Shown piece by piece: positions 1 through 51,379 of a stretch of DNA of 51,379 nt. The stretch lies in NCBI GenBank assembly GCA_017541265.1, contig JAFXZK010000138.1:1-51379 (forward strand), in the 5' to 3' direction. A program made the position numbers and the translations under genes. The DNA comes from Bacteroidaceae bacterium (lineage in GTDB: Bacteria; Bacteroidota; Bacteroidia; Bacteroidales; Bacteroidaceae). The notes below the pieces were generated by a model. That model ran no database searches and was not told the DNA's origin. It saw nothing but the letters and a program-made list of their open reading frames with translations. Every line of letters begins with the position of its first letter. Within the stretch, counting starts at the first letter, position 1.

Positions 1-212
1 CTTGTTACATGGCAATTACATGTTAAAAGAAAACACGTTCCGCGACTACAATCGCGCCTTGGTGCTAAAGCATCCACGAATTGCCATCAATGACCCACGA
101 ATTACCATTAATAATTATATGATAATTACATGGCTTGTTACATGGCAATTACATGTTAAAAGAAAACACGAATTGCCATTAATGGCCCACGAATTATCAT
201 GAATAATAATAT
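1..212. repeat. Degenerate repeat region (family A-like)
   Basis: The stretch before the GH30 gene (1-311) has no convincing gene. A 37-bp segment at 1-37 recurs exactly at 134-170. A second segment starting with CACGAATTGCCAT at 75-120 recurs imperfectly at 167-212. Within each copy, ACGAATT recurs at a spacing of 21 bases. The words GCAATTACATGT and TAATTGCC resemble the 22-bp units found at 8506 and 14653, so I group this region loosely with that family. The array may continue to the left of the window. Confidence 0.75.
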
Positions 213-270
213 GTGCAATTCGCATAGACTGTTTTTTGTCAAAAAAAGAAACTATGTCAGGAAAAAGTCG

Positions 271-278
271 TACCTTTG
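271..278 (+). promoter_or_regulatory. Promoter -7 box for the GH30 gene
   Basis: TACCTTTG matches the Bacteroidota -7 consensus TAnnTTTG and lies 33 bases before the GH30 start codon. No TTTG stands at the usual distance upstream, so only the -7 half is supported. Confidence 0.55.
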
Positions 279-311
279 CCATCAAAATAGTACAAATACC
301 TATCTGAAGTT

Positions 312-1865
312 ATGAAACATCTTTTTACTTTCAAGAGCCTAGTATCCCTTCGGCTGGCCGGAGTGCTTCTGGCGCTGACAACCGCAATGGCTGTCGAGGC
401 TGCAACGATTGGCCTCACAGTGAACGCCGACCGCCGGCAGACCATCACAGGCTTTGGTGCCGCCTGCTGCGACGGCGCTATGTGTCCCTACGGCACAGAC
501 ACCGCGCCCGTGAGACTGCTCTATGGCCCTACGTCGAAGATCGGACTGAACATCATGCGCATGGAAATCTCGCCTAACTTCATAGGCGACATCATCGTCC
601 CGGAATGGGGCAACTACGACTCGCCCTACGACTGGAAAGGCTCCCTGCCGTCGGCCAAAATTGTCAAGCAGCGCGGAGGCATCGTCTTCGGCACGCCCTG
701 GTCGCCTCCAGGAGAGTACAAGACCAACGGCTCGGCACAGGGGGGCAATTCCGAGGATCAGGGCAATCAGAGGGGCAAGCTGCGCGAGGACTGCTACGAC
801 AAGTTCTTCCCCTGGCTCAACACGTTCCTGGCTTATATGAAGTCGAACGGGGTCAAGGTGGATGCCGTGTCCATCCAGAACGAGCCTGACTGGTGGGTGA
901 GCTACTCCGGCTGCCTCTATGACCCGCAGGATTTGGTGAAGCTCGTCAAGAACCACGCCTACCAGCTCGACCGCGAGACATACCCGGGCGTGAAGCTCAT
1001 CAGCGGCGAGAGCTTGGGCTTCACGCAGAACTATACCGACCCGCTGATGAATGATGCCACCTGCCGTGAGCAGATTGATATCGTTGCCGGCCACCTCTAC
1101 GGACATGCGCCGCTGGAGTATATGAAGAAGTCGGCTGTGCTGGCCGAGAGGTACGGCAAGGAGGTGTGGATGACGGAACATTCCTCGACCGACAACATCG
1201 ACCACCTGCCCAATTGGCACGAACAGTTGATTTTCGCCGAGGAGCTGAACGAGTGTATGCTGGCAGGCTGCACGGGCTACATCTACTGGTACATGCGCGC
1301 CCACTGGGCCTTTGTAAGCACTGGCGAGAGCAAATATGGCGATGCCAACAAGACGAAGAACAGACTGCTGCCGCGTGCCTACGTCATGAGCCACTTCTCC
1401 AAGCACGTCACCGGCTCCACACGCCTGACAACCTCGCGAGACAAGACCTCGGGCGAGGGAGCGGCACTTGAATACTCGGCCTACATCAAGGGAGACTCGC
1501 TTATCGTTATGGCCATCGACACCACCAAGACTGCACACGACCTGAAAATCACGTTGCCCTATCTCGTAACGAGCGGCACGCACCTGTTATCGACAGGCAA
1601 CGAGACGGAGAACCTGTGCCAGGAAACGCCCATTGCCATCGAAGAGCCGACGAAGGAAGTTACCGTCGGGATGCCAGCCCGCAGCCTGAACACCTATATC
1701 TTCATCATAGACCAGGACGGCACATCCATCGGGGAAGTAAAGGAAAAGGTCGCAGCAGGCAGCCCTGCCTATTACGACCTGCAGGGACGACGACTGGATA
1801 AGCCTCATGGCTTCTGCATAGAAAGGCACACCGACGGCACGTCCAAGAAAGTGTACGTCGAATAA
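312..1865 (+). CDS. Secreted glycoside hydrolase family 30 enzyme
   Basis: This is a retaining endo- or exo-glycosidase of the GH30 clan A (TIM barrel plus side beta domain), 517 aa, probably acting on a plant or microbial glycan outside the cell or in the periplasm. A signal peptide covers about residues 1-30 and ends near VEA-ATIG. The barrel opens with QTITGFGAACCDGA. The acid/base Glu191 lies in SIQNEPDWW and the nucleophile Glu289 in VWMTEHSS, both in the expected GH30 context. The last 35 residues, with YYDLQGRRLDKP, form the short C-terminal tail common on secreted Prevotella proteins, here ending in KKVYVE. The gene stands alone after a repeat region and before mfd. The family call is firm. 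The substrate (xylan, beta-1,6-glucan or another) cannot be fixed by eye, although the active-site context looks closer to the xylanase-type subfamilies. Confidence 0.88.
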   Translation: MKHLFTFKSLVSLRLAGVLLALTTAMAVEAATIGLTVNADRRQTITGFGAACCDGAMCPYGTDTAPVRLLYGPTSKIGLNIMRMEISPNFIGDIIVPEWGNYDSPYDWKGSLPSAKIVKQRGGIVFGTPWSPPGEYKTNGSAQGGNSEDQGNQRGKLREDCYDKFFPWLNTFLAYMKSNGVKVDAVSIQNEPDWWVSYSGCLYDPQDLVKLVKNHAYQLDRETYPGVKLISGESLGFTQNYTDPLMNDATCREQIDIVAGHLYGHAPLEYMKKSAVLAERYGKEVWMTEHSSTDNIDHLPNWHEQLIFAEELNECMLAGCTGYIYWYMRAHWAFVSTGESKYGDANKTKNRLLPRAYVMSHFSKHVTGSTRLTTSRDKTSGEGAALEYSAYIKGDSLIVMAIDTTKTAHDLKITLPYLVTSGTHLLSTGNETENLCQETPIAIEEPTKEVTVGMPARSLNTYIFIIDQDGTSIGEVKEKVAAGSPAYYDLQGRRLDKPHGFCIERHTDGTSKKVYVE

Positions 1866-1885
1866 GTGCTTTTATCCTTTTTCTT

Positions 1886-1916
1886 TTTGTATTTCTCTCA
1901 CTTATTCGTACCTTTG
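1886..1916 (+). promoter_or_regulatory. Promoter of mfd
   Basis: TTTG at 1886-1889, a 19-base spacer and TACCTTTG at 1909-1916 form a complete Bacteroidota promoter. The -7 box ends only 9 bases before the mfd ATG, so the mRNA would be nearly leaderless. Confidence 0.8.
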
Positions 1917-1925
1917 CAGTCGTAA

Positions 1926-4900
1926 ATGGAGATACAGAAGCTGCTTGGTGTCTTTGCCAGGCATCCGGGCGTGAAAGCCCTTGCGAAGGAGTTGCAAAAA
2001 GACTCCAACAAAACGATACAACTTTCTGGATTACAGGGAAGTTGCACTCCTCTTGTATTCGCTTCGCTACAGCCCCTCTCTTCTCCATTCATTTTCATTC
2101 TCGACGACGAAGAAGAGGCCGGGTATTTCTATCACGACCTCACACGTCTGCTCGGTGATGAGCAGGTGCTCTTCTTCCCAAGCTCATACAAGCGTGCCAT
2201 CAGGTTCGGGCAGCGCAACTCTGGTCAGGAGATTTTGAGGACGGAAGTGCTGAGCCGTTTGGGCACTCCCCAAAAGGGGGAGGACAAAGACTCCCTCCCC
2301 TTAAGGGACGGACGGGGTGGGGCTTTCATTGTCACTTATCCCGAAGCTCTTTGCGAACTGGTGGTGACCAAGCAGAAGCTCAGCGAACAGACCTTGAGCC
2401 TGAGTGTCGGAGAGCACGTCGACATCATGTTCGTGCAGGAGACTCTGCTCAGTTTCGGCTTCAACAAGACGGATTACGTCTATGAGCCAGGGCAGTTCGC
2501 TGTGCGCGGCAGCATCATCGATGTCTATTCCTACTCGCACGAGCTGCCTTACCGCATCGACTTCTTTGGCGACGAGGTGGACAGCATCCGCACTTTTGAG
2601 GTACACACACAGCTCAGCCGCGACAGGCAGCAAAACATCACGCTAATAGCTCTTCCCCTTTCCCCTTCCCAAAAGGGACGGGGAGATAAGCCTCTCCCTT
2701 TAGGGGAAGGTTCTTCCCTTTGGTCAGGCGCAGGCGGAGGAGAGGAGGTTTCGTCCTTCCTGAAGTTCCTGCCGGAAGATGCAATCCTTGTTACGAAAGA
2801 CCTGCTCTTCCTCTGCGAAAGTGTGGAGCGGACTTATAATGAGGGTTTCAGCCGTTCGGCTGTCATAGAGCAGAGGGAAGCCCCCTCCCCGCTCCCCCTT
2901 TTGGGGAGTGCTTCATTGTCGTCTGAAGCGCTTTTGGTCAATCCCGAAGATTTTAAACGGCAAATCCTCGACTTTAAGCGTATTGAGTTGAAGACACTCC
3001 CCCAAAGGGGGAGCTGGGAGGGGGCTTCTATTCAATTCGGGACTCACCCGCAGCCTGTCTTCCACAAGAACTTCGACCTCCTCATCGACGCCTTCAAGAA
3101 GTTGCAGGACGCCGGCACAAACATTTATATATTGGCCGACAGCGCGAAGCAGACCGACCGCCTTGAGAGCATCTTCAGCGACAAAGAGACAAGCATACGC
3201 TTTACGCCCGTTGACCACGCGCTACACGAAGGCTTCATCGACGACGACCTCCATGTTGCCATCTTCACCGACCATCAAATCTTCGACCGCTACCATCGCT
3301 ACAGCCTTCGAAGTGACAAGGCGACAGGAGGCAAAGTGGCATTAACATTGAAGGAACTGCAGCAGTTCGAGATAGGCGACTATGTGGTGCATATCGACTA
3401 CGGCGTAGGGCGTTTCGGCGGCTTGGTGAGGATTCCGATTCAGAACAATCAGAATAATCAGAGTAATCCGAATACTCCGAACTATCAGGAGGTCATCAAG
3501 ATAATCTACTCTGGCGACGATACCGTATATGTCTCTATTCATTCCCTGCACAAGGTTTCCAAGTATAAAGGCAAAGAGGGTGAGCCTCCGCGCATCAGCA
3601 AACTTGGTACGGGGGCTTGGGAGCGCATGAAGGAACGCACGAAGAAGAAGATAAAGGACATTGCCCGCGACCTTATCCTGCTTTACAGCCGCCGCCGCGA
3701 AGAGAAAGGCTTTGCCTTCAGCGGCGACAGCTTCATGCAGCACGAGTTGGAAGCAAGTTTCCTCTATGAAGACACGCCCGACCAACTCAAAGCGACACAT
3801 GATGTCAAGGCGGACATGGAGCGGCAGCGCCCGATGGACCGTCTCGTCTGCGGCGACGTGGGCTTCGGCAAGACGGAAGTAGCCGTCCGCGCCGCCTTCA
3901 AGGCTTGTGCCGACAACAAGCAAGTGGCAGTACTCGTGCCGACAACCGTTCTTGCCTACCAGCACTACCATACCTTCATGGAACGCCTGAAGGACTTTCC
4001 CGTCAAGATAGAATACCTGACTCGCGCACGTACGCCACAGCAGACGAAAGAGATACTCGAAGGACTGAAGAACGGCTCGGTCAACATCATCATCGGCACA
4101 CACAAGCTCATCGGCAAGAGCGTACAGTTCAAGGACTTGGGATTGCTCATCATCGACGAAGAGCAGAAGTTCGGCGTCTCGACGAAAGAGAAGCTCCGCC
4201 AGCTGAAGGTGAATGTCGATACCCTCACCCTGACGGCAACGCCCATACCGCGAACCTTGCAGTTCTCCCTGATGGGAGCAAGGGACTTGAGCGTCATCCA
4301 GACGCCGCCGCCTAATCGTTATCCCATACAGACGCAGCTCTGCCAGTTCAATGCTGAAGTGATTGCCGAAGCCATCAACTTTGAGATGAGCCGTAGCGGG
4401 CAGGTTTTCTTCGTCAACAACCGCATCAGCCAGCTGCCCGAACTTGCCGAAGTTGTGCGTAAGCATGTGCCTGATGCCCGTGTTGCCGTGGCTCACGGAC
4501 AGATGCCGCCCGAGGAACTGGAGAAGATAATGGTCGATTTCATGAACTACGACTACGATGTTCTTGTCTCTACCACCATCATCGAGAGCGGTCTCGACAT
4601 ACCTAACGCCAACACTATCATCATCAACGGCGCACACAACTTCGGCCTGTCCGACCTCCACCAGATGCGGGGCAGGGTAGGGCGTTCCAACAAGAAGGCA
4701 TTCTGCTACCTGCTTTCGCCGCCGCTCTCCGCACTCAACATCGATGCACGCCGCCGCTTGCAAGCTATCGAGAACTTCAGCGACCTGGGCAGCGGCATAC
4801 ATATCGCTATGCAAGACCTCGACATTCGTGGTGCCGGCAATCTGCTCGGAGCAGAGCAGAGCGGCTTTATTGCCGACCTCGGCTACGAGACGTATCAGAA

Positions 4901-5480
4901 GATTTTGTCACAAGCTGTCACGGAGCTTCGCAATGACGAGTTCCCGGAACTCAATACCGAGGAAGAAAAGGCAAACGGTAAATCGTCTGCCGAGGAGGAA
5001 ATGGTAAATAGCAAATGGGTAGATGACTGCCAGCTTGACAGCAACCTGCCGATGTACTTCAGCGAGGACTATGTGCCGACTTCGAGCGAAAGGATGCTGC
5101 TTTACCGCGAACTTGACGGAATGGAGCGCGACGAGGATGTGGAGCGGTTTAGGCAAAGGCTCATCGACCGCTTCGGCCCGCCGCCGCAGGAAGCAGAAGA
5201 CTTGCTGAAGGTTGTCACGCTTCGCAGGCTTGGCAAGCATTTCGGCTGTGAGCGCATCGTCCTGAAGAATGGACATGCAAGGCTCTTCTTCGGTCCTGCC
5301 GACGACAGTCCTTTCTACGATGGACGCATCTTCGGACACGTTCTTGACTTTGCCACCGCAAACGCCTACCGCTGCCACTTCAAGGAAGACGCCAAAGGCA
5401 AAAGCCTTCTTATTGACGACGTTGGCACCATCGCAGAAGCAGTGGATATCCTGAAACAGATTAAGAATTATGAATTGTGA
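1926..5480 (+). CDS. mfd: Transcription-repair coupling factor Mfd
   Basis: Mfd is an ATP-driven translocase that removes RNA polymerase stalled at DNA damage and recruits UvrA. The protein has 1184 aa. Order: UvrB-like N-terminal module (residues 1 to about 380); RNA polymerase interaction domain near 475-560 (FEIGDYVVHIDYGVGRF); helicase with Walker A GDVGFGKT at 643-650 and the DEEQ box at 745-748; helicase C-terminal part with SGLDIPNANT and the QMRGRVGRS motif; then the C-terminal TRCF domain. Four GC-rich repeat segments are inserted in frame in the N-terminal module at about residues 113-133, 243-274, 318-329 and 357-368. An Asn/Gln-rich stretch sits at 505-520, and another irregular insert lies in the C-terminal part (nt about 4962-5022). 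The reading frame stays open throughout, so the gene is probably functional. It is followed by recN after 10 bases. Confidence 0.97.
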   Translation: MEIQKLLGVFARHPGVKALAKELQKDSNKTIQLSGLQGSCTPLVFASLQPLSSPFIFILDDEEEAGYFYHDLTRLLGDEQVLFFPSSYKRAIRFGQRNSGQEILRTEVLSRLGTPQKGEDKDSLPLRDGRGGAFIVTYPEALCELVVTKQKLSEQTLSLSVGEHVDIMFVQETLLSFGFNKTDYVYEPGQFAVRGSIIDVYSYSHELPYRIDFFGDEVDSIRTFEVHTQLSRDRQQNITLIALPLSPSQKGRGDKPLPLGEGSSLWSGAGGGEEVSSFLKFLPEDAILVTKDLLFLCESVERTYNEGFSRSAVIEQREAPSPLPLLGSASLSSEALLVNPEDFKRQILDFKRIELKTLPQRGSWEGASIQFGTHPQPVFHKNFDLLIDAFKKLQDAGTNIYILADSAKQTDRLESIFSDKETSIRFTPVDHALHEGFIDDDLHVAIFTDHQIFDRYHRYSLRSDKATGGKVALTLKELQQFEIGDYVVHIDYGVGRFGGLVRIPIQNNQNNQSNPNTPNYQEVIKIIYSGDDTVYVSIHSLHKVSKYKGKEGEPPRISKLGTGAWERMKERTKKKIKDIARDLILLYSRRREEKGFAFSGDSFMQHELEASFLYEDTPDQLKATHDVKADMERQRPMDRLVCGDVGFGKTEVAVRAAFKACADNKQVAVLVPTTVLAYQHYHTFMERLKDFPVKIEYLTRARTPQQTKEILEGLKNGSVNIIIGTHKLIGKSVQFKDLGLLIIDEEQKFGVSTKEKLRQLKVNVDTLTLTATPIPRTLQFSLMGARDLSVIQTPPPNRYPIQTQLCQFNAEVIAEAINFEMSRSGQVFFVNNRISQLPELAEVVRKHVPDARVAVAHGQMPPEELEKIMVDFMNYDYDVLVSTTIIESGLDIPNANTIIINGAHNFGLSDLHQMRGRVGRSNKKAFCYLLSPPLSALNIDARRRLQAIENFSDLGSGIHIAMQDLDIRGAGNLLGAEQSGFIADLGYETYQKILSQAVTELRNDEFPELNTEEEKANGKSSAEEEMVNSKWVDDCQLDSNLPMYFSEDYVPTSSERMLLYRELDGMERDEDVERFRQRLIDRFGPPPQEAEDLLKVVTLRRLGKHFGCERIVLKNGHARLFFGPADDSPFYDGRIFGHVLDFATANAYRCHFKEDAKGKSLLIDDVGTIAEAVDILKQIKNYEL
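2262..2326 (+). repeat. Family B palindromic repeat inside mfd, copy 1
   Basis: Two GC-rich palindromic pieces in tandem, with CTCCCCAAAAGGGGGAG and then CTCCCCTTAAGGGACGG, followed by GGGGTGGGG. They encode residues 113-133 of Mfd, a Gly/Asp/Pro-rich stretch foreign to the UvrB-like fold. The frame is preserved. Confidence 0.8.
2652..2747 (+). repeat. Family B palindromic repeat inside mfd, copy 2
   Basis: Contains CCCTTCCCAAAAGGGACGGG and then CCTCTCCCTTTAGGGGAAGG, encoding residues 243-274 of Mfd. The end carries TCAGGCGCAGGCGGA (2724-2738), a 15-bp string also present at 14404-14418 in the GH99-like gene. Confidence 0.75.
2877..2912 (-). repeat. Family B palindromic repeat inside mfd, copy 3 (inverted)
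   Basis: CCCCCTCCCCGCTCCCCCTT followed by TTGGGGAGTG is the same element in opposite orientation to copy 4. It encodes the Pro/Leu-rich stretch at about residues 318-329 of Mfd. Confidence 0.75.
2994..3030 (+). repeat. Family B palindromic repeat inside mfd, copy 4
   Basis: CACTCCCCCAAAGGGGGAG, then CTGGGAGGGGGCTTC. It encodes residues 357-368 of Mfd (PQRGSWEGAS). It is the complement of copy 3, lying 80-90 bases downstream of it. Confidence 0.75.
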
Positions 5481-5490
5481 ATTGTGAATT

Positions 5491-7185
5491 ATGTTAAAGC
5501 ATCTTACAATCAATAATTATGTCCTCATTGAGGCGCTCGATATTGACCTGCAAGCGGGCTTCTCCGTTATGACGGGCGAGACGGGCGCGGGCAAGTCCAT
5601 CATCCTCGGTGCGCTTGGCTTGCTGATGGGACAGAGAGCCGACACCGGAAGCATCATGCCCGGTGCTGCCAAGTGTACCGTAGAAGGCATCTTCGGCATC
5701 GAAGGCTACGACTTGCAGGCGCTCTTCGAGGAGAATGAGCTTGACTACGAGCCGACGGAGTGCATCCTTCGTAGAGAGGTTGCAGCAAACGGCAAGAGCC
5801 GCGCCTTTGTGAACGACAGCCCCGTCAGTGTTGCTGTGCTTCGACAGATTGCCCTGCGCCTACTCGATATCCACTCGCAACACAGCAACCTCTTGCTCGA
5901 GAATCCTGCTTTTCAGTTAAGCATTGTCGATATTGTTGCAGGGCATCAGGATTTGCTTGAACAATATAAGGAATGTTTTGCGCGAATCGTCGAGGCGAAG
6001 CGACAGCTGAAGGAGCTTGAGGAGAGCTTGGCAAAGCGGCAGAGCGACGAGGACTACCTGCGCTTCCAGCTCGACCAGCTCGATGAGTTCAAGCCACAGG
6101 CAGGCGAGGACGAGGAGCTGAAGCAGCTGCAGAGTGCGCTGTCTCATGCCGAAGACATAAAGGTCGCCTTGTCAACCATCGATGCTTTGCTCAATGGCAA
6201 CGACAGCGAGGGTGGGGTAGGAGCCATTGATGCCTTGCGTCGTTCAAGCCAGACGATGCAACAGATAAGCAAAGTTTTCCCTGCCATCGAGGACTACATG
6301 AATCGCCTCGAAAGCGTCGTCATCGAGGTTAAGGACATTGCTGCCGACATTAACGCGCTTGCTGAAGACATAGAGTACAACCCATCTCGCCTCCAGCAGG
6401 TTACGGAAAGACTTGACAATCTCTTTGCCTTCGAGCAGAAGCATCACCTCTCTTCGTCCGAGGAGCTTCTTGCCTTGGCGGAGGACATCCGCACGCAGCT
6501 TGATTCCCTGACCTCTTCCGAAGACGACATCCAGGCATTGCGGCAGCAGATTGCCAAAGACACAGAGCAGGCAAATAAGCTTGCGGCAAAGCTTTCTTCC
6601 GGTCGCACAAAGGCGGCGAAGCAAGTGGAGAAGCTTGTTTGCGAGGCAATTGTGGCGATGGATATGCCTGCCGCAAGGTTCTCTGTCAACGTGGAAAAGC
6701 ACGCAGAACTGTTGCCCACGGGCATGGACGACGTCAGTTTCCTCTTCTCTGCCAATAAGAGCATGGCGGCAAGACCGCTGGCCGATATTGCAAGCGGCGG
6801 TGAGATGTCAAGAGTGATGCTTGCTCTAAAGGCTCTGACAAGCAAGCAGACGCATCTGCCGACGATTATCTTCGATGAGATAGACACAGGCGTGAGCGGC
6901 AGGGTGGCAAGCTCTATGGCACAGATTATGTCGCAGATGAGCAGCGGCGCTGGTCAGCAAGTCCTTGCCATCACGCATCTGCCGCAGATTGCCGCAAAGG
7001 GCGACACCCATTACTTCGTCTATAAGGAGGAGGAAGATGGGCGCACCTTGACGCATATCAGAAAGCTTGATGAGGACGGACGCGTCACGGAACTTGCCCA
7101 TCTGCTCAGCGGCACGACCGTCACTGAAGCAGCAAAGGAGAACGCAAGGCAACTGTTAAGTGAAAAGGTGAAGAATGAAGCGTGA
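5491..7185 (+). CDS. recN: DNA repair protein RecN
   Basis: RecN is an SMC-like ATPase of double-strand-break repair, cytoplasmic and nucleoid-bound. The 564 aa match the usual family length. Walker A is GETGAGKS at residues 29-36. A long coiled coil fills the centre (about 155-400, rich in Glu, Lys and Leu). The C-terminal head has the ABC signature IASGGEMSRVMLALK and Walker B PTIIFDEIDTGVSG. The start at 5491 puts the canonical MLKHLTINNYVLIE at the N-terminus. It follows mfd by 10 bases of word-repeat DNA and overlaps tilS by 11 bases, so all three are probably co-transcribed. The final residues (LSEKVKNEA) are encoded by simple GTGAAGAATGAAG-type words rather than conserved sequence. Confidence 0.96.
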   Translation: MLKHLTINNYVLIEALDIDLQAGFSVMTGETGAGKSIILGALGLLMGQRADTGSIMPGAAKCTVEGIFGIEGYDLQALFEENELDYEPTECILRREVAANGKSRAFVNDSPVSVAVLRQIALRLLDIHSQHSNLLLENPAFQLSIVDIVAGHQDLLEQYKECFARIVEAKRQLKELEESLAKRQSDEDYLRFQLDQLDEFKPQAGEDEELKQLQSALSHAEDIKVALSTIDALLNGNDSEGGVGAIDALRRSSQTMQQISKVFPAIEDYMNRLESVVIEVKDIAADINALAEDIEYNPSRLQQVTERLDNLFAFEQKHHLSSSEELLALAEDIRTQLDSLTSSEDDIQALRQQIAKDTEQANKLAAKLSSGRTKAAKQVEKLVCEAIVAMDMPAARFSVNVEKHAELLPTGMDDVSFLFSANKSMAARPLADIASGGEMSRVMLALKALTSKQTHLPTIIFDEIDTGVSGRVASSMAQIMSQMSSGAGQQVLAITHLPQIAAKGDTHYFVYKEEEDGRTLTHIRKLDEDGRVTELAHLLSGTTVTEAAKENARQLLSEKVKNEA

Positions 7186-8530
7186 AGAATTTGCTACCGC
7201 TCTCGATAAAGTCCGTGCGTTTATAGAATGTGAGGCTTTGCTTCCTCCTCCCTCCGAAGAGAGAGGGGAGTGTCTGTTTGTTGCCATTAGCGGCGGGGCG
7301 GACTCAACGGCTTTGCTGCTCATTATGAAAGAGCTGGGCTACAAAGTGCAGGCACTCCACTGCAACTTCCATCTGCGAGGCGAGGAGTCCGACCGCGACC
7401 AAGCTTTCGTGGAGGGGCTTTGCAGAAAGCATGATGTGCCTTTGTCCGTGCGCCACTTCCAGACGGAAGAATATGCGAAACGACACGGCATCAGCATCGA
7501 GATGGCAGCAAGGGAACTGCGGTACCAATGGTTCCTTGAAGAAATTGAAAAATTGAAAAAGTTAAAAATTGAAGGCGTTTCACCTTTTCACCCTTTCATC
7601 TTTTCACCTTTTATCGCTGTTGCCCATCATCGTGACGACCAAGCAGAGACGCTATTACTCAACTTGCTGCGAGGCACAGGTCTGCGCGGTTTGGCAGGCA
7701 TGCAGCCGAGGCACGACAGCATCATCCGTCCGTTGCTTTGTTTGAGCCGCGACGAGATTCTCGCTTACCTCGAAAGCAAGGGGCAGACATACGTCACGGA
7801 CAGCTCCAACGCCGAGCGTATCGCTCTTCGTAACAAACTTCGTCTCGATGTAATGCCCTTGCTGCGAGACATCAGCTCTGCCGTCGATGAGCATCTCTGC
7901 CTTGCTGCCGACAACATCCGCCACAGCCTGCCATATTATATAAAAGGTATAGAGACGGCAGTCAAAGAGCTTGGCATCACAGCAGACGCCTTCCCTTTGT
8001 CCGCCCTTTCATCCCGCACCTTACTACATGAATGGCTTGCCGGCAACGGCTTCAATAGAACGCAGGAAGGGGAAATGCTTCAGGCAAAAAGGTGTGAAGT
8101 CGGCAAGATGTGGTACTCCACCACACATACCGTTCTTCGCGACAGAGAAGCATTACTTCTAATCCTCCTTAAGGCGGATGAAGGGTCTATGCCTTTACTC
8201 AGGCAGGAGATAGTTTCTTGTATTGGCGAGACCGGTCCTGGTATTGCCTACTTCGATGCAGACCTCTTGACAGCCCCCATCAAGGTGCGCCCTGTCCGCG
8301 AGGGCGATGCCTTTGTTCCTTTTGGCATGAAAGGAAGAAAATTGGTGAGCAATTACCTTACCGATAAAAAAGTCAACCGATTGCAAAAGGCAAAGCAGTT
8401 CGTCGCTACCTGCGGGAACGACATCATCTGGCTTATCGGCCATCGTAGCGACAACCGTTATAGGGTCACGGACGCGACCCGTCGCATCCTCAAACTAACC
8501 GTGGCTAATTGCCAAACTAGGCGTGTCTAA
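7175..8530 (+). CDS. tilS: tRNA(Ile)-lysidine synthase TilS
   Basis: TilS attaches lysine to C34 of the tRNA-Ile(CAU) anticodon using ATP, which changes both codon reading and charging. The 451 aa contain the PP-loop SGGADS at residues 39-44, the conserved HCNFHLRGEES, AVAHHRDDQAETLLLNLLRGTG, and a C-terminal substrate-binding domain with KVNRLQKAKQ. Repeat DNA encodes three parts of the protein. The first codons lie in a 23-bp repeat (7182-7204). Residues 21-32 come from a family B element. Residues 123-145 (EIEKLKKLKIEG, then SPFHPFIFSPF) come from GAAAAATTGAAAAAG and CACCTTTTCACC words just before the HHRDDQ motif. The stop codon lies inside a 22-bp tandem array. The start overlaps recN. 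Confidence 0.95.
   Translation: MKREEFATALDKVRAFIECEALLPPPSEERGECLFVAISGGADSTALLLIMKELGYKVQALHCNFHLRGEESDRDQAFVEGLCRKHDVPLSVRHFQTEEYAKRHGISIEMAARELRYQWFLEEIEKLKKLKIEGVSPFHPFIFSPFIAVAHHRDDQAETLLLNLLRGTGLRGLAGMQPRHDSIIRPLLCLSRDEILAYLESKGQTYVTDSSNAERIALRNKLRLDVMPLLRDISSAVDEHLCLAADNIRHSLPYYIKGIETAVKELGITADAFPLSALSSRTLLHEWLAGNGFNRTQEGEMLQAKRCEVGKMWYSTTHTVLRDREALLLILLKADEGSMPLLRQEIVSCIGETGPGIAYFDADLLTAPIKVRPVREGDAFVPFGMKGRKLVSNYLTDKKVNRLQKAKQFVATCGNDIIWLIGHRSDNRYRVTDATRRILKLTVANCQTRRV
7182..7204 (+). repeat. 23-bp dispersed repeat at the tilS start
   Basis: A 23-bp string containing GAAGAATTTGCTACCGCTC is identical to 21990-22012, between pth and pepT. In tilS it is translated (REEFATAL). The other copy is non-coding. 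Confidence 0.85.
7235..7270 (+). repeat. Family B repeat inside tilS
   Basis: CTTCCTCCTCCCTCCGAAGA followed by GAGAGGGGAGTG encodes PPPSEERGE between the N-terminal helix and the strand leading to the SGGADS loop. The frame is kept. Confidence 0.65.
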
Positions 8531-8615
8531 TTGCCTAATTAGGCGTGTCTAATTGCCCAATTAGGCGTGGCTAATTGATAAAGTAAACGTGCCAAGTTGA
8601 TTAACTTGACACGTT
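8506..8615. repeat. 22-bp tandem array (family A) after tilS
   Basis: Five consecutive units of exactly 22 bp: 8506-8527, 8528-8549, 8550-8571, 8572-8593 and 8594-8615. The first three are nearly identical (TAATTGCC..TAGGCGTG); the last two are degenerate. Within unit 3, TAATTGCCCAATTA is a palindrome. The last unit and its left neighbour fold into a 13-bp stem (8586-8615, one mismatch). The array lies between the convergent genes tilS and the fasciclin gene, and the tilS stop codon is inside it. Confidence 0.85.
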
Positions 8616-8645
8616 AAGCTGTGTGATTTCGCCAGAGAAGTTTCC

Positions 8646-10772
8646 TTACCAGATGTCTTCCGGACGTTCCGGGTTGTCATAGACTTCCTTGGGACAGAGT
8701 TCCATGTAGTCCATGTAAAACTCCATTTCTTCGGAGTCCAATACAGACTTCACCTTCATGTAATAGGTCTTGTCGGGGTCCATTGTCTGGCGTACGATAA
8801 TGTATCGTAGGTTAGTGCTGCGGTTACGCTCAATGTCGGAGGTGCTGCCATTTGCCGTAACACTCTTTGCTCCCTTCATGACGCCGTTGTTGCGCAATCG
8901 CTTGTCAACCTCGATATTATAGTCTTCGTCTTGTCCGTCTGCTTCCCATCCGACGTTCATGTCTTTGATGTTTCGCATCAGGTTTACAGGAATACCTGCA
9001 GCAGGAAGGCGTGCTCGGTCGTCTCCGAAGTAGAACTGCTGGATGCCTCGGTCGCCATTTGGCAAGACATCATAGCGAAGTTCGTAGGTGCCGCGTCGAG
9101 GCACGGGCGGGAGCTTGAAGGTAATCTCGTAGCGCTTCTTTGCCTTCATCTCGTCGCTATGAAGGTTGCACCAGTTGTAGCCGTATGCATTGAGGTAGAT
9201 GAAGATGGTCTGGTCGTTCATCCACATGTTGTCGAAGTATTTGTAGATGACGTCGGCAGGGATATATACGTCTTGGTTCTTCTCGTCGCTTGAGCGTTTC
9301 AGTCGGATGTCGTTGCTCATGGCCTCGGGGAAAAGCGTCATTCCGTCGAAGCGTAGCCTCTGCCTTGCGAAGTTGTCGCGTGTGGCGTCATTGTAGGAGA
9401 GTGGTGCATCAATGGGATAGATGCAGCAGTTGATGATGTCATTCAGTATGGCCTTGTCGGGGTCTCTGTCCACGAAACATCCCACCTTGTCTGCGTCGCA
9501 CGACAGTTCGTGATAGACGCTGGTCCTGTCCGTATCGAGGTTGGGGAAACGGTTCAGGTAGATGCCGTTTGACTCGGCGCTTTCATAGATTTTAAGGAGT
9601 CGGCGCTTGCCCATTGTGGTATAGACTTCATACATGGGAATCGTGTAGGTGTAGGGTTTTGTGGGATTATAGCCGAATTCGTTCACATGGAAGACAAGAC
9701 GGTCAGCCGGTGCACGGAAAGGAAGGATGTGGTAGGTTGTCCACTGATAGAGCAGGTTTGTCTCTTGGTCATAGTTCTCGTCTGTCGTGAAGACATCGTC
9801 TCTTGAGTATTGGTCGTGAGATACAATCCATTGCACGAGTTGGGGCAGCAGTGTAGCAGAGGGTGCTTTGGGGTCAAGTCCCTGTGAGCGCCAGAACTCG
9901 TCCGTCTCTGCAAAGATGGTGAAGCCATAGAGTCTGTGCTTGGGTGTCCAGTTGTCACCATTGGGGAAGTGTCCGTCAATAAACATGTGGACATTTTCTG
10001 GGATTTCGTTTCGCAAATAGCGGTTCTCATAGACTTCATCCCTAATCTTCGAGAGCGTGTCCAACAGTCCGCAAGCCTGAACCGCTTTTGCCATGACGAG
10101 GAAGCCTTCCCTTTGCTGGTCAAGTATTTCCTGCAGGTACATGGTGGCTGTAACGTCCTTTGGCGCGATGACGGACTCAACCTGATGAATGACTCCGTTG
10201 GTTGCAAGTATGTCGCGTTCCTTAATGTTGACACGGCAGGAGTTATTGATGAAGATGGTGTCAATTCCCGTGTGGCGGACAGACAGCTTGCGGTCGTTCA
10301 TGTTGTTGAGCGGAAATTCCGTGCCATCCTCATTCGGGAAGTCGCTTGTCCGGAAGGCCTCTTCATGGTCACCAGAGTCTATGACGGAGTTATAGACAAT
10401 CACCTTGCGGATGGAGTCAAGCTTGTGTTCGCTGTAGAAAGCATCCCACGAGGGACCGCTCATCAGCGAAGGATCTTCTTCGTAAACCTCCTGCAAGTAT
10501 GTTGCAATAGCCTCGTTCGTAGGAGCAAAAACGGTGAAGTGTCCACGTGCTGACAACAGCTGTCCCACAGTACTCTTGCTCTTAAACGATATTGGAGTTA
10601 TGTTCAAAAGTTGGACGTATTCGGAATAGGCGTCGTGCTTCTCCAAGTAACTCATTACACAGTCGGAAGTGAAGACATATCGTGCGGATGTGTCAATCTG
10701 TTCGGTGCAACTGCCGAGACAGCAAAGCAAAAAGAAGATTAGTGGATAGATTTTGTGTGTTATACCTCTCAT
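8646..10772 (-). CDS. Fasciclin (FAS1) domain lipoprotein
   Basis: A 708-aa predicted surface or periplasmic lipoprotein. The signal sequence ends in a lipobox, CLGSC, with the lipidated cysteine at residue 22. Two FAS1-like regions follow. The first (about 45-210) has GHFTVFAPTNEAI, VIYNSVI and ATNGVIHQVESVI. The second (about 205-400) is more divergent, with LDTLSKI and YGFTIFAETDEFW. The C-terminal third is a beta-rich region with PPVPRRGTYELRYDVLPNGD that I do not recognise as a named domain. FAS1 domains usually mediate adhesion, and in Bacteroidota such proteins often accompany SusC/SusD pairs, but none is adjacent here. The gene is monocistronic and convergent with tilS. The specific function is unknown. 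Confidence 0.8.
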   Translation of the reverse strand: MRGITHKIYPLIFFLLCCLGSCTEQIDTSARYVFTSDCVMSYLEKHDAYSEYVQLLNITPISFKSKSTVGQLLSARGHFTVFAPTNEAIATYLQEVYEEDPSLMSGPSWDAFYSEHKLDSIRKVIVYNSVIDSGDHEEAFRTSDFPNEDGTEFPLNNMNDRKLSVRHTGIDTIFINNSCRVNIKERDILATNGVIHQVESVIAPKDVTATMYLQEILDQQREGFLVMAKAVQACGLLDTLSKIRDEVYENRYLRNEIPENVHMFIDGHFPNGDNWTPKHRLYGFTIFAETDEFWRSQGLDPKAPSATLLPQLVQWIVSHDQYSRDDVFTTDENYDQETNLLYQWTTYHILPFRAPADRLVFHVNEFGYNPTKPYTYTIPMYEVYTTMGKRRLLKIYESAESNGIYLNRFPNLDTDRTSVYHELSCDADKVGCFVDRDPDKAILNDIINCCIYPIDAPLSYNDATRDNFARQRLRFDGMTLFPEAMSNDIRLKRSSDEKNQDVYIPADVIYKYFDNMWMNDQTIFIYLNAYGYNWCNLHSDEMKAKKRYEITFKLPPVPRRGTYELRYDVLPNGDRGIQQFYFGDDRARLPAAGIPVNLMRNIKDMNVGWEADGQDEDYNIEVDKRLRNNGVMKGAKSVTANGSTSDIERNRSTNLRYIIVRQTMDPDKTYYMKVKSVLDSEEMEFYMDYMELCPKEVYDNPERPEDIW

Positions 10773-10797
10773 GGCGGGTTGTTATTAGTTTCGAGTG

Positions 10798-10805
10798 CAA
10801 AAATA
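10798..10805 (-). promoter_or_regulatory. Promoter -7 box of the fasciclin gene
   Basis: On the minus strand this reads TATTTTTG, a TAnnTTTG match about 25 bases upstream of the start codon. No clear -33 element was found. Confidence 0.5.
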
Positions 10806-10849
10806 CAAAATAAATATGAATAATGAATAATGAATAATGAATAATTTTG

Positions 10850-10857
10850 TACCTTTG
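10850..10857 (+). promoter_or_regulatory. Promoter -7 box of typA
   Basis: TACCTTTG, 45 bases before the typA ATG and back to back with the fasciclin promoter. AATGAATAATGAATAATGAA-type words lie between the two boxes. No TTTG is found at the expected -33 position. Confidence 0.6.
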
Positions 10858-10902
10858 CACACGAAATTCACACATTGTGCATAGAAAACTACATATATAG
10901 GT

Positions 10903-12705
10903 ATGCAAAGCATCAGAAATATAGCCATTATTGCGCACGTTGACCACGGCAAGACGACACTCGTGGACAAAATGCTTTTGGCGGGGAACCTCTTCCGCGA
11001 AAACCAGCAGACAGGTGAACTTATGCTCGACAACAACGAACTGGAAAGAGAGCGCGGTATCACCATCCTCTCGAAGAACGTCAGCATCAACTACAAAGGC
11101 ACGAAGATAAACATCATCGACACACCGGGTCACAGCGACTTCGGCGGCGAGGTGGAGCGCGTGCTCAACATGGCCGACGGCTGCCTGCTCCTTGTCGATG
11201 CCTTCGAGGGACCGATGCCGCAGACGCGATTCGTGCTGCAAAAGGCGCTGCAGATTGGCTTGAAGCCCGTCGTTGTCATCAATAAGGTGGATAAGCCCAA
11301 CTGCCGTCCGGAGGAGGTCTATGAGATGGTGTTCGACCTGATGTGCGACCTCGACGCGACAGAAGAGCAGCTCGACTTCCCTGTTATCTATGGCTCCGCA
11401 AAGCAGGGCTGGATGGCAGAGGACTGGCAGACACCTACATCGGACATCACCTATCTGCTTGACTGCATCCTGAAATACATTCCTGAACCCGAAATGCTGG
11501 AAGGCACGCCGCAGATGCTCATCACCAGCCTCGACTACAGCAACTATACCGGTCGCATCGCCGTAGGGCGTGTGCATCGTGGCACGCTGAAAGAGGGCAT
11601 GAACATCACCATTGCCCATCGGGGCGGCAACATGGAAAAGACGAAAATCAAGGAGCTGCACACCTTCACGGGCATGGGGCGGCAGAAGACCTCCGAGGTC
11701 AGCTCGGGCGACATCTGCGCTATCGTCGGGCTGGAACGCTTCGAGATAGGCGACACCATTTGCGACTTCGAGAACCCCGAACCGCTGCCCCCCATCAGCA
11801 TCGACGAGCCGACAATGTCCATGCTCTTCACCATCAACGACTCGCCCTTCTTCGGCAAAGAAGGCAAGTACTGCACAAGCCGCCACATCGGGGAACGCCT
11901 GGAGCGCGAGCTTGAAAAGAACCTCGCCCTGCGCGTAGAAGTGCCGGAGGGTTACACCGACCGCTGGATTGTGTCGGGTAGGGGAGTGCTGCACCTCTCT
12001 GTCCTCATCGAGACGATGCGTCGCGAAGGGTACGAGCTGCAAGTGGGACAGCCGCAAGTCATCTATAAGAACATCGATGGCGTGAAGTGCGAACCTATCG
12101 AGGAAATGACCATCAACGTGCCGGAGGAGTTCGCCTCGAAGATGATAGACATGGTGACGCGCCGCAAGGGCGAGATGACAAGCATGGAGAGTCAGGGCGA
12201 GAGGGTCAACATCGAATTCCTCATTCCCAGCCGTGGCATCATCGGACTGCGTACCAACATGTTGACAGCAAGCCAAGGAGAGGCTATCATCGCGCACCGT
12301 TTCAAGGAATATCAGCCTTATAAAGGCGACATCAACCGTCGTGTCAACGGCTCTCTGATTGCCCTCGAGAGCGGCAACGCCTATGCCTATGCCATCGACC
12401 ACCTGCAGGACAGAGGCCGCTTCTTCATCGAGCCTCAAGACCAAGTCTATGCAGGGCAGGTTGTGGGCGAACACGTCCATGAGAACGACATCGTCATCAA
12501 CGTCTGCAAGGCCAAGCAGTTGACCAACGTCCGCGCCAGCGGAACGGACGAGAAGGCACACATCATCCCTGCCACCATCTTCTCCCTCGAAGAAGCCCTC
12601 GAATACATCAAGGCCGACGAGTATGTGGAGGTCACGCCCAAGAGCATGAGGATGCGCAAGGTCATCCTTGACCACTTGGAGAGGAAGAGGGCGAATAAAG
12701 AGTAA
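10903..12705 (+). CDS. typA: Ribosome-associated GTPase TypA/BipA
   Basis: A translational GTPase that binds the ribosome and supports 50S assembly and stress adaptation. The 600 aa match the family length. The G domain starts at residue 6 with [15 protein letters not shown] (G1 loop at 11-18). G2 lies in [10 protein letters not shown]3 in [12 protein letters not shown] and G4 in [13 protein letters not shown]-like domains II, III and V follow, with [11 protein letters not shown] and the BipA-specific C-terminal domain ([19 protein letters not shown]). A promoter box lies 45 bases upstream. The GH99-like gene follows within about 60 bases, and the gap is filled with GAAATGAAAGAATGAAAG words. 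Confidence 0.97.
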
Positions 12706-12762
12706 GAAATGAAAGAATGAAGAAATGAAAGAATGAAAGAGGAAAGGAAACAATGTATGATA

Positions 12763-14652
12763 ATGATGAAACGATTGTTTTATAACTTTGCGGCCTTTGC
12801 CCTTTTTCATTTTTTCATTTTTTCATTCTCTCATTGTTCTGCGCTCTTTGCGCAGGCTTCTTGGGTCGCTTATGACGCCCTTGGCCGTGCTTTGCCTTCT
12901 GCCGAGGAGTGTCCGCTGAAGACCGACAAGCCGCGAACTGTCGGCATCTTCTACATCACATGGCACACGCCAGACCATCACGACGGACAGTCCTACACCT
13001 ACGACGTGACGAAGCGCATCGAGGCCGATTCGCTCTGCACGCGAGGCAATCCCGACTTCCCATACGCCACCTATCATTGGGGCGAGCCGGAATACGGCTA
13101 CTTCCTTAGCCAAGACCATTACGTATGCTTCCACGACCTCTCGATGCTGGCAGATGCGGGTGTCGATGTCCTCATCATGGACGTCACGAACGCAGTATGC
13201 TATTGGGACGAGTGGGAAGTGCTTTTCCAAACAATGCAGGAAATGAAAGCCCTTGGAAACAAGGTGCCGAAGTTCTGCTTTTGGGCATTCAACGGCAACG
13301 TCATCGACGTGGTGCAGAGCCTCTACGAACGCTTTTACAAAACGCCGCGTTACCAGGATTGCTGGTTTTATTGGGAGGGAAAACCATTGCTTCTTTACAA
13401 TGCAACGCCCAGCGTCGATGCCAATCCCAACGGCGGACAGAAAGGCAAGACGGATTACAGCGACGAGGTGAAGCAGTTCTTCACTTTGAGGAACATGTGG
13501 TGGGGCTACAACTCTTGGGCAGGCGCACCATACGTCGGGGGCGAGGACAAGTGGAGCTTTGGCTATGAGCTGAACGACCCGAAGGTGGCAGCTCTCTCTC
13601 CTGAAGCACTTTGTTCCAAGCATCAGGGAAGAATGGAGGAGATGGCTGTCACGCCTGCACAGCACCCCATCAGCATCACCGGCAAGAGCTGGCGCAAGGA
13701 AACTTTGCAGCCAGACCTCGACGGAAAGGACATGCCGAGTCGCGCCTTCGTGCCGTGGCTTAATGAAGAACGCGAAAATCCGACGCAGTACGGCATCTAC
13801 TTCCAAGACCGTTGGGACGAGGCTCTGCAAGTTGACCCCGACTTCATCTATCTTAACGACTGGAACGAATGGACGGCGGGCAAGTACCGCAACGGCAAAG
13901 ACCCGTCGGGGCAGGCGGACATGCACATCGACTTCCTCGGCAGGAAGGACAATCCTTTCTACTTCGTTGACCAGTACAACGCCGAGTTCAACCGTACCAT
14001 CGCTCCCATGAAGGGCGGATGGACGGACAACTACTACATGCAGATGGTGCAGAACATCCGCCGCTACAAAGGCGTTGCGCCTGTGCCTGTCCATCACGGC
14101 TATCAGCACATCACGCTCGACGGCAAGCTTGACGAATGGCAGCCCGACAGCTGTTTCCTCGACACGCGTGGCGACGTCATCCATCGCGACCACGACGGCT
14201 ACGGCGACCATCACTATACCGACACGACAGGCCGCAACGACATCGTGCGCTGCCTCGTCGCCGTTGACAAGAAGAACATCTACTTTGCAGCAGAGACAGC
14301 CGACCCGCTTACGCCCAGCACAGACCCGAATTGGATGCTGCTCTACATCGACACAGACGAGGACGGGGCGTACAAATACTTAATTCAAAATTCTTCGCAA
14401 AGTTCAGGCGCAGGCGGAACAAAACTCATAAATTCAAAAGGCGAGAGCTTCGACATAAGAAGGGCTGTCGGAGAGAAGAGCCTCGAAATAGCCATTCCTC
14501 GCAAACTGCTCGGAAAGACCGGCAAACACTTTAGCCTTCGCTTCAAGTGGGCAGACAATCCCAGCGACCCAAGCGACATCATCAGCATCTCGACCACAGG
14601 CGACACCGCCCCCAACCGCCGCTTCGCATACCAATTCGTCTGGGAGTATTAA
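12763..14652 (+). CDS. Secreted GH99/GH71-like protein with carbohydrate-binding module
   Basis: A predicted secreted glycan-active protein of about 629 aa. I start it at the ATG at 12763, directly before KRLFYNF; the in-frame ATG at 12733 would add ten charged residues ahead of the signal peptide. The signal core (FHFFIFSFSH) is encoded by TTTTTCATTTTTTCATT words. The central region resembles the GH71/GH99/WbsX-type barrel: VGIFYITWHTPDH near the N-terminus, DAGVDVLIMDVTNA, and DPDFIYLNDWNEWTAGKY with likely acidic catalytic residues. From about residue 450 a CBM9-like module begins (ITLDGKLDEWQ, LEIAIPRKLLG). An irregular insert at about 14385-14440 includes a 15-bp string shared with mfd. 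The exact substrate is unknown; endo-mannanase-type activity would be the family precedent. Confidence 0.75.
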   Translation: MMKRLFYNFAAFALFHFFIFSFSHCSALFAQASWVAYDALGRALPSAEECPLKTDKPRTVGIFYITWHTPDHHDGQSYTYDVTKRIEADSLCTRGNPDFPYATYHWGEPEYGYFLSQDHYVCFHDLSMLADAGVDVLIMDVTNAVCYWDEWEVLFQTMQEMKALGNKVPKFCFWAFNGNVIDVVQSLYERFYKTPRYQDCWFYWEGKPLLLYNATPSVDANPNGGQKGKTDYSDEVKQFFTLRNMWWGYNSWAGAPYVGGEDKWSFGYELNDPKVAALSPEALCSKHQGRMEEMAVTPAQHPISITGKSWRKETLQPDLDGKDMPSRAFVPWLNEERENPTQYGIYFQDRWDEALQVDPDFIYLNDWNEWTAGKYRNGKDPSGQADMHIDFLGRKDNPFYFVDQYNAEFNRTIAPMKGGWTDNYYMQMVQNIRRYKGVAPVPVHHGYQHITLDGKLDEWQPDSCFLDTRGDVIHRDHDGYGDHHYTDTTGRNDIVRCLVAVDKKNIYFAAETADPLTPSTDPNWMLLYIDTDEDGAYKYLIQNSSQSSGAGGTKLINSKGESFDIRRAVGEKSLEIAIPRKLLGKTGKHFSLRFKWADNPSDPSDIISISTTGDTAPNRRFAYQFVWEY

Positions 14653-14732
14653 GCAACTACATGTGCCTAATTGGGCAACTACATGTGCCTAATTGAGCAA
14701 CTAGACGGGGCTATTTGAGCAACTAGACGGGG
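14653..14732. repeat. 22-bp tandem array (family A) after the GH99-like gene
   Basis: Three full units of exactly 22 bp (14653-14674, 14675-14696, 14697-14718) and a 14-bp partial unit. Units 1 and 2 differ at one base; unit 3 shares GCAACTA and TTGA. The core GCCTAATTGGGCAACTA resembles the reverse complement of the unit after tilS. The array again fills the gap between convergent genes. Confidence 0.85.
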
Positions 14733-14738
14733 ATGTTT

Positions 14739-16295
14739 TTACCATTCGTCGACCTTTTGTTCCTGTCGGAACGTGTCGAGTTGCTTCTGCAAACGAGTTA
14801 GGTGCTTGGCATATTTCTTCTCATTGATGACGTTTTTAAGCTCGTTCGGGTCTTTCTGCAGGTCGTAAAGCTCGTCATAGGAGTAGGACTCCTTGGGGTT
14901 GTAGAAATGCAGGAGCTTGTACCTTCCGTCGCTCACACCGTCGTGGCGCATCACATTGTGCTCTGCGGGGCAGTCATAATAGTGATAGTAAAGGTATTTG
15001 CGCCATCCCTTGGGAGCCTTGCCCTTGTGGGACATGATGGGTAGCAACGAGGTTCCCACCATCTGCTGGGGCTTCTCGGCATCTGCAATGTCGAGGAACG
15101 TGGGGGCAAAGTCGATGTTCTGCACAAGGGCGTTGCTCTTCTCGCCGCCCTTCATGCCAGGGGCGCAGACGAGTAGGGGAGTGCGGAACGACTCTTCGTA
15201 CATGAAGCGTTTGTCGAACCATCCGTGCTCACCCATGTAGAATCCCTGGTCGCTTGTATAGACAACCATTGTATTATCCATCAGATTGTTAGCCTCAAGA
15301 TAATCAAGTAATCGTCCAACCTGTTCGTCGATGCTGTGAATCACTCTCATGTAGTCGCGAATGTAGCGCTGGTACTTCCATTTTAGCAGGTCGTCGCCCT
15401 GAAGGTTTTGCGCCAGCATTGCCTCGTTTCTGGGGTTATAGACGGACTCCCATTTCTCCCTTTGTTCGGGCGACATGCGCGAGAGCTGGTATCGGAAGCC
15501 GTCGCCGTTGCGTTCGTGCGTATAGCCCATACCCGGCTTTATCTGCGTGACCTTCAGGTCGTAGCACATCTCCATGTCCTTTGCGATGCTCATCTGCTGC
15601 TCGTGGGCGGCACGGCCCCTGGTTGAATAGTCATCGTAGAAGGTCTCGGGCAAGGGGAACTCCACGTCCTCATAGAGGTCGAGCATGTCGAGGGGCGGCA
15701 TCCAGTTGCGGTGGGGGGCTTTGTGGTGGACGAAGAGTGCAAAGGGTTTCTCCCTGTCGCGTTCCTCGAGGAACTGGATGGCGTGGTCGGTGATGAGGTT
15801 CGTGGCATATCCCTTCTCAACGACATACTTGCCGTCCGTCTCTTTCGAGCGGAAGCGCGGGTCGTAGTAGTCACCCTGACCCGGGACGATATGATAGCTG
15901 TCGAAGCCTTTCGGTTCGCAAAGCATGTGCCACTTTCCAATCATACACGTCTGATAGCCAGCCATTTGAAGGTATTCGCTGACGAATGGAGCGTTCTCGT
16001 CGATAGGGCAGTCAAGCGTCCGCTGACCGCTCTGATGACTATACATGCCAGTCATCAGGCAAGCACGGCTTGGGGTGCTGAGCGAGTTCTCGACGTATGC
16101 CCTTTGGAAGAGCATTCCGCGCTCGGCAAGACGGTCGAGGTTGGGCGTCGGCGCTTGCTTGGAGAGTTGATGACCGTAGGCGCTGATGGCCTGATAAGAG
16201 TGGTCGTCGCTCATGATATAGACGATGTTCCAGCGCTGGGCTTGAGCTGAAGTAACGGCGCAGCCGCTTAAAAGATAGAAAGGAAGTTTATTCAT
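14739..16295 (-). CDS. Secreted sulfatase (S1 family, serine-type)
   Basis: A type I sulfatase of 518 aa that would remove sulfate esters from glycans such as mucin or glycosaminoglycans. A signal peptide covers about residues 1-19 (GCAVTSAQAQ). Metal ligands lie in MSDDHSY (Asp30, Asp31). The formylglycine site is SLSTPSRACLMTG with Ser73, so the serine-type radical maturase (anSME) would be required; none is in this window. Further conserved parts are GKWHM, the HHKAPHRNW loop and TSDQGFYMGEHGWFDKR. The C-terminal region (DGRYKLLHFYNPKESYSY) resembles GlcNAc-6-sulfatase-like S1 members, but the subfamily is only a guess. The start overlaps the end of the upstream oxidoreductase by 8 bases (ATGAATAA), so the two are translationally coupled. 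Confidence 0.92.
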   Translation of the reverse strand: MNKLPFYLLSGCAVTSAQAQRWNIVYIMSDDHSYQAISAYGHQLSKQAPTPNLDRLAERGMLFQRAYVENSLSTPSRACLMTGMYSHQSGQRTLDCPIDENAPFVSEYLQMAGYQTCMIGKWHMLCEPKGFDSYHIVPGQGDYYDPRFRSKETDGKYVVEKGYATNLITDHAIQFLEERDREKPFALFVHHKAPHRNWMPPLDMLDLYEDVEFPLPETFYDDYSTRGRAAHEQQMSIAKDMEMCYDLKVTQIKPGMGYTHERNGDGFRYQLSRMSPEQREKWESVYNPRNEAMLAQNLQGDDLLKWKYQRYIRDYMRVIHSIDEQVGRLLDYLEANNLMDNTMVVYTSDQGFYMGEHGWFDKRFMYEESFRTPLLVCAPGMKGGEKSNALVQNIDFAPTFLDIADAEKPQQMVGTSLLPIMSHKGKAPKGWRKYLYYHYYDCPAEHNVMRHDGVSDGRYKLLHFYNPKESYSYDELYDLQKDPNELKNVINEKKYAKHLTRLQKQLDTFRQEQKVDEW

Positions 16296-17265
16296 GGTTC
16301 ATTCGTTCTTGTGCTATTGCTATTTCTTGCATGATGCGTGTGACGTATGGTATAACGATATTACATTCGCTCTTGTTCTCGATGAGATTGAGGAACTCCT
16401 GGAACTCGTAGCTGAGGCGGTGCTTTCCGCTCTCGCTCTTGTAAGTGAGTGGTTCTTTTCCGTTTAGGTGTAGGGTGAAAGAGTCAAGGATGCTCACCGA
16501 GCCCTGCACCTCGATGTATCCGTCCTCGCCTTGGATGCAGCCGTAAGAGAGGCCGTTGCTGTCCTTTGAGGCGCTTAGGACGGCAAGGGAAGTGGGGTAG
16601 TGGCAGAGCAGGGTGCCGCTCGTGTCGATGCCGTTAAAGCCTCGGTTGCAGTCGTAGCGGATGGTGCGAGGAGGGCCGAAGAGCGCAATCGTGAAGCACA
16701 GGTTATAGACATTCAGGTCGGCAAGCGTGCCGCCGGCCATTGCGGGGTCGAAGACAGGCGTCAGCTCACCTTTGAGATAACGGTCGAAACGGCTGCTGCG
16801 CTGGGCATAGTTGGCGTGAATCATCCTCACCTTTCCAATTTGCGGCAAGACTTCCTGAAGCTTGCGGAAGAGCGGCATATATAATAAGGAGAAGGCAGGC
16901 AGGCAATAGACACAGCGCTGCAAGGCAAGGTCTATCATTTCTTCCGTCTGAACGCGATTCACGGCAATGGGTTTCTCCACAATTATATTCTTTCCGGCCA
17001 TCATTGCCTGCACAGCATATTCGTGATGAACATGGTTGGCATTTGCGATATACACGAAATCAGCCTCGGCTTCCTCGAGCATCCGTCCGTAATCGGTATA
17101 GACGAAACCTGTGGGAGCATAAGCCTGGCAAAGGTCGATGGCATGTTCAACGCTGTGCTCACGAGCATATATGCCTGTCACTTCAATCTTGCCGGCAAAG
17201 TCCTCATGCAGCATCCGCATGACCACCTCGGCAATCTTTCCTGTTCCTACAATTGATATCTTCAT
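16288..17265 (-). CDS. Gfo/Idh/MocA-family oxidoreductase
   Basis: A NAD(P)-dependent sugar or inositol dehydrogenase-like protein of 325 aa, without a signal peptide. The Rossmann motif is SIVGTGKIAEVV at residues 4-15 and the family signature EKPIAVNR lies near residue 96. The C-terminal alpha/beta domain has GGTLADLNVYNLCFTIALFG. The gene is the first of a coupled pair with the sulfatase. That suggests a role in processing a released sugar, but the substrate cannot be read from the sequence. Some family members are glycosidases or epimerases, so dehydrogenase activity is a family-level assignment only. Confidence 0.85.
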   Translation of the reverse strand: MKISIVGTGKIAEVVMRMLHEDFAGKIEVTGIYAREHSVEHAIDLCQAYAPTGFVYTDYGRMLEEAEADFVYIANANHVHHEYAVQAMMAGKNIIVEKPIAVNRVQTEEMIDLALQRCVYCLPAFSLLYMPLFRKLQEVLPQIGKVRMIHANYAQRSSRFDRYLKGELTPVFDPAMAGGTLADLNVYNLCFTIALFGPPRTIRYDCNRGFNGIDTSGTLLCHYPTSLAVLSASKDSNGLSYGCIQGEDGYIEVQGSVSILDSFTLHLNGKEPLTYKSESGKHRLSYEFQEFLNLIENKSECNIVIPYVTRIMQEIAIAQERMNHE

Positions 17266-17310
17266 ATAATATAAGGGTAGTCTGTGATTTATAATTAAAC
17301 ATAATCGCCG

Positions 17311-18024
17311 TTAGAACTTTTGTAGGTAAAAGTCTTTTGTCAGCTCTTGGTATTCTTTGCAGCGGCTTCCGTCTTCGTTCATGAGGCAAAGGGATTGGGT
17401 AATGGATGAAGAGGCATATACATCATTCGTGAATGTCAACAAGGCTCTTCGGGGCGGTTTCTTGGCTGTGGTATGGACGTGGCAGCGACGCTGGAGATAC
17501 AGACCTTCTGCAAGTCCAATCCCGACAAGCTCCTGAACATGTTCTAGTGGAATGATAACCGAGAATGTGCCTTTGTCGTTAAGCAGCGAGGCAGCTTTCC
17601 TGATGAGTAAGGGAAACGGCAGGCTCCTGTTGTTTCGAGCCAGAGCACGCCCTTTGTCGTCCGGCAGCGTGTCTTCCGTAAAGAATGGCGGATTGCAGAG
17701 GATTGCATCGAAAAGTGTTTCGGGTTGAAACGTAAGGACGTCCTGCAACTTGCAGCTGACGCGCTCACTGAAAGGGCTTGCGGCAATGTTCTCCCGTGCT
17801 TGCCCCACCGCCGCTGCATCGATATCAATGCCAAGCACTTGGGCTTCCGGATTCCTCTGTGCAGCCATCAAGGCAATCAGCCCTGTGCCTGTCCCGATGT
17901 CGAGGATGCTTTTGCCCTCGACGCATCCCCATGCGCCCAGCAGAACGCCGTCCGTGCCTACTTTCATGGCACAGCGGTCGTGGCGGATGCAGAATTGCTT
18001 GAAGCGGAAATTGTCGTTCGACAT
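17311..18024 (-). CDS. trmN6: tRNA1(Val) A37 N6-methyltransferase TrmN6-like
   Basis: A SAM-dependent Rossmann-fold methyltransferase of 237 aa. The SAM-binding motif is ILDIGTGTGLIALM and the catalytic N6-adenine motif is NPPFF. The N-terminus FRFKQFCIRHDRCAMKVGTDGVLLGAW is typical of the YfiC/TrmN6 family, which methylates A37 of tRNA1-Val. The reading frame is open to 18213, but those 63 extra residues are Lys-rich, come from the promoter region and overlap lon. The ATG at 18024 gives the family N-terminus (MSNDNFRFKQF). It is divergent from lon. Related RNA or protein methyltransferases share the NPPF motif, so the exact target is inferred. Confidence 0.85.
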   Translation of the reverse strand: MSNDNFRFKQFCIRHDRCAMKVGTDGVLLGAWGCVEGKSILDIGTGTGLIALMAAQRNPEAQVLGIDIDAAAVGQARENIAASPFSERVSCKLQDVLTFQPETLFDAILCNPPFFTEDTLPDDKGRALARNNRSLPFPLLIRKAASLLNDKGTFSVIIPLEHVQELVGIGLAEGLYLQRRCHVHTTAKKPPRRALLTFTNDVYASSSITQSLCLMNEDGSRCKEYQELTKDFYLQKF

Positions 18025-18084
18025 TTGGGATGACGGATGAGGGATTAGAGTTTCGGGATTAGAGGTCTTTTCTTCTTTCTTCTG

Positions 18085-18092
18085 CAAAAATA
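18085..18092 (-). promoter_or_regulatory. Promoter -7 box of trmN6
   Basis: Minus strand TATTTTTG, about 60 bases before the chosen start at 18024. It supports the shorter gene, because the longer frame would start upstream of this box. Confidence 0.5.
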
Positions 18093-18136
18093 CAATAAAT
18101 AATTGTATATGCGCACGAAGTTTGGCTTTTTTTTTG

Positions 18137-18144
18137 TACTTTTG
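18137..18144 (+). promoter_or_regulatory. Promoter -7 box of lon
   Basis: TACTTTTG, 38 bases before the ATG of lon at 18183. No spaced TTTG was found. No heat-shock-type element was recognised. Confidence 0.55.
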
Positions 18145-18182
18145 CCGCGCTTTAATTATTGACTGAAGTTTCGGAAGTAAAA

Positions 18183-20645
18183 ATGTTTGAAAACAACAAG
18201 AAGACCTATTCATTTGTGGCTGAGGTTTCGGGCGAGACGGACAAGCTGATTCATGCGAACTATGGCGGCGAAATGCCTGTCATAACGCTTCGCGATAATA
18301 TCTTTTTCCCGGGTACCGTTTCCCCTATTACCGTTGGCCGCAAGTACAGCATAAAGACTTTGCGCAAGCTGGAGCGCACCGACGGAATGGTAGCTTTGCT
18401 GACGCAAAAGACGCCGGAGGTGGACATGCCACAGACCGAAGACCTCTACCCCATCGGCGTTGCCGCCAAGCTCGTCCATTCCCTGCAGATGCCGGACGGC
18501 TCTTACAATGCGCTCTTCCAGGCATTCAACCGCATACAGATACAGGAACTCCGTCAGGTGGGCGGCAGCTACGAAGGCATCGTCACCACTATGACCGACC
18601 TCATGCCCGGGCGTTTGGAGCAGACCGAGTACAAAGCCATGCTGGCTATGCTCAAGGAACGCACAAGCAGGCTCATGAACATTCTGGACGACTATCCCGA
18701 AGAGCTGACGCAATACGTCAACAACATGGAGCCATCTACCTTCATGCTCAACACGATATGCAGTTACCTGCCGCTCACCATCGAGCAGAAGTACGAGCTT
18801 CTCTCCAGCCCCACGGAACTCCAGCGCTTGCAGCAAGCCATCCAGTTTGCCAACAACATCATCGAGCTGATGCAGCTCAAGCGCAAGATAGAGAACAAGA
18901 CGCGCAGCGACCTCGACCAGCAGCAGCGCGAGTACTTCCTGCGCCAGCAGGTGCAGAACATCCAGAGCGAGCTGGGCGACAAGGATGAGTCGAGCGTAAG
19001 GCAGGAGGATGTCAACAACCTGAAGAGCAAGGCCGCGAAAAAGCACTGGAGCAAGCAGACGGCGGAAGTCTTTGACAAAGAGCTTGGGAAGTTGAGCCGC
19101 ATCAACGTCCAGTCGCCCGACTATAATGTGCAACTGCAGTTCCTCCAGACCGTTGTGGAGCTGCCTTGGGACGAATGCACCAAGGACAACACCGACATTG
19201 CGAGGGCGGAAAGGAAGCTCAACCGCAACCACTACGGCATGGAGAAGGTCAAGGAGCGCATCCTTGAGCACCTTGCCGTGCTGAAGATGCGGAAGGACAG
19301 GCAAAGCCCCATCATCTGCCTCTACGGTCCTCCGGGAGTGGGCAAGACAAGCCTTGGCAAGAGCATCGCCGAAGCTCTCGGCAGAAAGTATGTGCGCGTC
19401 AGCTTGGGCGGCGTGCACGACGAGAGCGAGATACGCGGCCACCGGCGCACCTATATCGGCGCCATGCCCGGACGCATCATCCAGGGGATGCAGAAGGCAG
19501 GCAGCTCCAATCCCGTCTTCATCCTCGACGAGATAGACAAGCTCTCGCTCGGCTCCGTCCACGGCGACCCCTCGTCGGCTCTTCTCGAGGTGCTTGACCC
19601 CGAGCAGAACGTCGCCTTCCACGACAACTACGTCGACCTCGACTACGACCTCAGCAAAGTCATGTTCATCGCTACGGCCAACGACACGGGCAGCATCCCG
19701 CGTCCCCTACTCGACCGCATGGAACTCATCGAGGTTGATGGCTACATCACCGAAGAGAAGATAGAGATAGCCAAGCGGCACCTCGTCCCCAAGAACCGCG
19801 AGAAGAACGGGCTGAAGGAGCACACAGCTCTCCGCGTAGCGAAGCCTGCACTGGAGTTCATCATTGAGCGCTACACCCGCGAGAGCGGCGTGCGCGGCCT
19901 CGAGAAGCAGATAGACAAGCTCTTCCGCCGTGTAGCTCTCCGCATGGCAAAGGGTGAACTGGAGCACGACCACAGCATCTCCGCAGAAGAGGCAGAGGAA
20001 CTCTTGGGCAAACCCATCTACAGCCGCGACTCTTATCAGGGCAACGACTATGCCGGTGTCGTGACAGGCTTGGCATGGACGAGCGTCGGCGGCGAAATCC
20101 TCTTCATCGAGACAAGCTTGAGCAAGGGCAAGGGCAGCAAGCTGACCCTGACCGGCAACCTCGGCGACATAATGAAGGAGAGCGCACAGCTTGCCCTCGA
20201 GTACATCCGCGCCCATGCCGACCGTCTCGGAATCGACAGCCGCATCTTCGAGAACTATAACCTGCACGTCCATGTTCCTGAGGGCGCAGTGCCGAAGGAC
20301 GGGCCGAGTGCCGGCATCGCGATGGCGACAAGCATCGCCTCCGCCCTGACGCAAAGGAAAGTCCGTTCCGGCCTTGCCATGACGGGTGAGATAACACTTC
20401 GCGGCAAGGTGCTCCCCGTGGGCGGCATCCGCGAGAAGATACTTGCAGCCAAACGCGCCGGCATCAAGGACATCATGCTCTGCCGGGAGAACAAGAAGGA
20501 CATCGACGAGATACCGGAGCAATACCTGCGCGGCCTCACCTTCCACTACGTCGCCGACATACACGAAGTGCTCGGCTTCGCCCTGCTCGACGAGAAAGTG
20601 AAGAACCCCATCGTCTTTACATTCGACGCGACGACGGCGGCATAA
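18183..20645 (+). CDS. lon: ATP-dependent protease Lon
   Basis: A cytoplasmic hexameric AAA+ serine protease that degrades misfolded and regulatory proteins, 820 aa. The N-terminal LON substrate domain begins at [19 protein letters not shown]. Walker A is [10 protein letters not shown] near residue 382 and Walker B is [11 protein letters not shown]. The proteolytic domain carries Ser709 in [10 protein letters not shown] and Lys752 in [14 protein letters not shown]. The 43-residue spacing between them matches the E. coli dyad. The frame extends 8 codons upstream to a TTG at 18159, but the ATG at 18183 is the natural start, placed 38 bases after the -7 box. It is divergent from trmN6 and followed by rplY with its own promoter. 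Confidence 0.96.
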
Positions 20646-20705
20646 ACGGCGACGGCGGCAGGGACGACGTAAAACAGAAAGTGAACAAAAAAAATGTGCT
20701 CCTTT

Positions 20706-20737
20706 TTTGGCAGTTTCGGGAAAAAGTTGTACCTTTG
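20706..20737 (+). promoter_or_regulatory. Promoter of rplY
   Basis: TTTG at 20706-20709, a 20-base spacer and TACCTTTG at 20730-20737: a complete Bacteroidota promoter with a 75-base leader before the rplY ATG. Confidence 0.75.
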
Positions 20738-20812
20738 CCGCGCTTTTGAGCCGTGTGATGGCGAATTAAGCACAAAAACTTAATTTATAGTAACACAAAA
20801 ACAAACAAAACA

Positions 20813-21409
20813 ATGAAAAGTATTGACGTAAAAGGTACAGCCCGCACCGTGACGGGCAAGAAGTCTTCTCGCGACATCCGCAAGGCTGGCGCAGTGCCCT
20901 GCAACCTCTATGGCGAAGCTAAGGGCGAAAACGGTCTGCCCGTTGCACAGAGCTTCACTGCAACTCAGGAAGAACTCCGCAAGCTGATTTATTCTCCCGA
21001 CATCTACAGCGTAAACCTCAACATCGACGGCAAGGAGTGCAAGGCCATCATGAAGGAACTGCAGTTCCACCCCGTTACCGACCGTCTGCTCCACGTTGAC
21101 TTCTACGAAATCACCGAGACAAAGCCCATCGTTATGGAAGTGCCCATCAAGCTGAACGGCTTGGCAGAAGGTGTGAAGGCCGGTGGTAAGCTCGCTGCAA
21201 GCGTGCGCAAGCTCAAGGTTCGTGCTCCCTACACAGCCATTCCCGAGCGTCTCGAAATCGACGTGACAAACCTCGGCCTCGGCAAGACCATCAAGGTGGC
21301 TGAACTCAGCTTCGAGGGTCTCGAAATCGTGACCAGCCCCAGCGTTGTTGTTTGCCAGGTTAAGATGACCAGAAGCGCCATGAGTGCAGCGGCCAAGGAA
21401 GGTGAATAA
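20813..21409 (+). CDS. rplY: 50S ribosomal protein L25 (Ctc form)
   Basis: L25 binds 5S rRNA in the large subunit. At 198 aa this is the long form with an extra C-terminal Ctc-type beta domain. The N-terminal domain has [18 protein letters not shown] and ends with [16 protein letters not shown]. The C-terminal domain begins at [19 protein letters not shown]. The stop codon shares one base with the start of pth (TAATG), so the two genes are coupled. The L25-Pth order is conserved in many bacteria. Codon use is strongly biased, as expected for a highly expressed gene. Confidence 0.95.
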
Positions 21410-21972
21410 TGAAGTACCTGATTGTAGGTCTGGGTAACATCGGCCCCGAGTACGATGGCACCCGCCACAATATCGGATTCAGAGTATTGGACGCCCTCGC
21501 CAAGGCGTCCAATACTGCTTTTGAGGACCGTCGGTACGGCTTCGTAGCCCACATGCGCGTGAAGAACGCCGAGCTGGTGCTGCTCAAGCCCTCCACCTAC
21601 ATGAATCTCTCCGGCAATGCCGTCCGCTACTGGCTGCTGAAAGAGAACATTCCCGTTGAGAACATGCTGGTGGTTGTGGACGACTTGAGCCTGCCCATCG
21701 GCACGATACGCATCCGTCAAGGCGGCAGCGACGGCGGTCACAACGGCCTCAAGCACATCGCCCAGATGCTTGGCGGACAGGGCTACAACCGCCTCCGCTT
21801 CGGCATCGGGAACGACTTCCCGCGAGGCGCACAGGTTGATTTCGTACTCAGCCGCTTCTGCCCCGAAGAAGAGCAAATCGTCAACGAGAAGGTTCCTGTG
21901 GCTTGCGACGCCATCAAAGCCTTTGCCCTCAGCGGCATACAGTTCGCAATGTGTAATTACAATAATAAATGA
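21409..21972 (+). CDS. pth: Peptidyl-tRNA hydrolase Pth
   Basis: Pth releases peptides from prematurely dropped peptidyl-tRNAs. The 187 aa are the family length. The N-terminus is [13 protein letters not shown], the catalytic His lies in TRHNIGF, and the tRNA/peptide-binding residues are in [13 protein letters not shown] and GGHNGLKHI. It starts on the last base of the rplY stop. Codons for [12 protein letters not shown] form a perfect 13-bp stem-loop (21483-21516) although the protein sequence there looks normal for the family. Confidence 0.97.
21483..21516 (+). repeat. Perfect hairpin inside pth
   Basis: Two 13-bp arms (AGTATTGGACGCC and GGCGTCCAATACT) are exact complements around an 8-base loop, entirely within the pth coding sequence. 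There is no T-run, so this is not a simple terminator. Confidence 0.9.
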
Positions 21973-21989
21973 AGAACGAAGAGTGAAGA

Positions 21990-22012
21990 GTGAAGAATTT
22001 GCTACCGCTCTC
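21990..22012 (+). repeat. 23-bp dispersed repeat between pth and pepT
   Basis: Exact copy of 7182-7204, which forms the start of tilS. Here it is non-coding, flanked by GAAGAGTGAAGAGTGAAG before and ACTATGAACTATGAAC words after. Confidence 0.85.
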
Positions 22013-22030
22013 AACTATGAACTATGAACT

Positions 22031-23287
22031 ATGAACTCAGAACTAACTGAAAGATTTCTAAAATATGTTAGCTTCGACACGCAGAGCAGCGAAGAGAACG
22101 AAGCACAATGCCCAAGCACTGAGAAGCAGTTTGCTTTGGCTGAATACTTGCGCGACGAGCTGAAAGCTCTCGGATTGACTGAAGTTGAGATGGACGAGCA
22201 CGGCTACGTCTATGCCACTCTGCCTGCCAATACCGACAAGCAAGTGCCCACCATCGGCTTCATCGCCCACATGGACACAAGCCCCGACTGCAGCGGCGCC
22301 GACATCAAGCCCCGCATCATCAAGAACTACGACGGCTCGGACATCGTGCTCTGCAAGGAAGAAAACATTGTGACGACCGTCAGCCAGTTCCCCGAACTCA
22401 AGCAGCACATCGGCGAAGACCTCATTGTCACCGACGGTCACACGCTCCTCGGTGCTGACGACAAGGCTGGCATCGCAGAGATAGTCACCGCAATGACTTA
22501 CCTGATGGCTCATCCCGAAATCAAGCACGGCAAGATTCGCGTCGCCTTCAATCCCGACGAGGAGATTGGCGCAGGCGCACATCTGTTCAATGTCGAGAAG
22601 TTTGGCTGCGAGTGGGCTTACACGATGGACGGCAGCGAGGTGGGCGAACTGGAGTATGAGAACTTCAACGCCGCCAGCGCAAAGATACACATCAAGGGCT
22701 GCAACGTACACCCTGGCTATGCCAAAGGCAAGATGAAGAACGCTTGTATCATTGCTTCAGAGTTTGCTGCCTTAATGCCTGAAAATGAACGCCCAGAGAC
22801 AACCGATGGTTACATGGGCTTCTTCCACCTCACTGGCATGAGCGGCACCGTAGAAGAGGCTCAGCTCTCCTACATCATCCGCGACCACAACAGCGGCATA
22901 TTCCAGCTCCGCAAGCAAGTTGTCCTCGATATTGCCGAGAAGCTGAACGCCAAGTACGGACAGGACACCGTGACGACAGAAGTAAAAGACCAGTATTATA
23001 ATATGTTGAGTCAGCTGCAAGACAAGCCGCAGGTGACAGACATTGCAAAGAAGGCCATCGAAGAGGCTTGCGGCTTCTGCAACGTCGTTCCCATCCGCGG
23101 CGGAACGGACGGCGCACAGCTCAGCTTCAAAGGTCTCCCCTGCCCCAACATCTTCGCAGGCGGACTGAACTTCCACGGTCGCCACGAGTTCGTGCCCATT
23201 CAAAGCATGGAGAAGGCTATGATGACGGTGGTGAACATCTGCAGAATGGCAGCCCCACCCCAACCGTCTCAAAAGGAGAGGGGGTAA
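22031..23287 (+). CDS. pepT: Peptidase T (tripeptide aminopeptidase)
   Basis: A zinc-dependent M20B peptidase that trims the N-terminal residue from tripeptides in the cytoplasm, 418 aa. Metal and catalytic motifs: [23 protein letters not shown] with the bridging Asp, and [12 protein letters not shown] with the catalytic and metal-binding Glu pair. [12 protein letters not shown] and [14 protein letters not shown] complete the C-terminal catalytic part. The last ten residues ([10 protein letters not shown]) do not belong to the family; they come from a family B repeat that also supplies the end of the gene. The ATG at 22031 follows several ACTATGA word repeats. The gene sits between pth and the S4 gene. 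Confidence 0.95.
23248..23287 (-). repeat. Family B repeat at the pepT 3' end
   Basis: Read on the minus strand it is CCCCCTCTCCTTTTGAGACG followed by GTTGGGGTGGGGCTGCC, matching the copies in fmt and uvrA. It replaces the natural C-terminus of PepT and the stop lies at its edge. Confidence 0.8.
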
Positions 23288-23305
23288 TAAATGATAAATG
23301 ATTAA

Positions 23306-23740
23306 ATGGTAAATACTGAGGCTCGGATAGACAAATGGCTTTGGGCGGCACGCATCTTCAAGACGCGCACCATTGCCGCTGCTGCTTGCAAGAAAGGGCA
23401 GGTCAGCATGAACGGTACTCTGCTCAAGGCCAGCCGGATGATTAAGGCAGGCGATGTGGTGAGCGTCCGCAAGCCGCCCGTCACCTACAGCTTCCGCGTG
23501 CTGCAACCTATTGAGAGGCGCGTCGGAGCCAAGCTCATTCCTGAGATACTGGAGAACGTCACAACGCCCGACCAATACGAGCTGCTCGAGATGAGCAAGA
23601 TAAGCGGCTTCGTCGGCAGATCCAAAGGCACAGGCCGCCCAACAAAGAAAGACCGCCGCAACCTCGAAGACTTCCAAAGCGAAGTGCCGGAGTTCTTCGG
23701 GGACTTTGAGTTCGACCTTGAAGATGGTGATGAAGAATGA
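23306..23740 (+). CDS. S4-domain RNA-binding protein, Hsp15-like
   Basis: A 144-aa cytoplasmic protein of the ribosome-associated heat shock protein 15 type, which in E. coli binds 50S subunits carrying stalled peptidyl-tRNA. The S4 domain spans about residues 6-65: ARIDKWLWAARIFKTRT, ACKKGQVSMNGTLLK and IKAGDVVSVRK. The tail is basic (GRPTKKDRRNLEDF) then very acidic (FEFDLEDGDEE). It follows pepT after 18 bases of TAAATGATAAATG words. The functional assignment is by family only; no symbol is given. Confidence 0.85.
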   Translation: MVNTEARIDKWLWAARIFKTRTIAAAACKKGQVSMNGTLLKASRMIKAGDVVSVRKPPVTYSFRVLQPIERRVGAKLIPEILENVTTPDQYELLEMSKISGFVGRSKGTGRPTKKDRRNLEDFQSEVPEFFGDFEFDLEDGDEE

Positions 23741-23743
23741 TTT

Positions 23744-23769
23744 CGTTATAACGGAATGACGTTATAACG
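23744..23769. repeat. Paired CGTTATAACG palindromes before dnaG
   Basis: Two perfect 10-bp palindromes CGTTATAACG at 23744-23753 and 23760-23769, starting 16 bases apart, followed by a partial TAATAACG. They occupy most of the gap between the S4 gene and dnaG and could be a dimeric operator, or word repeats as seen elsewhere in this genome. Confidence 0.7.
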
Positions 23770-23790
23770 TAATAACGAAGGAAAGAAAGC

Positions 23791-25854
23791 ATGATAGACC
23801 GCATAACCGTCGATAAGATACTTGATGCTGCGAACATCGTGGACGTCGTCTCCGACTTCGTCACGTTGAAGCGTGCCGGAGCAAACTTGAAGGGGCTTTG
23901 CCCTTTCCACGACGACCACACCCCATCTTTTGTGGTGTCGCCTGCACGCAACACTTGCAAGTGCTTTTCTTGCGGCGAAGGCGGTACGCCTGTCGGCTTC
24001 ATCATGAAGCACGAACAGCTCTCATACCCCGACGCTCTGCGATACCTTGCCAAGAAGTACGGCATCAAGATTGAGGAGAAGGAGCTGACACAAGACGAGA
24101 TTCAGTCGCGTGGCGACCGCGAGAGCATGTTCATCCTCAACGAATGGGCGCGGGACTGGTTCAAGAAGCAACTTTGGGACACGCAAGACGGCAGAGCCAT
24201 CGGTCTCGCCTACTTCCGGGGGCGCGGCTTCAGGGACGACATCTTGAAGAAGTTTCAGGTGGGTTACTGCCCTAACAGCAAGGAGCATTCACTCTCTGCC
24301 GCTGCGCTGAAGGAAGGCTATCAGGAACGCTATCTCGTGAACAACCAGAACGAGATGGAGCCGCGCCTAAGCATCGGCACAGGATTGAGCCTGAAACGCG
24401 AAGATGGCAAGCTGCGCGACCGTTTCTTCGGCCGAGTCATGTGGCCTATTTATACGTTCAGCGGACGTGTGGCAGGTTTCGGTGGGCGTGTGCTCGACGC
24501 AGCCACCAAAGGCGTTGCCGTCAAGTACCAGAACTCGCCGGAAAGCATTATCTACAGCAAACGCAAAGAGCTTTTCGGCCTCTTCCAGGCACGTCAAGCC
24601 ATCCGCAAAGCCGACCTCTGCTATCTCGTAGAGGGCTATACCGATGTGATGGCGATGCACCAGCAAGGCGTGGAGAATGTCGTAGCATCCTCTGGCACAG
24701 CACTTACAACCGACCAGATTCACCTCATTCACCGCATTACAAGCAACATTACGGTCATCTTCGACGGCGACGACGCAGGCATTCACGCCAGCGAACGCGG
24801 CATAGACATGCTACTGGCCGAGGGCATGAACGTCAAGCTGCTCCTTTTGCCAGACGGCGACGACCCCGACAGCTTTGCACGCAAGCACACTGCCACCGAG
24901 TATCAGCAATACTTGCAAGAGAATCAAGTCGATTTCATCACCTACAAGGCCACGCACGCTATCGACGCGCGAAAAGGCGAACCCGATGCAGAAGAGCGGC
25001 TCATACACAATGTGACAGAAAGTATTGCCGTCATCCCCGACGAGATAAAGCGTACCGTATATATTCAGCACGCAGCGCAACAGCTGAAAATGCCCGAGCG
25101 TCTCATTGCCGGAGCTGTTAATGCACAGATGGAAAAACTGCGCATCGAGAGACAAAAAGAGCAGGAAAGGGAGCAGAGACAACAGACGGTTCAATCCGGC
25201 ACGCCACTTACAGGGACAAAAGATATTACAATTCCCCCAGCCAAAGGAGAAGGCAGAAAACTTAGCCAAGAAGCATCAATAATCCAGATGATTATTCGGC
25301 ACGGGGAAAAAGTCATGTGCACCATCGAGGACGAGAACGGACAGGAAGTGCCCCTCACCGTAGCAGAGTACATTTCCTACAGCCTCAAAGACGACGACAT
25401 TCAGCTGCAGACACCTGTTTATAGGCAGATACTCGAAGAAGCTGTTGCAAACGCACACGCACCTAACTTCTGTGCAGAACAATACTTCAACAACCATCCC
25501 GACGAAGAAATTCGCGAACTTGCCTTCAGGCTTGGCACCGATTCGGTAGAGCTGAGCAAACTGTTTGAAGTCCCCACCTCCGGGGAGGACGAGGAGGGGA
25601 AGGAAAACCTCCCATCCCAGAAAGAGGCGCTTGGCGGCGGAACGCGTCTCGATGAAGTCGTCCCCAAACTTATCGCAGGCTATAAGCTGAACATCATGCA
25701 GCAATCACTGGAAGACATCATTGAGCAAATGAAGCGTCCAGAGGTAAAAGAAGACAAAGGGAAATACCGTCAACTGATGACCGATTTCAACAACAAGTCC
25801 AAGCTTGTAAAAGAACTTGCAAAAGAATGTGGCGAACGTGTCGTGCTCAAATAA
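23791..25854 (+). CDS. dnaG: DNA primase DnaG
   Basis: DnaG makes RNA primers at the replication fork. The protein has 687 aa. The N-terminal CHC2 zinc ribbon has Cys37, His40, Cys58 and Cys61 (LCPFHDDHTPSF and CKCFSCGEGG). The RNA polymerase basic domain contains FFGRVMWPIY and GFGGRVLD. The TOPRIM core has VEGYTDVMAMHQQG and IFDGDDAGIHASERG. The C-terminal third is divergent, as usual for the DnaB-binding domain, and carries irregular repeat-derived inserts near residues 475-495 and 594-617 (SGEDEEGKENLPSQKEALGG). The frame remains open to TAA. It is convergent with the outer-membrane protein gene. Confidence 0.96.
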   Translation: MIDRITVDKILDAANIVDVVSDFVTLKRAGANLKGLCPFHDDHTPSFVVSPARNTCKCFSCGEGGTPVGFIMKHEQLSYPDALRYLAKKYGIKIEEKELTQDEIQSRGDRESMFILNEWARDWFKKQLWDTQDGRAIGLAYFRGRGFRDDILKKFQVGYCPNSKEHSLSAAALKEGYQERYLVNNQNEMEPRLSIGTGLSLKREDGKLRDRFFGRVMWPIYTFSGRVAGFGGRVLDAATKGVAVKYQNSPESIIYSKRKELFGLFQARQAIRKADLCYLVEGYTDVMAMHQQGVENVVASSGTALTTDQIHLIHRITSNITVIFDGDDAGIHASERGIDMLLAEGMNVKLLLLPDGDDPDSFARKHTATEYQQYLQENQVDFITYKATHAIDARKGEPDAEERLIHNVTESIAVIPDEIKRTVYIQHAAQQLKMPERLIAGAVNAQMEKLRIERQKEQEREQRQQTVQSGTPLTGTKDITIPPAKGEGRKLSQEASIIQMIIRHGEKVMCTIEDENGQEVPLTVAEYISYSLKDDDIQLQTPVYRQILEEAVANAHAPNFCAEQYFNNHPDEEIRELAFRLGTDSVELSKLFEVPTSGEDEEGKENLPSQKEALGGGTRLDEVVPKLIAGYKLNIMQQSLEDIIEQMKRPEVKEDKGKYRQLMTDFNNKSKLVKELAKECGERVVLK
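25570..25641 (+). repeat. Family B-type insert inside dnaG
   Basis: CCCCACCTCCGGGGAGGACG followed by AGGAGGGGAAGG and CCTCCCATCCCAG: a degenerate palindromic GC-rich insert encoding a Gly/Glu/Pro-rich stretch in the C-terminal domain of primase. More diverged than the mfd and fmt copies. Confidence 0.6.
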
Positions 25855-25889
25855 AGCATGAGCGCGATATGGCACTTTGTGGTGTCTTA

Positions 25890-26618
25890 CTATTGTTTGG
25901 TATTTGCAATGTCCTGTTTTGTCTTAACGACATCAAAGAGATAAGACACCTTCGCATAAATGGTTCCATTTGCACTGCGCCCAAAGGGGTCTTTCTTCGA
26001 GTTTGAGAAGACGTCGCTCAAACCATAGAAATAGCGTCCCTCGATGATAAAGTGATGCCCTTTCTTCGTGCTGACATCCATGCCGAGTCCTCCGGCGATG
26101 CCGTACTCGAACTTCTTCTGCACCTTCAGATTGTACTGCTGTATGACACCATTCGGGCGCAACGCGAGGGAAACAGCCGACCATTCGCCTCCCCGCTTCT
26201 CGCACTCGCCGATACAGAAGCCCAGCTGCGGCCCTATGACAAGGAAACCTTTCACCCCACCCCGTTCACGACCGAAGCCCAGATTGGCAAACAGCGGCAT
26301 CTGGACGTAGTGAATCGTTCGCTGATAGGTATCAGCACTGGTGGAAATATTCTCCTTCCAACCTGCCTGTGAATAGTTTAGCTCACCCTGAAATGCACAA
26401 ATCATGTTGAAGTATTTCTCGCAGGTGTATCGGGCGGTAAAGCCTATCGTCATGCCGCTCTTGAACTTCTGCTTGATGGTGGGGGTGAAAGACATCCTGT
26501 TCATGACGAAACCTCCGCTGATGCCGATGGCAAGGTCTGTGCGATGCTGTCCCACCTGAGCAAAGAGCAAGTGAAAAGAGAAAAGAGAAAAGAGAGTAAT
26601 GAGGGCGAGACGTTTCAT
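25890..26618 (-). CDS. Outer-membrane beta-barrel (porin-like) protein
   Basis: A 242-aa predicted outer-membrane protein. The signal peptide is MKRLALITLFSLFSFHLLFAQ. The rest alternates hydrophobic and polar residues, with aromatic strand ends (FTARYTCEKYFNMICAF, PLFANLGFG) and the final strand GTIYAKVSYLF. It resembles the PorT/OMP_b-brl_2 family. I start it at 26618 rather than the frame's upstream limit because the signal peptide begins there and the ATG overlaps the stop of the LysM gene in an ATGA, indicating coupled translation. The function is unknown. Confidence 0.78.
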   Translation of the reverse strand: MKRLALITLFSLFSFHLLFAQVGQHRTDLAIGISGGFVMNRMSFTPTIKQKFKSGMTIGFTARYTCEKYFNMICAFQGELNYSQAGWKENISTSADTYQRTIHYVQMPLFANLGFGRERGGVKGFLVIGPQLGFCIGECEKRGGEWSAVSLALRPNGVIQQYNLKVQKKFEYGIAGGLGMDVSTKKGHHFIIEGRYFYGLSDVFSNSKKDPFGRSANGTIYAKVSYLFDVVKTKQDIANTKQ

Positions 26619-27955
26619 CGGATAAGTTCTATCTTTTTTTCTGGAGTAAAGTGAACAAACAGGACGAAATTGTTGAAGAAACTCATTCCTGAAGTACTGC
26701 GCTCGAAGCGGTACCAATTCTGGTAAGGCTCCTGGTTCAAACTGCCTTGCATTTGCTCGAAGGTGTCACCCAGGGAACTGATGCCTCCGAGGAAATAGCA
26801 GCCGAGGTCGAAGCCCAAAGCTGCATGGCATGGATTGCTCTGTACGATGGGCGTGCGGAAGTTCTTTGTATAGGCATACTCGAACTGTTTGGTTCTGCCT
26901 GCCAACACATTATAATAATAAGGACTGATGATAAAGGTGTCGAAGGCAAAGAAATCCCCCAGAAGCCTCTGTGTCTCATCCTGCCACTCGGGATAGCCTA
27001 TCAGCGAGAGACGGTACTCGGAATGTTTCTGGCGGAAATCTTTTAGACGTGCCAAGAGAATGTTAAGCGCACGGACGCTGCTGCCGTCAATGAGAATCAT
27101 ATTGTCGCGAAACTGGTTGAAGGCAGATTCGTATGCGAAGTCGTCACCTTCAAGTTCGAGGACTCTAAATGTCCCAGACCGCTGTGCCAGTTCCTTCGCG
27201 AGAGCTTCGCTAAGCATTTTGCCTTGAACGTCCGCATCACCGCTACGCACAATGATGAAGTTCTTGTCCCCATAGTACCGCATCATATTCTTGACCGCAG
27301 CATCATAGAGCACAGTGTTGGGTGCAGAGGCATTGTAAACAAGAGGATAGTCCAGCAAAGGCTGTCCGCTCCAATAAGGCAGCACTAACCGAATGCCCTG
27401 TTCTTTGCAGACTTCCGCCACCGGTGGTATCTGTGTAGCAGAAGTCGGACCGAAGAGGACATCCAGCCCGCTAATTTGGGGCAACAACTGCTCAATCTGT
27501 TCCGTCGTAGTACCGCAGTCCCAAGTATAAATGTCGAGATTGACACCATTTTTGCGCACACTGTCTGCCGCCATGAGCAAGCCTCGATAGAACTCCAACA
27601 TATTCTTGTCGCTAAACGGAAGCAGCACACCAACTTTAAGGTCGGAGAATACCGTGCGGATAACTGATGCCGGTTCCTCTGGCACTTCAACCGCCGGAGC
27701 GGGTTGGGGCTTCTGAGGAATAATCAGCAGTTTGCCTTTCTTAAGCTTTTTACTGCTGATATCCGGGTTTGCTGCCTGCAGTTCGGAAACAGACACACCA
27801 TAATCGGCTGCAACACTTTCCCATGTCTCGCCTTTGCTGACAGGGTGCATATTGTCAAGTGCAGAGAGTGTGTTTTGTCCCCAGCAGACAAAGACCGACA
27901 TGCAACAGAAGACGGAAAGCAGAAGCCCTTTTGTTTGTATTAAAATGCGTTTCAT
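26615..27955 (-). CDS. LysM plus periplasmic-binding-fold protein
   Basis: A 446-aa secreted or periplasmic protein. The signal peptide is residues 1-26 (CMSVFVCWGQ). A LysM peptidoglycan-binding domain covers about residues 38-80 (HPVSKGETWESVAADYGVSV, KGKLLIIP). A Pro-rich linker follows, then a type I periplasmic-binding (leucine-binding-like) fold from about 108: LKVGVLLPFSDKNMLEFYRG, VLFGPTSATQIPPVAEVC and FDTFIISPYYYN. This combination recalls LpoA-type cell-wall regulators more than transport proteins, since no permease genes are nearby. The gene overlaps the barrel gene by 4 bases, forming a two-gene cell-envelope operon. Confidence 0.8.
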   Translation of the reverse strand: MKRILIQTKGLLLSVFCCMSVFVCWGQNTLSALDNMHPVSKGETWESVAADYGVSVSELQAANPDISSKKLKKGKLLIIPQKPQPAPAVEVPEEPASVIRTVFSDLKVGVLLPFSDKNMLEFYRGLLMAADSVRKNGVNLDIYTWDCGTTTEQIEQLLPQISGLDVLFGPTSATQIPPVAEVCKEQGIRLVLPYWSGQPLLDYPLVYNASAPNTVLYDAAVKNMMRYYGDKNFIIVRSGDADVQGKMLSEALAKELAQRSGTFRVLELEGDDFAYESAFNQFRDNMILIDGSSVRALNILLARLKDFRQKHSEYRLSLIGYPEWQDETQRLLGDFFAFDTFIISPYYYNVLAGRTKQFEYAYTKNFRTPIVQSNPCHAALGFDLGCYFLGGISSLGDTFEQMQGSLNQEPYQNWYRFERSTSGMSFFNNFVLFVHFTPEKKIELIR

Positions 27956-27960
27956 ATGTG

Positions 27961-27968
27961 CAAAAGTA
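27961..27968 (-). promoter_or_regulatory. Promoter -7 box of the LysM operon
   Basis: Minus strand TACTTTTG, 6 bases before the start codon, implying a very short leader. It is back to back with the box at 28013. Confidence 0.55.
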
Positions 27969-28012
27969 CGAAATTATTCTTAATTCTTCTTTCTTAATTC
28001 TTAATTTCTTTG

Positions 28013-28020
28013 TAATTTTG
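28013..28020 (+). promoter_or_regulatory. Promoter -7 box of the T9SS protein/uvrA operon
   Basis: TAATTTTG, 17 bases before the ATG at 28038. The upstream region is TTAATTCTT word repeats and lacks a clear TTTG at -33. Confidence 0.5.
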
Positions 28021-28037
28021 CAGAAAATATATTCTCA

Positions 28038-28796
28038 ATGAAGCACTTTTTATTCTTTTCCCTTGCCCTTTTGCCTCTCATTGTATGGGCACAGGTAGAG
28101 ATACCAACAGTTAACCCTCTCGGCACATACTACTTAATAAACAATGATCGTGAGGAAGAATCAGGCGATGTAAACGAACAGACATTGAGTGCACCATTCC
28201 GCGTTGTCTTCACTGCCAACCCCACCATCCCGGACGGTTACAAAAGTCAGGTGTGGTACGAATGGACGATGTGGAAGACGGACAATCCTGGCAACATTCT
28301 GCTTCGCCGCAATGATGAGAATTTCGAATATGACTTCTACGGAAGTGGCAGTTATACAGTCCAGCTCCGAGCCATCTTCTATGGAGAAGAAGGTGTTGAA
28401 GACTATGAGTTCCCACAAATAGAAGAAGGAGAAGACCCGAAGTATATCACCTTTACCGTCAGCGAAAGCAAGCTGGAGTTTCCTAATGCAATCTCGCCCA
28501 ATGGCGACGGCAACAACGACACGCTAAAGCCTAAGGAGGGGTATAAGGGCATCGTGTCCTTCCAAGCCATTATCTTCAACCGATGGGGACAGAAGATTTA
28601 TTCCTGGAACGATGTTCATGGCAGCTGGGACGGCAAGCATAATGGCAAGGTGGTCAAGGACGGCGTTTATTTCCTCAATGTGTCCGCCGTAGGCAGCGAT
28701 GGTGTCGAATATAAGATTAAGAAAGCCATCAATGTCATTTCCGGCTACAACAGTACCGACGGCTCTAACGGCAGCAACGGTGGCGGAAATGAGTGA
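28038..28796 (+). CDS. Small secreted protein with T9SS type B (CHU_C) sorting domain
   Basis: A 252-aa secreted protein. Signal peptide: residues 1-19 (FSLALLPLIVWAQ). The N-terminal part (about 25-145) looks like a PKD/Ig-type beta domain (VWYEWTMWKTDNPGN, SYTVQLRAIFYG). The C-terminal part is the gliding-motility-associated domain: FPNAISPNGDGNNDTLKP, FQAIIFNRWGQKIYSW, WDGKHNGKVVKDGVYF and INVI. Such domains direct export and surface attachment by the type IX system. The protein continues about 17 Ser/Gly/Asn-rich residues beyond the usual end of this domain. The last 8 bases overlap the uvrA start, so the two genes are coupled. Confidence 0.85.
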   Translation: MKHFLFFSLALLPLIVWAQVEIPTVNPLGTYYLINNDREEESGDVNEQTLSAPFRVVFTANPTIPDGYKSQVWYEWTMWKTDNPGNILLRRNDENFEYDFYGSGSYTVQLRAIFYGEEGVEDYEFPQIEEGEDPKYITFTVSESKLEFPNAISPNGDGNNDTLKPKEGYKGIVSFQAIIFNRWGQKIYSWNDVHGSWDGKHNGKVVKDGVYFLNVSAVGSDGVEYKIKKAINVISGYNSTDGSNGSNGGGNE

Positions 28797-31578
28797 ACAA
28801 AAGATTTGCGTGGAAGGCGCACGCGTCCACAATTTGAAGAATGTGGACGTGCAGATTCCGCGTAACAGCCTTACTGTCATCACAGGTCTAAGCGGCAGTG
28901 GCAAGTCGTCTTTGGCCTTCGACACTATTTATGCAGAAGGCCAGCGTCGTTATATTGAGACCTTCAGTGCCTACGCCCGCAACTTTCTCGGAGGCATGGA
29001 ACGTCCCGATGTGGATAAGATAACAGGTCTCAGCCCTGTCATAAGCATCGAACAGAAGACAACCAACAAGAATCCCAGAAGCACTGTCGGCACAACGACC
29101 GAGATTTACGATTTTCTGCGTCTGCTCTACGCCCGTGCAGCTGATGCCTATTCTTACATCAGTGGCGAATTGATGGTGCGACATACAGAAGAACAGATTC
29201 TTGACCTGCTTCTCAATGAATACCACGACAAGCGCATTGTCTTGCTGGCTCCGCTTGTCAAGAACCGCAAGGGACACTATAAGGAACTCTTTGAGACCAT
29301 TCGTCGCAAAGGTTACATATATGTCCGTGTTGACGGCGAGATGAAAGAGATTCAGCCAGGCATGAAACTCGACCGCTACCGCAACCACAGCATAGAGGTT
29401 GTCATCGACCGCCTTCGTGTTCAGGACAAGGATGACAAACGGCTCATCGGAAGTGTCGCAACGACGATGAAACAAGGCGAAGGCGAGATGCTCGTCTGCG
29501 ATATGGACACAAACGACATCCGACACTACAGCAAACATCTGATGTGCCCCACAAGTGGCATTTCATACCACGACCCTGCGCCACACGATTTCTCGTTCAA
29601 CAGTCCGCAAGGTGCTTGCCCGCGCTGCAAGGGGTTAGGTTTCGTACACATTATCGACCGAAACAAAGTCATCCCCGACCCATCCCTTTCGCTCAGACAA
29701 GGCGGCTTCGCTCCACTTGGCAAAGCCAAGCAGGCAATGATATTCTGGCAGGTGGAAGCAGTCCTTGAACAATATGGCTGTTCGATGGACACGCCACTTG
29801 GCGAAGTGCCTGATGAAGCTATCAACGAGATATTGGAGGGCAGTTCACAAAGGCTTCGCATCCCAGCCGACAGGGCAAAGACCACGAACGATGTCTATAC
29901 CACGTTCGACGGATTGGTCAAGTACATCGACCAGATGAAAGACGCTGAAGTTGGTGCTGCCGCTCAAAAGTGGGCAGAGCAGTTCAGTGGGGTTTGCGAA
30001 TGTCCTGAATGTCACGGTCAGCGTCTGAGGAAAGAGTCCTTGCATTTTCTGCTTGACGGCAAAAGCATTGCCGAAGTCTCTGCTCTTGAGCTGGGAGAAC
30101 TCTACGAATGGCTCGATGGTCTTGATAAGCGTATCAGCGAACGCCAAAGAGCCATTGCCGCTGAAATCATCAAGGAAATAAAGACGCGGCTGAAGTTCCT
30201 GCTTGATGTCGGTCTTGACTATCTTTCCCTTTCTCGCCCCTCGATGAGCCTTTCCGGTGGTGAGAGCCAGCGCATACGTCTTGCTACACAGATTGGAAGC
30301 CAGCTTGTAGGTGTTCTTTACATTCTCGATGAACCAAGCATCGGACTTCATCAGCGCGACAACATCAAACTCATCCGTTCGCTCAAGGCTTTGCGCGATG
30401 CAGGCAATACGGTGCTTGTCGTGGAGCATGACCGCGAGATGATGGAGAATGCTGACTATATCGTTAACATCGGTCCCCTTGCCGGCCGACGCGGCGGCAA
30501 AGTCGTCTTTCAGGGAACATATAAGGACATGTTAAAGACAGACACGCTGACGGCAAGGTACTTGAAGGGAGAAGCCTCCCCCATCCCCTCCAAAGAAGGG
30601 CAGAATGGCAGCGGTTTAACTCCTTCTCCTTCGGAGAGGGCTGGGGTGAAGCTTATGGGTTGTACCGGCCACAACCTTAAGAACATAGACGTTGAGATAC
30701 CTCTTGGAAAGCTCATCTGCATCACAGGTGTCAGTGGCAGCGGCAAGAGTTCCCTCATCAGCGAAACGCTCTACCCCATCCTCAGCAAACATTTCTACCG
30801 TTCGCTCACTGACCCTCTGCCTTATTCTTCCATAGAGGGACTGGAGAACATCGACAAAGTCATCGACGTGAACCAAAATCCATTGGGACGCACGCCACGC
30901 TCCAATCCTGCCACCTACACAGGAGTCTTCATGGACATACGCAACCTCTTTGTCGAACTTCCCGAAGCCCGAATCAGAGGTTACAAGCCCGGGCGCTTCT
31001 CCTTCAACGTCAAGGGCGGACGCTGCGAATGCTGTGGCGGCAACGGCTACCGAACCATCGAAATGAATTTCCTGCCGAACGTCTTTGTTCCCTGTGAGGA
31101 ATGTCGCGGAAAACGTTACAACCGTGAGACGCTCGAAGTGCGATACCGGGGGAAAAGCATCGCCGACGTGCTCGACATGACCATCAACCAGGCGGTCGAG
31201 TTCTTTGCTGCCCAGCCCACCATCTTGGGTAAGATAAAAGTCTTGCAGGAAGTCGGGCTTGGCTACATCAAGCTTGGTCAGCCAAGCAATACGCTTTCGG
31301 GAGGTGAGAGCCAACGTGTGAAACTTGCAACCGAGCTTGCCAGACGCGACACCGGTCGCACGCTCTACATCCTCGACGAACCCACCACAGGCCTACACTT
31401 CGAGGACATCCGCGTCCTGCTTGAGGTGCTCCGTAAACTTGTCAACAAGGGCAACACCATCATCATCATAGAACACAACCAAGACATCATCCGCGCTGCC
31501 GACTGCATTATTGATATGGGACCAGGTGGCGGTCGCAATGGCGGTCAGATACTTTATTGCGGAGAACCGAAGGAATAA
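28789..31578 (+). CDS. uvrA: Excinuclease ABC subunit UvrA
   Basis: The damage-recognition ATPase of nucleotide excision repair, partner of UvrB and Mfd. I start at the ATG at 28789 (MSEQKICVEGARVHNLKN), the family N-terminus; the frame is open 30 codons further upstream through the preceding gene. The protein has about 929 aa. First half: Walker A GLSGSGKSS, zinc module with CPRCKGLG, signature LSGGESQRIRLATQ. Second half: Walker A GVSGSGKSS, zinc finger CECCGGNGYRTIEM and CEECRGKRYN, signature LSGGESQRVKLATE. Residues about 595-624, between the halves, are encoded by two family B repeats in tandem (IPSKEGQNGSG, TPSPSERAGVK). The gene is convergent with pheS. Confidence 0.96.
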   Translation: MSEQKICVEGARVHNLKNVDVQIPRNSLTVITGLSGSGKSSLAFDTIYAEGQRRYIETFSAYARNFLGGMERPDVDKITGLSPVISIEQKTTNKNPRSTVGTTTEIYDFLRLLYARAADAYSYISGELMVRHTEEQILDLLLNEYHDKRIVLLAPLVKNRKGHYKELFETIRRKGYIYVRVDGEMKEIQPGMKLDRYRNHSIEVVIDRLRVQDKDDKRLIGSVATTMKQGEGEMLVCDMDTNDIRHYSKHLMCPTSGISYHDPAPHDFSFNSPQGACPRCKGLGFVHIIDRNKVIPDPSLSLRQGGFAPLGKAKQAMIFWQVEAVLEQYGCSMDTPLGEVPDEAINEILEGSSQRLRIPADRAKTTNDVYTTFDGLVKYIDQMKDAEVGAAAQKWAEQFSGVCECPECHGQRLRKESLHFLLDGKSIAEVSALELGELYEWLDGLDKRISERQRAIAAEIIKEIKTRLKFLLDVGLDYLSLSRPSMSLSGGESQRIRLATQIGSQLVGVLYILDEPSIGLHQRDNIKLIRSLKALRDAGNTVLVVEHDREMMENADYIVNIGPLAGRRGGKVVFQGTYKDMLKTDTLTARYLKGEASPIPSKEGQNGSGLTPSPSERAGVKLMGCTGHNLKNIDVEIPLGKLICITGVSGSGKSSLISETLYPILSKHFYRSLTDPLPYSSIEGLENIDKVIDVNQNPLGRTPRSNPATYTGVFMDIRNLFVELPEARIRGYKPGRFSFNVKGGRCECCGGNGYRTIEMNFLPNVFVPCEECRGKRYNRETLEVRYRGKSIADVLDMTINQAVEFFAAQPTILGKIKVLQEVGLGYIKLGQPSNTLSGGESQRVKLATELARRDTGRTLYILDEPTTGLHFEDIRVLLEVLRKLVNKGNTIIIIEHNQDIIRAADCIIDMGPGGGRNGGQILYCGEPKE
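30571..30655 (+). repeat. Family B repeats inside uvrA
   Basis: CCTCCCCCATCCCCTCCAAA followed by GAAGGG, then CTCCTTCTCCTTCGGAGAGG followed by GCTGGGGTGAAG. The second element is nearly the same as the fmt copy at 44348. Both are translated in frame in the linker between the two ATPase halves. Confidence 0.85.
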
Positions 31579-31624
31579 CAGCCCCTTTCGATTCTGTTCT
31601 TGAAGATATTATTATAATAATGTA

Positions 31625-32647
31625 TTACCTTGCGCTGGTGAACTCGTCAAGGAAGCGGACATCGTTCTCCGAGAACATGCGCAGGTCTTTCACCTGATAC
31701 TTCAAGTTAGTGATGCGTTCAATGCCCATACCGAAAGCATAACCGGTATAGACACTGCTGTCAATGCCGTTTGCATCGAGCACGGCAGGGTCAACCATAC
31801 CGCAGCCAAGTATCTCAACCCAACCCGTGTGCTTGCAGAAAGAACAGCCTTTGCCGCCGCAGAGGTGGCAGCTGATGTCCATTTCTGCACTTGGCTCCGT
31901 GAAGGGGAAATAGCTGGGGCGGAGGCGTATCTTTGTGTCTGCGCCGAACATTTCCTGAGCAAAGAGCAGGAGCACTTGCTTGAGGTCGGTAAAGCTGACA
32001 TTTTTGTCGATATAGAGACCTTCCACCTGATGGAAGAAGCAATGGGCGCGGGCACTGATGGCTTCATTGCGATACACACGACCTGGACAGATGACACGAA
32101 TGGGAGGCTGAGTGCTCTCCATCACGCGGGCCTGCACGCTGCTCGTATGCGAACGAAGGATGATGTCGGGATGCGACTCGACGAAAAACGTGTCCTGCAT
32201 GTCGCGGGCAGGATGGTCGTCGGCAAAGTTCATGCTGCTATAGACGTGCCAGTCGTCCTCTACTTCAGGACCGTCCGCCAAAGTAAAGCCAAGACGGCTG
32301 AAGATGTCAACGATTTCGTTCTTGACAATCGTCAAAGGATGACGAGACCCGAGGGCGATGGGGTAAGGCGTACGAGTAAGGTCAATAGAAGCGGAACCCG
32401 TCGCGGCGACCTCTCCAGCATTGTCCTTCAGGGCATTTATCTTCTCTTGAGCAAAGTTCTTTAGCTCATTGATTTTCATGCCAACTTCTTTCTTCAATTC
32501 TGCAGGCACGCTTCTGAAGTCGTTCATGAGCATTGTAATCTCGCCCTTTTTACTCAAGTACTTGATGCGCAGAGCTTCTGCCTCCTGGGCATTCTTTGCC
32601 TGAAGGGCGGCTATCTCCTGCATTAATTGCTGTATTTTCTGTAACAT
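31625..32647 (-). CDS. pheS: Phenylalanyl-tRNA synthetase alpha subunit
   Basis: The catalytic subunit of the alpha2beta2 enzyme that charges tRNA-Phe, 340 aa from the second Met (the first Met is at 32650). An N-terminal coiled coil spans about residues 1-85 (Gln/Ala/Glu-rich). The class II core has GFTLADGPEVEDDW, RDMQDTFFV, motif 2 around LRSHTSSVQARVM and CPGRVYRNEAISARAHCFFHQVEG, and motif 3 in GYAFGMGIERI. The ending LRMFSENDVRFLDEF is canonical. It is monocistronic here; pheT is not in the window. Confidence 0.96.
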   Translation of the reverse strand: MLQKIQQLMQEIAALQAKNAQEAEALRIKYLSKKGEITMLMNDFRSVPAELKKEVGMKINELKNFAQEKINALKDNAGEVAATGSASIDLTRTPYPIALGSRHPLTIVKNEIVDIFSRLGFTLADGPEVEDDWHVYSSMNFADDHPARDMQDTFFVESHPDIILRSHTSSVQARVMESTQPPIRVICPGRVYRNEAISARAHCFFHQVEGLYIDKNVSFTDLKQVLLLFAQEMFGADTKIRLRPSYFPFTEPSAEMDISCHLCGGKGCSFCKHTGWVEILGCGMVDPAVLDANGIDSSVYTGYAFGMGIERITNLKYQVKDLRMFSENDVRFLDEFTSAR

Positions 32648-32697
32648 CATGCCATTTACAATTTGACGATTTACGATTAACGATTTCGTTTCGCGTG

Positions 32698-32705
32698 CAA
32701 AAGTA
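32698..32705 (-). promoter_or_regulatory. Promoter -7 box of pheS
   Basis: Minus strand TACTTTTG, about 50 bases before the pheS start. The leader is too short for a long attenuator. Confidence 0.5.
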
Positions 32706-32749
32706 TAAAAAAGTTTTGGATTAGGGATTAGAGATTAGAGATTATTTTG

Positions 32750-32757
32750 TAATTTTG
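32750..32757 (+). promoter_or_regulatory. Promoter -7 box of the DUF4348/murB operon
   Basis: TAATTTTG, 28 bases before the ATG at 32785, next to GATTAGAGATTAGAGATTA words and divergent from the pheS promoter. Confidence 0.5.
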
Positions 32758-32784
32758 CACGCGATTTGGGATTTAGGATGCAGA

Positions 32785-33648
32785 ATGAGCATTAAGCGTA
32801 AGGTTATATGGCTCTTTGTGGCGGTCGTTGCAACGCTTTCGCTTTCGTGTGAGGGCAACAGAAGCACTTCAAGCCGGGAGGAGCAAGAGTTGGAGCCGGA
32901 AGAAATCATTCCTCTTGACACATTGGCACAAGAGGATGAGAAACTTGACCTGGATGAAGAGGACAACTTCAAATTGGATGGTGTCTTCAACGACTTTCTC
33001 TTTGCTTACCTCCACAGCCGCACGCTCCGACGCGAACGCACGGCAAAGCCGTTACGTATGGAACACTCGGAACGTCCAACCGAATTGATTGAACAGTTCG
33101 ACCCTGAGTTTGAGTTCAGTTTTCTCTCCGGCGAATACTTCACAACGCTTTACGGAAATGCACGGCAAATGCAGGAGGAAGACGAGGAGGAACAGGGAGA
33201 AGACTCCATCGTGAGCCTGCAGCGCATCAACCTCAATGATGGCACTATCCGCAACTTCGAGTTCCTGCGGGAGCAAGGGCGCTGGCAACTTGACGCCATC
33301 CGTGAAGCGACATTTCAGGACGATGACCTCTGCGACTTCCTCAACTTCTATGCCCGCTTCTGCACCGACAGCCTCTTTCAGGCACAATCCATCGCCGACC
33401 CGCTCCACATTGTCATTTTGGACGCTGAAGACGAGGAGGGAAGCATCGACGGTATAATTGATGCAGACCAATGGCAGACGTTCTGTCCTGAAGTTCCAAG
33501 CGGCATCATCTCAAACATACGCAAGGGGCAAAGCTACGGACAGCACAAAATTGTGATGCGCAAGAGCGGACTGGCGAATGGTTTGCAGGAAGTATTCACC
33601 TTCACAAAAGACAGAGACAACTGGCGTCTGACAAGATATGAGAATTGA
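32785..33648 (+). CDS. DUF4348-type lipoprotein
   Basis: A 287-aa lipoprotein. The signal sequence ends LSLSCEGN, with the lipid-anchored cysteine near residue 22. A strongly acidic linker follows (EEQELEPEEIIPLDT, EDEKLDLDEEDNF). The globular part resembles the Bacteroidetes DUF4348 family: FNDFLFAYLHSRTLRRERT, FEFLREQGRWQLDAI, and a second repeat-like half with DFLNFYARFCTDSLFQ and VFTFTKDRDNWRLTRYE. The true start is the ATG at 32785, since the frame upstream includes the promoter. It overlaps murB by 11 bases. The order DUF4348-murB-hydrolase suggests an envelope role, but no function is known. Confidence 0.8.
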   Translation: MSIKRKVIWLFVAVVATLSLSCEGNRSTSSREEQELEPEEIIPLDTLAQEDEKLDLDEEDNFKLDGVFNDFLFAYLHSRTLRRERTAKPLRMEHSERPTELIEQFDPEFEFSFLSGEYFTTLYGNARQMQEEDEEEQGEDSIVSLQRINLNDGTIRNFEFLREQGRWQLDAIREATFQDDDLCDFLNFYARFCTDSLFQAQSIADPLHIVILDAEDEEGSIDGIIDADQWQTFCPEVPSGIISNIRKGQSYGQHKIVMRKSGLANGLQEVFTFTKDRDNWRLTRYEN

Positions 33649-34672
33649 GAACACCTTTGGCATTGATGTTCAATGCCGCGAACTCATCACCTACGATTCT
33701 GAGCAGGCGCTTCGAGAAGCCTTGAAGCGTATTCACATACAATATAAAGGCTTGCCAATCCTGCATATCGGCTGTGGAAGTAACCTTCTCTTTCTCAATG
33801 ACTATAATGGCATCGTGTTAAAGTCAAGCATAAAGGGCGTAAACCTCTTGAACGAGAGTGATGACGAGGTGCTTGTAGAGGTGGGGGCCGGTGAGATTTG
33901 CGACGACTTTATTGCACTCGCCATCCGTCGCGGATGGTATGGAATGGAGAACCTTTCCCTCATCCCCGGGCAGATAGGTGCTGCTGCCGTGCAGAACATC
34001 GGAGCTTACGGTGTGGAGGCTTGCGACGTGATTGAGGAGGTGAAGGGCATCAGCCTTACAGACGGCACAGCGCACTCTTGGAGGCGCGACGAATGCAAGT
34101 ACGGCTACAGGCAAAGTATCTTCAAAGAAGAGCTTTGGGGCAAGTACGCTATCACCCGTGTCACGTTCCGCCTCAGCAAGCACTTTGTGCCGAAGCTTCA
34201 GTATGGCGGCCTCATCAAGGCAATTGAGCAGGCTGGTTTTTCAGAGGACACGCTTACGGCAGAGCAGTTGCGGCAAATCATCATTGACATTCGTCGAGCC
34301 AAGCTTCCAGACCCTAAAGAGCAAGGCAACGCAGGCAGCTTCTTCAAGAATCCTGTCGTGTCGAAGGAGAAGGCAGAGCACTTGCTTTCCAAGTACCCAG
34401 CAATGCCCCACTACCCTGCTGACGAGGGACGAGTCAAACTGGCGGCAGGCTGGCTGATTGAGCAAGCAGGCTGGAAGGGAAGAAGCCTTGGTCCTGCTGC
34501 CGTACACGACCGCCAGGCATTGGTGCTCGTCAATAAGGGAGGAGCCTCAGGGCACGATATACAAAGGCTTTGCGAAGCCATCAAGAAAGATGTAGCCGAC
34601 AAGTTCGGCATAGAACTATCGCCAGAAGTAAATTTAATTGACAATTGGACAATTGGACAATCTGACAATTAA
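33638..34672 (+). CDS. murB: UDP-N-acetylenolpyruvoylglucosamine reductase MurB
   Basis: A FAD enzyme that reduces UDP-GlcNAc-enolpyruvate to UDP-MurNAc with NADPH, the second committed step of peptidoglycan synthesis. The 344 aa are of the type I (E. coli-like) form. FAD-binding motifs are HIGCGSNLLFL and LIPGQIGAAAVQNIGAYGVE. The catalytic serine lies in GNAGSFFKNPVV and a conserved Glu in LSPEVNLI. The last residues (DNWTIGQSDN) extend beyond the family end and are encoded by a family C repeat. The gene overlaps the DUF4348 gene and precedes the PhnP-like gene by 32 bases of the same repeat. Confidence 0.96.
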   Translation: MRIENTFGIDVQCRELITYDSEQALREALKRIHIQYKGLPILHIGCGSNLLFLNDYNGIVLKSSIKGVNLLNESDDEVLVEVGAGEICDDFIALAIRRGWYGMENLSLIPGQIGAAAVQNIGAYGVEACDVIEEVKGISLTDGTAHSWRRDECKYGYRQSIFKEELWGKYAITRVTFRLSKHFVPKLQYGGLIKAIEQAGFSEDTLTAEQLRQIIIDIRRAKLPDPKEQGNAGSFFKNPVVSKEKAEHLLSKYPAMPHYPADEGRVKLAAGWLIEQAGWKGRSLGPAAVHDRQALVLVNKGGASGHDIQRLCEAIKKDVADKFGIELSPEVNLIDNWTIGQSDN

Positions 34673-34686
34673 ATTGTGAAATTGTC
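34640..34686 (-). repeat. Family C repeat at the murB end
   Basis: GACAATTGGACAATTGGACA and the following bases are the reverse complement of the elements at 36313-36358 and 51137-51182, lacking one 8-bp unit. It supplies the MurB C-terminal tail and stop and the spacer to the next gene. Confidence 0.8.
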
Positions 34687-34704
34687 AAATCGTAAAATTG
34701 TGAA

Positions 34705-35466
34705 ATGAAGATTACATTCCTCGGAACAGGCACAAGCATCGGCGTACCGCAAATAGGTTGCCAGTGCGAAGTTTGCACCAGCAGCGACCCTCGCGACCGC
34801 CGCTTGCGTGCTTCGGCGCTTTTCGAGGAGGGCAACACACGGCTTCTGCTCGATTGCGGTCCTGACTTCCGTGAGCAGATGCTCCGTATCAAGATGACGA
34901 AACCGCTTGATGCTGTGCTCATCACCCACGAGCATTATGACCATGTCGGGGGCATCGACGACCTCCGGCCCTTTACCTTCGACCGCAACCTTCCACTTTA
35001 TGCCGACGACTATGCCTGTCGACATCTGCGCCAGCGCCTACCCTACTGCCTTGTACGAAACACTTATCCGGGCGTTCCGCAGTTGCATTTACAGGAGATA
35101 AAGGAAGGCGACAAGTTGCAGTTCGGTCCGCTTAGTGTCACAGCTCTTCGCGTTATGCACGGCGAACTGCCTATTCTCGGTTATCGCATCGGTGATGTGG
35201 CTTACCTCACAGACATGACCGAACTGTTCGATTCGTCTTTACCTTTAATAAAAGACATCAAACTGCTCATTATCGGAGCCTTGCGGCATACGCCTCACAA
35301 GACGCACCAAACCATAGAGCACGCCATTGAGTTCAGTCGAAGCCTGGGCAACATTCCCACCTACTTCATCCACATGTGCCATCAAGTCGGGCTTTATGAA
35401 GTCGAGGAGCGAAAACTTCCTGCTGGCTTCCACTATGCCTACGACGGTCTCGTGCTTGAGGTGTGA
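34705..35466 (+). CDS. PhnP/RNase Z-like metallo-beta-lactamase-fold hydrolase
   Basis: A 253-aa cytoplasmic metallohydrolase. The metal-binding motif is THEHYDHVGG with His75, His77, Asp79 and His80. The N-terminus FLGTGTSIGVPQIGCQCEVC, with the paired cysteines, is typical of the PhnP group (phosphoribosyl cyclic phosphate phosphodiesterase and relatives). Later ligands lie in LRVMHGELPILGYRIGDVAYLTD and FIHMCHQVG. No phosphonate genes are nearby, so the true substrate in this lineage is unknown. Its place after murB may be a Bacteroidales gene order rather than a shared pathway. Confidence 0.85.
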   Translation: MKITFLGTGTSIGVPQIGCQCEVCTSSDPRDRRLRASALFEEGNTRLLLDCGPDFREQMLRIKMTKPLDAVLITHEHYDHVGGIDDLRPFTFDRNLPLYADDYACRHLRQRLPYCLVRNTYPGVPQLHLQEIKEGDKLQFGPLSVTALRVMHGELPILGYRIGDVAYLTDMTELFDSSLPLIKDIKLLIIGALRHTPHKTHQTIEHAIEFSRSLGNIPTYFIHMCHQVGLYEVEERKLPAGFHYAYDGLVLEV

Positions 35467-35477
35467 GGCATCCCTAA

Positions 35478-36053
35478 CTACTGCACTTGAAAATAGAAGT
35501 ACCCGACTGCGCCGCCTCCTGTAGCACCGCTTTGGGGAGTAATGCGACCGCTATAGGACGTATTTTCAACGATGTTTCCGTTGTCGATTGTAATGCCCTG
35601 TCCGCTGTAACTGTAGCGGGCAACAAACTTGATGGTGTCCTGCTTTCCCGCTTCGGTAGGAAGTGCGTTGGCCGGCAGAAGCATGTGGCAGACAGGGTCG
35701 TATGCCCCGTTTACATAGCCATCGTAGTTCGTGTGCTGGTTATACACCTTAAAGGCGTGTACCTTATTGCCTTCGCTATCGAGCGTATCGAAACAGAGAG
35801 TCCATGTATAGTTAGTGCCGTGAATGAGGTGGCCACGTTCTTTCTGGCAAGCAGTTATATGGATGGAATCGCCAGGATTCAGCACGATATTTCGGGGATT
35901 GCCTTGAACGTAATTGGGGTAGCTGCCTATCTTATATGTGAAGCCAAGCCAGGTTGGGCAGTAGGAGGTGGTGTCGTTCTTGGAACAAGAAAGGCAACAA
36001 ACAAAGGACAACAGGCAACAGACAATCGTTTTGGAGATTTTGAATTTATTCAT
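35478..36053 (-). CDS. Hypothetical lipoprotein
   Basis: A 191-aa lipoprotein that I do not recognise. The signal sequence has a Cys-rich core (IVCCLLSFVCCLSC), with the lipid-anchored cysteine near residue 23. The DNA for it is a word repeat of TTGCCTGTTGTCC type. The body is predicted beta-rich with many Gly, Asn, Tyr and Thr residues. It contains LNPGDSIHITACQKERGHLI and ends GGGAVGYFYFQVQ, like a small extracellular beta-sandwich. It follows maf by 6 bases on the same strand and is probably the last gene of that operon. Confidence 0.7.
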   Translation of the reverse strand: MNKFKISKTIVCCLLSFVCCLSCSKNDTTSYCPTWLGFTYKIGSYPNYVQGNPRNIVLNPGDSIHITACQKERGHLIHGTNYTWTLCFDTLDSEGNKVHAFKVYNQHTNYDGYVNGAYDPVCHMLLPANALPTEAGKQDTIKFVARYSYSGQGITIDNGNIVENTSYSGRITPQSGATGGGAVGYFYFQVQ

Positions 36054-36059
36054 TTTGAA

Positions 36060-36689
36060 TTATATAATGTTTAGTTTCTTCATTTCGGAATAGAGTCTCT
36101 GCACGGGAAGCCCCATGACGTTGAAGTAGGAACCCTCGATGGAAGTGACGCCAATGTAGCCTATCCATTCTTGGATGCCGTATGATCCGGCTTTGTCAAA
36201 CGGACGATAATGCGTGACATAATGGTCGATTTCGGCTTCCGAGAGTTGGGCGAAAGTGACCTGAGAGACGGAAGAGAAAGAATGGTGCTTGATTTGACAA
36301 TTTGACGATTTCACAATTTCACAATTAAATTGTCCAATTGTCAGATTGTCCAATTGTCCAATATAAGAGAGTGTTACGCCTGTCACGACCTGATGCGTCT
36401 TGCCGGAAAGCTTGCGGAGCATCTCTTTTGCCTCTGCCTCGTCTGCGGGTTTGCCAAGCACTTCCCCATCAAGCCAGACGATTGTGTCGGCTGTGATGAG
36501 CAGTTCATCGGGTTCAAGAGTATAGGCCGCAGCCTTCTTTCGGCTGATGTATTGAGGTATCTCCTCCATCTGAAGCCCATCGGGATAGGACTCGTCAAGC
36601 CCTTGAAGCGTGCGGACTTCAAAGTCCAGACCAAGCCCGGAAAGGAGTTCCCTGCGGCGCGGAGAGTTACTTGCTAAGACTATTTTCAT
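36060..36689 (-). CDS. maf: Maf-family nucleotide pyrophosphatase
   Basis: Maf proteins hydrolyse non-canonical or dTTP/UTP-type nucleoside triphosphates. The family start MKIVLASNSPRRRELL begins at the ATG at 36689; a GTG 15 bases upstream is less likely. The protein has 209 aa. Conserved residues: SxxR in SNSPRRRELL, ITADTIVWLDGEVLGKP with the catalytic Asp, and DKAGSYGIQEWI. Between VVTGVTLSYI and FSSVSQVTFAQLS the protein carries about 25 extra residues (111-135; GQLDNLTIGQFNCEIVKSSN) encoded entirely by a family C repeat. The insert falls in a surface hairpin in known Maf folds and leaves the active-site motifs intact, so activity is plausible. Confidence 0.93.
   Translation of the reverse strand: MKIVLASNSPRRRELLSGLGLDFEVRTLQGLDESYPDGLQMEEIPQYISRKKAAAYTLEPDELLITADTIVWLDGEVLGKPADEAEAKEMLRKLSGKTHQVVTGVTLSYIGQLDNLTIGQFNCEIVKSSNCQIKHHSFSSVSQVTFAQLSEAEIDHYVTHYRPFDKAGSYGIQEWIGYIGVTSIEGSYFNVMGLPVQRLYSEMKKLNII
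36287..36361 (-). repeat. Family C repeat inside maf
   Basis: The stretch 36313-36358 matches 51137-51182 at 45 of 46 positions and, inverted and shortened, 34640-34686. In maf it is translated in frame on the minus strand and adds about 25 residues. Confidence 0.9.
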
Positions 36690-36708
36690 TGAATATTGAA
36701 TCACTAAT

Positions 36709-37227
36709 CTACCAGCTGAATGCTTTTGCGTCTGCCATCCATTTGCCTTGAGCCTTGAGGACTTGCTCTACGACGTCGCGGACACAGCCCTTGCCGCCGT
36801 CCCTATGACTGACGTAAAGGCTGGCTTCCCGTATCTCGGGTGCGGCATCGCGAGGGCAGCAAGGCAGTCCCACTTGCTTCATAATCCCATAATCGGGAAT
36901 GTCGTCGCCCATATAGAGCACCTCGTCGGGAGAAAGGCTGTACTTGCCGAGCAATCCCTTCAGCTTTTCTGTCTTGACGGAACTGCCCAAGAAGACATCC
37001 TCGACACCTATTGCCTTGTAGCGCATGAGGATGGACTGCTCACAGGCTCCCGTTATGATGGCCACATGAAGCCCCGACATTGCCGCAAGCCTAAGGGCAT
37101 AGCCGTCCTTCGTGTTCGTGGTGCGCAGCAACGTGCCTTGGGCATCCGTCTGAATGGTTTCCGTGCTGAGCACGCCGTCCACGTCGAAAACGAGTGCCTT
37201 TATCTTTGTCAGGTCGTAGTTAATCAT
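36709..37227 (-). CDS. KdsC-like HAD phosphatase
   Basis: A 172-aa HAD-superfamily phosphatase of the class C0 (KdsC) type, which removes phosphate from KDO-8-phosphate in lipopolysaccharide synthesis. Motif I is FDVDGVLS (Asp15, Asp17), motif II is IITG, the conserved Lys is in VKTEKLKGLL and motif III is YMGDDIPDYGIM. The chain lacks a cap domain, as KdsC does. It is 19 bases upstream of maf; this pairing is common in Bacteroidales. KDO-8-P specificity is inferred from size and motifs; close homologues act on other sugar phosphates. Confidence 0.85.
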   Translation of the reverse strand: MINYDLTKIKALVFDVDGVLSTETIQTDAQGTLLRTTNTKDGYALRLAAMSGLHVAIITGACEQSILMRYKAIGVEDVFLGSSVKTEKLKGLLGKYSLSPDEVLYMGDDIPDYGIMKQVGLPCCPRDAAPEIREASLYVSHRDGGKGCVRDVVEQVLKAQGKWMADAKAFSW

Positions 37228-37346
37228 CGAATCATTTACAATTTACGAATTTACAATTTACTATTTATGTACAATTTAACCATTTACTTTGAGTCTGGTA
37301 AATCGTAAAGGAACACCATTGTAAATAAATTGTACATTGTACATTG

Positions 37347-37880
37347 TCAAATTGTAAATCCCCCTATGTGAACCTTCTCCCATTTCAGGCGGTCTTCATT
37401 CTGCGGTTTGCGCTCCATTCCCTTGTGCCCTACGGCAACGATGCACACGGCTCGAAGCCCATCGGGAATGCCAAGTAGCGACTTCACAATCTCTTCCGTA
37501 GAGCGACCTTCGGCATCCTGTCTGTTGCGCACTTGTATCCAGCAGGCGCCAAGCCCGAGGTCTTCGGCCTGAAGCAGGATATGTGTTGCCGCAACGGAGG
37601 CATCCTCTATCCATACATCGCTGACGGCTGGGTCTGCCAACACGACGATAGCCAAAGGCGCTCCGGCAAGGAAGTCGGAGCCTACCTGCTTGCTGGCACT
37701 CAAGGCGGCAAGCATCTGTTTGTCCTCTACCACAATAAACTCGTAGCTGTGGAGTCCCTTACTGCTGGGAGCCATCAGTCCTGCCCTAAGCAGCAGCTTC
37801 ACCTCATCGCCGCTCAGAAGCTCGTCTGTAAACTGGCGCATACTGCGCCGCGTCTTAATCAGTTCGCTGAAATCTTTCAT
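37347..37880 (-). CDS. Nitroreductase-family flavoprotein
   Basis: A 177-aa FMN-binding oxidoreductase. The N-terminus IKTRRSMRQFTDELL has the typical Arg cluster that binds FMN phosphate. LMAPSSKGLHSYEFIVVED and ASVAATHILLQAEDLGLGACWIQ are the standard family segments. It is short, as in the SagB/NfnB-like group with a reduced cap. The natural substrate is unknown. A promoter box lies 22 bases upstream and the gene is followed by 119 bases of AT-rich words before the kdsC-like gene, so it may lead the same transcript. Confidence 0.88.
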   Translation of the reverse strand: MKDFSELIKTRRSMRQFTDELLSGDEVKLLLRAGLMAPSSKGLHSYEFIVVEDKQMLAALSASKQVGSDFLAGAPLAIVVLADPAVSDVWIEDASVAATHILLQAEDLGLGACWIQVRNRQDAEGRSTEEIVKSLLGIPDGLRAVCIVAVGHKGMERKPQNEDRLKWEKVHIGGFTI

Positions 37881-37901
37881 AGACTATAAGCTTTTGCACC
37901 G

Positions 37902-37909
37902 CAAAGGTA
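37902..37909 (-). promoter_or_regulatory. Promoter -7 box of the nitroreductase gene
   Basis: Minus strand TACCTTTG, 22 bases before the start codon. No TTTG stands at the expected distance. Confidence 0.6.
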
Positions 37910-37988
37910 CGAAATTATTTTCAACTTTCAGTCCCCTGTCTTCAACTTTTTTACATCCAACAGCAAAACAGTCCACGGAGTTATCATT

Positions 37989-38054
37989 GCTTAGTCATGA
38001 TGAAGCAATTGCTTGGTCATGATGAAGCAATTGCTTTGTCATGATGAAGCAATC
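37989..38054. repeat. 22-bp tandem array (family A) before the TonB receptor gene
   Basis: Three units of exactly 22 bp (37989-38010, 38011-38032, 38033-38054) that differ at only two to three positions. Each contains GTCATGATGAAGCAATTGC. TCATGA and GCAATTGC are nested palindromes. Unlike the two arrays at convergent gene ends, this one lies between divergent genes, 95 bases before the receptor start, so it may be part of a control region. Confidence 0.9.
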
Positions 38055-38149
38055 AACACAACAGGGAGTGTCGGGCGCCTGTCTTGGGAAACATCAAAAA
38101 AGTTGCACGGATACATACGAAAACAGCTGCCTTTTACGTTATATATAAG

Positions 38150-40549
38150 ATGAATAGATTCCTATTGTTTCTTTTGCCCTTCTTTTGGGGCATCTTGAAT
38201 GTGACGGCACAGGAGCAGGAACAGCAAGCCGATACTGCCAAAGTGCATCTGAAAGGAAAGGTCACGGACGAGAGCCAGGACCCTGTGCCTCTGTGCCAAG
38301 TGCGCATCGAGGGACAGCCCTTCGGCACAACTGCTTCCGTGAACGGCACATACAATCTCTCCTTCTCCACAGCCGACAGCGTAGTGGTCGTCTATAGCAT
38401 GATAGGCTACGAGACGCGGAAGCGTGTGCTCAAGAACCCCAAGGGCAACCTGACGCTCAACATCGTGATGCGCGAGAGCGGCAAAGAAATGGCTGAAGTG
38501 ACTGTGGCAGAGACGCGCCGACAGTTAGGCTCGATGCAAGAACTCAACAAGACAGAACTGAAGCGTTTGCCGAGCACAAGCGGAAATGCCGTCGAAGAAC
38601 TTGTGGCGACACAGGCCGGTGTGAGCACACACAACGAGCTGAGCAGCCAGTACAACGTGCGCGGCGGCTCGTTCGACGAGAACTGCGTCTATATCAACGG
38701 CGTGGAAATCTACCGCCCCATGCTCATCAACAGCGGCCAGCAGGAAGGCCTCTCCGTCATCAACAGCGATATGGTGGAGAAAATCAACTTCTCGGCAGGC
38801 GGCTTCGAAGCGAAGTATGGCGACAAGATGTCCAGCGTGCTCGATATCACATACGCCCATCCCGAACGTCTCGAATCGACCGTCAGCGCCAGCCTGCTCG
38901 GGGCAAGCGTCTATGTGGGCTACGGAAACAGGAAGTTCTCCTTCAGCAACGGCTTCCGCTACAAGACGAACCAATACATGCTCGGCAGCCTCGAGACGAA
39001 GGGCGAGTACAAGCCCAACTTCCTCGACTACCAGGCCTACCTGCGCTGGGCACCTTCGAGGGACTGGACCTTCGACGCTATAGTTTATATCAACCGCAAC
39101 AACTACAACTTCAAGCCCGCCGACCGCGAGACAAAGTTCGGCACGCTGGACGAAGTAAAGAGCTTCCGGGTCTATTTCGACGGCAAGGAGGAAGACCAGT
39201 TCCAGACGCTCTTCGGCACCGTCCGCGCTGCACGCAGGCTTGGGAAAGGCTCCCTCAGCCTCACCGCATCAGCCTTCAGCAACCGCGAAAAGGAGACCTA
39301 CGACATACAGGGACAGTACTGGCTCAACGAGACAAACGGCGACGAGCAGCTGGGCGTAGGCTCATATATGGAACACGCCCGCAACTTCCTCTACAGCTCC
39401 GTACAGTCCGTGAAACTCGCCTACGACCTGAAGAAGGGAAGTCACCTGCTACAGACAGGCATCGGATGGAAGCACGAAAAGGTGCGCGAGAACTCGAACG
39501 AATGGGAGTACCGCGACAGTAGCGGTTACAGCGTGCCGCATACGGGCAGCGACCTTCAGGTCATCTACAACATGCGTTCCAAGAACACCATTGACGCAAG
39601 CCACCTCGAACTCTATGCACAGGACACCTGGCGAAAGGAAAGCAGCCTCGGCATCCTCAGCTTCAACTACGGCCTGCGACTCAGCTATTGGGGATGGAAC
39701 AAGGAATGGCTCATCAGCCCCCGCGCCAGCATCGGCTTCGTGCCGGCAAACAACGACAACTTTACCTTCCGCCTCGCCCTCGGACTCTACAACCAGCGGC
39801 CCTTCTACAAGGAACTGCGCGACACCGTCACCATTGCAGGCAACACCACCGTCCAGCTCAACAAGAACATCAAGTCGCAGCGCTCGTTCCAAGTAGTGGC
39901 AGGAATGGAGTACAAGTTCAAGATAGCCCGGCGCCCCTTCAAGTTCACCACAGAAGTCTATTACAAGTCGCAATGGAAGCTCAACCCCTATAACGTCAAC
40001 AACCTCAAGATAGTCTATTACGGCAACAACTGCGCAACAGGATATGTCGTCGGCGCCGACTTCAAGCTCTATGGCGAGTTCGTGCCGGACGCCGACTCCT
40101 GGATAAGCTTCTCCCTCATGAAAGCCAACATGAAACTGAACGGGAGGAATATACCGCAGCCCACCGACCAACTGTACAACATCAACCTCTTCTTCACCGA
40201 CTATTTCCCCGGCACCACACGCTGGAAAATGAACCTTAAAGCATGCATTGCCGGCGGACTGCCCTTCGGACCGCCCCATACAGGACTGGAGCGCAACACA
40301 TTCCGCGCCACGCCCTACCGCCGTTTCGACATGGGCATGAACTACCGCCTAATCAATAACGAAGACCGCCACCTGCGCCGCTGCAAGATGCTGCGCAACA
40401 TCTGGCTCGGACTCGACTGCTTCAACGTCTTCGGACTCGACAACGTCAGCAGCTACTACTGGATAACCGACATCTCGAACCACCAGTACGCCGCCCCCAA
40501 CTACCTCACCGGCCGCATGTTCAACGCCCGCATCCTCGTGGAGATGTAA
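38150..40549 (+). CDS. TonB-dependent outer-membrane receptor
   Basis: A 799-aa outer-membrane transporter driven by TonB. I start at the ATG at 38150 (MNRFLLFLLPFFWG), which gives a clean signal peptide ending at TAQ; the longer frame lacks one. A CarboxypepD_reg-like domain covers about residues 33-120 (VHLKGKVTDESQDPVPLCQV, YSMIGYETRKRVL). The plug follows (LPSTSGNAVEELVATQAGV, SSQYNVRGGSFDENCVYING). The remainder is a 22-strand-type barrel ending in GRMFNARILVEM with a terminal hydrophobic residue pattern. No SusD partner follows, so it may take up a metal chelate, vitamin or peptide rather than a glycan. The ligand is unknown. Confidence 0.9.
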   Translation: MNRFLLFLLPFFWGILNVTAQEQEQQADTAKVHLKGKVTDESQDPVPLCQVRIEGQPFGTTASVNGTYNLSFSTADSVVVVYSMIGYETRKRVLKNPKGNLTLNIVMRESGKEMAEVTVAETRRQLGSMQELNKTELKRLPSTSGNAVEELVATQAGVSTHNELSSQYNVRGGSFDENCVYINGVEIYRPMLINSGQQEGLSVINSDMVEKINFSAGGFEAKYGDKMSSVLDITYAHPERLESTVSASLLGASVYVGYGNRKFSFSNGFRYKTNQYMLGSLETKGEYKPNFLDYQAYLRWAPSRDWTFDAIVYINRNNYNFKPADRETKFGTLDEVKSFRVYFDGKEEDQFQTLFGTVRAARRLGKGSLSLTASAFSNREKETYDIQGQYWLNETNGDEQLGVGSYMEHARNFLYSSVQSVKLAYDLKKGSHLLQTGIGWKHEKVRENSNEWEYRDSSGYSVPHTGSDLQVIYNMRSKNTIDASHLELYAQDTWRKESSLGILSFNYGLRLSYWGWNKEWLISPRASIGFVPANNDNFTFRLALGLYNQRPFYKELRDTVTIAGNTTVQLNKNIKSQRSFQVVAGMEYKFKIARRPFKFTTEVYYKSQWKLNPYNVNNLKIVYYGNNCATGYVVGADFKLYGEFVPDADSWISFSLMKANMKLNGRNIPQPTDQLYNINLFFTDYFPGTTRWKMNLKACIAGGLPFGPPHTGLERNTFRATPYRRFDMGMNYRLINNEDRHLRRCKMLRNIWLGLDCFNVFGLDNVSSYYWITDISNHQYAAPNYLTGRMFNARILVEM

Positions 40550-40591
40550 TGGAATTGATTGGGGCAATTCGCAAAATAATTTGTCTCTTTC

Positions 40592-40622
40592 TTTGCTCGT
40601 ATTGGATAAATCACTAACTTTG
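40592..40622 (+). promoter_or_regulatory. Promoter of the MNT/HEPN pair
   Basis: TTTG at 40592-40595, a 19-base spacer and TAACTTTG at 40615-40622, with a 25-base leader to the ATG. A complete Bacteroidota promoter. Confidence 0.8.
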
Positions 40623-40647
40623 TAGCGCAATTGTTCAATAAGTCTGT

Positions 40648-40962
40648 ATGAGTAATGCAAATATGATTGACAAAATCAAGCGTATTGCCAGAGAAGTCCT
40701 TCCTGAGCACAGCAAGCTCTATCTCTACGGTTCCCGCGCTCGTGGTGATGCCCATGAGGGTTCAGACTGGGACTTGCTTATTCTGCTCGACAAACCTAAA
40801 ATTACTCTCGATGACTATGCAGTTGGCTATCCCTTCCGCGAGGCAGGATGGGATTTGGATGAAGAAATCAATCCGCAAGTATATTCCATAAAAGAATGGA
40901 ATCAATATAGCTTCACTCCATTCTATAAAAATGTTGAACACGACAAACAAGTGCTGCTATGA
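40648..40962 (+). CDS. MNT-type nucleotidyltransferase (antitoxin-like)
   Basis: A 104-aa minimal nucleotidyltransferase. The signature is LYLYGSRARGDAHEGSDWDL: Gly28-Ser29, then Asp40 and Asp42 of the DxD metal site. In MNT-HEPN (MntA-HepT-type) modules this protein neutralises the HEPN toxin, in studied cases by AMPylating it. It has its own promoter and its stop overlaps the HEPN start in ATGA. The motif is intact, so this gene should still be functional even though its partner is frameshifted. Confidence 0.88.
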   Translation: MSNANMIDKIKRIAREVLPEHSKLYLYGSRARGDAHEGSDWDLLILLDKPKITLDDYAVGYPFREAGWDLDEEINPQVYSIKEWNQYSFTPFYKNVEHDKQVLL

Positions 40963-41356
40963 GTTTTAACGACGAGGAAAGAATCATCGTTGTCCGTAAG
41001 GAACTTGAACGAGCGCATGAGACTTTCGAAGAAATTGAAGTCATGTGTCAAGCAGGCAAGTGGAATGGTGCAGCCAACCGCATTTACTATTCCGTCTTTC
41101 ATGCCGTTAATGCATTGTTTATCAATGATGGTCTTCAGGTAAAACGGCATAAAGGATCACACGCATTGTTTAGTCAGCATTATGTAAAAACGGGCAAACT
41201 CCAATAGAGTATGGTCGGTTCTACAACAACCTTCAAACTCTGCGAGAGAAGAGCGATTATAACTGCTTTTACGATGTGGACGAACAAGATGTCATTAACG
41301 GGAAGGAAAAGGCAAGCAAATTTATCAAAGCAATAGAAGACCTGATTAACAAATAA
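40959..41356 (+). pseudogene. HEPN-domain toxin-like protein, frameshifted
   Basis: The first frame gives 82 residues with the HEPN core NRIYYSVFHAVNALF, including Arg41 and His48 (an R-x6-H arrangement), and stops at 41205-41207. Homologous sequence continues at once in another frame from 41207: EYGRFYNNLQTLREKSDY, then CFYDVDEQDVINGKEKASKF, ending at TAA 41354-41356. One extra base in the A5 run at 41186-41190 would restore a continuous protein of about 132 residues reading NGQTPIEYGRFYNN across the junction. It is either a recent one-base deletion, a phase-variable run or a sequencing error. HEPN domains of this type are RNases or toxins paired with MNT proteins. Confidence 0.85.
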
Positions 41357-41414
41357 TCATTCCCAATCCTCAAGCAAAGCTCAACGACCATTCCGCCCAC
41401 GCCAACCCCCCAAA

Positions 41415-41460
41415 GGCATCCTCTTTCGCCCATTAGGCTACTTGGGGATGCCCATTTTAT
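41415..41460 (+). terminator. Possible terminator after the HEPN gene
   Basis: GGCATCC (41415-41421) and GGATGCC (41446-41452) can pair over a 24-base loop and are followed by CATTTTATTTATT. The long loop makes this a weak candidate. Confidence 0.35.
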
Positions 41461-41484
41461 TTATTATACAGCTTATCCTATACT

Positions 41485-41532
41485 CTATTGCTTCCGCACG
41501 GGGCGGACGTTGCGACCATTACGAAGAACAGG
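41485..41532 (-). pseudogene. C-terminal remnant of a surface-protein gene
   Basis: On the minus strand this reads PVLRNGRNVRPVRKQ and a stop. NVRPVR shortly before the end is the typical close of secreted Fibrobacter-major-paralogous-type proteins of Bacteroidota. An in-frame stop at 41533-41535 cuts it off upstream. I see it as the decayed tail of a gene whose body is gone. The wider region 41357-42078 contains no intact gene. Confidence 0.4.
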
Positions 41533-41586
41533 TCAACTACTGTGACTGAGCCAGTACCACCGCAGTTGGACTTTTGTCCCACCATG

Positions 41587-41626
41587 GGAGGACTGGAGTC
41601 CCACCGCGGTGGGACTCCAGTCCTCC
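41587..41626. repeat. Perfect 40-bp palindrome
   Basis: GGAGGACTGGAGTCCCACCG is followed directly by its exact reverse complement, with no loop. A third, partial copy GGAGGACTGGAG lies at 41642-41653. There is no T-run on either side. Confidence 0.95.
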
Positions 41627-41680
41627 TATAGTAAAACTTTCGGAGGACTGGAGTTTGGAATTAGAAAAGAAAAAGCAAAC

Positions 41681-41708
41681 GGGGGTGCGCCAAAGCAGGC
41701 GCACCCCC
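41681..41708 (-). terminator. Rho-independent-type terminator, minus strand
   Basis: GGGGGTGCGCC and GGCGCACCCCC form a perfect 11-bp stem with a 6-base loop. Read on the minus strand the stem is followed by GTTTGCTTTTTCTTTTC. It ends the short minus-strand unit starting at the promoter 41867-41897. Confidence 0.75.
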
Positions 41709-41862
41709 AATACTATTAACATACAAAGCTGTTATTCGATTCGTGTTCAGTTCTCGTTCACTGGGCCTTTGCCGTGAACTCAACAGTGAACTTGACGGTT
41801 GCTGCATTCTCCCAATCCAAACCCAGACTGTTGTCTATCAGTTTACCGTTTGCGCCCTTTCG
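41709..41862 (-). other. Short minus-strand transcription unit (small RNA or gene relic)
   Basis: A complete promoter (41867-41897) and a strong terminator (41681-41708) enclose only about 150-190 nt on the minus strand. Without an obvious start codon, the frame after TAA reads about 37 residues: GANGKLIDNSLGLDWENAAT, then VKFTVEFTAKAQ and a stop at 41758-41760. Alternating VKFTVEFTAK looks like a genuine protein end. Either an internal deletion has fused a promoter to the last codons of a secreted-protein gene, or the unit now makes a small RNA. I cannot separate these by eye. Confidence 0.5.
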
Positions 41863-41866
41863 CTGG

Positions 41867-41897
41867 CAAAGTTAGTGATTTTTTCCTTTTGTGCAAA
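41867..41897 (-). promoter_or_regulatory. Complete minus-strand promoter
   Basis: On the minus strand: TTTG (41894-41897), a 19-base spacer and TAACTTTG (41867-41874). A palindrome with arms TTTTTCCTTT and AAAGGAAAAA (41880-41904) overlaps the -33 element and could bind a regulator. Confidence 0.75.
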
Positions 41898-41966
41898 GGA
41901 AAAAGCAAAAAAGTTTGAGCGGGAAAGATGATAATTGGCGATAAGCTGTTTTTTTGAATAACGGAT

Positions 41967-41997
41967 TTTGAATTATGGATTAATTGTCGTAACTTTG
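41967..41997 (+). promoter_or_regulatory. Promoter of the methylmalonyl-CoA epimerase gene
   Basis: TTTG 41967-41970, 19 bases, TAACTTTG 41990-41997; it diverges from the promoter at 41867-41897. The leader of about 75 bases contains ACTCATAAACTTACAAACTC words. Confidence 0.8.
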
Positions 41998-42078
41998 CAG
42001 AGCAAATGAGCCTATTGGCTCCATTAACTCATAAACTTACAAACTCAAAAACAAATTAACTTACAAACCAAACACATC

Positions 42079-42483
42079 ATGAAGATTTCACGCATTGAAC
42101 ACTTAGGCATTGCCGTGCAGAGCATCGACGCAGTGCTGCCCTATTTCCGCGACGTTCTCGGACTGGAAGTTTACAAAACAGAAGTTGTAGAAGACCAGAA
42201 GGTGAAGACTGCTTTCCTCAAGGTCGGCGAAGTGAAGCTGGAGCTGCTGGAGCCTACATGCCCCGAGAGCACCGTGCAGAAGTTCCTCGACAACGGCGGT
42301 AAGGGCGTTCACCACGTTGCCTTCAAGGTTGAGGACGGCGTAAGCGAAGCACTCGCTATGTGCGACGAGAAGGGCATCCGCCTCATCGATAAGGCTCCCC
42401 GCAACGGTGCCGACGGCCTGCACATCGCATTCCTCCACCCGAAGAGCACTTGCGGCATTCTCACAGAACTCTGCGAAGAATAA
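42079..42483 (+). CDS. mce: Methylmalonyl-CoA epimerase
   Basis: A VOC-fold metalloenzyme that interconverts R- and S-methylmalonyl-CoA in the succinate-to-propionate route typical of Bacteroidales. The 134 aa fit the family. Metal ligands: His8 in RIEHLGIAV, His in GVHHVAFKV, and Glu in LTELCEE at the C-terminus. LKVGEVKLELLEPT and LHIAFLHPKSTCGILTEL are diagnostic. In many relatives it lies next to the mutase or decarboxylase subunits; here it is alone, with its own promoter and terminator. Confidence 0.93.
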   Translation: MKISRIEHLGIAVQSIDAVLPYFRDVLGLEVYKTEVVEDQKVKTAFLKVGEVKLELLEPTCPESTVQKFLDNGGKGVHHVAFKVEDGVSEALAMCDEKGIRLIDKAPRNGADGLHIAFLHPKSTCGILTELCEE

Positions 42484-42498
42484 ACAGACCTCTCCAAA

Positions 42499-42523
42499 CC
42501 TCCCCGCAAGGGGAGGCTTTTTT
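42499..42523 (+). terminator. Terminator after mce
   Basis: CCTCCCC, loop GCAA, GGGGAGG, then CTTTTTT. A strong intrinsic terminator 16 bases after the stop codon. Its stem resembles the family B repeat, which may have been recruited here as a terminator. Confidence 0.9.
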
Positions 42524-42541
42524 AACTCTAAACTCTATGCT

Positions 42542-43543
42542 ATGAAATCCAAACTTTCAACAACACTTCTCGCCTGTCTGTTTTCAGTTTTCAGTATTCA
42601 ATTTTCAATTGCACAAAAGCTGACCCCGGAGAACCAGACTATCTATCTGCGCCACATCATTGAGCAGACGGACGACATCACCCAGAAGCAGGCGGCTCTG
42701 AAGCTCCTGGCAAATACCGGCACTTATCAGGCGCTGACGTTTGCCTCCTCTCTTTTAGACGATAAGCAGATCGCTCCCGCCGCAGCCCAAACCATCTGGA
42801 CGATTCTCTCCACCCATCCAGAATACAATGGAGGGGAGTCGCGAAAGATGCTCTTCGCCGCCATTTCCTCTATGGATAAGAAGCTGAAGAAGCAGGCTCA
42901 GGCTTGGCTCGATGCTGCCGATAAGGACGAAGTGGGCTTCGTCAGCCTCTTCAACGGAAGGGACCTTGAAGGCTGGAAAGGCCTTGTGGAGAACCCGATT
43001 AAACGTGCCAAAATGAGCAGCGAAGAGCTTGCAGAAGCCCAGAAGAAGGCCGATGAGCTGATGCGCAAGGATTGGATTATAGAGGATGGCGTGCTTGTCT
43101 ATATCGGTCACGGGTGGGACAACATCTGCACGGTGAAGAACTATGCCGACTTTGAACTGCTCGTTGACTGGCGCCTCGACCCCAACGGCAAAGAGCCTGA
43201 TGCTGGCATCTATCTGCGTGGCGCGCCACAGGTGCAGATATGGGACATCCGTCGCACCAACGTCGGCGCTCAGGTCGGCTCGGGCGGCCTCTACAACAAC
43301 AAGCAGAACCCCAGCACGCCGACAAGCGTGGAGGACAACAAGCTGGGCGAATGGAACACCTTCCGTATCATCATGAAGGGTGACAAAGTGACGGTCTGGC
43401 TCAACGGCACGAAGGTGGTCGATAACGTCGTCCTTGAGAACTATTGGGACCGCAACCAGCCCATCTTCCCCTGCGACCAGATTGAGATGCAGGCTCACGG
43501 CAGCCGCTGCTACTTCAGGAACATTTACGTTAAGGAGCTTTAA
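42542..43543 (+). CDS. Secreted DUF1080 (3-keto-disaccharide hydrolase-type) protein
   Basis: A 333-aa secreted protein. The signal peptide is MKSKLSTTLLACLFSVFSIQFSIAQ; its core comes from TTTTCAGTATTCAATTTTC words. I start at the ATG at 42542 because the upstream part of the frame overlaps mce and its terminator. A helical region covers about 25-125 (HEAT-like: ITQKQAALKLLANTGTYQAL). The DUF1080 LamG-like jelly roll begins at GFVSLFNGRDLEGWKGL, with DAGIYLRGAPQVQIWD and EWNTFRIIMKGDKVTVWLNG. Some DUF1080 members cleave 3-keto-glycosides; others only bind glycans. Its position upstream of fmt and GH3 suggests glycan degradation. Confidence 0.85.
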   Translation: MKSKLSTTLLACLFSVFSIQFSIAQKLTPENQTIYLRHIIEQTDDITQKQAALKLLANTGTYQALTFASSLLDDKQIAPAAAQTIWTILSTHPEYNGGESRKMLFAAISSMDKKLKKQAQAWLDAADKDEVGFVSLFNGRDLEGWKGLVENPIKRAKMSSEELAEAQKKADELMRKDWIIEDGVLVYIGHGWDNICTVKNYADFELLVDWRLDPNGKEPDAGIYLRGAPQVQIWDIRRTNVGAQVGSGGLYNNKQNPSTPTSVEDNKLGEWNTFRIIMKGDKVTVWLNGTKVVDNVVLENYWDRNQPIFPCDQIEMQAHGSRCYFRNIYVKEL

Positions 43544-43573
43544 TTGTCAAATTGAAAACCGTCAAATTGTCAA

Positions 43574-44491
43574 ATGAGAATCGTTTTCATGGGTACGCCC
43601 GACTTCGCGGTGCAGTCGCTTCGGCGGCTTATCGAGGAGGGTTGCAATGTGGTGGGCGTTGTCACAATGCCCGACAAACCTATCGGCAGGCATCACGATG
43701 TGCTGCAGAGTAGTCCCGTCAAGAAGTTTGCTCAGGAGAAAGGCATCCCTGTCCTGCAACCCGAGAAGCTGCGCGACGAGACATTCCTTGCTGAACTCAA
43801 AGCCCTCAAGCCTGACTTGCAGATTGTCGTTGCCTTCCGCATGTTGCCGCAGGTGGTTTGGGCTTTGCCGCCCCTCGGAACTTTCAACCTTCACGCGGCC
43901 CTGCTGCCTCAATATCGCGGAGCAGCTCCCATCAATTGGGCAATCATCAACGGCGACAAAGAGACAGGCATCACGACGTTCTTCCTTGACGAGCAGATTG
44001 ATACGGGGCGCATCATCCTGCAGGAGCGCACCCCCATTGCTCCGACGGATTGCGCCGAGGACGTACACGACAAACTGATGATGCAAGGTGCCGAACTGGT
44101 CATCAAGACGGTGCGGCTCATCGAGAGCGGTGAGGCCAAAGCAACCGACCAAAGCCTCTTTATGACGGACGAGCCTCTACGTCCTGCCCCGAAGATATTC
44201 AAGGAAACCTGCCGAATCAAGTGGCAGGAGCATACGCTCGAGAGTGCCTATAACTTCATCCGGGGGTTGAGTCCCTACCCTGCTGCTTGGACAAAAGTTA
44301 TCGCAAACGGCAAAGAGACGGAGATGAAGATATTTAAGGCAGCTTGTTCCCCCTCTCCTTTGGAGAGGGATGGGGTGAGGCTTTCTCTGCCGGGCGGTTA
44401 TCTCTCTCTCAAAGAAGTGCAGCTTGCAGGCAAGAAACGTATGTCGATAGCCGACCTGCTTCGCGGAACAAAGATTGAAATAATTCAATGA
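43574..44491 (+). CDS. fmt: Methionyl-tRNA formyltransferase
   Basis: Fmt formylates initiator Met-tRNA with 10-formyl-THF. The 305 aa are close to the family length. The start IVFMGTPDFAVQSLRRL is canonical. The catalytic set is Asn-His in FNLHAALLPQYRGAAPINWAI and Asp in LDEQIDTGRIIL. The C-terminal OB-like domain begins near residue 205 and carries a family B repeat at about 259-275 (SPSPLERDGVRLSL), just before the strand GGYLSLKEVQLAGKK. The gene is flanked by family C-type words upstream (AATTGTCAAATTG) and AATTCAAATTTAATAAATTC downstream. Confidence 0.95.
   Translation: MRIVFMGTPDFAVQSLRRLIEEGCNVVGVVTMPDKPIGRHHDVLQSSPVKKFAQEKGIPVLQPEKLRDETFLAELKALKPDLQIVVAFRMLPQVVWALPPLGTFNLHAALLPQYRGAAPINWAIINGDKETGITTFFLDEQIDTGRIILQERTPIAPTDCAEDVHDKLMMQGAELVIKTVRLIESGEAKATDQSLFMTDEPLRPAPKIFKETCRIKWQEHTLESAYNFIRGLSPYPAAWTKVIANGKETEMKIFKAACSPSPLERDGVRLSLPGGYLSLKEVQLAGKKRMSIADLLRGTKIEIIQ
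44346..44385 (+). repeat. Family B repeat inside fmt
   Basis: CCCCCTCTCCTTTGGAGAGG followed by GATGGGGTGAGG: the clearest form of the element, with a central 8-bp inverted repeat CTCTCC..GGAGAG. Translated in frame. Confidence 0.9.
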
Positions 44492-44540
44492 ATACATAAT
44501 TCAAATTTAATAAATTCAAAATTCAAACATAAAGACGAAA

Positions 44541-46796
44541 ATGAAACTGAAACTCGCCCTTTGCTTGCTGATTGCCCAATGGTCAATGTTCAATGGTCAA
44601 TGGTCAATGGCATCAGCCCAAACTCCCGTTTACCTCGACCCGTCGAAGGACATTGAAGCCCGCATAGATGATGCGCTCTCTCGCATGACGCTCAGCGAGA
44701 AGATTGCCGTGATTCATGCACAGAGCAAGTTCTCGAGCGCTGGCGTGAAGCGTCTCGGTATGCCTGACTTCTGGACGGACGACGGACCTCACGGTGTGCG
44801 TCCCGATGTGCTTTGGGACGAATGGGAGCAGGCCGGACAGAGCAACGACTCGTGCGTAGCTTTCCCCGCCCTGACGTGCTTGGCAGCATCATGGAACCCC
44901 GAAGCAGCCCAAGCCTACGGACATGCTTTGGGTGAAGAAGCGCTCTATCGCGGCAAGAGCATGATTCTGGGGCCTGGCATCAACATCTATCGTACGCCTC
45001 TTGGTGGCCGCAACTTCGAGTATATGGGCGAAGACCCCTACCTCACTTCCCGAATGGTTGTGCCTTACGTTCAGGGCTTGCAGAGCGTCGGTGTGGCAAG
45101 CTGCGTGAAGCACTATTGCCTGAACAACGACGAGGAGTATCGCCACAATGTGAACGTGATTGTGAGTGACAGAGCTTTGCACGAAATCTATCTGCCCGGC
45201 TTCGAGGCTGCCGTAAAGGAAGGCAAAGCCTGGGGCGTGATGGGTGCCTATAACATCTACAAGGACGAGCATAACTGCCACAACCAATATACACTTAACA
45301 AGATACTGAAGCAGGACTGGGGCTTCGACGGCGTTGTGGTGAGCGACTGGGGCGGTGCGCACGACCTCGACCAAGCAGTCAAGAACGGCCTCGATATGGA
45401 GTTCGGCACTTGGACGAACGGTTTGAGCGAAGGTGCATCGAATGCCTACGATATGTATTACCTTTCCAAGCAATATCAGAAAGCTATTGTTGAGGGCAAA
45501 TACACCACGAAAGAGCTTGACGAGAAGGTACGCCGCGTGCTGCGTACATTCTTCCGCACCACGATGAACAAGCAGAAGCCCTACGGTTTCCTTTGTAGCG
45601 AAGAGCACTACCAGACAGCTCGTTTGGTAGCACAGCAGGGAATCGTGCTTTTGCAGAACGAAGGGAACGTGCTGCCCATCCAGCCCGCAGGCAAGAAGAT
45701 TCTTGTCGTTGGCGAGAATGCTATCAAGATGATGACCGTAGGCGGCGGCTCCAGTTCCTTGAAGGCTCAGCACGAAATCAGTCCGTTGCAAGGCTTGCAG
45801 AATTGTCAAATCGTGAAATCGTCAAATTGTCAAATAGATTATGCCCGCGGCTATGTCGGCGACGTCGGCGGCAGCTATAATGGTGTGACGACGGGTCAGA
45901 ACCTGAAGGACGACCGTTCGCCCGAAGAGCTTATCGCTGAGGCTGTGGAGAAAGCAAAGACGGCTGACTACGTAATCATCTTCGGCGGACTGAACAAAAG
46001 CAACTATCAGGACTGCGAGGGGCACGACCGTAAGACGATGGATTTGCCCTACAATCAGGACAAGCTCATCACGGCTCTTGCTGCCGTCAACAAGAACACC
46101 ATCTACGTCAACATCAGCGGAAATGCCGTGAGTATGCCTTGGAGGAAACAGGTTCCCGCTATCGTTCAGGGCTGGTTTCTCGGAAGCGAGGCAGGCACAG
46201 CGCTGGCTTCCGTACTGCTGGGCGACACCAACCCAAGCGGCAAGTTGCCTTTCACTTGGTACGAAAGCCTTGACCAGTGCGGTGCTCACAGCTTTGGAGA
46301 AGCCGCTTTCCCGGGCATTTGGCGCGAGGGCAAGAAGGTTATCGACGAGGAGTACAAGGAGGGCATCTTCGTGGGCTACCGCTGGACGGACAAGCAGAAG
46401 CTGAAGCCCGCCTTCGCCTTCGGTCACGGACTGAGCTACACCACTTTCAAGGTAAGCAACCTCAAAGCACAGAACCCTGTGACAACCGACGGCAACATGA
46501 CCTTTACCATAGATGTCACTAATACAGGAAACATCGAAGGCAGCGATGTGGTGCAGCTCTACATAACCGACGTTAAATGCAGCGTGGAGCGTCCCATGAA
46601 GGAATTGAAGGCTTTCCAGAAGGTGACCTTGAAACCCGGCGAGACACAGACCGTAACGCTGACAACCGACCGACGCGCGCTCTCCTTCTGGGACGAAGCT
46701 ACCGACGACTGGAAAGCAGAGCCGGGCGAGTTCGTCGCATGGGCAGGCAACTCCAGCGACCGCCTTACCTGCAAAGTGAAGTTCACGTTGAAATAA
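44541..46796 (+). CDS. Secreted glycoside hydrolase family 3 (beta-glucosidase-like)
   Basis: A 751-aa exo-acting retaining glycosidase, exported by a signal peptide (about 1-27) partly built from repeated GTCAATGTTCAATGG words (AQWSMFNGQWSMASAQ). N-terminal barrel: LTCLAASWNPEAA, GPGINIYRTPLGGRNFEYMG and nucleophile Asp269 in GVVVSDWGGAHD. The alpha/beta sandwich follows (ILVVGENAIKMMTVGGGSSS, the acid/base region near NPSGKLPFTW), then a fibronectin III-like domain (FTIDVTNTGNIEGSDVVQLY). Residues about 420-432 (NCQIVKSSNCQID) come from a family C repeat. Beta-glucosidase or beta-xylosidase activity is the family norm; specificity is not readable. It is followed at once by the CotH protein gene. 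Confidence 0.92.
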   Translation: MKLKLALCLLIAQWSMFNGQWSMASAQTPVYLDPSKDIEARIDDALSRMTLSEKIAVIHAQSKFSSAGVKRLGMPDFWTDDGPHGVRPDVLWDEWEQAGQSNDSCVAFPALTCLAASWNPEAAQAYGHALGEEALYRGKSMILGPGINIYRTPLGGRNFEYMGEDPYLTSRMVVPYVQGLQSVGVASCVKHYCLNNDEEYRHNVNVIVSDRALHEIYLPGFEAAVKEGKAWGVMGAYNIYKDEHNCHNQYTLNKILKQDWGFDGVVVSDWGGAHDLDQAVKNGLDMEFGTWTNGLSEGASNAYDMYYLSKQYQKAIVEGKYTTKELDEKVRRVLRTFFRTTMNKQKPYGFLCSEEHYQTARLVAQQGIVLLQNEGNVLPIQPAGKKILVVGENAIKMMTVGGGSSSLKAQHEISPLQGLQNCQIVKSSNCQIDYARGYVGDVGGSYNGVTTGQNLKDDRSPEELIAEAVEKAKTADYVIIFGGLNKSNYQDCEGHDRKTMDLPYNQDKLITALAAVNKNTIYVNISGNAVSMPWRKQVPAIVQGWFLGSEAGTALASVLLGDTNPSGKLPFTWYESLDQCGAHSFGEAAFPGIWREGKKVIDEEYKEGIFVGYRWTDKQKLKPAFAFGHGLSYTTFKVSNLKAQNPVTTDGNMTFTIDVTNTGNIEGSDVVQLYITDVKCSVERPMKELKAFQKVTLKPGETQTVTLTTDRRALSFWDEATDDWKAEPGEFVAWAGNSSDRLTCKVKFTLK
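45800..45838 (+). repeat. Family C repeat inside the GH3 gene
   Basis: AATTGTCAAATCGTGAAATC followed by GTCAAATTGTCAAATAG: iterated ATTGTCAAAT words translated as NCQIVKSSNCQID, the same peptide words as in the Maf insert (which is read from the minus strand). Confidence 0.85.
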
Positions 46797-46817
46797 TACA
46801 AACACGAAATAAAACAA

Positions 46818-49800
46818 ATGGCTGTCAGACTATCTTTTTTGCTTCCCGTACTGTTCGCTTCGAGCATACTGCAAGCCTACGACGGAGGTGTTGACCATCT
46901 TCTCGAAGGGACGCTAGTGTATTCCGGCACGGAGTCGAAGGCTGTTTTAGCCTTCGACGGCAATGCCTCGACCTATTACAGCACCAGCGAAAGCGATATG
47001 CAATGGGTCGGTCTGGACTTGGGTGAGCCACACATCATTACCCGTGTCGGCTACACGCCTGCTCCGGGCAGTCAGGGTGCAGACCGTATGCTGCTCAGCC
47101 TCTTCGAGGGAGCCAACAGTCCTGACTTCATGGACGCTATGCCCCTCTACTTCGTCAGCACCCAGCCCGCTAACGGTACAGCCACAACAGCCGACGTAAA
47201 TGTCAGTCGCGGCTTCCGCTATGTCCGTTATGTGGGCGGTGCAGGCTCCTATTGCAACATCGCTGAATTGAAGTTCTACGGTCACACGGGCGAAGGCGAC
47301 GACAGCCAGTTCTATCAGATTACCAACCTGCCTACGCTCAGTATCCACGTCCAGAACAATGTGTTGCCTCAAAACCGCGGAGAGGACTTCGAGTCGCAGT
47401 CTGTGCTTATCTACGACGGCGGTACGATGGTGCAGGAGTACCCCATCCTGTTCCGTGTGCGCGGCAATTTCTCTGCCACCCACGAGAACAAAGCGTTTCG
47501 CCTGAAATACAACGACGGCAAGAGCCATTATGTAATGAAGGGAGGTGTCAACGAGTCGCCCGTCAAAGCCAAGAAGTGGGTACTCATCAACAGCTATCGC
47601 GACAAGACGCTGATGCGCAACCCTGTGGCTTGGGCTATGTCTAAACGCGGAGAAAAGGACTGGACGCCCTGGAGTCAGGTTGTTGACCTCGTGGTCAACG
47701 GCGACTATCGGGGCACATATACTATTGCCGACCATGTGGATGTACACAGCGGACGCATTGACATTACGGAGATGGGCGAATGGGACACCGATGAGGAGAG
47801 CATCACGGGAGGTTATTACGTTGAGGTCGATAACAACGCCAGCCGTGAGCCTTACTGGTTCTCATCCACGCACGGCAACCCAATCTCCGTCCACGACCCC
47901 GACGAAGATGTCATTCAGCCTGAACAGTTCCAGTACATCAAGAGGACATTCAATAACATGGAGGACATTGTCTTCGGCTCGAACTACACCGACAGGGAAA
48001 AGGGACTTCGCTCCGTCCTTGATATGGAGACGTTCCTCCACTGGTTCCTGATAAGCGAGTTCAACGGCAACACCGACATGATTTGTCAGGTATTCATGTA
48101 TAAGGAACGTGGCGACGACCATTTCTATACCGGCCCGATATGGGACGCAGACCTTGCCCTCGAGAACGACAAGACGACCTATCCCGCCAACGAGCGTATG
48201 GACTGGACCTACAAGGTGCGCGACACAGGAAACTGGATGGACTTCGTCAGCCGCGTCCTCTCCGACCCGTCCGTCTTTGCGCAGCTGCAGGAGCTATGGG
48301 CTTCGCTTCGCAAAAAGGGTAACTTCGAGCCGGACGATGTGGCGGCGGATGTCGATTCGCTGCGCGACGAGATACGCGCTTCCGCCAACCTGAACTTCAT
48401 CCGCTGGCCTTACCTCAACCAATGGCTCTCGCTCAACCCTGCTGTTCCCGGCTCTTGGGAAGCGGAAGTGGACCGCGTGCGCGACTTCGTCCGCAACCGC
48501 GTGGCTTGGATGGACGAGATGCTCTCCTACGGCAAGTTGCATCAGGAGGACGGCATATACCAGATTGCCTCTGCCCTCGACCTCTGCACCTTCAGCCAGA
48601 TTGTCAACGAGGGCGGCGAGACCGGCGCAAAGGCTGTGCTTGTGGCCGACATCGATATGACGAACTGCAACGAAGACTTCAAGCCCATCGGCACATTGTC
48701 AAATTCCTTCGCAGGAAGTCTTGACGGAAAGGGACACACCATCGCTGGCCTCCATATCAGCGGTCTTGACGACGTTGGACTCTTCGGCTATGTGGGTACA
48801 TGTACGTTGAGCAATATCGTTTTTGACGAGAGTTGCTCCGTAGAGGGAAGAACCTATGTCGGTATGCTTGCCGGCTATATCAGAAACGGCATCGTCAACA
48901 TCTCCGGCATCGAGAATCACGGTTCCGTCACAGCTTCAGCGAACAGCGCAGGAGCACTCGTCGGTTACGCATATAAGTCAGCAATCGTCAATATCACAAA
49001 TAGCTGCAATACCGGCAGCATCACCGCAGCAACCAATGCGGCAGCACTCATTGGACCGACTTCCGGCTTCATGACTGTGGAAAACAGCTACAACACCGGC
49101 ACCATTACCGACGCAACGGAAGGCAAAGAGTTCGCCTTTGCAAGCCAAAGACTTTCCATCGACAACTGCTGGGACTACACTTCCATGCAGACCAACAACA
49201 TGACGGCAGAGCAGGTCGAAAACGGCTACCTCTGCTATCAACTCAACGAGAATGCGGGCAGCACCATCTGGTATCAGAACCTCGACAACGGCCTGCCGCA
49301 CGACCTGTGGCCTGTGCTTGGGAGCAAAAGAGGCAAAGTTTATGAGAAGGACGGCAGCTACACCAACTACAACCCCAATCCTCCGAAGTACCGCTACTAT
49401 AACCTCGTCGTCACGAAATTGAAGGGTGGCACCAGCGGTTGCATACAGTTCTCAGAGTTTGACATTCTGGACGAGAAAGGCAACGAGGTGGAAGACCTCT
49501 ACATCTACGGCGGAACAGACTCAAACATCGGTCATGAGGATTGGCCCAATGCAGCCGACAACGACATCATGACCAAGTACTGCAACAGCAGGTTCAACGG
49601 CTATGCCTACTTCCTCTTCGACGCGACGCGCACCGTCAGTCTCTGCGGCTATCGAATCTATACAGCCAACGACACGGGAAGTCACCCCGAGCGCAACCCC
49701 GTCTGTTGGAAGCTCTACGGCAGCAACACCCGGCTTTCCGACGCCGACGCCATCGGCTGGGAACTCATCGAAGAGCGCGAAGAGGACTACACATTACAGG

Positions 49801-50774
49801 CCACCAACTATACGCCCTACGACTTCTACATCTCCGCTCCCATCAGGTCGGTGACGCTCAGCCAGCAGACCGCCTCCCTCATGCGCGGCGAGAAGCTGCA
49901 ACTGCAAGCCAGCCTTACACCCACCGCTATGCAAGGCTCGACGCTGCAATGGACGAGCAGCAATACAGCGGTTGCAACGGTCAGCAATCAGGGGCTTGTC
50001 CTTGCCCGAGCGGAAGGGACAGCCGACATCATCGTCACCGTCCTCGAGGACAACACGCTGCGCGACACCTGCACCGTCACCGTCACGCCAAGAATACCCG
50101 GCTACCGCTACTATCAGTTTGCTATAGAGAAGACAAGCGGCAACACCGCGATACAGCTTTCCGAGATAGACTTGCTCGACAAAGACGGCAACGAAATATC
50201 GCCGCTCACGCTCTATGCCTTTACAGGCTCGTACTATAGCGACGAAGTTCAGGCGAACCTCTTCGACGACAATGTCAACACGAAATACTGCGGCCCCTTC
50301 TCTGCCAACAACACATTATATTTATATATAGATGCAGGCCGGGTAGTCGAACTCTCGGGCTATCGTTTCACCACAGCCAACGACACCGAGAGGAATTCAG
50401 GGCGCAATCCCGTCACATGGTCGCTCCTGGGCAGCCTTACGCAGAGCGAAGAGCCTGACGACGATGTCTGGAAACTTCTTGACCGGCGCGAGAATGACAC
50501 CACGCTTGGCGCTCTCAACTACGAGCCTTACGACTTCCTCATAACGCCGCCAGTCCTGATGGGCGACGTGAACGGCGACGGCGAAGTTGACCTCAGCGAC
50601 GCCATCATGGTGACGTACTATGCCCTGCACGAGGTTCCGTCCAACTTCAACGCCGATGCCGCCGACATGAACGGCGATGGCGAAATCGACCTCTCGGACG
50701 CCATCATCATCATCTACAAGAGCCTCGGCGTATTTTCTTTTGACCACGGATTAAACGGATTAAACAGATTTTAA
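46818..50774 (+). CDS. Large CotH-kinase protein with discoidin, GLUG, Big2 and dockerin domains
   Basis: A 1318-aa secreted multidomain protein, signal peptide 1-20 (VLFASSILQA). Order: F5/8-type (discoidin) domain about 22-155; CotH domain about 171-568 (KAFRLKYNDGKSHYVMKGG, YRDKTLMRNPVAWAMS, GPIWDADLALEND), the protein-kinase-like fold first known in spore coat CotH; GLUG-type beta repeats about 580-770 (ITNSCNTGSIT, VENSYNTGTIT); second discoidin-like domain about 857-1010; Big2 Ig domain about 1010-1093 (RSVTLSQQTASLMRGEKLQL); third discoidin-like domain about 1095-1246; dockerin-like pair about 1248-1305 (GDVNGDGEVDLSDAI and DMNGDGEIDLSDAI, calcium loops intact). The last 10-12 residues come from GGATTAAACGGATTAAAC words. 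It could anchor to glycans or a scaffold; kinase activity is untested. Confidence 0.88.
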   Translation: MAVRLSFLLPVLFASSILQAYDGGVDHLLEGTLVYSGTESKAVLAFDGNASTYYSTSESDMQWVGLDLGEPHIITRVGYTPAPGSQGADRMLLSLFEGANSPDFMDAMPLYFVSTQPANGTATTADVNVSRGFRYVRYVGGAGSYCNIAELKFYGHTGEGDDSQFYQITNLPTLSIHVQNNVLPQNRGEDFESQSVLIYDGGTMVQEYPILFRVRGNFSATHENKAFRLKYNDGKSHYVMKGGVNESPVKAKKWVLINSYRDKTLMRNPVAWAMSKRGEKDWTPWSQVVDLVVNGDYRGTYTIADHVDVHSGRIDITEMGEWDTDEESITGGYYVEVDNNASREPYWFSSTHGNPISVHDPDEDVIQPEQFQYIKRTFNNMEDIVFGSNYTDREKGLRSVLDMETFLHWFLISEFNGNTDMICQVFMYKERGDDHFYTGPIWDADLALENDKTTYPANERMDWTYKVRDTGNWMDFVSRVLSDPSVFAQLQELWASLRKKGNFEPDDVAADVDSLRDEIRASANLNFIRWPYLNQWLSLNPAVPGSWEAEVDRVRDFVRNRVAWMDEMLSYGKLHQEDGIYQIASALDLCTFSQIVNEGGETGAKAVLVADIDMTNCNEDFKPIGTLSNSFAGSLDGKGHTIAGLHISGLDDVGLFGYVGTCTLSNIVFDESCSVEGRTYVGMLAGYIRNGIVNISGIENHGSVTASANSAGALVGYAYKSAIVNITNSCNTGSITAATNAAALIGPTSGFMTVENSYNTGTITDATEGKEFAFASQRLSIDNCWDYTSMQTNNMTAEQVENGYLCYQLNENAGSTIWYQNLDNGLPHDLWPVLGSKRGKVYEKDGSYTNYNPNPPKYRYYNLVVTKLKGGTSGCIQFSEFDILDEKGNEVEDLYIYGGTDSNIGHEDWPNAADNDIMTKYCNSRFNGYAYFLFDATRTVSLCGYRIYTANDTGSHPERNPVCWKLYGSNTRLSDADAIGWELIEEREEDYTLQATNYTPYDFYISAPIRSVTLSQQTASLMRGEKLQLQASLTPTAMQGSTLQWTSSNTAVATVSNQGLVLARAEGTADIIVTVLEDNTLRDTCTVTVTPRIPGYRYYQFAIEKTSGNTAIQLSEIDLLDKDGNEISPLTLYAFTGSYYSDEVQANLFDDNVNTKYCGPFSANNTLYLYIDAGRVVELSGYRFTTANDTERNSGRNPVTWSLLGSLTQSEEPDDDVWKLLDRRENDTTLGALNYEPYDFLITPPVLMGDVNGDGEVDLSDAIMVTYYALHEVPSNFNADAADMNGDGEIDLSDAIIIIYKSLGVFSFDHGLNGLNRF

Positions 50775-50845
50775 TGACGGGGACTTTGCCATTTCGCGGA
50801 TTTGTCTCGGATTTAACGGATTGCCCGTTCTGACGTTCGGCTGTT

Positions 50846-50954
50846 CTGGCGGATTTGTAATCCGCCAGTATCGAATATAAGCATTTGCAATGCGATAGAC
50901 AAAAATTGCGGGATTATAAATCCCCATATTCTATGCGGTCGGATTGCAAATCCG
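50846..50954. repeat. Array of four hairpins at exact 30-bp spacing
   Basis: Four short palindromes of the form GGATT-nnn-AATCC, or the variant GCATT-nnn-AATGC: 50846-50868, 50881-50893, 50910-50924 and 50940-50954. Their centres are at 50857, 50887, 50917 and 50947, exactly 30 bp apart. The 15-17 bases between them differ. The first hairpin has 10-bp arms (CTGGCGGATT). They lie in the 573-bp gene-free stretch after the CotH gene. Confidence 0.9.
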
Positions 50955-50980
50955 CCCGAACAAGGAAGCTTTTTTATTTT

Positions 50981-51028
50981 CTAAGGAGTCTGGGGAGTTT
51001 AAGAGTTTTTTATCGCTGCCCTGCAGCG
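50981..51028 (+). repeat. Direct repeat, copy 1
   Basis: 48 bp starting CTAAGGAGTCTGGGGAGT and ending in the stem CGCTGCCCTGCAGCG. It recurs at 51083-51129. An inverted, shortened version lies between them (51031-51055, ending CCTCCTTAG). Confidence 0.9.
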
Positions 51029-51082
51029 AACCTCCTTGACTCCTTTCCTCCTTAGAATAAATAGTCTCCGCGACAGAATTCT

Positions 51083-51129
51083 CTAAGGAGTCTGGGAGTA
51101 TAGGAGTTTTTTATCGCTGCCTTGCAGCG
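51083..51129 (+). repeat. Direct repeat, copy 2
   Basis: 47 bp, about 90 percent identical to 50981-51028, with the stem CGCTGCCTTGCAGCG at its end. Confidence 0.9.
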
Positions 51130-51136
51130 GGATTTT

Positions 51137-51182
51137 ACAATTTCACAATTCAATTGTCCAATTGTCAGATTGTCCAATTGTC
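51137..51182. repeat. Family C repeat, intergenic copy
   Basis: 46 bp differing at one base from 36313-36358, which is coding in maf. Here it lies in non-coding DNA between the direct repeats and the insertion element. Confidence 0.9.
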
Positions 51183-51279
51183 AAGATGCTGTAGTTAATC
51201 ATGTTTTTTAATGGTTATTGGTTATAGGTTATTGGTTATTATTGCTGTCCGCTAAAACTTTTTGTTCTGTTATAAAATT

Positions 51280-51313
51280 AGGCTGAAATCCGAACGAGGA
51301 TTCCAGCCTTTTT
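51280..51313 (+). terminator. Hairpin terminator at the IS left end
   Basis: AGGCTGAAATCC and GGATTCCAGCCT pair with one mismatch around a 6-base loop and run into TTTTT. Located between the IS end and the transposase, it would block read-through transcription into the transposase gene. Confidence 0.75.
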
Positions 51314-51315
51314 GT

Positions 51316-51323
51316 TACCTTTG
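51316..51323 (+). promoter_or_regulatory. Promoter -7 box of the transposase gene
   Basis: TACCTTTG, 25 bases before the transposase ATG and directly after the hairpin terminator. No separate -33 element is visible. Confidence 0.5.
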
Positions 51324-51347
51324 TTTTTGCCACAAAACTTCAATAAC

Positions 51348-51379
51348 ATGAACAAAGGTACACATTTTATCGGACAGCC
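51348..51379 (+). CDS. IS4-family transposase, 5' fragment
   Basis: Only ten and a half codons are in the window (MNKGTHFIGQP). From memory this is the conserved N-terminus of the DUF4372-type IS4 transposases common in Prevotella, Bacteroides and Porphyromonas. The rest continues beyond the right edge, so intactness is unknown. Confidence 0.7.
   Translation, partial: MNKGTHFIGQ

Follow-up and report, generated by a model that had tools for sequence, protein, structure and literature searches.

REPIN-like palindromic repeats in frame in housekeeping genes of a Bacteroidaceae bacterium, with native loops missing at most REPIN sites compared

Repetitive extragenic palindromes (REPs) have mostly been studied as extragenic sequences, and their presence in genes has been treated as exceptional. 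The sections of the 2011 account of REPINs cited here report that the REPs of P. fluorescens SBW25 are nearly all extragenic, with 14 of 1,067 16-mers overlapping genes, that 93% of 430 doublets are inverted, and that a REP adjoins each RAYT examined (PMC3116915). GTAG- and CGTC-tagged REPs, single or dimeric, were described within ORFs in 2013, the host genes named in the relevant passages including uvrA, DNA ligase, RNA helicases and tRNA synthetases (PMC3733652). The Rickettsia palindromic elements (RPEs) are given as ∼150 bp long in the portion cited (PMC10969869), and RPE-4 and RPE-6 are listed as CGTC-tagged (PMC3733652, PMC10969869). Here we describe a REP-like family in which most sampled copies are coding. 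No description of this family in Prevotella or Bacteroidales was found in titles and abstract openings of the open-licence literature, a weak absence.

Palindromic units in the window

The window, meaning the whole stretch of 51,379 nt analysed, comes from a Bacteroidaceae bacterium whose lineage occurs in ruminant stomachs. A sequence-only reading had proposed that one GC-rich palindromic element is inserted in frame in at least six housekeeping genes here. The palindrome is real and above chance: a 19-mer with ≤3 mismatches allowed matches 4 times, at 3 places, where 0.02 matches would be expected by chance, and the match in fmt is exact. The single family proposed for all sites, however, divides into at least two subfamilies, types A and B. 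At ≥12 bits a profile detects 7 window copies (four in mfd and one each in pepT, uvrA and fmt), whereas the unit at mfd 2263 scores 10.1 bits and the sites named in tilS, dnaG and at uvrA 30570 are missed by the profile and rest on inspection by eye or alignment. The reading frame is open through every named site, as had been claimed, but the two uvrA copies thought to lie in tandem are actually an inverted pair. The features are as follows.

1926..5480, + strand: mfd gene, 1184 aa, with five palindromic units in variable linkers (NCBIfam TIGR00580, 934.9 bits; same-genus alignment)
2263..2282, + strand: short hairpin unit within mfd insert 1 (10.1 bits; residues absent in 8/8 close relatives)
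2290..2325, + strand: mfd copy, insert 1 (28.7 bits; absent in 8/8 close relatives)
2692..2710, − strand: partial mfd copy, insert 2, in a variable stretch at ∼2652–2740 (12.0 bits; extra residues relative to relatives)
2878..2911, − strand: type A mfd copy, insert 3, the left-hand partner in a head-to-head pair (28.7 bits; 81 nt in the alignment where relative G005 has 60 nt)
2994..3027, + strand: type A mfd copy, insert 4, the right-hand partner of insert 3 (30.8 bits; replaces a linker of about equal length)
7231..7270, − strand: degenerate copy near the tilS N-terminus (eye and alignment; missed by the profile)
23250..23284, − strand: type B copy at the 3′ end of pepT, supplying its last 12 codons (22.4 bits; context; NCBIfam PepT)
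25568..25603, + strand: degenerate copy in the dnaG linker (by eye; missed by the profile)
30570..30602, − strand: left-hand member of the inverted uvrA pair (seed sequence; linker of equal length in relatives; missed by the profile)
30620..30654, + strand: right-hand member of the inverted uvrA pair (26.3 bits; 8 extra residues against 8/10 relatives)
44349..44383, + strand: type B copy in fmt (exact 19-mer match; 29.0 bits)

The profile is a sequence-only model built from 23 copies of the first sample and the window; types A and B differ in their pairing register, so a structure-aware covariance model was set aside. Rfam at gathering score gave no match in 109 kb (the window and loci L183, L195 and L191) holding several copies.

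The elements are REP-like palindromes of 34–36 nt with a GC-rich hairpin, often doubled head to head into a REPIN-like hairpin of ∼95 nt. Type A has the consensus GC-ACTCCCCCAAAGGGGGAG-C-GGGGAGGGGG-CT and includes mfd 2878 and mfd 2994, and type B, CTCCCTCTCCTTTGGAGAGGGnTGGGGTGAGGCTT, includes the fmt, uvrA and pepT copies. Close pairs are head to head (−+) in 39 of 43 cases and never (0/43) in the reverse arrangement; the corresponding figure for the first 20 stretches plus the window is 6/7. The 82 nt between the halves of the mfd pair (2878 and 2994) are mostly native mfd. As DNA, the three REPINs tested fold at −46.6 to −49.8 kcal/mol (z −9.3 to −10.9), and the two single units folded are no more stable than their shuffled versions (z −1.0 and −1.6). 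The unit boundary is fixed: AG precedes CCCCC in 28 of 31 REPINs, and as many have CT following GGGGG.

We rejected the idea that the element is stop-free in every frame, as 80/113 single units and 5/31 pairs are open in all six. Type A copies occupy all six frames (19/14/12/10/6/2 of 63). The encoded peptides are short and rich in Pro, Gly, Ser and Arg, with recurrent words such as ALPQRGSGEGA and SPLPAPPLGEC; for annotation, proteins sharing these words share repeats, not common domains.

Native loops at the element sites

We compared mfd, uvrA, tilS, dnaG and fmt of the window with relatives of the same genus. Insert 1 of mfd is missing from the alignment in 8/8 relatives of 80–86% identity. 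The uvrA stretch has 30 residues against 22 in 8/10 relatives, the remaining two carrying other repeats, and the tilS stretch has 16 against 11 in 9/10, the tenth (G020) having 17 of similar sequence. The dnaG loop of 27 residues is longer than that of seven of nine relatives, equal to one and shorter than one. For the fmt loop (18 residues), three of nine relatives are shorter, one is equal and five are longer (range 13–45), and in one relative (G013) the same loop holds two palindromes. The in-frame insertions of the sequence-only reading are thus borne out as extra length over most relatives in mfd insert 1, uvrA and tilS, whereas loop length points only weakly to an insertion in dnaG and does not make one evident in fmt. 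The residues are absent from same-genus relatives at most compared sites, but not at all of them. Alignment variability suggests that the element sites are surface loops.

The REPIN sites have also lost sequence. Of 11 comparable REPIN sites, hand comparison shows 10 to lack 15–51 nt of the relatives' native loop and one to lack none. Native loss was computed by adding 6 to the REPIN length for the end triplets and subtracting three times the difference in loop residues, with relatives' loops classed as native or repeat by eye; the 11 exclude 5 of 16 sites, two where the relatives' loops are themselves repeats and three where our genome has solo REPs. Because native residues are missing, simple insertion does not explain these sites, and at most of them the element appears to replace the loop, not merely to add to it.

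One relative (G008) lacks the element at all 16 sites compared. The sister species G020 has a repeat at 10 of 12 of our genome's sites, at 8 of a kind other than ours. In LigA and Dxs, G020 keeps the native conserved loop where our genome has a REPIN and no native loop, so this change postdates the split between the two. XseA is present in two genomic copies in G020, one native and one with a repeat. By eye, many element-bearing loops vary among relatives.

Copy number, placement and marks of mobility

A profile search of the genome, a check set by the sequence-only reading, gave at least 150 matches dispersed over many contigs; same-genus genomes (n=25, including this one) range from 0 to at least 150 matches each. 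In the 20 stretches fetched before that search, which included four contigs (C42, C49, C67 and C122) taken for Y1 hits, a repeat having been seen beforehand in one, called genes contain 20 of the 24 copies, three being intergenic and one at an edge. Excluding those four contigs leaves 13/16 genic, two intergenic and one edge. The share of 20/24 is what random placement predicts. The 24 copies are depleted in gene interiors (11 against 16.7 expected) and enriched in the terminal 30 codons (9 against 3.0), the pattern that selection would leave, with the proviso that the gene calls rest on a home-made codon score and N-terminal cases may reflect wrong starts. Adding a second 20 stretches selected for listed element copies, we count 65 called genes with in-frame copies in 722 kb, sequence partly selected for copies; hosts include mfd, uvrA, fmt, ligA, queA, hisH, xseA, spoT/relA and leuS. 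Provided that the first sample is representative, its 17 genes in 295 kb (or 11 in 215 kb) scale to ∼170–190 genes per genome of 3.24 Mb. On that scale the genus would be a natural experiment showing which protein loops accept new sequence and how targets are chosen or deleted by hairpin repeats.

HUH chemistry produces no target-site duplication, whereas a DDE-type MITE produces one of a few bases. Target duplications had been proposed as a check, and we find none in 31 REPINs (mean junction repeat 1.45 nt against 1.28 nt shuffled; shuffle maximum 1.74), which agrees with HUH chemistry and is unlike a DDE-type MITE. No terminal GTAG or CGTC tag was seen, GTAG occurring in 8/83 and CGTC in 7/83 copies, at any place in the copy taken with its 14-nt flanks.

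The genome, an 87% complete draft, has five Y1/HUH matches. None of 41 scanned Y1/RAYT loci (38 distinct genes, 133 kb, three loci being counted twice) holds an element copy, and their flanking palindromes, where seen, differ from the element; the genome's fifth Y1 gene (C79, 516 aa) lies outside this set. Three of its loci were considered as cognates and not accepted. L003, alone in this genome in passing the NCBIfam REP-transposase cut-off, is flanked by another palindrome, CTGGCGGATTTGTAATCCGCCAG; L001 passes the NCBIfam IS200 cut-off and has flanking repeats of GCCCAGGGC/GCCCTGGG type; and L002 adjoins a palindrome of GCACTAAAGTGC type. REP-transposase matches are commoner in copy-rich genomes (Spearman 0.50, p 0.010, n=25, uncorrected for kinship or completeness). 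G020, at 62% completeness, has 135 element matches and no REP-transposase or Y1 match.

Explanations and known systems

The reading we favour, at a probability of about 0.6, is that the element is a REPIN-like non-autonomous mobile repeat that has spread through the genome, its movement most likely due to a REP-type (HUH, Y1) transposase acting in trans. The unit would be a small hairpin, the REP, or two head to head with a spacer, and the single-stranded doublet would fold into one long hairpin; the cognate transposase copy would be absent from the draft or unrecognised in it. Copies landing in frame within variable loops would survive and presumably be translated, selection acting as the filter that leaves them there. 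Quite possible, although we would not call it probable, is insertion followed by trimming or turnover, in which older repeats opened the loops, native residues drifted off and new repeats land in old ones. The repeats of G020 (10/12 of our sites, 8 of the other kind) and the variability of many such loops fit this history; LigA and Dxs, with an intact native loop in G020 and a REPIN in our genome only, argue against it, though detection favours intact copies. We also entertain, tentatively and with more doubt than confidence, that the same 15–50 nt loop-coding segments of housekeeping genes are time and again replaced, not interrupted, in frame by hairpin repeats from several unrelated families, the target being deleted during insertion and the same loops serving as landing pads across species. 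If so, selfish DNA rewrites the linkers of essential enzymes.

A transposase could be dispensed with if a broken or stalled strand, at repair or replication, copied a hairpin repeat located elsewhere and rejoined 15–50 nt further on, swapping out the native segment. Such copying would match the missing 15–51 nt at 10/11 comparable REPIN sites, the lack of target duplication, the repeats of other kinds in the same loops of other species and the 41 loci with no transposase beside an element copy. We consider it unlikely, since the fixed unit ends (28/31 and 28/31) suggest enzyme-recognised ends and native loss is absent at one site; post-insertion trimming, moreover, would look identical. It is improbable that the peptides are kept as useful, whether as flexible linkers, as binding motifs or through hairpin regulation of the mRNA: the high genic share (20/24) and the recurring peptide words are set against the use of six frames and both orientations, which gives unrelated peptides, and against the other repeats or native residues in the same loops of relatives. 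GC-rich hairpins within genes are skipped in some mitochondria, a precedent for elements skipped in translation or spliced from RNA. That hardly seems credible here, because gene-assigned copies have open frames and the leftovers are few (3 intergenic and 1 edge of 24), whereas about two thirds of copies would be expected out of frame.

REPINs are among the described systems closest to this element. In the sections of that account cited here, they share with our elements the inversion of paired REPs, a spacer of lower conservation, a long hairpin in single-stranded form and a high copy number; unlike the predominantly extragenic REPINs, 20/24 of our copies are genic, and 0/41 transposase loci hold a copy where each RAYT examined there has a REP beside it (PMC3116915). 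L003 has the motifs NHLH, WQ and YIHQNP of the Bacteroidetes TnpA-REP subclass 2.6, as outlined in 2018, and its own flanking repeat, CTGGCGGATTTGTAATCCGCCAG, is unlike the element studied here (PMC6006769). The parallel with RPEs drawn by the sequence-only reading holds insofar as both are palindromes whose frames stay open within many unrelated genes, to judge from the accounts cited, but our units are REP- or REPIN-like (34–36 or ∼95 nt), belong to a Bacteroidales host and, at most of the REPIN sites compared, replace native loop residues (PMC3733652, PMC10969869). The CGTC tag of RPE-4 and RPE-6 does not mark them either (7/83 copies, any place). Whether the family had been described, a question left by that reading, has a mixed answer: REPs inside ORFs, single or dimeric, have been known since 2013, but as families that are tag-ended and mostly intergenic in the passages cited, whereas the elements here carry neither tag; those passages describe no loop replacement (PMC3733652). 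In-frame intragenic REPs are thus already published, and what is new is the loss of the relatives' native loop at REPIN sites.

Form and abundance of the element

The sequence-only reading had placed small GC-rich palindromic elements within mfd, tilS, pepT, dnaG, uvrA and fmt, genes that all score above the NCBIfam cut-off. Its 19-nt core occurs exactly once in the window, in fmt, and with two mismatches in pepT and uvrA (0.02 matches expected by chance); the fourth entry in the list reads the fmt site from the opposite strand. Using a profile built from 23 copies in this genome, we found seven window copies at ≥12 bits, every one within a gene; a further mfd unit, at 2263, reaches 10.1 bits. 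The copies in tilS and dnaG and the first in uvrA were missed by this search of the window, and their placement is by eye and alignment. Two of the units in mfd, at 2878 and 2994, are members of a second subfamily. The REP-like unit (34–36 nt) has at least two types:

Type A: GC-ACTCCCCCAAAGGGGGAG-C-GGGGAGGGGG-CT
Type B: CTCCCTCTCCTTTGGAGAGGGnTGGGGTGAGGCTT

In 722 kb of this genome, partly picked for holding copies, there are 147 non-overlapping copies at ≥9 bits. Neighbours less than 130 nt apart make 43 pairs, of which 39 are head to head (−+), three −− and one ++; the head-to-head share is 6/7 in the first 20 stretches plus the window. Many spacers are semi-conserved and 26–31 nt long, others measure 39–82 nt, and that of the mfd pair is mostly native gene sequence. 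As DNA, three such REPIN-like doublets (∼95 nt) fold at −46.6 to −49.8 kcal/mol (z −9.3 to −10.9), and two single units are no more stable than their shuffles (z −1.0 and −1.6). The ends are fixed, with AG ahead of CCCCC in 28 of 31 units and CT behind GGGGG in 28 of 31. No direct repeats were seen at the junctions of 31 units (mean 1.45 nt versus 1.28 nt in shuffles), and the tags GTAG and CGTC are present anywhere in only 8 and 7, respectively, of 83 copies with flanks. At two loci, REPIN halves flank an apparent gene start region (L012, 15688–15837; L196, 15778–15893).

The sequence-only reading turned on further copies in the genome, and these were found: at least 150 places match the model. 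Matches occur in 21 of 25 same-genus genomes (this one included; four have none), the next highest counts being 138 and 135, and in 2 of 16 genomes belonging to the order's other families. A broader sample of the order, in which 34 candidates were scored per genome, gave matches at E 0.001 or better in 16 of 198 genomes (this one included). The best copy in same-genus relatives lies within an open frame of ≥200 codons at 18 of 25 loci by hand count, an open frame being no proof of a gene. By TilS, the closest named relatives (66–68% identity) are metagenome bins; they bear the labels Bacteroidaceae, Prevotellaceae or Bacteroidales, and the titles of several mention yak or sheep stomach.

Presence in genes and missing native loop sequence

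The claim that the extra residues are insertions was borne out in part by comparison with same-genus relatives. The first mfd insert is absent from 8/8 relatives (80–86% identity), the uvrA stretch has 30 residues versus 22 in 8/10 (G013 and G020 carry other repeats), and the tilS stretch has 16 versus 11 in 9/10 (17 in G020). The dnaG stretch (27 residues) exceeds that of seven of nine relatives; of the other two, one has the same length and one is longer. The fmt loop has 18 residues; because relatives span 13 to 45, G013 having two palindromes there, length gives no sign of insertion. The same mfd linkers contain different palindromes or tandem repeats in other species.

The window also holds other inverted repeats:

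34635–34710, 36288–36363, 45793–45835, 51123–51190: 8-nt tandem unit (GACAATTG / CAATTGTC) in inverted arrays, lying at the ends of genes or close to them
8471–8604, 14655–14744: 22-nt tandem repeat (AACTAGGCGTGTCTAATTGCC and variants), in inverted copies

The 8-nt kind recurs in the mfd linker of G013 (L031); other tandem repeats of relatives lie in uvrA (L059, L061), purM (L246, L252), queA (L251) and a TcdA-like gene (L247).

We searched the joined flanks of 16 further sites in five relatives. The proteins include LigA, RmlD, QueA, HisH, XseA, LeuRS and a SpoT/RelA protein above the NCBIfam cut-off, and Dxs, PurM, LplA, QueG, a TcdA/ThiF-like protein, a DEAD-box helicase and an aminotransferase-like protein below it only; two have no family at E 1e-20. 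The relative G008 lacks the element at 16/16 sites, its loops being ≤17 residues. At 10 of the 11 sites where a relative's loop could be compared with a REPIN here, the net gain is less than the REPIN length, so 15–51 nt of native sequence is missing; the exception is L199 (no family), where the gain is at least REPIN length. Gone are [DE]GIPGDG from LigA (common to three relatives), LS[DE]GKD from Dxs (four) and the native loops of LplA (two), HisH (three) and QueG (three). In SpoT, a solo copy gives 12 residues in place of 13 in G008. With loop classes assigned by eye, repeats occupy 3/9 sites in G005, 2/16 in G008 and 10/12 readable sites in G020 (two the same type A, six other GC-rich palindromes, two unrelated tandem palindromes); G020 is native at LigA and Dxs.

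In a first sample of 20 stretches (295 kb) fetched ahead of the profile search, the 24 copies at ≥12 bits fall in gene interiors (11; expected 16.7), the first or last 30 codons (9; 3.0), intergenic space (3; 3.4) and across an edge (1; 0.9). Four stretches were on contigs selected for Y1 hits; without them the 16 copies divide as 7 (11.0), 6 (1.9), 2 (2.5) and 1 (0.6). Copies are thus moderately depleted from interiors and in excess at gene ends, where some N-terminal ones may reflect miscalled starts, with no flight to intergenic space. In stretches selected for copies, 68/82 are genic. Genic type A copies occupy all six frames (19, 14, 12, 10, 6 and 2 of 63), and openness in all six is seen for 80 of 113 single units but for just 5 of 31 pairs. 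Since few copies remain extragenic, insertions that break the frame of a gene must be uncommon, an indirect argument that the segments are probably translated. Three long adjacent proteins (L007; 11996, 15574, 16642) each have a type B copy in a comparable position towards the C-terminus, so the copy may have multiplied along with that part of the gene.

Proposed origin, possible mobiliser and described systems

The simplest account is a REPIN-like element that would move within the genome, its copies persisting where the host protein tolerates them. Mobility alone leaves one point unexplained: the element keeps intact ends, yet native loop residues have disappeared. Insertion itself may remove target bases, or loops may be trimmed or recycled afterwards. 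LigA and Dxs, whose native loops persist in G020, suggest that the change followed the split from that genome; but detection favours intact copies, so the loops may nonetheless have been trimmed.

As to what moves such an element, the chemistry of HUH-type REP transposases agrees with doublets, fixed ends and absent target duplication, and the element's form fits such an enzyme. The scanned flanks of Y1 loci in this and related genomes held element copies at 0/41 (38 distinct genes), and palindromes there, where present, are of other kinds. Genomes with REP-transposase hits have more copies (Spearman 0.50, p 0.010, 25 genomes, kinship and completeness ignored); a search of copy-rich G020 found no such hit. 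The genus is rich in Y1/HUH proteins of 330–550 aa scoring weakly as REP transposase (L002, L004, most of L142–L165, L172, L173, L175, L178), with an extra C-terminal region, VLVTPGISxGEK...FEACAxGxLLILAPW, and in several (e.g. L147, L161, L172) a repetitive linker joining the HuH part to the Tyr part.

In the open-licence literature we found no paper on this element family, which is not marked by GTAG and CGTC tags. PMC3116915 defines REPINs as extragenic doublets; the present element has the doublet form in common with them. PMC3733652 and PMC10969869 describe in-frame intragenic palindromes in Rickettsia and, in other bacteria, REPs within uvrA, DNA ligase, RNA helicase and tRNA synthetase genes, and with these the present element shares its coding habit.
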